A program made the position numbers and the translations under genes. The notes beneath the pieces are model-generated. The model was not told where the DNA came from and searched no databases. It worked only from the letters and a program-made list of their open reading frames with translations. Positions 1-30,384 of a stretch of DNA of 30,384 nt are shown here, in pieces; positions within the stretch are counted from its first letter, which is position 1; each line of letters starts with the position of its first letter. Source of the stretch: a virus; IMG/VR virus record IMGVR_UViG_3300036791_000669, positions 1 to 30,384 of that record; one strand, written 5' to 3'.

Positions 1-276
1 CCCGTTTGTCTGCCATCTCGGATTGCATACCGGGCAATACCTAGCCTTGCCATGAGCCTTGAGCCTCCGCTCTTCCGATTGGCTTCCCTCCGGCCATACG
101 CGGACAACCTCAAAGCCAATCCCTGCCGCCACTACTGCCGCCATCAATCGAGCCCCGTTGCCCTTCCGATGATGCTCGATCCGTAGCGGAATCATTCTCT
201 CGCTCTGGCAATAACCGAGATAGTGCGCGGCATGACCAAATGGCCGGTCGAAGTGTAAGAGGTAAAGGCTCATCAT
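1..276 (-). CDS. GIY-YIG-like endonuclease (3' end outside window)
   Basis: The frame starts at ATG 276 and stays open for 92 codons to the left edge, so the C-terminus is missing. The protein opens MMSLYLLHFDRPFGHAAHYLGY, then has RLMAAVVAAGIGFEVVRVW, SEERRLKAHG and a CPVC pair. In the small GIY-YIG nuclease family common in actinobacteria and their phages, YLLHF and HYLGY take the place of GIY and YIG, a conserved EHH/K-G stretch and GARLM follow, and the Glu of an ER-LK motif binds metal. All of these are visible here. The start overlaps the upstream stop as ATGA, so the gene belongs to the end of the early operon. A role in DNA cleavage or repair is inferred from the family; whether it is active is unknown. 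A second ATG follows directly at 273. Confidence 0.75.
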   Translation of the reverse strand, partial: MMSLYLLHFDRPFGHAAHYLGYCQSERMIPLRIEHHRKGNGARLMAAVVAAGIGFEVVRVWPEGSQSEERRLKAHGKARYCPVCNPRWQTNG

Positions 277-536
277 GGCCGGATCAAACGACAGTAAGCC
301 TTGAGCGCTTCGCATATCTCAAGGGCAATATCCTCATCATCGCAAACGGCAAGCGGAGGGTCATCCTCTCCCGCGTCATAGATTGCCCATCGGACCGGCT
401 GACTTCCGGAGTCCGGCTGACCATAAACCTCATGCTCGGTCGCTACTGCCCAATCGATTTGAGTTGCCCAAAGATGCGAAGGGAGTCTTTGCTCAAGCTC
501 TTCCTCCGGCGCGGGCTCGATGATTTCCCCGTCCAT
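273..536 (-). CDS. Small acidic phage protein, unknown function
   Basis: This 87-residue protein is very acidic, starting MDGEIIEPAPEEELEQ and containing a DAGEDDPP and CDDEDIA stretch. I do not recognise the family. The start at 536 was chosen because TAATG joins it to the stop of the upstream gene and an AGGGAGG ribosome binding site lies about 8 bases ahead. The same frame is open further upstream but only from a TTG inside the previous gene. The stop overlaps the start of the GIY-YIG-like gene. Tight coupling suggests a co-translated early gene. Acidity of this kind is seen in DNA mimics and in many unrelated small phage proteins, so no role is claimed. Confidence 0.65.
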   Translation of the reverse strand: MDGEIIEPAPEEELEQRLPSHLWATQIDWAVATEHEVYGQPDSGSQPVRWAIYDAGEDDPPLAVCDDEDIALEICEALKAYCRLIRP

Positions 537-769
537 TAGCTTTGCCTCCCTACCCTCGGGACCTCGGGACAACAATCCCGGCAAAAGCCAATCTCCCGGA
601 GTCCAATGGTCATATCGATAAAGGACCAAAGCGCTTCAATGTCCTTGCCATATTGCTCCGCCCAATACCAAGGATGAGCGGAGCGGGCTCGGGAAAGTCG
701 ATGGCAACCGGCTCGATGAACCATCGACCCTCCCCGCGTCCGGTAATACCGGACCTCAGTCTCCGGCAT
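536..769 (-). CDS. Small Cys/His protein with CRDCC motif, putative zinc binder
   Basis: The product is about 77 residues: MPETEVRYYRTRGGSMVHRAGC near the start and GFCRDCCPE near the end. A spaced pair of cysteine sites (HRAGC about 25 to 30 residues before CRDC) suggests one zinc-binding knuckle. Small phage proteins with a Y-HRAGC ... CR-CCP pattern are common in actinophages and have no assigned role. The ATG at 769 overlaps the methyltransferase stop by 14 bases; an ATG at 775 and a TTG at 790 are alternatives. The gene ends TAATG into the next one. Function unknown. Confidence 0.6.
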   Translation of the reverse strand: MPETEVRYYRTRGGSMVHRAGCHRLSRARSAHPWYWAEQYGKDIEALWSFIDMTIGLREIGFCRDCCPEVPRVGRQS

Positions 770-2018
770 CCCCATTCCGATCAAAGGCAATGACTAGCTC
801 AGCCTCGGAGCGGACATTTGCATTAGCTCCGCTCGGGACTCCCTTGGTCCCTACCGGTCGAATCGCGACCAATCGAAAGCCAAGCCCAAGAATGACGTCA
901 CAATGCCAAGCGGCAACGTCTTGCCAAGCTCCATCCCGAATATGATCCTTGATATTGAGGATGAATCGACCGTTACCCTTGAGGACTCGGAGAGCTTCGA
1001 TCCAAGCCTTAGCATGAAAAGCCCGGTACTCATCTCCCCAAGCCAGGACGGCAGAGCTTCCCTCGCTCGGGGCTCGACCGAGGTCGAAGTGATATGAATG
1101 CCGCCGGTCCGGATCGCTTGCCTCATATGAATCGGCAAGCCGGTTGCCGTAAGTCGGAGAGGTTGCGATTGCATCGAAGGTCCCTTTACGGAAGCCGGTC
1201 TTGAGCGCGTCCCCGACCTTGGTCCGATCATTGAGCTTTGCCCATTCGGGCTCAAGCTCGACCCCGGCAGTATCGTAACCGTACTCGGTCAGATAATGAA
1301 TCCTGCCGGTCCCGGCAAAGGGATCGAGGACCTTGGTTGACTTTTGATCCGCAAAGCGGGCATCGAGTAGCTCTTTGATTACTCGGAGGACCGCCATGCT
1401 AAAGGGAGCCGGATGCTTGACCTCTCCGGGGCTGACGCCAACCGGGACCGTAGTTACCTTGTATTCATCGACAACCTCCCGGACTTGCCTCGCGGTTGGT
1501 TGTATCCCTCCGGCTTCCTCGACCGACTTATTCCAAGCCGCAAGCAAAGCGTCAGGGTCATCCTTGAGCGGCATTAGCTCTCGGACTTGAGCCTCCCGTC
1601 TTGGCTTAATGCCAACATTTGTTGGCAAAGCGGCGGTTACGTCGGTCGCGTTGATGAGTTGCCGTCCCCGCTCTCGGGAGATATCCCATCGACGTTGACA
1701 GTAATCCTCAAAGGTCTTGTATCCCTCCCCGTCGATGCCGTCAAGGGCTCGATAGCTCTTGCCGTCCCGGATTCTCATGAGAGCCCAACCGACTTCGATA
1801 AAGGTCGAGAGCCCATCCTCAATGACCTTTTCATCATCCCGGAGCCGTCCAAGCAAAGTCTTACGCTCTGCCTCCGTTAGCTCGGGCTCCGCGGGCTCGA
1901 CAACCTCGACCGTTACCGGCTCAGCCGGGACGTCGGTTGCTTGGGCTTTCCGCTCTGACTCAAAGAGGTCCCCATCTCCGGAGACTTCATCCGTTGTTAC
2001 CGTCTTGCCTCTCGGCAT
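756..2018 (-). CDS. DNA methyltransferase (N4-cytosine/N6-adenine class) with ParB-like N-terminal region
   Basis: This 420-residue protein has two parts. Residues 50-190 carry an FIEVGWALMRIRD ... YCQRRWDISRERGRQLI stretch followed by QPTARQVREVVDEY, which resembles helical DNA-binding regions in phage ParB-like proteins. Residues 205-420 form an AdoMet methyltransferase: motif I is DPFAGTGRI (232-240), an acidic residue follows in GVELEPEW, and motif IV is TSPTYGNR (286-293). Amino-methyltransferases of this class normally read S/D-P-P-Y; the second proline is Thr here. No restriction enzyme is adjacent, so an orphan enzyme that protects phage DNA is the likely role. The start at 2018 has an AGGAGG site 7 bases upstream. 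Residues 131-138 (LPTNVGIK) are encoded by a copy of the 16-bp dyad found elsewhere in the window. Confidence 0.8.
   Translation of the reverse strand: MPRGKTVTTDEVSGDGDLFESERKAQATDVPAEPVTVEVVEPAEPELTEAERKTLLGRLRDDEKVIEDGLSTFIEVGWALMRIRDGKSYRALDGIDGEGYKTFEDYCQRRWDISRERGRQLINATDVTAALPTNVGIKPRREAQVRELMPLKDDPDALLAAWNKSVEEAGGIQPTARQVREVVDEYKVTTVPVGVSPGEVKHPAPFSMAVLRVIKELLDARFADQKSTKVLDPFAGTGRIHYLTEYGYDTAGVELEPEWAKLNDRTKVGDALKTGFRKGTFDAIATSPTYGNRLADSYEASDPDRRHSYHFDLGRAPSEGSSAVLAWGDEYRAFHAKAWIEALRVLKGNGRFILNIKDHIRDGAWQDVAAWHCDVILGLGFRLVAIRPVGTKGVPSGANANVRSEAELVIAFDRNGDAGD
1611..1626. promoter_or_regulatory. 16-bp dyad, copy 1 (inside methyltransferase gene)
   Basis: GCCAACATTTGTTGGC: two 7-bp arms around TT, extendable to 8-bp arms. 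It lies in coding sequence and encodes LPTNVGI. It is one of four identical or reverse-complement copies; see the copies at 5953, 12980 and 23016. A regulator-binding site is inferred from repetition and symmetry. Confidence 0.55.
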
Positions 2019-2070
2019 ATTGTCATCCTCCTAGCTCTGACATTCTTAGAAACTGCCTCCTACCTGCCCT

Positions 2071-2219
2071 TTAACCTCAAGGACTTCAAGGACCTCAAGG
2101 TTTGGAAGTATGGAAATGTTGATGAGGTTGAGGTCCTTACCTCTGCCTCAAGGACTTCAATAACCTCGGATTTTCCATACTTCCTGAGGTTGAGGTCCTT
2201 GAGGTCCTTGGGTCCTTAA
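2071..2219. repeat. Nested inverted and direct repeats between ATPase and methyltransferase genes (candidate origin)
   Basis: The gap 2019-2215 is filled by an imperfect palindrome centred near 2144. The inner arms are exact: GGAAGTATGGAAA at 2104-2116 and its complement at 2172-2184. The outer arms, 2071-2100 and 2187-2219, are built from repeated TCAAGGAC / GTCCTTGA units. Two 15-bp direct repeats are perfect: CCTCAAGGACTTCAA at 2075 and 2146, and GAGGTTGAGGTCCTT at 2124 and 2186. Iterated short units beside a RepA-like ATPase and primase fit a replication origin with iterons; a strong RNA hairpin that tunes expression of the downstream methyltransferase is the alternative. Both readings are inference. 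Confidence 0.75.
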
Positions 2220-3760
2220 TCCGGACCTAAAGCGACGCGCCATCCCATAGTCCCGTCACTCATCCGCTCCCGCGTGGTTTTGATATCGAGCTTTGCTCGG
2301 GCTCGGTCAAACGTGCTATTCGATGCGATACCTCCCTTGACGATTGCTTCATGAAGCTCATTGCTCCAAAGCGGTCCTCCCTTCAAGACTTCCCTTATGG
2401 CATCAATGCATTGCGCGAGCTTCGACCGTTTATCCGCAAGCTCATCGGGGTCCCCCGCGGGACGGTCGCTCAAAAGCATCTCTGCCGTCATCCCCTCGAC
2501 CGGTCCGCGCCAATCGACGCGAGGGACGTCGAGCCCCTCGACCGGAATGAGCTTGAAGCCGATTGGTTGAGGGGTAACGGCAAGATTCATCTTGATTGCG
2601 GCAAGGACCCTCAAGCTTTCCTCTTCGGGATGCTGAGCGACCGTCCAACCGGCGCGAGCGGCTCCGACAATCCCTATCGAGCCTCCCCCGCGGTAAATAG
2701 CCTTGCCTCCCTCTTTGCGAAGATGGCGGAGCATGACGATTGTCGAGTTTGTGTCATTGGCAATGCCGCGCAAGGTATGGAGCGTCCTCCGGATATCAGA
2801 GTCTCGATAGTTGTCAACCTTGGCATCCAGGTACTCGCTCAATACGTCGATGACAACCAATCGAGCCCCGGTATCCCGGATGGCTCCCGCCAATAACGGG
2901 ACGTCCCGCGGGATGACAATGGGCATTGATTCCCCGTCATAGCGGGCATCTTGGACAAAGTAAATCTTGCTTTCGTCCGCTCCCGCGGCCATGAGCCGAG
3001 GCTTTATCGTATCGTCCGGGTCATCCTCTCCACTCAAGAGCAATACCGCGGAGGGAGGCAGGCTAGGGAGGTCCTGACCGGGCATCGGTTGACCGGTCGA
3101 GACTCTTGCCGCTATGTCATCCATCATTGTTGACTTACCGGTACCGGGGTCCCCGTCAAAGGTTATGAGCTTGCGAAGCGGAGCCCATCCCGGCCAAAGC
3201 CATTTAACTGTCACTCTCTGGACTCCCTCCATCCGTATAAGCGTTATTGACTCCGGCATGACCGGAAGCTCTCTGAGAACCTCCCTCGGGCTTGGACCGC
3301 TTGGCTTATAGAGCCGGTCGGTTATGCCGTCCTCGATTAACTCAAGCCTTGCCGCCGCGAAGTCCCCTCGATGCTTGAGCATTGCCCAAAAACCAAACTT
3401 GTCGTAAGGACGTCGAAGCTCAAAGCCAAGCTCCCGCGCCATTGTCTCTGACCAAACGGCAACATGGTCGTCCTCCAAATATCGAGTAACGCTTACGTCA
3501 TTCTCGCTATTCGGATAGTGATAATGCTCTTCGACTCCGACCGACCTCACTAGTTGGCAATGTGCCAAGCCGGACAGTATGAGCCCGAAGTCCGCTTGCT
3601 CATTGAAGCGGCTTCCGGCCAAATGAGAGTTATCCCGCCTAACGGCTTTGCTCCCGTTGAAGTTGACCGGCTCCGGGATAGGTCCGAGAGCATCGATCAA
3701 ATCCGAGGGGTCATACTCATTGCCATTCCATCGAGCCGTTACAAGAATGGGCTGATTCAT
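2216..3760 (-). CDS. RepA/KaiC-like replicative ATPase (RecA fold)
   Basis: This 514-residue protein has a Walker A motif GDPGTGKST at residues 203-211, a Walker B strand LVVIDVL at 301-307, and a later RHLRKEGGKAIYRGGGSIGI segment typical of RepA-like hexameric helicases or KaiC-like ATPases of phages and plasmids. The first 190 residues resemble the helical region that links primase and helicase domains. The last 70 residues, including LWSNELHEAIVKGGIASNSTFDRARAKL, look like a winged-helix DNA-binding tail. It overlaps the primase gene by ATGA, so the two products are made together and probably act as a primase-helicase pair at the phage origin. The repeat region directly downstream strengthens this view. 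Start chosen from the ATGA overlap. Confidence 0.85.
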   Translation of the reverse strand: MNQPILVTARWNGNEYDPSDLIDALGPIPEPVNFNGSKAVRRDNSHLAGSRFNEQADFGLILSGLAHCQLVRSVGVEEHYHYPNSENDVSVTRYLEDDHVAVWSETMARELGFELRRPYDKFGFWAMLKHRGDFAAARLELIEDGITDRLYKPSGPSPREVLRELPVMPESITLIRMEGVQRVTVKWLWPGWAPLRKLITFDGDPGTGKSTMMDDIAARVSTGQPMPGQDLPSLPPSAVLLLSGEDDPDDTIKPRLMAAGADESKIYFVQDARYDGESMPIVIPRDVPLLAGAIRDTGARLVVIDVLSEYLDAKVDNYRDSDIRRTLHTLRGIANDTNSTIVMLRHLRKEGGKAIYRGGGSIGIVGAARAGWTVAQHPEEESLRVLAAIKMNLAVTPQPIGFKLIPVEGLDVPRVDWRGPVEGMTAEMLLSDRPAGDPDELADKRSKLAQCIDAIREVLKGGPLWSNELHEAIVKGGIASNSTFDRARAKLDIKTTRERMSDGTMGWRVALGPD

Positions 3761-4341
3761 TGCGTCCCCTTGAAGTTATGAGTACCGGGAAGCCGGAGGA
3801 TTCTCGGCATATCCCAAACGTCATCGATATGAATGCCTGCCGCAATCCCTCGATTAAGCCAAGCAAGCCGCCAATGAGCCAGTAGCGGCAAGGCATCTTC
3901 GGCATCGACCATCTCCCTAAACCGCCACCATGATTGAAAGCCGTGACCGGAGCGGACTATTGCGGTCGGTCGCTCCGAGTATCCCTCGATGAAGAGCCGC
4001 GCTTGATCGTATGAGGTCGCTAATCCGCTGAGCCGATGACCGGGACCGGCAACATCGACGTCGAGCCATAAACCGGGAATGGCAAGGCAATCCTCGATCC
4101 CTCCCCGACGTCCCTCCGGCAATATCTCTCGACGCGTCGCGCAACCAAACCAAACGTCCCCGCTCAAGCCAAGGTCCCATATCGATTGAGCCAAGCTCGG
4201 GATATCCGTTGCCGGAGCCCAAGCGGTCCGACGTTTGCGGCTCTGAGCCTCGATAGAGAACAGGCTGACGTAACCGACCTCGGCATAAATGAAGAGCATC
4301 GAGAGAAACTCGATTGCTCGATTGACGTCGGGCTCGGTCAT
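3757..4341 (-). CDS. Archaeo-eukaryotic-type primase (Prim-Pol, N-terminal-domain only)
   Basis: At 194 residues this is the size of a lone primase-polymerase catalytic domain. The metal-binding motif is LWLDVDV (Asp 94 and Asp 96), followed by SGHGFQSWWRF (131-141) and the basic RLPGTHNFK motif (183-191). These are the three diagnostic motifs of the bifunctional primase/polymerase family. The protein would make primers, perhaps with limited DNA polymerase activity, for the ATPase encoded next. The start overlaps the SSB-like gene stop as TAATG and the end overlaps the ATPase gene. No DnaG-type zinc domain or PriCT extension is present; the helicase part is a separate gene here, unlike fused forms in many phages. 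Confidence 0.85.
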   Translation of the reverse strand: MTEPDVNRAIEFLSMLFIYAEVGYVSLFSIEAQSRKRRTAWAPATDIPSLAQSIWDLGLSGDVWFGCATRREILPEGRRGGIEDCLAIPGLWLDVDVAGPGHRLSGLATSYDQARLFIEGYSERPTAIVRSGHGFQSWWRFREMVDAEDALPLLAHWRLAWLNRGIAAGIHIDDVWDMPRILRLPGTHNFKGTQ

Positions 4342-4886
4342 TACCGGCCAAAGAGGTCCTCAGCATCCTCATCCTGATAAGCGGGAGCCGGAGGGGCTTG
4401 AGGTACCGGAGCCGGATAGGAAGCCGCTACGGGGACCGGCTGAGGTCGAGGGGCTTGGACCGGAGCGGGAGCTTGAGCGGGAGCCGGTTGAGGTCGAGGG
4501 GGAGCCGGAGCAACCGGGACCGGCGCGGGAGCCGCTTGAGGCTGAGCCGCTCTAGTCACTTGGACGTCAAACTCTTTGAATGTCCCGTTAGCGGTCGCTT
4601 TGTTGTCGAGCAAGACGATTGTCATATCGTCCCCGACCTCGGGACGCTTTTCCAAGAGTTGCCGCCAAAGGTCCTTGGCTCCGGTCGGACCGGAGAGCAT
4701 GGTTTTTTGTACCCCCGTATCAAAGTCCCAAAGCCAATACTTAACCGCCAATCCATGCCGAGTTGTTAGCTCTTCAATCCTCATGACCTTGGCAAAGATG
4801 CGGTCATTCCGATTATGAAACTTGACGTCATCCGGGAAATCATCTTGCTCCGGGAGTTGCATCCGGGGGTCATCATAAATAGACAT
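4341..4886 (-). CDS. SSB-like single-strand DNA-binding protein with Pro/Ala-rich linker and acidic tail
   Basis: Residues 20-112 carry alternating beta-type segments (FAKVMRIEELTTRHGLAVKYWLWDF, MTIVLLDN, FKEFDVQVTRAA) consistent with an OB-like fold. Residues 113-168 are almost only Pro, Ala, Gln and Val, and the end is the acidic DEDAEDLFGR. That layout, a globular domain, a disordered linker and an acidic tip, is the one used by bacterial SSBs to dock partners, but the sequence is not clearly SSB and the tip ends in GR rather than in a Phe. Position between the exonuclease and primase genes supports the role. An AGGAGG site lies just before ATG 4886. Confidence 0.65.
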   Translation of the reverse strand: MSIYDDPRMQLPEQDDFPDDVKFHNRNDRIFAKVMRIEELTTRHGLAVKYWLWDFDTGVQKTMLSGPTGAKDLWRQLLEKRPEVGDDMTIVLLDNKATANGTFKEFDVQVTRAAQPQAAPAPVPVAPAPPRPQPAPAQAPAPVQAPRPQPVPVAASYPAPVPQAPPAPAYQDEDAEDLFGR

Positions 4887-4898
4887 TGATCCTCCTAG

Positions 4899-5918
4899 CT
4901 ATGGCATCGGCCGCGATGGGGTCCGGCCCTTTATTCTCGCTGACGTTTCCTCGGTTATTTGGTATCGAGCCATAAACCCAAGGACCCTATCGACGTCATC
5001 AACGGTCATGGTCTTGATATTGGTTGTGATACCGGCGGCATCGACCTCCGTCATAAGCTCAAGCCTTTGGTCAGTGTCGAGCAACTCCAATCGGGCTCGG
5101 AGATGAGCAAGCTCCGCATTGGTCGGGACTTGATTAAAGGGAGTCTCCCCCTCGCGTTGGAAGGTATAGGGGTCGCCAATCTTGGGACCCTCTTCCTCCC
5201 ATCGACGTATCTCAAGGCAGGCAAGGAAAGCCCGCCGATAGATTTTGTCCATTGGAACCGGTCGAGCATGGTAACCGTCTTGCTGTAAATGAACTATCAA
5301 GCAAGTGTCCGGCGGTTGCCATTCAACCTCTTTGTCATTCGCGTCAAGGGTATATTCAAAGTTAAGGGCATATCCCCCGACTACTTGAACCGCCATATCG
5401 TCATAAACTCCGGCGGAGGTTTTCCAATCGAGCAATACTCGACCCATCTCCGGCGCGTTTTTGAAGCGGCATAGGAGGTCGAAGGTCCCTGCCGTAGCGG
5501 TCTTTTCCGAGTACCCCGTTACCTCCGACCCTAATGATTGCGGCTGAGCGTCAGCCAGGAAGCGGCGGAGGGAATGAATCCAAGGCTCAATGATGGCTTC
5601 GACCGGATAGTCCCTGCCTTGCAAAATGTTGTCAGCAACGGCATGGATGGTTGTCCCCTTGGCTCCGGCTCGGTCGCGAGTAGTCCAAGGGGTCTTTTTC
5701 AAGAGGTCGTATTGATCCTCGGGCGGGAGCTTCGACCATGCCTCGATATGTTGGACGGCATAGCGGGCAACGCTATTTGCCGCCCAATACAAGAGAGCGG
5801 GCTTAGGAAGCGCGCCGGTTGCGGTCGTAACGCTCCGATACCAGTAAGACCGGTCATGCCGGTCCGGATGCCAATACCTCCGAGTACCGTTTAGCTCAAC
5901 GGCATATTTGGGAGCCAT
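4899..5918 (-). CDS. Cas4/RecB-like PD-(D/E)XK exonuclease
   Basis: The 339-residue protein shows GTTIHAVAD (His 92), AGTFDLLC (Asp 147), VLLDWKTS (Asp 164, Lys 166) and a following Gln in MAVQVVGGYA (Gln 178). That series of motifs defines the RecB/Cas4 branch of PD-(D/E)XK nucleases. No cysteine cluster for an iron-sulfur site is visible, so it is closer to the simple phage exonucleases than to Cas4. In this operon it would supply single-stranded ends for recombination or degrade host DNA. The start at 5918 follows an AGGAGG site. The only intergenic gap upstream holds a copy of the 16-bp dyad, so its expression may be controlled separately from the genes before it. Confidence 0.8.
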   Translation of the reverse strand: MAPKYAVELNGTRRYWHPDRHDRSYWYRSVTTATGALPKPALLYWAANSVARYAVQHIEAWSKLPPEDQYDLLKKTPWTTRDRAGAKGTTIHAVADNILQGRDYPVEAIIEPWIHSLRRFLADAQPQSLGSEVTGYSEKTATAGTFDLLCRFKNAPEMGRVLLDWKTSAGVYDDMAVQVVGGYALNFEYTLDANDKEVEWQPPDTCLIVHLQQDGYHARPVPMDKIYRRAFLACLEIRRWEEEGPKIGDPYTFQREGETPFNQVPTNAELAHLRARLELLDTDQRLELMTEVDAAGITTNIKTMTVDDVDRVLGFMARYQITEETSARIKGRTPSRPMP

Positions 5919-5952
5919 AAGTCCTCCTAGTCTCTTGGTCCCGTTTGGTTAT

Positions 5953-5968
5953 GCCAACAAATGTTGGC
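5953..5968. promoter_or_regulatory. 16-bp dyad, copy 2 (upstream of exonuclease gene)
   Basis: GCCAACAAATGTTGGC lies in the 52-base gap between the zinc-protein gene and the exonuclease start, about 35 bases before the ATG. It is exactly the reverse complement of the copy at 1611. The position fits an operator or a stoperator-like transcription block. Confidence 0.55.
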
Positions 5969-5970
5969 TT

Positions 5971-6258
5971 TTAGTGCGGATACCTCCGTTGATGATGACC
6001 GGGAGCCCAACGCGACGGAACCCCGTTATGGGAGCCGACCGTTGTCCCGCATCCGCACTCACAAAGGACCGGATCGCTCTCCCGCCGGTCGGATTCATCC
6101 AAAGTGATTATGTACGCGTTGCCTCGGATTAAGCCCGCTTCCAATCGCTCCGCGACCCAAACCCTCTCGGGGTCCCCGCAAAAGGCAATGACTGTAAGCC
6201 TCTTATAGCCCCGTTTGATGACGGTCCCTAGCTCGATACCGTCAGCGTCAATGGTCAT
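5971..6258 (-). CDS. Small protein with C-terminal Cys/His zinc motif
   Basis: The 95-residue product has a beta-rich first half (ELGTVIKRGYKRLTVIAFCG, ERVWVAERL) and ends CECGCGTTVGSHNG ... RWAPGHHQRRYPH. The C-x-C-x-C plus downstream GHH pattern is often found as a zinc knuckle in phage proteins, alone or attached to HNH nucleases; no HNH active site is present here. The start overlaps the nuclease stop by 11 bases and the likely Shine-Dalgarno sequence (GGGAG) sits very close to the ATG. A DNA-binding role in the early operon is possible but not shown. Confidence 0.6.
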   Translation of the reverse strand: MTIDADGIELGTVIKRGYKRLTVIAFCGDPERVWVAERLEAGLIRGNAYIITLDESDRRESDPVLCECGCGTTVGSHNGVPSRWAPGHHQRRYPH

Positions 6259-6598
6259 CTCCCGTCCATTTCCGCAAGACAGGGATAAAGAATCGACCGC
6301 GCATCATGACCGGCCAATCGAGCGGATTGCTAGTCCCTTTTAGTTTGAACCAAACAACTCCGAGATTGCCATTGTCATTCTCAACCTCGCGGTCAACCTC
6401 TCTAAGCCATCCCGCTATGTCGTAACTCTTTGGGCAATACTTCGACTCGATTACCAAGCCCGGAGCAATGCCCCCAATATCTCCGCGGTCCCGGAAGCCT
6501 TGCTTAGCTCTCCGCTCCGCAAGCGGATAGACAGGCTTGAGGACGCTAACTATCGCAACCTCTCCCTTGGTCCCATCGGCAAGGGGTCGGTTAGTCAT
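6248..6598 (-). CDS. Small PD-(D/E)XK nuclease (Holliday-junction-resolvase-like)
   Basis: The product is 116 residues from ATG 6598; a TTG at 6622 is the other option, but GGGGAGG sits 12 bases before the ATG. The core reads KQGFRDRGDIGGIAPGLVIESKYC, i.e. an Asp followed after about 12 residues by E-x-K, the hallmark of PD-(D/E)XK enzymes, with helices afterwards (YDIAGWLREVDREVEN) and a strand LGVVWFKLKG. The size and pattern fit small resolvase-type nucleases. It is the first gene of the leftward early operon, reading away from the divergent repressor gene, so it should be among the earliest lytic genes. Substrate unknown. Confidence 0.7.
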   Translation of the reverse strand: MTNRPLADGTKGEVAIVSVLKPVYPLAERRAKQGFRDRGDIGGIAPGLVIESKYCPKSYDIAGWLREVDREVENDNGNLGVVWFKLKGTSNPLDWPVMMRGRFFIPVLRKWTGDDH

Positions 6599-6660
6599 CG
6601 GACGCGTTTGCCTCCCCGTCAATCGAAGTGCATCAACTTGCGGTCAGCCGAAGTGCTAAG

Positions 6661-6689
6661 TTGCGGGCTCTGTAAGAGAGAGCTAGAAC
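6661..6689 (+). promoter_or_regulatory. Candidate repressor promoter
   Basis: TTGCGG at 6661-6666 and TAGAAC at 6684-6689 are separated by 17 bases, matching a sigma-70-type promoter at 4 of 6 bases each. The two hexamers are bounded exactly by AGTGCTAAG on the left and its near-inverse CTCAGCACT on the right, which would suit autoregulation by the repressor. Modest match, so moderate confidence. Confidence 0.4.
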
Positions 6690-6796
6690 CTCAGCACTCG
6701 GTAAAGGGAAGTCTTAGCACCATGCAAGCGAGCCCGCAAGAGGAAGTTTGAAGAGGTCGCGAGGGGGAATGCTTGGAGGGGTCGAGCTACCCCGTA

Positions 6797-6810
6797 GGGA
6801 GAACAGGGAT
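6797..6810 (+). repeat. Start-associated motif, copy before repressor gene
   Basis: GGGAGAACAGGGAT ends 7 bases before the repressor ATG. Related copies stand before the integrase (9316-9328), the 120-residue gene (10381-10392) and the zinc-ribbon gene (12674-12684). AGGGA probably works as the ribosome binding site, but conservation extends beyond it. Confidence 0.6.
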
Positions 6811-6817
6811 AACAAAC

Positions 6818-7192
6818 ATGAGTGAGCTTGGGACCGTTTTAGTCAGTCTCAGGAAACGCGCCGGACTTTCACAGTCTGAGCTAGCGCGTCGTACCAAGCT
6901 AAGCGGCGGATACATCTCTCAGCTAGAAACGGGAGTGAGGGGAGAGCGCGTCCCTCTCGCGACCCTTGGCCGGATCGCGAAAGCTCTCGGGGTCGATAGA
7001 AAAGTCCTTTTAGACGCGGCGGATATTGTCCTCAATAACAACCATCATTCTGTCGAGCGATTGCCGATTGAAGAGTTTATTGAGACTGAGCCGACGCTCA
7101 ATGCCTCCGAGAAAGCCTTTCTTTTACAACTAATAGGCTACTTCCGGGCTACGTCAAATCGAGCGTTGCCGCCAGAGTTGCTAACAGGCTGA
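6818..7192 (+). CDS. XRE-family transcriptional regulator, probable phage repressor
   Basis: The 124-residue protein opens with a classic Cro/CI-type helix-turn-helix: LVSLRKRAGLSQSELARRTKLSGGYISQLETGVRG, then LATLGRIAKALGVDRKVLL. The C-terminal 50 residues (SVERLPIEEFIETEPTLNASEKAFLLQLIGYFRA) have no Ser-Lys peptidase motif, so a RecA-driven self-cleaving repressor is unlikely. The start at 6818 matches the natural start of such domains; an upstream in-frame start at 6773 would add 15 residues across the control region. It is the only rightward gene in the window. Its codon use differs: Gln is written CAG where neighbours use CAA. Its 3' end overlaps the convergent gene by 44 bases. Confidence 0.85.
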   Translation: MSELGTVLVSLRKRAGLSQSELARRTKLSGGYISQLETGVRGERVPLATLGRIAKALGVDRKVLLDAADIVLNNNHHSVERLPIEEFIETEPTLNASEKAFLLQLIGYFRATSNRALPPELLTG

Positions 7193-7400
7193 CCAGCGCT
7201 AGAGCCAAGTACGGCAAGGGTCCAACCGCGCCGATTGCCTTGGAAATGAGAGCGAGGACCTCGGGCTTTTGCGGGCAATCCCCGTCGAGGCTTTCCGCCA
7301 TATCCCTCGATGCCATAAGACTCGCTTGCAATACTTTGAGCTTTTCCCTCGCTTCCTCTCCGCCCGATTGCTCGACCTTCCTCCGATTCTGAGGCATCAT
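7149..7400 (-). CDS. Small protein with C-terminal membrane segment
   Basis: The 83 residues begin with a charged, helical half (RRKVEQSGGEEAREKLKVLQASLMASRDMAESL) and end with one hydrophobic stretch, PLPYLALALVSLLATLAATLDL, which would anchor it in the membrane by its tail. A good site, AGGGGG, stands 6 bases before ATG 7400; a second ATG follows at once. It is the last gene of the leftward accessory operon and overlaps the 3' end of the repressor gene tail to tail, so antisense interference between the two transcripts is possible. I do not recognise the family; superinfection-exclusion proteins sometimes look like this, but that is speculation. Confidence 0.6.
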   Translation of the reverse strand: MMPQNRRKVEQSGGEEAREKLKVLQASLMASRDMAESLDGDCPQKPEVLALISKAIGAVGPLPYLALALVSLLATLAATLDLT

Positions 7401-7465
7401 CCGATCCCCCTTAAGCCTTTGGGCTCCGCCCGTATGAGCCGGACACTAGCACCGGTCGCGGTCAT
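7397..7465 (-). CDS. Possible 22-residue coupling ORF
   Basis: An ATG at 7465 overlaps the stop of the upstream 58-residue gene (ATGA), and after 22 codons its TGA overlaps the ATGATG start of the downstream membrane-protein gene. It would let ribosomes pass through the 61-base gap between them. The peptide (MTATGASVRLIRAEPKG...) shows no features. It may be chance. Confidence 0.25.
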   Translation of the reverse strand: MTATGASVRLIRAEPKGLRGIG

Positions 7466-7638
7466 GCGGAGCCGCTCCGCGTCCCCTTGCCGAGAGCATC
7501 CCTGACCTTGATGAGTAAGCCGCCAATCCCCTTCCGGGCTCCGACGTCCTCGACCGATGGCGGAAGCCCAACCTCTGCCGCATCCGCTCGGGCTTTGGCA
7601 AGGACGGCTTCGCGCTCTTCGGGGCTGAGGGTCCCCAT
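7462..7638 (-). CDS. Small protein of 58 residues, unknown function
   Basis: The frame starts MGTLSPEEREAVLAKARADA and runs AAEVGLPPSVEDVGARKGIG before ending KVRDALGKGTRSGSA. GGAGG stands 7 bases before the ATG, and base composition at third positions matches the neighbouring leftward genes, whereas the longer frames in the same place give implausible Arg/Ser/Pro-rich proteins. The protein is mostly helical and soluble. It follows the integrase gene after a terminator-like hairpin and a gap of 241 bases, so it may have its own promoter. I do not recognise it. Confidence 0.6.
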   Translation of the reverse strand: MGTLSPEEREAVLAKARADAAEVGLPPSVEDVGARKGIGGLLIKVRDALGKGTRSGSA

Positions 7639-7879
7639 TGCTTGACCTCCAATCGCTCGGAGGCTGACTCAACGGGACGCGTTGAGCCTCACGGCTTCAA
7701 GCCTTGCCTTGGCTGACTCTTAGGTTGTGTCCCAATCATCTTCCGCTATGCGGCTTGCCGGAGCTTGATCCCGGAGCCGGTCGTCAGCCGGTCAAGCCAG
7801 AGCCAAGGACCTTACGACCATAAGCCCGGACGCGCAAGGGCTCCCCGAAGGGAGCCCCTTTGCCGATATGTCGAGGCTC
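7639..7879. other. Non-coding gap downstream of integrase gene
   Basis: I find no convincing gene here. It holds a terminator-like hairpin at 7838-7857 and a short tandem pair AGCCGGTC at 7775-7782 and 7786-7793. A promoter for the next leftward genes would be expected here, but no hexamer pair stands out. Confidence 0.5.
7838..7857 (-). terminator. Hairpin terminator after integrase gene
   Basis: GGGCTCCC and its exact complement are separated by four bases; on the leftward transcript the loop is UUCG, a very stable tetraloop. It begins 23 bases after the integrase stop. The following tract is not U-rich, so termination strength is uncertain. Confidence 0.6.
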
Positions 7880-9313
7880 TTAAGCCTTGAATCGAAACTT
7901 GAGCCGGTCAGCACTAAAGCGCTTGCCGGGAGCGCTCTCGACCTCGACCCTATCGAGGACGTATGAGAGAGCTTCCCTCCGCTCTTCCGGGGTCATATCC
8001 GGCCAATACTGCCGGAGCGCTCCGGGCTTGCCAAGCCAAGCAAAGGCTTGCGGAGGGAGAGCTTTAGGGGTCGATTCCCGGACCGCGGCTTGAGCATCCT
8101 TGAGCGCTTGCCGGTACTCGGGAATCAAATCAAGGTAGTCCTCAAGGTCAAGCTCCCCGGACTCCCGTCGAGCTTTGATGAGGTCGAGAGCGGCTTGAGC
8201 TTCCTCGACGGCTGACGTATCGACCGGCTTCGCGTTGCCGCTTGGCTTGATAAATGCCGTCCTATCGGTCCGGTCGAGGACGGCAAGCTCAACGGCTTCC
8301 TCAAGCTTGAGAGCATCGACGGAGCCTCCCGGCTTGGCTTCATAAATCCGCCGGTATGCGCCATCGGGCTCCCGAGTCCCGTTAGTAGCGCGACCGCCGC
8401 GCATCCGGTAAAGCTTGCCGTCTTTGCGGGCATAAGCGAAGTCCGTTAGGAGGGAGCGGACCGGAGCCCGATGCTTACGGCTCGGATCGGAGAGGATGGC
8501 TTGCACTCGATCCCAAAGCTCTCGATCAATGATCGGAGCCCAAACGGCTCGACCAATGACCTCCCCTTGATGCTGACGCAAGCCCGCAATCCGGGGAGAG
8601 GTCAAGAGTTGCCCAATGGTGGCAAACGTCCAAGCGTTGCCGCGCGGGCTCTTGAGGGTTGTCTCTCGCTCAAGGTCCCGGAGAGACTTCCCGGCAATGA
8701 GCCCCTCAGCCCAAGCCCGAATAACGGCTTGCTCAGTAGGACGGGGCTTGATGCCGTCAGCCTCAAAGCCGAAAGGTCGAGCCCCTCCGGCAAACTTCCC
8801 ATCTTCGGCAAGCTCAAGCATCTTTGATTGCAACCTCTCGCTCTTAATCTCGGACTCAAGCGCGCTCATGACTCCGAACATGCGCGTTTTAGCGCGGTCC
8901 CCGGCATTGCTGACGTCGAGCCGTCCTCCGTAGAGAGTCTCGACGTTGACCCCCGTTGTCTCGATGAAGTCGCAAACGGGGATCAAGTCTGCCCAATGTC
9001 GCCAAAGCCTCGACGGCTCCCGGCTCATGATGTTCCGCGCCGCTCCGGATTGAATATCCCTTTGCGTTGCCTCCCAAGCCGGACGCGGGCTCGGGACCTT
9101 GGAATAAGTCCCGTCCGCATTACGGACCCTCTTCCATGCGGAAGTGTTGTTATCGATATGGACCGCGTGAACGCGACCCCCGCGACCTTCGATCTTCGCG
9201 GTTGCCTCGCGGACTTGCCGCTTGACCCCTAGCTCATCATTGCCGGGGTCATCGGAGATGCGAGCATAGATATCCCAAAGCTCGACCTCTTCGACTATTA
9301 GCGCTTGACTCAT
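7880..9313 (-). CDS. int: Large serine recombinase (phage integrase)
   Basis: The 477-residue protein starts with the resolvase catalytic domain: WDIYARISDDP places the nucleophile at Ser 20 with Arg 18. The conserved catalytic-domain end appears as GRLDVSNAGDRAKTRMFGVMSALESEIKSERLQ (130-162), and GKFAGGARPFGF opens the recombinase domain. Residues 365-410 form the helical coiled-coil region. In this family a zinc ribbon with four cysteines normally lies around residues 290-335; here that stretch reads FAYARKDGKLYR ... YRRIYEAKPGGSVDALKLEEAV and has no cysteine, and the whole protein has one (Cys 114). The fold may be kept without zinc. ATG 9313 follows a start-associated motif. It would integrate and, with a directionality factor, excise the phage. 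Confidence 0.92.
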   Translation of the reverse strand: MSQALIVEEVELWDIYARISDDPGNDELGVKRQVREATAKIEGRGGRVHAVHIDNNTSAWKRVRNADGTYSKVPSPRPAWEATQRDIQSGAARNIMSREPSRLWRHWADLIPVCDFIETTGVNVETLYGGRLDVSNAGDRAKTRMFGVMSALESEIKSERLQSKMLELAEDGKFAGGARPFGFEADGIKPRPTEQAVIRAWAEGLIAGKSLRDLERETTLKSPRGNAWTFATIGQLLTSPRIAGLRQHQGEVIGRAVWAPIIDRELWDRVQAILSDPSRKHRAPVRSLLTDFAYARKDGKLYRMRGGRATNGTREPDGAYRRIYEAKPGGSVDALKLEEAVELAVLDRTDRTAFIKPSGNAKPVDTSAVEEAQAALDLIKARRESGELDLEDYLDLIPEYRQALKDAQAAVRESTPKALPPQAFAWLGKPGALRQYWPDMTPEERREALSYVLDRVEVESAPGKRFSADRLKFRFKA

Positions 9314-9315
9314 CT

Positions 9316-9328
9316 TCCCTGTTCTCCC
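9316..9328 (-). repeat. Start-associated motif, copy before integrase gene
   Basis: On the minus strand this reads GGGAGAACAGGGA and ends two bases before the integrase ATG. Here GGGAG, not AGGGA, is at the right distance to be the ribosome binding site. Confidence 0.6.
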
Positions 9329-9373
9329 TTGCCGCTCGGTCGAGCGGCTGAGCCGCTCAGTCTAGCGGACCTC

Positions 9374-9419
9374 CGGCATCTCTGTCATGTCAGCCCCCCC
9401 GGACAAAACAGAGATGCCG
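9374..9419. other. 46-bp dyad next to integrase gene, candidate attP
   Basis: CGGCATCTCTGT at 9374-9385 is exactly complementary to 9408-9419. A further symmetric pair, TGTC and GACA, lies inside (9388-9391 and 9402-9405) on the same centre, 9396/9397. Attachment sites of large serine integrases are imperfect palindromes of about 50 bp and often lie beside the integrase gene, so this is the best attP candidate in the window. A structured RNA or terminator is the alternative. The rest of the 325-base gap (9314-9638) has no gene; it also holds a short hairpin at 9342-9358 with 7-bp arms. Confidence 0.45.
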
Positions 9420-9437
9420 TAGGAAGGGAGCGAGAGC

Positions 9438-9514
9438 GGGAGCCCGGTACGGATGGCCGGTAGGTCGAAAGCCGCTAGGGCTTGGACGCTTGCGGCATAG
9501 CTGACCGGGCTCCC
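9438..9514. repeat. Inverted repeat with 11-bp arms in the gap upstream of integrase
   Basis: GGGAGCCCGGT at 9438-9448 pairs with 9504-9514. Inside, GCCGC (9471) can pair with GCGGC (9492), so the leftward transcript could fold into a branched hairpin. Purpose unknown. Confidence 0.5.
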
Positions 9515-9638
9515 TGACCGGCTGAGGGGTCCGGAGTGAGGTCGCGAGCATGGCTCCGACGTCCTCTCGGGCTCGACCGGCTGAGATGGACGCTAGGACG
9601 GAGGCTCGATGCCGTCAAGCTCCCCGCTAAGGGCTCTC

Positions 9639-9845
9639 CTAGCCCCGGAGAGCGGCTCTAGGGGCTCTCGGGGCATGGTTTGGGGCTCCGGGAGGTCCTG
9701 AGGGGCTCAGAGGGGCTCTCTGCCGCTTCGCTCCGAGGGGCTGACGCTCGATGCAAGCCCCATAGTCGAGGCAGTACCCATCATCATCGAGGGGCTCTCG
9801 GGCTCCGCAATGGAGGCAACGCGGCGGAAGCTTGGCCGGACTCAT
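9639..9845 (-). CDS. Small Cys-rich, proline-rich protein
   Basis: The 68-residue frame reads MSPAKLPPRCLHCGAREPLDDDGYCLDYGACIERQPLG and then turns basic and Pro/Ala-rich. Cys 10, 13, 25 and 31 could hold one zinc ion. It is joined to the upstream gene by an ATGA overlap. The C-terminal half is of low complexity, like the GC-rich gap that follows, so the true end of function may be near residue 40. Function unknown. Confidence 0.5.
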   Translation of the reverse strand: MSPAKLPPRCLHCGAREPLDDDGYCLDYGACIERQPLGAKRQRAPLSPSGPPGAPNHAPRAPRAALRG

Positions 9846-10012
9846 GACTCCGGAAGGGCTTGCATGACGTCAACGTCCATCGAGTCCCCATAGCTCCGAA
9901 GCCATTGGACTACCTCCGCTCTCGATGCGAGTCCGGGCTCCCCGTAGTAAAGCCGGATGGCGCGCCGGTAGTCGTCATCGACCTCGACGGTATAGCTGAC
10001 TCGGACCTTCAT
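9842..10012 (-). CDS. Small protein of 56 residues, unknown function
   Basis: The protein begins MKVRVSYTVEVDDDYRRAIR and continues LYYGEPGLASRAEVVQWLRSYG before ending DVMQALPES. The order strand, two helices with a conserved-looking Trp, resembles small ribbon-helix-type proteins, but I cannot assign it. Both ends are coupled: TAATG at the start with the 120-residue gene and ATGA at the end with the Cys-rich gene. That tight packing is the main evidence that it is real. Confidence 0.65.
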   Translation of the reverse strand: MKVRVSYTVEVDDDYRRAIRLYYGEPGLASRAEVVQWLRSYGDSMDVDVMQALPES

Positions 10013-10374
10013 TAGAACCGCTCAAATCCGAAGGACTTGACTCCGTAGCGACCATCCTCATCATCGGGGCTCCCAAGCCTCCGGAGCATGACGATATCCC
10101 CGGTCGATAGGGAGCGATTGCCTTTCTCCCGATACCGTTGCACTCGATCAAAGTAAGCCTCTTCGCAATGAAGCTCTCCCGGAGAGCTATTGCAAACGGC
10201 AAAGACAACCTCCGCCGCTTCAAGATGCGAGTCGGCAAGGACGTCGAAGGTAAAGCCGTCCCCGTCATACACTCCATCCGCCGCGGCTTTCTCAAAGCCG
10301 TCATCCTTGATGAAGAAACAAGTCCGGCGGAAGTCCATCGAAAGATGGACCGTTGCCTTATAGAGCTTTCTCAT
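10012..10374 (-). CDS. Conserved-type small phage protein, unknown function
   Basis: The 120 residues start MRKLYKATVHLSMDFRRTCFFIKDDG, have a middle segment FTFDVLADSHLEAAEVVFAVCNSSP and end in SLSTGDIVMLRRLG ... GYGVKSFGFERF-like residues. The pattern of strand, helix, strand and a final SLSTGD turn looks like a complete small alpha/beta domain of a kind seen in actinobacterial mobile elements, but I do not know a function. The start at 10374 is preceded by the GGAGAACAGGGA motif six bases away, so it is probably the first gene of a translational block that includes the next two genes. Confidence 0.65.
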   Translation of the reverse strand: MRKLYKATVHLSMDFRRTCFFIKDDGFEKAAADGVYDGDGFTFDVLADSHLEAAEVVFAVCNSSPGELHCEEAYFDRVQRYREKGNRSLSTGDIVMLRRLGSPDDEDGRYGVKSFGFERF

Positions 10375-10380
10375 TTAGTT

Positions 10381-10392
10381 TCCCTGTTCTCC
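10381..10392 (-). repeat. Start-associated motif, copy before the 120-residue gene
   Basis: On the minus strand this is GGAGAACAGGGA, ending six bases before ATG 10374. Identical in 12 bases to the copies at 6798 (plus strand) and 9316. Confidence 0.6.
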
Positions 10393-10397
10393 TAGTC

Positions 10398-10433
10398 CGG
10401 CTCGATGAGCCGAAGCCCCGGAGTCTACCGGGG
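10398..10433. repeat. Two small hairpins in the gap 10375-10520
   Basis: CGGCTC (10398-10403) pairs with 10407-10412 around GAT, and CCCCGG (10416-10421) pairs with 10428-10433 around six bases. They lie in the leader of the 120-residue gene. No U-tract follows. Confidence 0.5.
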
Positions 10434-10449
10434 TCAGCAAGTCTCGGGA

Positions 10450-10510
10450 GGTCGGTCCCTCGGAGCCGGGGACAACAGGGAATGAAGCTCCGACCCCGTA
10501 GGGACCGACC
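10450..10510. repeat. Long hairpin with start-motif variant in its loop
   Basis: GGTCGGTCCCT at 10450-10460 is exactly complementary to 10500-10510, and the stem continues with CGGAGC (10461-10466) against 10487-10492 after a 7-base bulge. The 20-base loop contains GGACAACAGGGA, a one-base variant of the start-associated motif in the opposite orientation to the genes. It could be a terminator or a regulatory RNA element. Confidence 0.6.
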
Positions 10511-10520
10511 GAAGCGGAGC

Positions 10521-10745
10521 CTAGTCCCAAGGGACCTCGCTCTCATCATCCGGCTCATACGCTCCGGGCTTGACCTCGATGAGCGGCAAACCGTTTGCCT
10601 GCCGCATCGGATTAGCTCGGATGACGCAAGCCTCACAGATTGGCTCCCGTACCCCGTTGACGATAACGCTCGGGACCTTGGTCGGAGAGAAACTAAAGAC
10701 CCTCCGGCAACCGATACATTCCCCCATTACTGAGACATAGCCCAT
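10521..10745 (-). CDS. Small zinc-binding protein (two CxxC pairs)
   Basis: The 74-residue product starts MGYVSVMGECIGCRRVFSFSP, has NGVREPICEACVIRANPMRQ and ends in an acidic tail EPDDESEVPWD. Two CxxC pairs about 28 residues apart make a treble-clef or ribbon zinc site. Proteins with this CIGC-RVFSF ... REPIC-ACV arrangement are widespread in actinobacterial phages and mobile elements with no known role. The start overlaps the upstream stop as TAATG. A 145-base structured gap follows, so it closes the first part of the operon. Confidence 0.7.
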   Translation of the reverse strand: MGYVSVMGECIGCRRVFSFSPTKVPSVIVNGVREPICEACVIRANPMRQANGLPLIEVKPGAYEPDDESEVPWD

Positions 10746-11023
10746 TAGATCGCGATCCCTTCGACGGTATAAGCGGTCAGAGGTCGATTCGGCTTGCCGT
10801 CATCCCGGATTGGTCGAGTCTGGCTCTGGCTCTTCCAAGCCCGCATTGCCGAGATAGCATCCGGAAACTTCATTGCCTTTTTGATATCGGGGCTCCATAT
10901 GGCTTCCCCTCGACCGTCGCGGGCTTCGACGTCGAAAGCAACTAGGAAGTCTCCCGGCATGGCCGGAGCGAAGTTGCCGAGATGGACCCCGGTTAGCTCG
11001 ACTACTCGCAAAACGACCGGCAT
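10745..11023 (-). CDS. Small conserved-type protein of 92 residues, unknown function
   Basis: The protein reads MPVVLRVVELTGVHLGNFAP, then GDFLVAFDVEARDGRGEAIW and ends RPIRDDGKPNRPLTAYTVEG. It looks like a compact beta-rich domain. The frame is open further upstream, to 11230, but TAATG coupling at 11023 and the overlap with the previous gene identify the real start. Actinobacterial plasmids and phages carry similar sequences, but no function is known to me. Next to it on both sides are Cys-pair proteins. Confidence 0.65.
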   Translation of the reverse strand: MPVVLRVVELTGVHLGNFAPAMPGDFLVAFDVEARDGRGEAIWSPDIKKAMKFPDAISAMRAWKSQSQTRPIRDDGKPNRPLTAYTVEGIAI

Positions 11024-11211
11024 TAGAGCTTGCCTGCCCAACACTCCGGGCAAAGCCTCCGCATCTCCCCGCTCAAGGCTCCGACCGGTCCAACCTTGCA
11101 AACGTCCATTTGTAAGCCGCATTGCGTTATCAAATGGCAATGAGAGGGACGATGAAGCGTATTGTCCGAGAGGTCGAGCATCCCGACGTCGGACTCTTTG
11201 ATATCGAGCAT
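11023..11211 (-). CDS. Small Cys-containing protein of 62 residues
   Basis: The sequence has an acidic start (MLDIKESDVGMLDLSD), a His/Cys-rich middle (HRPSHCHLITQCGLQMDVCKVG) and ends RRLCPECWAGKL. Five cysteines and three histidines suggest zinc binding. GGAGG stands 6 bases before ATG 11211; a shorter start at 11181 is possible. It ends TAATG into the next gene. Function unknown. Confidence 0.6.
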   Translation of the reverse strand: MLDIKESDVGMLDLSDNTLHRPSHCHLITQCGLQMDVCKVGPVGALSGEMRRLCPECWAGKL

Positions 11212-11226
11212 GGCAAACCTCCGCCA

Positions 11227-11418
11227 TCAATGATCCTCATAAAGCCAAACTAAACGCTCCCGGTCGCTGACCTCGATCTTGCCGACTTTCCGCCAACCGG
11301 AATCGCTATTGACAAAGACAAGCTCATACGGGAGCCGGTCAACTCCAATCTCTCGATCCCGCTTCGCTCCCCGTTGCACCATTGCCTTTACAAAGTCCCC
11401 GACCGTTTGCTTGCTCAT
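11227..11418 (-). CDS. Small protein of 63 residues, unknown function
   Basis: The protein runs MSKQTVGDFVKAMVQRGAKRDREIGVD, then LPYELVFVNSDSGWRKVGKIEVSDRERLVWLYED. A helix followed by four short strands is the likely layout. The ATG at 11418 overlaps the ParB-like stop as ATGA. I do not recognise the family. Its coupling to the ParB-like gene suggests they are made together. Confidence 0.6.
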   Translation of the reverse strand: MSKQTVGDFVKAMVQRGAKRDREIGVDRLPYELVFVNSDSGWRKVGKIEVSDRERLVWLYEDH

Positions 11419-12296
11419 ACCGGCTCCGGCCAAGTCTCGCGGGTTGTCCCGGTATACATATAGCTAAGGACTTTGATCGAGCGACCGTCCCTCCAACTAT
11501 TCCAAGCTTTGATTGCGGACGCGACCCATCGGAAATCCGGATTGCGGACTCGACCTCGACCCCGGATTATTTCCCCTTGAGAATAGTTGCGGAGAGCCAA
11601 GATGGCGGAGCCGCTCGGGAGGTCCTCCCCGGTCTTGAGCTTTTCCCAAAAAACTTCATTCTCCCCGGCATCGACAAGCGAGAGCCGATACCAAACGGCA
11701 AGGGATGGTCCCGGTCGAAGCTTGAGAGCCCGCATGGCCGGACCGACGCCAGTAATCCCGTCCCGAAGTCCTTGGTTGTCATCGAAGAGCCGCAATAGCT
11801 GAGGGATCGAGGGACGTCGAGCGTTGTCGGCATAATGCGGGCTCCCGGTTGTCTCGGCATAAATGATCCGGGCATACCAAGCGATTCCGGCTCCGAGTCT
11901 ATGGACGTCAACCTCTCCCCGGAGCTTGAGCGCGTCCCCAAGCCTCCGGCTCAGAGTGTCATCCATGACGTCTTGATTCTCCCTCGGGACATTGCGAAGG
12001 ACCAAGACCTCAATCGGCATCTCCGCCAATGCCGCCGCGGCTAATCGATGCTGACCATTGAGCAAGACTCCATCGAGGTCGAAAACCAAGGCATCCCCGG
12101 TTAGCTTCCATTCATTCCGCTTGAGTATCTCGACCAAATGAATAACGCGGGACTCCCGGAGGTCCCGGTTGCGGACGTTTGTCTCTTCAAGGATTTTCTC
12201 GGCTCTCTGAGGACTTATGACCTCAATCCGGGATGACGGCTTGATTACCTGCCCATTGAGGCTCAGCCGCTCGGTCTTGGTTGCTTTAGTTGTCAT
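11415..12296 (-). CDS. ParB/sulfiredoxin-fold (ParB-like nuclease domain) protein
   Basis: The 293-residue protein contains VIHLVEILKRNEWKLTGDALVFDLDGVLLNGQHRLAAAALAEMPIEVLVLRNV (about 51-104). The NGQHRL box after a D-G turn is the signature of the ParB/Srx fold, as in phage proteins called ParB-like nuclease domain proteins. The remaining 190 residues are helical with no known motif, and there is no clear helix-turn-helix like that of true ParB partition proteins, and no ParA in the window. A CTP-dependent, DNA-modifying or regulatory role is possible; partition is unlikely. ATGA overlaps at both ends show it is embedded in the accessory operon. Confidence 0.75.
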   Translation of the reverse strand: MTTKATKTERLSLNGQVIKPSSRIEVISPQRAEKILEETNVRNRDLRESRVIHLVEILKRNEWKLTGDALVFDLDGVLLNGQHRLAAAALAEMPIEVLVLRNVPRENQDVMDDTLSRRLGDALKLRGEVDVHRLGAGIAWYARIIYAETTGSPHYADNARRPSIPQLLRLFDDNQGLRDGITGVGPAMRALKLRPGPSLAVWYRLSLVDAGENEVFWEKLKTGEDLPSGSAILALRNYSQGEIIRGRGRVRNPDFRWVASAIKAWNSWRDGRSIKVLSYMYTGTTRETWPEPV

Positions 12297-12652
12297 GCTG
12301 AGGCTTCCTCCATATCTCCGATTGCATCGACCTTCGCCAATCTGGCGCGGATGCGATTGAACATGGTTAGCCTCAACTCTTCCCGAGTCGGCTTTTCATC
12401 CCGCTCAACCTGATACCCCTCGACATAGATATACCGTCGCATGGATACTTGCCCGATTGAATCGATGACGTCATGCCGCTCGGTTGTGCAACGCGTACAA
12501 CGTAGCGATAACCGCCATCCATAGGCGGGAGTCTCAAGGTCATCGGGATAAAACTCATCCCAAGAATGACCATAGACCCGGCATCGAAGCATTGATTGAT
12601 CGAGCCCGGTCGTATCCCCTCCGCGGATGGAGGTCCCTTTTCTAGCTGGCAT
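12293..12652 (-). CDS. Zinc-ribbon protein, first gene of accessory operon
   Basis: The 119-residue protein contains MLRCRVYGHSWDEF and, 25 residues on, LSLRCTRCTTERHDVIDSIGQV ... RRYIYVEGYQ. Cys 24 with the CxxC pair and nearby His residues make a probable zinc ribbon. This arrangement is common in small actinobacterial phage and plasmid proteins. The ATG at 12652 follows an in-frame stop closely, so the start is secure. The start-associated motif lies 21 bases upstream, further than in the other cases, and a candidate promoter lies about 70 to 95 bases upstream. A regulatory role would fit its position, but nothing proves it. Confidence 0.7.
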   Translation of the reverse strand: MPARKGTSIRGGDTTGLDQSMLRCRVYGHSWDEFYPDDLETPAYGWRLSLRCTRCTTERHDVIDSIGQVSMRRYIYVEGYQVERDEKPTREELRLTMFNRIRARLAKVDAIGDMEEASA

Positions 12653-12718
12653 ATGCGGTCAGTCCTTCGGCTTTCCCTGTTCTCACCGGTCGGGGCTCCC
12701 TACCTCGACCTCGCGCGG

Positions 12719-12746
12719 ACCTTAGCACTTTGCTCGCGGTAGTCAA
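12719..12746 (-). promoter_or_regulatory. Candidate accessory-operon promoter with operator
   Basis: On the minus strand TTGACT (12746-12741) and TAAGGT (12724-12719) are 16 bases apart: the first hexamer is a good -35, the second a weak -10. AGTGCTAAG, the 9-mer repeated around the repressor promoter, occupies 12729-12721 and covers the -10. That would let the repressor shut this operon off. Confidence 0.4.
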
Positions 12747-12917
12747 GGACTCTCGCGAAGATGAGCGGTCCCTCCGAGGTTGGGAAAGCCCCGGAGAGAC
12801 TCGCTCGGGAAGGCTTGACCGCAAGCCCACGGCAGAGACTACCCTTAAAAAGCTAGCAACAACCGGCCATTAGCTCCCCGTAACTGACCGCCGTTAACTT
12901 AATATCGCTAAGGCTCC

Positions 12918-12966
12918 GGCAGGGAGGGAGCGCTAGGAGGTGGCATAGCCCTTCCCCCTCCCTGCC
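12918..12966. terminator. Hairpin with 11-bp perfect stem downstream of lysis genes
   Basis: GGCAGGGAGGG at 12918-12928 pairs exactly with 12956-12966. It lies 36 bases after the last lysis gene, where late leftward transcription would end. The loop is 27 bases and no U-tract follows, so it may be a structured element rather than a classical terminator. Confidence 0.45.
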
Positions 12967-12979
12967 AGACTCGCGCAAT

Positions 12980-12995
12980 GCCAACAAATGTTGGC
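12980..12995. promoter_or_regulatory. 16-bp dyad, copy 3 (after lysis genes)
   Basis: GCCAACAAATGTTGGC, with flanks that extend each arm to 10 bp (12977-12998). It sits seven bases beyond the holin-like stop codon. With the copy at 23016 it shares the longest symmetric form. Confidence 0.6.
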
Positions 12996-13001
12996 ATTTC
13001 C

Positions 13002-13181
13002 CTAAGAGGGTCGGTCCCGGATAACGGCAACAATGAACATTGCCAAGCCGCCAATGATGGCAACGGAACCCAAGAGGTCGAAGCGCGCGGTCGTATTGGG
13101 GAGGACCAATACAAGGATGCCCCCGACAACGGCAAGCGCGCCCAAGAGCATCAAATAAATCCGACCTCGCCAAAGCTCCAT
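13002..13181 (-). CDS. Small two-helix membrane protein, holin-like
   Basis: From ATG 13181 the product has 59 residues: a basic start (MELWRGRIY), a first membrane segment LMLLGALAVVGGILVLVL, a short turn PNTTARFD, a second segment LLGSVAIIGGLAMFIVAVI and a charged end RDRPS. Two membrane helices, small size and position directly after the endolysin gene fit a class II-type holin that opens the membrane for the amidase. The in-frame TTG at 13205 would add eight residues inside the endolysin gene. Sequence alone cannot separate holins from other small membrane proteins; the context carries the call. Confidence 0.65.
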   Translation of the reverse strand: MELWRGRIYLMLLGALAVVGGILVLVLPNTTARFDLLGSVAIIGGLAMFIVAVIRDRPS

Positions 13182-13183
13182 AA

Positions 13184-13984
13184 TCAGGTAACCGGAGCCG
13201 TCCAACTAGCGGACCAAGTATCGGGACCAACCAAGCCGTCCGCGGCAAGCCCTTTCTCGGATTGGAAGCTCCGACATACGTCCTCGGACTGAGGACCAAA
13301 TACGGAGTCAACTCCAATCGACCAACCCCTAGCGCTCATTTGAGCTTGCCAAACTCCGACGTCGGGATGGGTCGAGTTATGATCGATGCCGAAGTAATCA
13401 ACATGCAATGGCGGAGCCGGTCCGGCGGGAGCGCTCGGGGTCGGAGGACTCGGAGCGATTGGAGCCCCGCCGGTTGCCATCGAAAGGACCTTATCGATTG
13501 GGAAGTTACCGGTCCCAAAGTCGCAATCAACATGACCCCCTCCCCCGGAGCCGAGGTCGATATGTTGGCAAACCCCTCGACCTCCCCCTTGAGCTTGGGA
13601 AGCCGAGAGCTTGACTAGCGGAATACCAAGCGCGGCGGATTCCTCCGCAAGCCAAGCGGCAGTATTGGCAAGCATATTGCCATGCTCATTCTCCCATTGA
13701 GCCCGAGTCCACTCCGCAAAGCCGCATAGCTCGATAGCTACTGCCGCATCGTTATAGTTCGCTTGGGTCCAAGCCTTATTAGGTCTTTGAACGTAAATCC
13801 CGACCGTATTTACCTTGTCATCGGCTCCGGCATGAGAGCTAACTTCATTCGCACTATTAGCGAAAAAGTTTCCCAAGCTCTCAATAGTCCTAGCCCCCTC
13901 TGCCGTATGGAGGACCAAAATCCTCGCGGAGCCGCTCCGGCTTGAATAGTTGGGGGAGGGCATAGACACTCGGATAAGGCTCAT
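13184..13984 (-). CDS. Endolysin: N-acetylmuramoyl-L-alanine amidase with peptidoglycan-binding domain
   Basis: Residues 1-165 form an Amidase_2/PGRP-type domain: ILVLHTAEG gives the first zinc-binding His, SSHAGAD follows, and the late QHIDLGSGGGGHVDCD supplies the second His and Cys ligands. After a Pro/Ala linker (APSPPTPSAPAGPAPP) the last 70 residues, with VGVWQAQMSARGWSIGVDSVFG and LAADGLVGPDTWSASW, form a peptidoglycan-binding domain of the PG_binding_1 type. It would cut the amide bond between muramic acid and the stem peptide at lysis. No signal peptide is present, so it depends on a holin. No lipid esterase (LysB) is seen in the window. The start overlaps the previous gene as ATGA. 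Confidence 0.9.
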   Translation of the reverse strand: MSLIRVSMPSPNYSSRSGSARILVLHTAEGARTIESLGNFFANSANEVSSHAGADDKVNTVGIYVQRPNKAWTQANYNDAAVAIELCGFAEWTRAQWENEHGNMLANTAAWLAEESAALGIPLVKLSASQAQGGGRGVCQHIDLGSGGGGHVDCDFGTGNFPIDKVLSMATGGAPIAPSPPTPSAPAGPAPPLHVDYFGIDHNSTHPDVGVWQAQMSARGWSIGVDSVFGPQSEDVCRSFQSEKGLAADGLVGPDTWSASWTAPVT

Positions 13985-14172
13985 CGCTCTCCCTCATAAC
14001 CAATCTCATCCTCGACGCGCTCCCAAAACCGCTCTCTAAACGGTCCGGGCTCATCATCGGGAATCCGCTCCGGATGGGACGGCTCCCGGTCGAGCTTGCG
14101 AGGTCCCGGCCAATCGACGTCATTGACAAAGCGCTCCGGCGGTATCTCCGGCTCCCTCTCTCGCTTAGGCAT
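13981..14172 (-). CDS. Small charged, proline-rich protein
   Basis: This 63-residue frame, MPKREREPEIPPERFVNDVDWPGPRKLDREPSHPERIPDD ... ERFWERVEDEIGYEGER, is built almost only from charged residues and proline, so it is probably disordered. The ATG at 14172 was preferred to an upstream in-frame start at 14244 because the latter would cover the 27-residue gene. It ends ATGA into the endolysin. Function unknown. Confidence 0.5.
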   Translation of the reverse strand: MPKREREPEIPPERFVNDVDWPGPRKLDREPSHPERIPDDEPGPFRERFWERVEDEIGYEGER

Positions 14173-14248
14173 TATCGGGCTCTTCGGGCTCGGGAGTCTC
14201 GGGCTCTTCCGGCTCCGGTACTGGCTCGGGCTCAGGAGTTGCACTCAT
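14165..14248 (-). CDS. Tiny Pro-Glu repeat peptide of 27 residues
   Basis: MSATPEPEPVPEPEEPETPE is followed by PEEPDNA and a stop. AAAGGA lies 9 bases before ATG 14248, a good ribosome binding site, and nothing else starts here. PE-rich repeats are rigid and extended; such peptides are sometimes linkers or virion-associated. It overlaps the next gene by eight bases. It could also simply be a translated leader. Confidence 0.45.
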   Translation of the reverse strand: MSATPEPEPVPEPEEPETPEPEEPDNA

Positions 14249-14265
14249 TTGATTGATTCCTTTCT

Positions 14266-14604
14266 CTATGGCTCGACGGGAGTCCCGTCCTCATTAAAGT
14301 AAAGGTCCGCGACAACAGGATAGTTAGCTTGAGTCAAACTCAAGAGGTCGTCATCGGTAACCTTCGCTTGATCGATGGTCCCGTCCCCGTTATCGACCTT
14401 ATCGCCAATGCCGGGACCGGCCGCGTCCAATCGAGTAAAAGCCAGCGCTAATCCCGGTTGCTCTTTGAGCAATGCATTTGATACGGCAACCCAAGCCGGA
14501 CGTTGGTCATCCTTGTAAATCCCGGCTTGCTGGATAGCCGCGGCTCGACTCCGTTGTTGAAAGTAAAAGTCCGCTTCCAATGCCGCTTGAGCTTGATAAC
14601 TCAT
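14266..14604 (-). CDS. Small protein downstream of tail fibre gene
   Basis: The 112-residue product starts MSYQAQAALEADFYFQQRSRAAAIQQAGIYKDDQRPAW and ends with DADLYFNEDGTPVEP-like residues. The helix-rich first part and an acidic end fit a small virion or assembly protein; actinophages often have a protein of this kind between tail fibre and lysis genes. GGGAGG stands at a good distance before ATG 14604. Function not known. Confidence 0.6.
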   Translation of the reverse strand: MSYQAQAALEADFYFQQRSRAAAIQQAGIYKDDQRPAWVAVSNALLKEQPGLALAFTRLDAAGPGIGDKVDNGDGTIDQAKVTDDDLLSLTQANYPVVADLYFNEDGTPVEP

Positions 14605-14613
14605 GATTCCTCC

Positions 14614-15630
14614 CTAACCGGTTCCCATATATTTAGCCGACATGAACACTTGCGCTTTACCCCCTTGACCACCAACCCCCGCCGCGTTTGTACTCGATAC
14701 GGTGATTGTGATTTGTTCGCCCGCGACAAGGTAGGCAGTAACGACCGCGGTCGGACCTCCGCCCCAAGAGTGTTGGTTGCCGTAGTTTTGTGAGCACAAA
14801 TCGCCTTGGAGGTTGCTATGGACATTGCAATAGTTGGAGTTTGCTACTTGCCCGCCCGTCCCCGTCCAATGCCCCTTTAGCTCATAAATGCCCGGTATCG
14901 GAGCGGTAAACGTGCTTTGACCGGTAAACAGTCCATAATCATCCTTTACCCTTTGATCGAAGCCCAAGACCGATCCGCCGGTTGTCACCGTATAGGCCGC
15001 GTTCCGGTACCAATGGGAAAAGATTACGTCCCGCGCCTTTCTCCATGCTCCGCCATTGACGCCATTCTTTGCAACCCAAACCTCTCCGGTCGCATCCGTA
15101 AAGCTCTGTACCGCTGAGCCCGAGGTTACCGGCGGAGGGAGGTCGCTCCCCGTTACTGCCAAGCCAAACTTGCGGATATCGACAATATCCGCTTGAGCAA
15201 TGGCGGCAGAGCCCCCCGGTCGATTGACTTGAGCTATACCGACACTCCCTAGCGGGATGGCCGGAGGTACGGGACCACTCGCGACCTCGACCCCCTCCAA
15301 GTGACTAAATATCCAATCGTTATTGATCCCGCCATCGAGGTCCGCGCCACGCGCCGAACAGAGGACCAAATCAACTCGGCTTAGACCGGATGCGGGAGCA
15401 TTGAGCAATAAGAGTTGCTCGATGGCATCCGAGACACAAAGGACGGAACCGGTATTGTTTGCGGTCGGAATGGCGGCAGAGCCCGGAGCAATGTCAACCG
15501 TTAGACCTCCCGCCGCGGATACCTCCATACCCAATACCCGCGCGTCCGGCCATAGCGCTCCGAGTAACCGCCGGTCAATCGATGCGGCATATGAGCCCGC
15601 TTGCTCCCATAATGGCGTAAATCGAGTCAT
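14614..15630 (-). CDS. Tail fibre / receptor-binding candidate with C1q-like end
   Basis: The 338 residues divide into an N-terminal part (1-165) with VSAAGGLTVDIAPGSAAI and VDLVLCSARG, resembling the baseplate-attachment region of actinophage minor tail proteins, a short linker, and a C-terminal domain (about 205-338). The latter has STFTAPIPGIYELKGHWTG and a final GEQITITVSSTNAAG, the pattern of C1q/TNF-like beta-sandwich domains used by phage tail fibres for trimerisation and surface binding. A glycine-rich insert (NYGNQHSWGGG) could form the receptor-contact loop. AGGAGA stands before ATG 15630. The host receptor cannot be guessed. Confidence 0.7.
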   Translation of the reverse strand: MTRFTPLWEQAGSYAASIDRRLLGALWPDARVLGMEVSAAGGLTVDIAPGSAAIPTANNTGSVLCVSDAIEQLLLLNAPASGLSRVDLVLCSARGADLDGGINNDWIFSHLEGVEVASGPVPPAIPLGSVGIAQVNRPGGSAAIAQADIVDIRKFGLAVTGSDLPPPVTSGSAVQSFTDATGEVWVAKNGVNGGAWRKARDVIFSHWYRNAAYTVTTGGSVLGFDQRVKDDYGLFTGQSTFTAPIPGIYELKGHWTGTGGQVANSNYCNVHSNLQGDLCSQNYGNQHSWGGGPTAVVTAYLVAGEQITITVSSTNAAGVGGQGGKAQVFMSAKYMGTG

Positions 15631-15634
15631 GGTC

Positions 15635-17191
15635 CTATCTCCTAGCTAAAGCGTCAATGTCGCGACTCGCGGCAGTAGTAAGGTCGGCAAACGTCACACT
15701 CGACCGGCCCACCGTAAGCCCTATTTCCTCTCCGCCATCCTCCCCGACAACAAAGCTAATCCCGACAACGCGGAGCGTAATATCGACGTCGAGCCTCCCT
15801 GCCTTGATAATCAGTCGGCATATGTCTCCCATCCGCGGCTTTCCCCAAGAGTAAGCATTAGGCCGAAGGGTCAAACTATAGGACGGCTCAAGGACCGCGG
15901 CAGACTTGAGATATCCATTGGCATGTTGTTGCAAAGTCGCTTGGACCGATACGTCCGAATCATTAAAGCCCGCCATCCAAAGCCCTTGAGCGTCTTGGGT
16001 TACATTGTTGGAGCTTGGGTCGGTAGCCTCCGCATAGAGTTGGACGGCATTAGGGTCCGATTGCCCATTATTGCCAAGGTTGCGGACGTAGTTTGCATAA
16101 TCTCCGCTATTGACGCTCCGGCTCAGAGCCCGTACCGTCGAGCCGTACTCAAGGATGACCTCATAGTCTCGCAATGTCCCTTGATAGGGAAAGAAAACTC
16201 TTACTTGGTCATCCGAGGTCGGGGGAGAGGCTTGCATACCGGGGATTACGTCAAAGTCAAAGCCTCCCTCGACCGCGGCCAGATTGGCAAAAGCCTCCGA
16301 TACGTCTTGCTGAGCGGCATATTGCCGGTCCCGCCTACTTCCGCTCAATCCCCTTGCCGCTCCGGCAGGGTCAACAGTGACAACATGCAAAGGCAAATAG
16401 CATCCGGGCGCGAGATTGACGTTGCCAGAGGTCTTGACTTGCTTTGCTCCCCAATCAATGAGATTGGCGGCAATAGTATCTTGGTCAACCTGAGCGAAGT
16501 TTTGCTTACTAGTGAGAATCCGCCGCTTGAGCATATCGAGGTAATCATGGCAGGTAAACGTAACGGTATCGGTTTGCTCCGAGAGAGTGTCTTGACTCTG
16601 AGCAACTATCCCTCTAAATAGCGGGATATCGAGTCCGCTTTGTTCATCAAATCGCCAAGCCATAACGTCAGTCTCTAACTCTTTGATGAGTTGAGCCGCG
16701 GGAGAATGACCCTCGACCGTAAAGCTCAGGATTGCCGAGTCATTGAGCTTTTGCTCCAAATGAATACTCCGCGCGTTCCATATCTCGGCAATGAAGAGGT
16801 CCGTTGTCGGATTGACTGTCGGAACAAAAGCCCGCTCATGAAGCGTCAGCCTCCATAGGCTCGGACCATGAGAGGTAATCACTTCCGGAGGGACCCCCCC
16901 GGCATAATCAGTAATGAGGAAGTCTGCGGCTCCGAGAGTGTCTCCCGGTTGTTGCCGCTCATTCATTACCGTTGTCGGACCAACCCATTGAGGTCCTGTT
17001 TCCGCTTTAACATGAAGCTTCAAATGCCCGCTATCGATAACGGTATAGGGATAAACATATGCCCCCAACCGCCATTGCCAACCGGAGCCGCTACCGGGAG
17101 GGAAAGGACCTCCATAAACGTCAACGTCGTAGGTCGTGTCCCTTTGAGCCTTGTCCGGAAAGATTGATGAGATATTTCCCCAAGCCGTCAT
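15635..17191 (-). CDS. Large minor tail protein (tail-tip hub / Tal-like)
   Basis: From ATG 17191 the protein has 518 residues. The start overlaps the distal tail stop as ATGA; the frame is open 36 codons further but only inside that gene. The middle part (LIKELETDVMAWRFDEQSGLDIPLFRGIVAQSQ and TVTFTCHDYLDMLKRRIL) is typical of the hub proteins that follow the distal tail gene in actinophages. A domain near the end has the Gln-Ala-rich helix and SYSLTLRPNAYSWGKPRMGDICRL strands of such hubs. It would close the tail tube and link it to the fibre. No peptidase motif was seen. Confidence 0.75.
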   Translation of the reverse strand: MTAWGNISSIFPDKAQRDTTYDVDVYGGPFPPGSGSGWQWRLGAYVYPYTVIDSGHLKLHVKAETGPQWVGPTTVMNERQQPGDTLGAADFLITDYAGGVPPEVITSHGPSLWRLTLHERAFVPTVNPTTDLFIAEIWNARSIHLEQKLNDSAILSFTVEGHSPAAQLIKELETDVMAWRFDEQSGLDIPLFRGIVAQSQDTLSEQTDTVTFTCHDYLDMLKRRILTSKQNFAQVDQDTIAANLIDWGAKQVKTSGNVNLAPGCYLPLHVVTVDPAGAARGLSGSRRDRQYAAQQDVSEAFANLAAVEGGFDFDVIPGMQASPPTSDDQVRVFFPYQGTLRDYEVILEYGSTVRALSRSVNSGDYANYVRNLGNNGQSDPNAVQLYAEATDPSSNNVTQDAQGLWMAGFNDSDVSVQATLQQHANGYLKSAAVLEPSYSLTLRPNAYSWGKPRMGDICRLIIKAGRLDVDITLRVVGISFVVGEDGGEEIGLTVGRSSVTFADLTTAASRDIDALARR

Positions 17192-18087
17192 ATCAGATAA
17201 AGGTCCTGCCAATAGGCTTCTACTTGGGTAATGCCGGAGGTCGATGAGCCGCTTAAGCTCAAATAGTTGACGTATGGGCTCGATTGGAGAAACGGCCAAG
17301 TTGTCGCGCCGAAGTCAAGCCGATTGACAACCGATTGAGCCGGGTCCCCATCAATCCGCGCCGTATGATTGCGGACGTCGATATCAAGCCATTGACCGGG
17401 GTCAACAGTAAGTGAGGACTCAAAGCGGATGCCTCCGGTTATATCGTCCCCCGAGTCCGTTTGAGAGACAATCTCGATATACGGTCCCGTTATCGGACCA
17501 TAGACCCTGAGAAATGGAGGGACGGCAATATCTCCGTCAGTGTAGAGAACCGCGACCGATGGCGCGCCGGAGCCCGGAGGGTAAATCCTGGCATATGCGA
17601 GGTTGTAAGCCCTTCCGGGCGGAGAGGATGAACCGGACCATGCTCGACCGGATTTAAGCGCGGCATCCCGGATTACCGGGTCCGGCGCGACCCAAGAGAG
17701 TTGAAACTGCCGGAGTCCGGGACTCGGCATCGGAGCCGCAAACGCGCTAGCTCGGAGGACTATGACCCGCTCGATATCTTTGCTCGACAGGGTTCGATAA
17801 TGAAGCTCGGGACGCGCTCCCGGATTCATATACGGACCAAAGGCATCGATAATATCGTCAAGAGGGACCGTAGCTCCCGGCCATGCCGTTATCTTTGCCG
17901 TGACTACTCGACCGCCAAAGTAGCGCGTTTGGTCATCAATACCATGTTGAGCCGGTCGGTTATTAGTGACGTCCCGGACGTCCGGATAACCAATATCAAG
18001 CTCAGTCATGGCATAACCGGCGGCATAGTCATCGAGCGGCATTATGCGGTCATCGAGGACCAACCAAGCGGAGCGCTTCGATGCCAT
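17188..18087 (-). CDS. Distal tail protein (Dit-like)
   Basis: The 299-residue product from ATG 18087 follows the tape measure gene, as Dit genes do. It has an N-terminal beta-rich domain ending in RYFGGRVVTAKITAWPG and a C-terminal galectin-like region with FLRVYGPITGPYIEIV and QWLDIDVRNHTARIDG. The latter two stretches are typical of siphovirus tail-component proteins. It should form the hexameric ring at the tail end. AAAGGA is 8 bases before the ATG; the longer frame to 18117 overlaps the tape measure gene and lacks a site. Confidence 0.8.
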   Translation of the reverse strand: MASKRSAWLVLDDRIMPLDDYAAGYAMTELDIGYPDVRDVTNNRPAQHGIDDQTRYFGGRVVTAKITAWPGATVPLDDIIDAFGPYMNPGARPELHYRTLSSKDIERVIVLRASAFAAPMPSPGLRQFQLSWVAPDPVIRDAALKSGRAWSGSSSPPGRAYNLAYARIYPPGSGAPSVAVLYTDGDIAVPPFLRVYGPITGPYIEIVSQTDSGDDITGGIRFESSLTVDPGQWLDIDVRNHTARIDGDPAQSVVNRLDFGATTWPFLQSSPYVNYLSLSGSSTSGITQVEAYWQDLYLI

Positions 18088-18089
18088 CC

Positions 18090-21023
18090 CTAAATCCTTT
18101 GCGTTTGTACGGTCCAAGCGGCTTGCTTCATAAAGACCTCGATATCAAGCCGCTCATTGAAGTTTGCTTGCTCGACCACTACCGCCGGAGCGCTTCGACC
18201 GGCTCCGACTCCGACTCCCCCAAACGGAAAGGGTCCGAGGTCGCTCGGAACCGGAATGACGCTTTGGAGCGCGCTATTGACGGAGCCGCCATATTGCTCG
18301 ATGCCTGCCGCGATCCCGAGAGATATCCATTTACCGACCTCATCCCGGAAGAGCTTGGAGGGAGAGCCGATGCCGAGAAACTTTTTAATGGGTCCGGGGA
18401 TCATGCTAGTTACGGCATTAATGAGGCTCCCGGCCATTGATTGCACTCCGCGAATCATGCCGCTAATCATCGATGAGCCGACGTTATAGAGCCATCCCCC
18501 GGCATCCCCGATAGCTCCGAGGACCCTCGATGCCATACCGGAAAGCCAGCTAGCGGCTCCCCCCCAAGCCGAAGTAATGCCGTTGAGAAAGCCGTTAATC
18601 AGGTTGCCTCCGACTCCCGTCAACGCTCCCGGTATACCGGAGATGGCTCCCCAAATCTTGCCCCAAAGACCGCCAAACCATCCGGCAATCGCGCCGATGC
18701 CCCAAGCTACGGCTCCAATCATGCCGCTCAGCATCGAGCTAAAGAATCCGATGATGGCTCCGAAGAGTCCCGAGATAGCCCCCATGACCTTTCCCGGCAT
18801 ACTGGCGAACCAAGAGACTACGTTAGCGACAATCCGGACCACGGTACTAATGATCCCGGCTGCCAGATTGGTAAACCAAAGCAAGACCTTGCCAACCATC
18901 GGGATAACCGCGTTGAGGACTCCCGCCACTAGTTGCACAAACCAAGCGACTACCTGAGCGATTATGCCGATGAGCTTGGTTAGGGGGACAAGGATTACCG
19001 TCAATAGTTGGATTAGTGGCGGCAAGAGGGTCACTATAAGTTGGATGATTGGCGGCAAGAGCGGCAATAAGGCTTGGACTAGCGTAATGAGTAGCTGAGC
19101 CAATGGCGGCAGTATCGGCATCAATGCCGTTATGAGGTTGGCCGCGAGGTCGAGGATCATTCCGATAATCGGCATCAAGGCATCGATAATGAGCCCGAAG
19201 GTATTTGCTAGTTGAATGATGATGGGTATGAGGATGGGGAGGACTTTGGCGAGGACCTTGCCGATGAGGTCGGCCAGCATGGTTATCAACGGCATAAGAG
19301 CCGTCATAGCCTTTTGCAATATGGTCCCGAACGCGCTCGCGAGCTTGGTAATCAAAGGGATCAAGACCGGCAAGAGCTTTGCCAGAGTATCGCCAATGAG
19401 CTTCGCCAATGTCGTTATGAGCGGCATTATCGCTCCGAGAGCTTGCCCGAGAATGTTCGCAAACACTCCGGCAAGTTGCGTAACGGCAGGCATAAGGGCA
19501 ACTAGGACTTGAGCTATTACCGAGATAACCTGCCGGAGAGGACCGCTTAACGCTCCGACTATTTGAAGGATAGCGGTCATGAGGACGGAAAAGACCGGAG
19601 CCAGAGCCGATATAGCTTGGCTCAGGACCGGACCAAGGATATTGATGAGCGGCTTGATGGCAGGCAATAGGGCTTGGACTACTGCGATGAGAGCCCCGAA
19701 TACCTCGGTAATAATCGGCATCAAGGCTTGAATCACCGGACCAAGTTGGTCCGAGAAAGCCTTGACCAAATCCATTATCGGACCGACCAAACCCATAAGC
19801 ATCTTGGCAAGGTCCATCAAGCCTTGCCGGAAAGCCGGAGAGGTCGCGACCAAAGCCAAGAGAACCGATACAAACGGATTGAGCGCGCCGGTAACGGATT
19901 GGATGATGGGTCCGAGGGGTCCAAAGACTCCGGCCAGATTGGCTCCGCCTACCTTGAGCAACATGCCCGCAATCGGGGCTAGGACGGGAGCTAAGCCGCT
20001 CAAGCTCGACATAAGCCCCGAGATGCCTTGCCCCCCTTGGGCTCCGAAGTCCTTGACCTTGCCGGTTAAGCCGTCGAGAAACTGTCCGATCTTTTGAAAT
20101 GCCGGAGCGAGTTGTTGGACAATGATATTGACGATTGGAGTTATTAGGGGCTCGATGGCTCGGATGAGGTCAGCAAACTTATTTGCCCATTCAAGCGCTA
20201 AGCCTCCCCCGGCTTTTGATATGAAGGGCTCGACTATGGCGGAGCCGACGTCCCTCATGGCTCCCTTTACTCGATCCATTGCTCCGGACCAAGTGTTTTT
20301 GACATTTGCCGCCGCGCCGCCAAAGCGAGTCTCCATACCCTTTGCCAGAGCATCGAGCGCTACATTGGCGTCGAGGCTTCCCGCGGTTATCTCATCCTTG
20401 ATTTGCTGACCGGTCTTGCCCATCGAGGACCCTATGAGGTCAGCGGCATTGATACCCCGTTGAGCAAACTGCATTAAATCTTGACCGGTTATCTTCCCCG
20501 CCGCGGATATCTGACTCATGATGGTCGATATCTCGCTTATTTGCTGAGCGCTCCCGCCGGTTGCCGCTACGGCATCTTGAATAGCTCCGAGGTACGGAAT
20601 GACCTTTTGAGTCTCGATGCCAAAGGCAAGCATTTGCTGACTTGCCTCGATGAATGCTTGCCGAGGGAAGGGAGAGGTCTTAGCAAATGCGGCAATACTC
20701 GCCATCATCTTATTAGCGGCATCTTGCGATCCGAGGATGGTCTTAAATGCCGCATTGGACGTTTGCGCCAGAGTGTTATATGAGACTCCGGCTTTGATGG
20801 TTGCCGCTCCGAATGCGGTCGCGGCTCCGGCGGCAACGGTAAAACCGGTCGCGAGGACCTTGCCTGCCGTCGAAGCCGCTTTACCCAATCCCGACGTTAT
20901 GCGGTCGCCAATCGACTTTGAGGCATTATCCCCGGCTTGCGTCGATGCTTTCGCTATCTCTTGGGCGAGCCGTTGAGTATTGGCGGTTACTAGGACTTGG
21001 AGCGCGGAGTATTCACCGGCCAT
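18090..21023 (-). CDS. Tape measure protein
   Basis: At 977 residues this is the longest gene. Residues 60-240 form a TP901-type tape measure domain (TIKAGVSYNTLAQTSNAAFKTIL ... KITGQDLMQFAQRGINAADLIG). Residues about 285-720 are very hydrophobic helices with regular prolines (PLITxLAxLIGxxLAK). Two neighbouring 44-residue units (about 531-618) are clear duplicates. The end contains IPGPIKKFLGIGSPSKLF, usual in actinophage tape measures. At about 0.15 nm per residue, a value known from other siphophages, the tail would be near 145 nm. No lysozyme or peptidase insertion is seen. The start overlaps the chaperone gene by 11 bases. Confidence 0.93.
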   Translation of the reverse strand: MAGEYSALQVLVTANTQRLAQEIAKASTQAGDNASKSIGDRITSGLGKAASTAGKVLATGFTVAAGAATAFGAATIKAGVSYNTLAQTSNAAFKTILGSQDAANKMMASIAAFAKTSPFPRQAFIEASQQMLAFGIETQKVIPYLGAIQDAVAATGGSAQQISEISTIMSQISAAGKITGQDLMQFAQRGINAADLIGSSMGKTGQQIKDEITAGSLDANVALDALAKGMETRFGGAAANVKNTWSGAMDRVKGAMRDVGSAIVEPFISKAGGGLALEWANKFADLIRAIEPLITPIVNIIVQQLAPAFQKIGQFLDGLTGKVKDFGAQGGQGISGLMSSLSGLAPVLAPIAGMLLKVGGANLAGVFGPLGPIIQSVTGALNPFVSVLLALVATSPAFRQGLMDLAKMLMGLVGPIMDLVKAFSDQLGPVIQALMPIITEVFGALIAVVQALLPAIKPLINILGPVLSQAISALAPVFSVLMTAILQIVGALSGPLRQVISVIAQVLVALMPAVTQLAGVFANILGQALGAIMPLITTLAKLIGDTLAKLLPVLIPLITKLASAFGTILQKAMTALMPLITMLADLIGKVLAKVLPILIPIIIQLANTFGLIIDALMPIIGMILDLAANLITALMPILPPLAQLLITLVQALLPLLPPIIQLIVTLLPPLIQLLTVILVPLTKLIGIIAQVVAWFVQLVAGVLNAVIPMVGKVLLWFTNLAAGIISTVVRIVANVVSWFASMPGKVMGAISGLFGAIIGFFSSMLSGMIGAVAWGIGAIAGWFGGLWGKIWGAISGIPGALTGVGGNLINGFLNGITSAWGGAASWLSGMASRVLGAIGDAGGWLYNVGSSMISGMIRGVQSMAGSLINAVTSMIPGPIKKFLGIGSPSKLFRDEVGKWISLGIAAGIEQYGGSVNSALQSVIPVPSDLGPFPFGGVGVGAGRSAPAVVVEQANFNERLDIEVFMKQAAWTVQTQRI

Positions 21024-21336
21024 TTGTTACCCCCTCTCCCTTGAGAAATGCTCCAAGTTGTCCCCATCCCATTTGAGTACCGGGAGGCTTAGGTTTGGAC
21101 TTGCCCGGTCGAGGTAAAGGCTTTGGTTGCTGAGCCTTGGAGCCCGCAACCTTCATGACAACCCAAGTCAAGGCATCGACGGCATCATTAAGTCGAGCCA
21201 GTAAATGAGCCTCATTCGACCAAGAGGCTTCCTCTACTCGGGTCAACGCTCCCGGAGGCAAGCGCCGCGCCAGTACATGAATCTTCCGAAGCGATACCGA
21301 GGGGTCGAGGGTATCGATCCCGTATACCGCCATCAT
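21013..21336 (-). CDS. Tail assembly chaperone, frameshifted (T) part
   Basis: The 107-residue frame starting MMAVYGIDTLDPSVSLRKIHVLARRLPPGAL continues to a basic, Pro-rich end. In tail phages this part is normally made only as a -1 fusion to the preceding G protein. Consistent with that, the frame is open upstream of the ATG, and the extra residues GFIAAARARFDPDIEAA join well onto it. A separate product starting at 21336 has no ribosome binding site. The protein would guide tape-measure folding and tail tube assembly. Confidence 0.7.
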   Translation of the reverse strand: MMAVYGIDTLDPSVSLRKIHVLARRLPPGALTRVEEASWSNEAHLLARLNDAVDALTWVVMKVAGSKAQQPKPLPRPGKSKPKPPGTQMGWGQLGAFLKGEGVTNGR

Positions 21337-21344
21337 GGCGGCTT

Positions 21345-21698
21345 CTATGTCGGGGTCGAAGCGGGCTCTTGCCGCGGCAATAAATCCGGCATCCCTCCCC
21401 CGAGTTGCCGCTTGCTCATCTCTTCAATGAGTACCGACATAGCATCGAGGGGGATGGTTGCAATAAAGCGGTCCCATTGCTCTTCCCCGACAATCTGCCG
21501 GAGAACAATGATGACCTCTCCCGGATCAATGTCCTCGGTCTTGGCTCCCGCATAAGCGGCAAAGGTCGCGGAAACGCTCAACGGCCAAAGCCCCATAGGG
21601 GGAAGCGAAAAATGCTCTTCCCCCCAATCAAACTCAAAGGGCTCGCGTTGAGTTTCCGATTGAGCCGCTTTGGTAGCGGCTTCAAGGTCAAATGCCAT
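21345..21698 (-). CDS. Tail assembly chaperone (G part)
   Basis: This 117-residue protein lies between major tail protein and tape measure genes, the fixed place of the first tail chaperone. It reads MAFDLEAATKAAQSETQREPFEFDWGEEHFSLPPMGLWPLSV, then helical AYAGAKTEDIDPGEVIIVLRQIVGEEQWDRF. That pattern, a short beta start and a helical acidic body, is typical. The end SKRQLGGGMPDLLPRQEPASTPT would be replaced by the T part after frameshifting. The start codon lacks a strong site; it lies four bases after the major tail stop. Confidence 0.75.
   Translation of the reverse strand: MAFDLEAATKAAQSETQREPFEFDWGEEHFSLPPMGLWPLSVSATFAAYAGAKTEDIDPGEVIIVLRQIVGEEQWDRFIATIPLDAMSVLIEEMSKRQLGGGMPDLLPRQEPASTPT
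21394..21402 (-). other. Probable -1 programmed frameshift site
   Basis: On the minus strand CTC GGG GGA GGG (G frame) is the only run of identical bases in the overlap of the two frames. The -1 frame is open from upstream of it to the T stop, and gives a chaperone-like junction GGRDAGFIAAARARFDPD. It is not a canonical X-XXY-YYZ heptamer, so the exact slip position is inferred. Confidence 0.5.
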
Positions 21699-21701
21699 TG
21701 A

Positions 21702-22334
21702 CTAAGCCGCCGCGTCAGCCGCTTGCCGGGACCTCGCACTAAGCGGAGGGGGAGCAACCTCGGGACCGCTCATCAAATGGGCTAGGACCCCGTTGTCATC
21801 CATCGCGCCTAGCGTTACTTCCCATCCGATAGCGGAGCCGCGGGCAAATACAACGTCCCCGGTATCGGAGAGTTGGGCTCGACCAAAGACAATCCGGGTC
21901 ACAACTCCGGCATCCCGGATATCGAGCCCGATAGCGTAAAGCTGACCTCCGACGTCGGAGCGGATATCAAAGGCAACCATCCCCGCCGCGTCCGGAACCG
22001 GGGGAGGCATATCGAAGTACATTGCCAGAGTGTCGGGATTGGTTTGCCACATGATGAAGTGAGCCGTCAACTCCTTCCCGGTAATCATGGTCTTGACCGG
22101 GGAGGTTGATTGCCAAGGGGTCAGAGTGTCGCTAGTGGTCGAAGAGCTAACGGTTACTCCGTCACCGGAGATATAACCAATGGGCTCCCATGCCGCATCC
22201 CAATCGGTTACAAGGTCCGCGGGGGGAGGGGTCCCCGCCGGAGCCCGATAAACTCCCGGACCGTTATTGATGCCAAGCAAGATTTCCGCGGGGTCGAGCC
22301 CGGTAGGTCCGGCTTGAGGTTCCGTTACCGTCAT
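21702..22334 (-). CDS. Major tail (tube) protein
   Basis: This 210-residue product has the beta-sandwich layout of tube proteins: IGYISGDGVTVSSSTTSDTLTPWQSTSPVKTMITGKELTAHFIMWQTNPDTLAMYFD. The combination of 'DGVTVS...' near residue 58, a long loop, and a following strand-helix with TNPDTLAMYF is characteristic of actinophage major tail proteins. The tail end APPPLSARSRQAADAAA is flexible. It should form hexameric rings stacked along the tape measure. It overlaps the terminator gene as ATGA. Confidence 0.85.
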   Translation of the reverse strand: MTVTEPQAGPTGLDPAEILLGINNGPGVYRAPAGTPPPADLVTDWDAAWEPIGYISGDGVTVSSSTTSDTLTPWQSTSPVKTMITGKELTAHFIMWQTNPDTLAMYFDMPPPVPDAAGMVAFDIRSDVGGQLYAIGLDIRDAGVVTRIVFGRAQLSDTGDVVFARGSAIGWEVTLGAMDDNGVLAHLMSGPEVAPPPLSARSRQAADAAA

Positions 22335-22705
22335 TTGCTTTCCTTTCTAGTGTTGCCAGTGTTAGAGAGGATGGGATGGACCCTAAAGTCAATCCTCATT
22401 ACATATCTAGGCGCGCCGTCATTTGCATCGGGAAGCCAAAAGGGTCCCTCTGTGATTTGCGCGTATGTGATTTGACCATCCGGCCAAGCGACCTCGGGGA
22501 GCTTCATTAGCTCAAGCCGGACTTGCTCCGCTTCATCCGCGGTTGCTTTCTTTCGGGCTCCGCGGACGTCAACTTGAATGCCCCAATACCATTGATAGCC
22601 TCCGACCTCTTCAAAGGACGTATAGCTAAAGGACGTAACCCCCTTATGATGCTTGAGGTTTTCCCATACCCAAGCCTCAAGGTCCGGCTGACTAACGGCA
22701 ATCAT
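22331..22705 (-). CDS. Tail terminator / tail-completion protein
   Basis: The 124 residues begin MIAVSQPDLEAWVWENLKHHKGVTSFSYTS, contain YQWYWGIQVDVRGARKKATADEAEQVRLELMKLP and end MRIDFRVHPILSN. A helix followed by long paired strands around a helix is the fold of terminators that cap the tail tube and join it to the neck. The position between the gp10-like gene and major tail gene is standard. ATGA overlaps on both sides fix the limits. Confidence 0.7.
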   Translation of the reverse strand: MIAVSQPDLEAWVWENLKHHKGVTSFSYTSFEEVGGYQWYWGIQVDVRGARKKATADEAEQVRLELMKLPEVAWPDGQITYAQITEGPFWLPDANDGAPRYVMRIDFRVHPILSNTGNTRKESK

Positions 22706-23001
22706 CTCGATACCCTCGCTCGATATTGAGAGATGACGCGACCAAAGACCGGCCTAGCTGGCATAAAGCGAGTCCCATACTCGACATATTTGCCATACGG
22801 GACCTCATTTAAGACTCGGTAGACTCCCGGCTTTATCCGCTCGATTCGCCAACCTCCCCCGAGATTGCCGGTCCTCCCTCGGACCTCTTGAGCCGCGACC
22901 CCGGAGCGGATTGCCTCAGCAATGCCCCGGACAATCCCATCCGTAGCAAGCTTCGGAGCTTGCCGGTTGAGGACTTGATAGGTCGAGGCTTGCCCGCTCA
23001 T
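22702..23001 (-). CDS. HK97 gp10-like head-tail connector
   Basis: The 99-residue protein has QEVRGRTGNLGGGWRIERIKPGVYRVLNEVPYGKYVEYGTRFMPARPVFGRVI. The G-R-TGNL ... YGKYVEYGT ... PARP series is diagnostic for the HK97-gp10-like family, which acts at the neck during head-tail joining. ATG 23001 overlaps the previous stop as TGATG and is preceded by AGGGGG. The upstream gap region holds a copy of the 16-bp dyad, 15 bases from this start. Confidence 0.85.
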   Translation of the reverse strand: MSGQASTYQVLNRQAPKLATDGIVRGIAEAIRSGVAAQEVRGRTGNLGGGWRIERIKPGVYRVLNEVPYGKYVEYGTRFMPARPVFGRVISQYRARVSR

Positions 23002-23444
23002 CAAAGCCCCCTAATGCCAACATTTGTTGGCATTCTCGGCTGAGGTAGCTCGACTCCCGGCCAAGTGTCGAAGGACGTTGCATTAGCGCTCCAAACGTCG
23101 AGGGGAGCCGTCCCGTCCCCGGTACCGGTTGGGTCGCCAATGAAGCGGCATTGAGTCAAGTAGTAATAGCGGTCCCTAATCTCGGCAACCGACCCCTCGA
23201 TGAGTTGCATCTCAACCGGGAGGAAGAGCGTCCCGGTACGGTCCCTTGCCGGTCCGAAGGGTCCTCGACCTCCCCCGTCAGCCGCTCGGACGTCAGCAAT
23301 GCCCGGATACTGTTGAAGGTTCCCTAAGCCGTCCCAATAGGGCTCAGAGCCCGGTAACCGCCATCCATGCTCATCTAGGTCCTCGGAGGGAGGGAAGAGC
23401 CTTACGGGGTCCGGAGCTACCAAGGGAGCCATGCATCCCGCCAT
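23001..23444 (-). CDS. Head-tail stopper protein
   Basis: The 147-residue protein includes MAPLVAPDPVRLFPPSEDLDEHGWRLPG, then TGTLFLPVEMQLIEGSVAEIRDRYYYLTQCRFIGDP and a tail ending MPTNVGIRGL. Size, beta content and position (third after the capsid gene) fit the stopper that plugs the neck. ATG 23444 has GAGGT six bases before it; ATG 23432 is an alternative start. The frame stays open to 23684, but that would cover most of the adaptor gene. The last seven residues come from the 16-bp dyad and may not be structurally needed. Confidence 0.65.
   Translation of the reverse strand: MAGCMAPLVAPDPVRLFPPSEDLDEHGWRLPGSEPYWDGLGNLQQYPGIADVRAADGGGRGPFGPARDRTGTLFLPVEMQLIEGSVAEIRDRYYYLTQCRFIGDPTGTGDGTAPLDVWSANATSFDTWPGVELPQPRMPTNVGIRGL
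23016..23031. promoter_or_regulatory. 16-bp dyad, copy 4 (end of stopper gene)
   Basis: GCCAACATTTGTTGGC with flanks extending the arms to 10 bp (23013-23034). On the minus strand it encodes MPTNVGI near the end of the stopper protein, in the same reading frame as in the methyltransferase gene copy, with 21 bases identical. Confidence 0.6.
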
Positions 23445-23812
23445 TCCGCGACCTCGACCAAACTCGGCATCCCATGATGCGGGAGGTCGGTATACAAAGG
23501 GACGCTCTCTAGGTAGCTCCCGATAAAGCTCCGATGCCATTGAGCCCGCGCGATGGCAAGCCCATATTCTCCGGTCGGAGCCGGAGGTTGATAAGCGATT
23601 GATTGGACTCCGGTCGATACGCTCATGACGCTCGGAGTCGGGCTTTGCATGGCGGCATAAAACTCCCATTGCAAAGCCGCGCAAAGATGCGGCTCAGAGT
23701 CCCAATGCTCTGCCGCCATCTCTGCCGCGACGTCATAAGGGACCCCTCCCGCGGTCGGGGGATCGAGCGGGGGAGCCCAAGACTCCCAAGCCGGAGGGGT
23801 CCCGTTTGACAT
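23417..23812 (-). CDS. Head-tail adaptor protein
   Basis: The 131 residues start MSNGTPPAWESWAPPLDP and contain HLCAALQWEFYAAMQSPTPSVMSVSTGVQSIAYQP and GLAIARAQWHRSFIG. The helical layout and place directly after the capsid gene match the gp15-like adaptor that binds the portal. TAATG couples it to the capsid stop, which also shows that the longer open frame to 24109 is not used. It overlaps the stopper gene by 28 bases. Confidence 0.7.
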   Translation of the reverse strand: MSNGTPPAWESWAPPLDPPTAGGVPYDVAAEMAAEHWDSEPHLCAALQWEFYAAMQSPTPSVMSVSTGVQSIAYQPPAPTGEYGLAIARAQWHRSFIGSYLESVPLYTDLPHHGMPSLVEVAEWRDAWLPW

Positions 23813-24783
23813 TAACTCGCGCTCTTGGAGGTCGAGCCGGTTGACCTTCCGCCCGAAGTCGAAGCGGACGCGGTAGCCCCTCCGGTCGGATTTCCGACGT
23901 CCGTATAAGCAAAGGGCTTTGCTCCGGTCGGAGCCCGAGAGGTAACCGGCTGAGCAATGACGCAACCAAAGCGAGCATGAACGCGCATCAAAACTTGGTC
24001 GTCTTGGAAAGCCGAGACTTGGACGGCTCCGGCGGCATCGACAACAACTCCATCCCTCGAGAGGTCGTAAGTAATATCCTGCCGGACTCCGACTAAAAGC
24101 GAGTCCCAATCCCCGGAGATAAAGTCCCGATCCGCCATCGGACTCGCGAGATTGAAGATGACCGGGACCCCGTAAATACTCGACATTGCCGGATTGTCGG
24201 CTTGGACCGGACCAAGCAAGAGAGCCCCTTGAGCGTCCCTCACTCCCCGCAATGCGGCTTTGGTAACCAAGTCCGCGGCATGGCCGGTTACGGGAAGCCC
24301 TTGAGCCTCGACCGCGGCCATTGTGTCATTTACCGAAGCCAGAGCATCCGCTCCGGGAGGTACCGCGGTCGCAAATGCCGGATCGGTAACCCCTCCGGGC
24401 GGATAGGAGACAGGATTATCATGCCCCCAAAGGACCGCATCATCGAGCGCGATAGCGATTGATTGAGCTAGGAGAGGTCGAGCGTAGCCCCAAAGATCAA
24501 CGGCAGAGTCATCGAGGTACGCTTGAGGAATGGCAATGATCGCCGCGATTTCTTCGGCTTTCATTGTTTGATGAGTGAGCTTGAAGTCCGTAAACGGCTT
24601 CCGACCTCCGACCGAAATAAAGCTTGCGACCGGAAAAGCCCCGGCAACGGGAATCTCAGCAAGACCGGAGCCCATCGGGACCCTCCGGCCTAGAGCCAAG
24701 ACGGCAGATTGAACCGTAACGGCTTGGATAATCTGCCTTGAGTATTCCGGGGGAATGAGCCCGGAGGCATCAATGGACGGCAT
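23812..24783 (-). CDS. Major capsid protein (HK97 fold)
   Basis: The 323-residue protein reads like an HK97-type shell protein without a long delta domain: PEYSRQIIQAVTVQSAVLALGRRVPMGSG at the start, PFTDFKLTHQTMKAEEIAAIIAIPQAYLDDS in the E-loop and spine helix region, DDAVLWGHDNP, and the late FISGDWDSLLVGVRQDITYDLSRDGV of the A domain. The last 35 residues are Ser/Gly/Thr-rich. Scaffolding is supplied by a separate gene upstream. It has its own promoter and a leader of about 150 bases, unlike its tightly packed neighbours, which would raise expression. AGGGAG precedes ATG 24783. Confidence 0.9.
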   Translation of the reverse strand: MPSIDASGLIPPEYSRQIIQAVTVQSAVLALGRRVPMGSGLAEIPVAGAFPVASFISVGGRKPFTDFKLTHQTMKAEEIAAIIAIPQAYLDDSAVDLWGYARPLLAQSIAIALDDAVLWGHDNPVSYPPGGVTDPAFATAVPPGADALASVNDTMAAVEAQGLPVTGHAADLVTKAALRGVRDAQGALLLGPVQADNPAMSSIYGVPVIFNLASPMADRDFISGDWDSLLVGVRQDITYDLSRDGVVVDAAGAVQVSAFQDDQVLMRVHARFGCVIAQPVTSRAPTGAKPFAYTDVGNPTGGATASASTSGGRSTGSTSKSAS

Positions 24784-24971
24784 GAAATCTCCCTTTGGTT
24801 GCTAAGCGTCATTTGCTTGGCAAACCCATCGGGACCGCATCGCGCCGCATCCTTTGGGCTCGGGAAATCGCTTCCCCTGCCTCGACCTCAAGAGCCGTCC
24901 CCCGGAGCCGCATCGCGCCGCACTCCGGTCGCGCCGGACTATAGCGCTAACCGTATCTTGATATCAAGTAT
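24784..24971. repeat. Leader of capsid gene with 15-bp direct repeat
   Basis: CCGCATCGCGCCGCA occurs at 24835-24849 and again at 24908-24922. The second copy is framed by CCGGAG and CTCCGG and can form a hairpin. No gene is seen. The leader may set capsid mRNA stability or translation. Confidence 0.6.
24938..24967 (-). promoter_or_regulatory. Strong sigma-70-type promoter for major capsid gene
   Basis: On the minus strand TTGATA (24967-24962) and TATAGT (24943-24938) match the consensus at five of six bases each, 18 bases apart. A perfect 12-bp palindrome, CTTGATATCAAG at 24957-24968, covers the -35 box and could bind a regulator. This is the clearest promoter in the window. Confidence 0.65.
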
Positions 24972-25235
24972 CTATTTGCGGCGGGATCGAGCGCTTACGG
25001 AAGCAATCTTGCCGCCATGCCGCTTCGCAACCTTGCTATCAACATGCCGAAAGCTCCCGGACGTATTCGATTGCGCGCTACGGCTTAGAGCATTGCGAAG
25101 GATGCCTTGCCTTTGCCGCTCCGATATCCCGGCTCTCTGAGCTTGCGTCTTGGTCGGGACCGGATATTTCCTCTGGCTCGGATACGCAAATGCGGAGTTT
25201 GGCAGAGCCGCTCTCTGTCTCGACGTCATTGCCAT
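24972..25235 (-). CDS. Small basic protein next to scaffold gene
   Basis: The 87 residues start MAMTSRQRAALPNSAFAYPSQRKYPVPTKTQAQRAG and end KHGGKI-like basic residues. The segment LP-SAFAYP-RKYP recurs in many actinophage capsid-region proteins, alone or fused to larger ones; its role is not settled. The C-terminal half is highly basic (NALSRSAQSN ... KVAKRHGGKIASVSARSRRK) and could bind DNA inside the head. GGGGAG stands before the start; ATG 25229 is a close alternative. It ends just before the capsid promoter. Confidence 0.65.
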   Translation of the reverse strand: MAMTSRQRAALPNSAFAYPSQRKYPVPTKTQAQRAGISERQRQGILRNALSRSAQSNTSGSFRHVDSKVAKRHGGKIASVSARSRRK

Positions 25236-25241
25236 TGGGCA

Positions 25242-25760
25242 TCATCTCCCCTTATTTATGGCTTGCCGGATGAAGTCCCCATTATCGCTCCCGTCCCCCC
25301 GAGGTCCGGCAGGGACCTTCGGAGCCGGGGGAGCCATTGCCGGAGTCAAGCGCTCGACCAATCGAGCGATTGCGGCAGAGTCCGGCTCCCCATCGGAGCC
25401 AACAAACTTAGAGAGGTCGAATAGCTCAAGCGCCGCGGCAGGGTCCGCGATCTTGCCTGCCGCTTGAGCCTTAAACTCTGCCGCGGCAAGCCGACGTCCG
25501 GCGGCAATAACGGCTTCCTGCCGTCCCTCATCCTTGGCTTGAGCAATGGCTTTCTCAGTCTCGCTCATATGCTCTTTCTCAAGCTTGCTGAGCTTGGACT
25601 CTGCCTCTCGCTTGAGCTTCCGCTCTTCGGCAAGCGCGGATTCAAGGTCCTTGATTTGATCCGCGGGCTTTTTCTCCGGCGGCTTATCCCCCTCGGGAGG
25701 CTCGGGAGGTTTATCCCCCTCGGGAGGCTTGGGAGGATCGGTCGGAGGGGTATCGCTCAT
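25242..25760 (-). CDS. Scaffolding protein
   Basis: The 172-residue protein has a Pro/Glu/Lys-rich start with repeated PPEGDKPPE units, a long coiled coil (ADQIKDLESALAEERKLKREAESKLSKLEKEHMSETEKAIAQAKDEG, about 33-78) and a basic, Gly-rich end. This charge pattern, and position just before the capsid gene region, are those of siphovirus scaffolds that shape the procapsid and then leave. No protease motif is fused to it. ATGA links it to the upstream gene. Confidence 0.85.
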   Translation of the reverse strand: MSDTPPTDPPKPPEGDKPPEPPEGDKPPEKKPADQIKDLESALAEERKLKREAESKLSKLEKEHMSETEKAIAQAKDEGRQEAVIAAGRRLAAAEFKAQAAGKIADPAAALELFDLSKFVGSDGEPDSAAIARLVERLTPAMAPPAPKVPAGPRGDGSDNGDFIRQAINKGR

Positions 25761-25981
25761 TGTGTGCCACCTTTCGCATAAGGGCTAAACGTCAGCCATT
25801 CATCAAGTAGATATTGCTTAGTTGGGTCGAGTTGATAGGGCATCTCAAGCCCGATTGATTCCCGATGGTCCGCGCCATAGCGAACAATCTCATCCGGTAT
25901 CCCGCTCGGAAAGCTAAGGCAGGTAACGGCATCGACCCTCCGAACGCAAGACCGGCAGAGGGTCGGATATTGGGTCGTCAT
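25757..25981 (-). CDS. Small Cys-containing protein between MuF and scaffold genes
   Basis: The 74 residues begin MTTQYPTLCRSCVRRVDAVTCLSFPSGIPDEIVRYGADHRESI and end LDEWLTFSPYAKGGTQ. A CxxC pair plus Cys 21 and a nearby His suggests a zinc site. Actinophages often encode a Cys protein of this length here, with unknown role. ATG 25981 was chosen because it overlaps the MuF stop as ATGA; the frame also opens at a TTG at 26011. It ends ATGA into the scaffold gene. Confidence 0.65.
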   Translation of the reverse strand: MTTQYPTLCRSCVRRVDAVTCLSFPSGIPDEIVRYGADHRESIGLEMPYQLDPTKQYLLDEWLTFSPYAKGGTQ

Positions 25982-27360
25982 TTGATCCATCCCATAGCTC
26001 GGTATTTCCAATCCTTGAGTTGCTCCATGCTCTTATCCGGGCTCGGGCTAGGTCCGAGTTTGTCCTCCATATAGGAGCCGACATACTGAGCCGGAGGTCG
26101 CGGATTGGGCGAGGTCTTATATTCCGCCCATAGCTCCGCCATCATCTCTTTATCATTCTTGCCGCCATATTCGGAGATGAGCGTCTTAGAGTCTTGGAGT
26201 GTCTCAATGCCGTAATCAACCGCCAAATGGGAGGTTATCTCATACCGCTGAGATTGGCTTAGTTGGTAGTCGAGGAAATGGCCTAGCTCATGGGTAATCG
26301 TCCGCTCCGCTCCCGTTGTCTTGCCGTCCGGAGTCCACCATTTATGGTCGATAGTGTCTTGCATGGTCTTAGTCGAGCCCGGTCGATACTCGCTCGGTCG
26401 AATACTGATAAAACGTCCGTTGTCTTGGTAATAAGCCAACGCGTCGCTCTGTTGAAAGTAGGGGTCCGGGCTTACGTTGATGGACCCAAGCCGGTCGATA
26501 ATCTCGGGACGGATACCCTCAAGATTGAGCCGAAGGGCATTGAGCGTTTGCTCTCGACCGTTGAAGGTTTGCATGACATAATCGTCGTATCCCCTAAGCG
26601 GTATCCCCTCTATGCCCCCCTCGCGAGCCCAAACCTTTGCATATTCGGCTTCCCTTCGGGCAATAGCGGCTTGCCGTCGAGCGTCAGCCTCCATCGCGGC
26701 TCGACCTCGCGCCGTCGAGGACCTCGACGTTGCATAACTCGATATCTCGGGCTCAGGAGTGCAACGGCAATGAGCATGAGCGGCAAATCCGGCATGAGAG
26801 GGGATATAGCCTCGATCCGCAATCAATACGCAAAAGTTGCAAGCCGTTGCCCGAGTTATTCGACGGCATCGACCGGTAAGGCGAGGGTCAGCGGTCGCAT
26901 TACCGTTGACGGTTGCGTTTGCTACTCGATAAGGCTCGGATGCGGCGGTCTTATTAGCCCAAGAGAGCGTTGAGTTTGCCGCCATCTCCGGAGAGAGTCC
27001 CTGACCAATCCGATTGAAGTAAACCGCCGGAGCTTGCCCGCAATACCTCATCATGGTCGAGCCATCCATGACCTTTCCGACCAAGCCGCTCGGTACGGAG
27101 AATCCTTGGACGTAATCGAGGGGGAGCCCGGATCGAGCCGCCATCAAAGCCGAGAGATAAGCCGTTGCCTCTCGCGCCGCTCGGGCTTGGGCTCCGGTTA
27201 CCCATCCTCCGAGGATCGAGCCGAAGGGAGGCAGACTCCCGGCAGGATCGCGGGGATTAAAGACCCTCGACCATAGGGCTTGGACTCCGGCCAATAGCTG
27301 AGCATTGCCGGTCGCCAATCGACCTCGGTAAAGGTTTGTTATGTCGGAGCCCGCAACCAT
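25978..27360 (-). CDS. MuF-like minor capsid protein fused to HExxH metallopeptidase-like domain
   Basis: The first 215 residues are a head-morphogenesis protein of the MuF/VG15 type: ACNFCVLIADRGY (Cys 174 and 177) and HAHCRC (His 195 to Cys 200) make its usual Cys/His cluster. A helical stretch rich in Ala/Arg (213-240) follows. From about 290 a different domain begins: ERTITHELGHFLDYQ puts HELGH at 357-361, and a downstream DKEMMAELWAEY (403-414) could give the third zinc ligand. This is the zincin pattern. MuF proteins are known carriers of C-terminal toxin or enzyme domains that enter the cell with the DNA, so an injected or maturation peptidase is plausible. The gene directly follows the portal stop. 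Confidence 0.8.
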   Translation of the reverse strand: MVAGSDITNLYRGRLATGNAQLLAGVQALWSRVFNPRDPAGSLPPFGSILGGWVTGAQARAAREATAYLSALMAARSGLPLDYVQGFSVPSGLVGKVMDGSTMMRYCGQAPAVYFNRIGQGLSPEMAANSTLSWANKTAASEPYRVANATVNGNATADPRLTGRCRRITRATACNFCVLIADRGYIPSHAGFAAHAHCRCTPEPEISSYATSRSSTARGRAAMEADARRQAAIARREAEYAKVWAREGGIEGIPLRGYDDYVMQTFNGREQTLNALRLNLEGIRPEIIDRLGSINVSPDPYFQQSDALAYYQDNGRFISIRPSEYRPGSTKTMQDTIDHKWWTPDGKTTGAERTITHELGHFLDYQLSQSQRYEITSHLAVDYGIETLQDSKTLISEYGGKNDKEMMAELWAEYKTSPNPRPPAQYVGSYMEDKLGPSPSPDKSMEQLKDWKYRAMGWIK

Positions 27361-28737
27361 TTAGGGACCGGTCCCCGCGGTCCCTCCCGCCAATAGCTGA
27401 GCGTATGGGTCCGTTGCTCCAAGCGCTACGGCTTGGTTTAGAGCCGCTTGGGCTCCCTCATTTGCTTTCATTTGCTTCCATTGCTCAATCTCTTGCGGGG
27501 TCGCTCCCCATCTCTGCCAAAGGATTTCGGTCGGGACTCCGAGAGTTGACATTTTGACCAAGGCATCGACCATTTGAGCCTCAGAGCGCGTCTCAAAGTC
27601 CTTCCAAATAACCTCAGCCCCGACGTCATCGGCATTAGGGTCCTCGGTCAGCCGGAGAGCAATCCTCATGACCTCTTCCCAAGCTTCCCCGATATGCCTC
27701 GCTCGACGGCTGACCTTTGCGACTAAGCCTGCCTCAGCCGCTTTGATGGCATCCGCGGAGATATTGACCATTGTCCCCAAGAGGTAATGCGGAGGGGTTT
27801 GGGTAGTGGCGGCAAGTTGCTCGACGTCCTGGCCTACGGCATCGAGGTAGCCCCTAAGCGTTGACTCGGTAAAGGACCCAAAGCGCGCGTCCGGATTCTC
27901 ATTGGTCAGCAAACGATTAGCCCCGACGTCGAAAGGCTTGATGACGCTTATCTTGGTCGTACCATCCTCAAGGGTCAGGGTCTCGCGAGCAAGCTTGACC
28001 CCGGTTGCCCATATCTGCCGGAAAGCTCCGTAATCCGTAGCAACCAATCGGTTAAAGATGGTCGTATTGATCCGGTCTTGAAAATGAATGGCGGAATGAA
28101 GCTCGGACCTCGGGGGACGCGTCGAGCGCGGCTGAGGTTGAATCTCGACCAAGTTGACAACTCCGGTCGGATTAGCCTCGACCTCCGGGGGAGCATCGCT
28201 CGATTCCCAAGTAACTATTGCGTCCGGCAGTATGACAATCTCGGTCGTATAGTTGCCGATGCGATAACGCTTATATCCGGCAACGCGCTCCCTCCGGCTT
28301 CCGGGCTCATAAATGACGCAAGCCTCCGTAGGGCTTTCCCCGGATATCTCGACCCCGGTCGGGTTTTCCTCATCGATATTGACCAAGGCAAACGCGTTCC
28401 CGGCAACCAAAGCGTCAGTCTGAGCAAGCTCCGCATCGGCATCGAGGCTCGATCCCTGCCATATCTCCCAAGCATGAGCCCCGGAGATATTGCCCGGACC
28501 GAAGCGAAAGCCGACAACTTGCAAACGCTCAGCAACGGCATTGACAACTAACTCGCACCAGTTAGCGCGGGATTCCTTGAGAAAGGTCCGGAAGTTTTGC
28601 CTTTCCTCTTGATTGATGAGAGCCGTTACTAGGTTCTCATTGTCGTAATAGTTCTGATAATAGTTGGCTCGGGCGGCTTGAGCGTCGAGCTTCCGACGTC
28701 CGACCTCGCGCCATTCGTCAAAGGTCAACTCTGGCAT
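27361..28737 (-). CDS. Portal protein (SPP1-type)
   Basis: The 458-residue protein has NYYDNENLVTALINQEERQNFRTFLKESRANWCELVVNAVAERLQVVGF, a stem region with RINTTIFNRLVATDYGAFRQIWATG and a helical crown region with ISADAIKAAEAGLVAKVSRRARHIGEAWEEVMR. These are the standard landmarks of actinophage SPP1-gp6-like portals. It would form the dodecamer through which DNA is packed. GAGAGG before ATG 28737 serves as ribosome binding site. The C-terminal 40 residues are Ala/Gln/Gly-rich. Confidence 0.92.
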   Translation of the reverse strand: MPELTFDEWREVGRRKLDAQAARANYYQNYYDNENLVTALINQEERQNFRTFLKESRANWCELVVNAVAERLQVVGFRFGPGNISGAHAWEIWQGSSLDADAELAQTDALVAGNAFALVNIDEENPTGVEISGESPTEACVIYEPGSRRERVAGYKRYRIGNYTTEIVILPDAIVTWESSDAPPEVEANPTGVVNLVEIQPQPRSTRPPRSELHSAIHFQDRINTTIFNRLVATDYGAFRQIWATGVKLARETLTLEDGTTKISVIKPFDVGANRLLTNENPDARFGSFTESTLRGYLDAVGQDVEQLAATTQTPPHYLLGTMVNISADAIKAAEAGLVAKVSRRARHIGEAWEEVMRIALRLTEDPNADDVGAEVIWKDFETRSEAQMVDALVKMSTLGVPTEILWQRWGATPQEIEQWKQMKANEGAQAALNQAVALGATDPYAQLLAGGTAGTGP

Positions 28738-28740
28738 TGG

Positions 28741-28914
28741 TTACCTCTCGGGGTAAATAAGGATGACAAGCGCGGCTCCGGTAATGATGGCTGACCATGC
28801 AAGATAATCAATCTCATTGCGCGGATGCCCGATGAGAACCGCGAACGCGAGGACCGCGACCGTCAAGCCCGCGGCCAGTAATAGGAATGATTTGAGCGGT
28901 AGTCTCAGCCTCAC
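28741..28914 (-). CDS. Small two-helix membrane protein upstream of portal
   Basis: A GTG at 28914, with GGGAGG at the right distance, opens a frame of 57 codons: a basic start MRLRLPLKS, membrane segment FLLLAAGLTVAVLAFAVLIG, a turn HPRNEIDYLAW, then SAIITGAALVILIY and PER. It stops three bases before the portal ATG. It overlaps the 3' part of the zinc-protein gene in another frame. Two clean membrane segments in a frame with its own site argue that it is real. A second holin or an early membrane protein are options. Confidence 0.55.
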   Translation of the reverse strand: MRLRLPLKSFLLLAAGLTVAVLAFAVLIGHPRNEIDYLAWSAIITGAALVILIYPER

Positions 28915-29047
28915 TTGCCTCCCTTGCTTTGCGTACTCGCTTATTCAAGCACTCTGGACACCACCAAAAATCGACCGACTCCGGGACTCCCTCGATAAAT
29001 CGTAAGCCGCATCCGGGACAGATAGGGGGACGTCCGAAGATGCCCAT
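28814..29047 (-). CDS. Small zinc-ribbon protein (two CxxC pairs)
   Basis: The 77-residue frame starts MGIFGRPPICPGCGLRFIEGVPESVDFWWCPECLNKRVRKA. CPGC and CPEC, 20 residues apart, form a typical ribbon. After residue 45 the sequence becomes Arg/Gly/Ser-rich and coincides with the membrane-protein frame, so the last 30 residues may be non-essential. The start is joined to the upstream gene as TAATG. The role is unknown; a zinc protein between terminase and portal could be an HNH-like packaging partner, but the HNH residues are missing. Confidence 0.6.
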   Translation of the reverse strand: MGIFGRPPICPGCGLRFIEGVPESVDFWWCPECLNKRVRKAREASEAETTAQIIPITGRGLDGRGPRVRGSHRASAQ

Positions 29048-29262
29048 TAGTCTTTACCCCATCTCTGCCGCATCCGCTTAGTGGACTCGGGCTCCGGTCG
29101 AGGCTTGGGCTTTGGTTGCTTGCGGTCCGCGGGCAATCGACCTTGATAGAGCCGGACTCCGCAATCATCGCAATAAACGCATCTCCCGACTTGCCTCCAA
29201 GTATGCGGATAATGCGGCTCAATGTTTGCCCAAAAGGCATCGCTTGCGGTCTTAGCGTCCAT
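29047..29262 (-). CDS. Small Cys/His protein downstream of terminase
   Basis: The 71 residues read MDAKTASDAFWANIEPHYPHTWRQVGRCVYCDDCGVRLYQGRL and then a basic Pro/Lys/Arg tail. CVYCDDC with nearby His residues can bind zinc, and the tail could bind DNA. AGGAGG stands 6 bases before ATG 29262. It is the first gene after the terminase stop and the second zinc-type protein in this gap. Confidence 0.6.
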   Translation of the reverse strand: MDAKTASDAFWANIEPHYPHTWRQVGRCVYCDDCGVRLYQGRLPADRKQPKPKPRPEPESTKRMRQRWGKD

Positions 29263-29270
29263 TGGTCCTC

Positions 29271-30384
29271 CTAGAATCCTGCCGCGGCGTAGTCGGGCTC
29301 GGGCTCGGACGTTTTATGCCGGATGGCTCGATCAAGAGCCATGATGGCGGCAACTATGCCGTCGATTTTGTCCATTGATTTGCTCTTGTCTGGCTTGAGG
29401 TTCCCCGCCGGATCGCTCCGAGTGATGAGGTTTGCCGCTTCCCATCGAGCGACCGGATTGCCGCCATGATGAAACTTGCTCGATGCAATGAGCCGGAGAA
29501 ACTCCGCGGTCGGAGCGGCAAGGGAAGCGAAGCCTTGCCGAAACTGTATTAACGGCCATCCTCGATCCGAGAGCGTTTGGCTTAGTTGCGAAGCTCCCCA
29601 AGGGTCAAAGGCAACCTCGGCAATATCGACGCGCTCCCGGTCAAGCTCCAATGCCTCGATGATGGCTCCGTAATCGATTACGTCCCCCTCGGTTACCTCA
29701 AGGGCTCCGAGAGCCGCCCATACGGTCGCTTGAGCCCCCGTCCTCCGGTCGAGGGATGACAAGAGCGCTTCCGGCGCGAAGTGTCGCCAATGGGCGGCAA
29801 AGCCGTCCTCATGAGCAAAGACCAAGCAATAGCTTGCGAGGTCCGAGGTCGAAGCGAGGTCGAGCCCGCAATAGCAAGGCTCTCCGGCATAGACACTGAG
29901 GACCTCAGTCCAAGCCGTTAGACCGGCGGAGCGGTCCCATTGCGGGAGCTTGATGGCTCGACCGGTCGCTTGGCTCGGTTGATTCAATCGATATTGCCGA
30001 AAGGCTCTCTCTGCCGCCGGATTCTCGATGGCTTTGGCGCATTCATCCTCAAGGACTCGCATATCAAGGAAGTCCCCAAGCGCGGGATTGGCTTGCCGCC
30101 AAACGTCGGGAGAGGTCCAATCGTCCTCGGGGTCGGTCGTATAAATGACAACCAATCTCCGAGGGTCGAGGGTCGGAGTCTCTTGGACTCGCTCGGACCA
30201 TTGCCGCTCGGATGCGGCAAAGCCGTTAGGGTCATTCTCTGCCGTTGTCGCCATACATAGCAACGGCTGAGCCCGCGTCCCCCAACCGGACCGGAGGACA
30301 TCATAAAGCTCCCGGCTTGGTTGGGTCAAAAGCTCATCAATGTACGCGCCATGAGGATTGCCGCCTAAAGAGCCCAAGGCATCT
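29271..30384 (-). CDS. terL: Terminase large subunit (5' end outside window)
   Basis: The frame enters from the right edge, so the N-terminal Walker A part is missing; 371 codons remain. GNPHGAYIDELLTQPSRELYD contains the Walker B Asp-Glu of the packaging ATPase, and LLCMATTAEND is the following coupling motif. The nuclease domain shows CYCGLDLASTSDLASYCLVF (first catalytic Asp), VDIAEVAFDPWGASQL and, near the end, DKIDGIVAAIMALDRAI with the last acidic residue. This is the YmfN/Terminase_1-like layout of actinophages. It would package DNA from concatemers. The first Met-like codon inside the window (TTG 30377) is not the start. Confidence 0.9.
   Translation of the reverse strand, partial: DALGSLGGNPHGAYIDELLTQPSRELYDVLRSGWGTRAQPLLCMATTAENDPNGFAASERQWSERVQETPTLDPRRLVVIYTTDPEDDWTSPDVWRQANPALGDFLDMRVLEDECAKAIENPAAERAFRQYRLNQPSQATGRAIKLPQWDRSAGLTAWTEVLSVYAGEPCYCGLDLASTSDLASYCLVFAHEDGFAAHWRHFAPEALLSSLDRRTGAQATVWAALGALEVTEGDVIDYGAIIEALELDRERVDIAEVAFDPWGASQLSQTLSDRGWPLIQFRQGFASLAAPTAEFLRLIASSKFHHGGNPVARWEAANLITRSDPAGNLKPDKSKSMDKIDGIVAAIMALDRAIRHKTSEPEPDYAAAGF

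Follow-up and report, generated by a model that had tools for sequence, protein, structure and literature searches.

We consider it likely that the repeated dyads of this temperate phage are operators, few and widely spaced, all bound by a single two-fold symmetric, sequence-specific regulator, a putative protein that would most likely be encoded by the phage itself. Sequence comparison lends strong support to the broader reading, in which a sequence-specific regulator recognizes them as dispersed sites, because at the same positions three sister phages have words of their own; the regulator is probably a switch that holds the virus silent in its dormant state. The set of words is lineage-specific to the point that two phages about 97% identical in DNA differ in it completely at the sites they have in common.

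Copies of the dyad and the genome that carries them

The window (by which we mean the whole stretch of DNA analyzed) is an incomplete IMG/VR record of 30,384 bp with the gene set of a siphophage, including TerL (cut by the record end), portal, a MuF-like protein, capsid, tape measure and lysin, together with a serine recombinase, an AAA ATPase, an exonuclease, a RusA-like resolvase, a methyltransferase and an XRE regulator (table 1). All assigned genes run leftwards with the exception of the XRE gene, and the presence of the serine recombinase supports a temperate, integrating life style. There is no DNA-level relative of the window among named or deposited phages. For the portal, identity reaches ~37% at best with actinobacteriophages and 63% with the nearest genome match, a contig from a Streptosporangiales MAG; together these make an actinobacterial host likely.

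Table 1. Positions of the dyads and of the genes and promoter discussed with them, in window coordinates.
Feature	Position	Strand	Description
DNA methyltransferase gene	756..2018	-	N6_N4_Mtase domain in the C-terminal part; holds dyad A
Dyad A	1608..1629	.	inside the methyltransferase gene, encodes LPTNVGI; exact match
Dyad A core	1610-1627		18 bp, TGCCAACA-TT-TGTTGGCA
Exonuclease gene	4899..5918	-	PHROG 298 exonuclease; downstream of dyad B
Dyad B	5950..5971	.	intergenic; exact match
XRE-family HTH protein	6818..7192	+	Pfam HTH_31/HTH_3; PHROG repressors; sole assigned + strand gene
Large serine recombinase, probable integrase	7880..9313	-	Resolvase and Recombinase domains
Dyad C	12977..12998	.	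10-bp arms; exact match
Dyad D2	23013..23034	.	10-bp arms; C-terminal PTNVGI of gene 23001-23684; exact match
Sigma-70-like promoter TTGATA-18-TATAGT	24938..24967	-	upstream of the capsid gene

Four exact copies of the 16-bp dyad GCCAACA-WW-TGTTGGC lie in the window, at 1611, 5953, 12980 and 23016, precisely where an initial annotation of this DNA had placed them. The search form GCCAACANNTGTTGGC returns these four matches, and the whole 30,384-bp window holds 0 additional copies with up to three mismatches; no other word of at least 12 bases is found four times in it. When perfect dyads of any sequence are counted (arms of 7, spacer of 0-8), the most frequent one in the window has 4 copies and no dyad exceeded 1 copy in 60 first-order Markov simulations, which bears out the earlier view that the four-fold recurrence is not due to chance. 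Arm length is 10 bp at 12977-12998 and 23013-23034, the two copies for which such arms had been claimed, 8 bp at 1610-1627 and only 7 bp at 5953-5968. The four-copy element of this temperate phage can be described as an 18-base palindrome, the central dinucleotide being AA or TT in two copies each.

Two of the four copies (1611 and 23016) lie in genes and two (5953 and 12980) are intergenic, and both the early (replication) and the late (structural) parts of the genome have them. The intergenic copies had been described as standing before the exonuclease gene and after the lysis genes, and our coordinates agree: dyad B is upstream of both the exonuclease start (5918), by 35 bp, and the AGGAGG ribosome site of that gene, by ~23 bp, and dyad C lies just past the stop of a short gene that comes after the lysin and encodes a predicted membrane protein (holin-like, as judged by eye). 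The description of the coding copies was likewise exact, in that both spell PTNVGI in the same frame and have 21 identical bases in common; the copy at 1611 lies within the methyltransferase gene (756-2018) in the local context ...AALPTNVGIKPRR..., and the copy at 23016 falls at the C-terminus of gene 23001-23684 (...RMPTNVGIRGL, then stop).

Sister phages with their own words at the same positions

A portal search yielded three sister phages, G001 (IMGVR_UViG_3300036846_000870, 33,267 bp), G002 (3300036846_000530, 34,500 bp) and G003 (3300036832_000727, a partial record of 27,325 bp), all collinear with the window (G000). The nearest sister has about 77% DNA identity to the window, and for G001 the figure is 76-78% over most aligned stretches. 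Looking for the word and its position in related phages had been suggested in the initial annotation; we find that the window word is missing from G001, G002 and G003 (a single two-mismatch match in G001 is off any dyad position) and that each sister has its own repeated dyad, in part at matching positions, in the common frame TG-N6-WW-N6'-CA with A/T-rich flanks. The G001 word, TGGCTCCA, has five copies, three of the five with imperfect outer arms: the core GCTCCA-WW-TGGAGC lies at 4962, 7492, 18822, 26291 and 30606, and the TGGCTCCA arms are complete at 4962 and 30606, one arm being off by 1-2 outer bases elsewhere. G002 has four copies of TGTCTCCC-AA-GGGAGACA (7800, 18666, 27888 and 32259), and the partial record of G003 has two of TGTTGCCC-TT-GGGCAACA (8971 and 20163).

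Matches to a strict template (the frame TG-N6-WW-N6'-CA, AT-flanked, with a perfect N6 dyad) are confined to these four phages: the related loci scanned (1.37 Mb with overlaps) yielded no further site, and neither did 1.02 Mb of control loci from unrelated viruses. No analogous dyad stands out in the G+C-rich relatives G005, G006, G007, G008, G012, G016 and G018. GGGCCA dyads in G006, the only one of these relatives to be simulated, do reach four copies, a count also attained in a quarter of 40 simulations. Phages that carry relatives of the XRE protein (L225-L231) have no comparable repeated dyad.

When the window and G001 are aligned over their whole length with MAFFT, the window dyads at 1611, 5953 and 12980 fall in exactly the columns of the G001 dyads at 30605, 26290 and 18821, with different arms, and three such coincidences (within 25 columns) occurred in 0 of 20,000 random placements. 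Separate alignments are concordant for site A (G002 included) and for site C. Site A is codon-exact in the window, G001 and G002 (where the dyad is the one at 32259), and its codons in the methyltransferase gene read PTNVG, APNGA and SPKGD in the three phages; for site B, G002 has its own dyad at 27888, upstream of the same gene cluster. Despite the different arms, each of these sites has the same central dinucleotide in G001 as in the window (AA for A, TT for both B and C), so that the arms changed in place and not by copying; the sites descend in place, with rewritten arms. Homogenization of the sites by copy-and-paste is disfavored at A, B and C on the same ground.

Other sites have come, gone or moved. 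D2 (23016) corresponds to an 18-column gap in the G001 alignment and looks like a site gained or lost as an 18-bp unit, the dyad alone. In G002 and G003 a moved site lies in the start of the gene matching window positions 13981-14244. The capsid promoter has a G002/G003 dyad 8 bp upstream of its -35 element and a G001 dyad downstream of it, adjoining the capsid ribosome site; unlike the sisters, the window has no dyad there.

The sharpest change separates G002 from G003, which are about 97% identical (96-99% in four long collinear blocks). Both of the sites that they have in common carry TGTCTCCC arms in one and TGTTGCCC arms in the other, with both halves changed, symmetrically, by two bases per arm and four per dyad. 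Judged from these sequences, it is very unlikely that drift alone would give symmetric change at two sites at once; a reader demanding one word would account for the switch. Other proteins were considered as its cause and rejected: the ribbon-helix-helix-like proteins of G002 and G003 (spotted by eye) are nearly identical in both, and the protein encoded at 11415-12296 is 98.6% identical between them.

What might read the sites

The XRE protein is the only regulator that Pfam and PHROG recognize in the four phages. It matches the profile of 8bny, an immunity repressor (E 4e-9), and its structure model resembles controller proteins, SinR, ClgR and Stl. By elimination it is our candidate reader, a tentative choice to which we give somewhat less than even weight, another phage protein being nearly as likely. 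The predicted recognition helix (residues 30-38) and the residues around it are nearly invariant in the four phages (SGGY[I/L]SQLETG), while their half-sites differ at up to five of eight bases, and the XRE/early promoter region (6622-6818) has no dyad copy, even with three mismatches, and has other repeated motifs of its own. With the helix near-constant while the sites differ, and with no dyad at the XRE promoter, binding of the XRE protein to the dyads appears possible but doubtful. Between G002 and G003 the aligned part of the protein has ~6 amino-acid differences, two of them in the HTH (V22I and R27Q). Residue 27, at the turn that leads into the recognition helix, reads K, K, R and Q across G000-G003, in step with G, G, G and A at one half-site base; this covariation favors the XRE protein, as a hint only from four sequences.

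The operators may also be real and read by something else, an unrecognized phage protein from the early region or from the missing ends of these records, and we give this possibility rather under an even chance. An example would be the N-terminal part of the methyltransferase, whose gene holds dyad A and whose structure prediction (mean pLDDT 46) is too poor to judge. Such a reader is a variant of the explanation that we prefer and is compatible with it. The mismatch between a nearly invariant helix and divergent half-sites argues for it, as does an XRE promoter region with its own repeats and without the dyad; the G003 record lacks the early region, so that an altered reader would escape view there, and the SPBRE elements, described long before MrpR was identified, provide a precedent (PMC10516654). 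On the other side, Pfam and PHROGs find no other DNA-binding regulator in G000-G002. The reader may even be encoded by the host.

Action at the level of RNA, as terminator hairpins, antitermination signals or protein-binding stem-loops, is improbable. The perfect 7-10-bp stem with its 2-4-nt loop would suit it, and the + strand at 5953 scores as terminator-like, but two copies sit in coding sequence, the copies within a genome are identical instead of covarying and include no G-U variants, the loop bases occur in both orientations relative to transcription, and terminator-like sites are no commoner than in shuffles. An Rfam search returned no match for the dyads.

A few dispersed palindromes with lineage-specific sequence would also suit a plasmid-like prophage that used them for partition, as a centromere; the SopB inverted repeats, likewise dispersed, that serve as centromere in N15/F are such palindromes in a temperate phage, and an outer TG...CA is typical of many parS/sopC sites. 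We nevertheless rate this very improbable. N15/F have ParA/ParB, whereas G000-G003 (the window and G003 being incomplete) have no match to ParA (PF13614) or ParB_N (PF02195) in searches that found the positive controls, and the serine recombinase points to integration.

Binding by LexA or another regulator of the host had been put forward on account of the likeness between the core, AACA-N2-TGTT, and a LexA box of Gram-positive bacteria. The LexA (SOS) box is a host operator of the type CGAAC-N4-GTTCG, the outer bases of the dyad differ from it, and the core is lost in all three sisters, whose own arms (TGGCTCC, TGTCTCC and TGTTGCC) occupy in part the same genome positions; a conserved host factor would keep its site sequence constant. 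This makes the proposal scarcely credible, and LexA falls away from the initial inference of sites for a phage or host regulator, of which the dispersed, sequence-specific sites survive through the sisters' own words at the same positions. A chance or codon-driven repeat without function, to which the common peptide of the two genic copies might point, has a negligible probability in view of the Markov simulations, the positional homology with changed sequence and the retention of a dyad in codons for differing residues (PTNVG, APNGA, SPKGD), and is already refuted in practice.

Known dispersed operators and a possible mode of action

In anatomy, the closest counterparts of the dyads are the CIBs of the Streptomyces phages phiC31 and phiBT1, which are bound by the c repressor. 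The same dyad search, run on the genome records of both phages as a yardstick, finds the CIB word TACTCACGTGAGTA in 15 perfect copies in phiC31 and 16 in phiBT1. As in the window, these are near-identical perfect palindromes dispersed in a temperate phage genome, and a site-specific integrase (of the serine type in phiC31 and phiBT1) is present. The two sets differ in number (15-16 copies against 4-5 in the window and sisters), in wording (phiC31 and phiBT1 use one common word, the window and sisters one word each) and in their relation to the repressor gene: CIB copies lie at or beside c, whereas the window has none at the XRE gene, where an autoregulation-type copy at the start (up to three mismatches) would be relevant if the XRE protein is the reader. 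A tblastn search of G000-G003 found no homologue of phiC31 c (best E 0.18).

The stoperators of L5-type Cluster A mycobacteriophages are 13-bp, asymmetric sites, 20-30 per genome and oriented with transcription (PMC6550527, PMC9283540); they are read by a two-domain monomer (PMC9283540), and their consensus varies among related heteroimmune phages, co-varying with the repressor (PMC6550527). The likeness to stoperators proposed in the initial annotation holds only in part. Like those of L5 and Bxb1, the dyads are dispersed in and between genes, away from promoters, and lineage-specific in sequence; unlike them, they are 18-bp, symmetric, 4-5 per genome and identical within a genome (nearly so in G001), and they stand in both orientations (two with AA, two with TT in the center), so that on site form, number and orientation they do not belong to the L5 class. 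As for a stoperator-like covariation, the site words differ between sisters and the recognition helix of the XRE protein hardly varies. The SPBRE of the Bacillus phage SPbeta, also spread through a prophage, is a repeated element with one master repressor, MrpR, a reader found long after its sites that has a tyrosine-recombinase fold and is not an HTH protein; the SPBRE was described in intergenic regions (PMC10516654). Among the proteins scanned here there is no reader with a tyrosine-recombinase fold, only the serine recombinase. The small number of sites, 4-5 and far below L5 or phiC31, counts against an operator reading, and so does their varying placement relative to the promoter (upstream of -35 in G002 and G003, downstream in G001, none in the window).

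If the dyads are the operator set that we favor, a bound regulator, which we infer to be phage-encoded, would act in the lysogen as a repressor, blocking transcription in several start regions or downstream of them, in the manner of CIBs and stoperators. From B, before the exonuclease gene, it would target the early recombination genes; from A, where that early run is nearly over, the replication/methylase end; from C, where the late run ends, the lysis/late junction; and from D2, toward the beginning of the late run, the start of the late operon. Since sites lie within genes and after stop codons, control of initiation alone fits badly; a bound dimer serving as a roadblock, as proposed for stoperators, would suit every site position. 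Reader and sites would all change together, giving one word per sister phage, and drift of the reader's specificity between sisters would render close relatives heteroimmune.

The dyad set looks functional and is of a known general kind; what is unusual is that a small set of probable operators is rewritten between 97%-identical phages while the reading helix of the obvious repressor stays nearly the same. We tentatively suggest, at less than even confidence, that the reader is an unrecognized, non-classical phage regulator or a repressor whose specificity resides outside the classical contacts, for example at residue 27. The case touches the question of how immunity can persist while a repressor and its many operators change in concert. 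Between G002 and G003 the word has switched completely at the two sites in common, with ~6 amino-acid differences in the aligned part of the candidate repressor, few enough for residue-by-residue testing. Site A adds that a site embedded in coding sequence can impose changes on the protein, with PTNVG, APNGA and SPKGD standing at the same codons.

Start-associated 11-mer and putative regulator genes

Each of the four window copies of the 11-mer GAGAACAGGGA has a start codon immediately 3′ (table), and the 11-mer is also present at the XRE genes of the three sister phages (G001–G003); it resembles the sequences found next to start codons (start-associated sequences) in Cluster K mycobacteriophages. 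The XRE/RusA intergenic region carries copies of GAGCCCGCAA in inverted arrangement and several GTGCTNAG motifs; these may be promoters, or operators of the XRE protein. Two small proteins encoded in G003 (L209) and at the equivalent locus of G002 look, by eye, like ribbon-helix-helix regulators, and no counterpart of them was seen in the window.

Coordinates of the features discussed
Feature	Sequence	Position	Strand
GAGAACAGGGA copies	window	6799, 9316, 10381, 12674	
Genes preceded by GAGAACAGGGA	window	XRE; recombinase; 10012-10374; 12293-12652	
XRE/RusA intergenic region	window	6622-6818	
Small-protein locus (L209)	G003	~4728-5151	
Dyad copies	L120	291, 1103, 1610, 3334	
Promoter-like pair and leader, capsid gene	window	24785-24967	-
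AAGGACCTCAAGG-like run	window	2078-2210	

Dyads in an unrelated phage

An unrelated phage contig, IMGVR_UViG_3300003617_000658 (L120), holds four copies of the dyad TGCCAACA-(AG/CT)-TGTTGGCA. In one of them an arm is shorter, and most have a start codon a short way 3′. Its half-site word is identical to that of the window dyads, whereas the centre (AG/CT) differs.

Capsid leader and intergenic repeats

A leader of ~150 nt separates the promoter-like pair from the capsid gene; the stretch made up of this pair and the leader has no Rfam match, contains TGCGGCGCGATGCGG twice and is kept in G001–G003. The intergenic gap between the methyltransferase and ATPase genes holds a series of recurring AAGGACCTCAAGG-like units that build an inverted repeat (61 nt, 77%).
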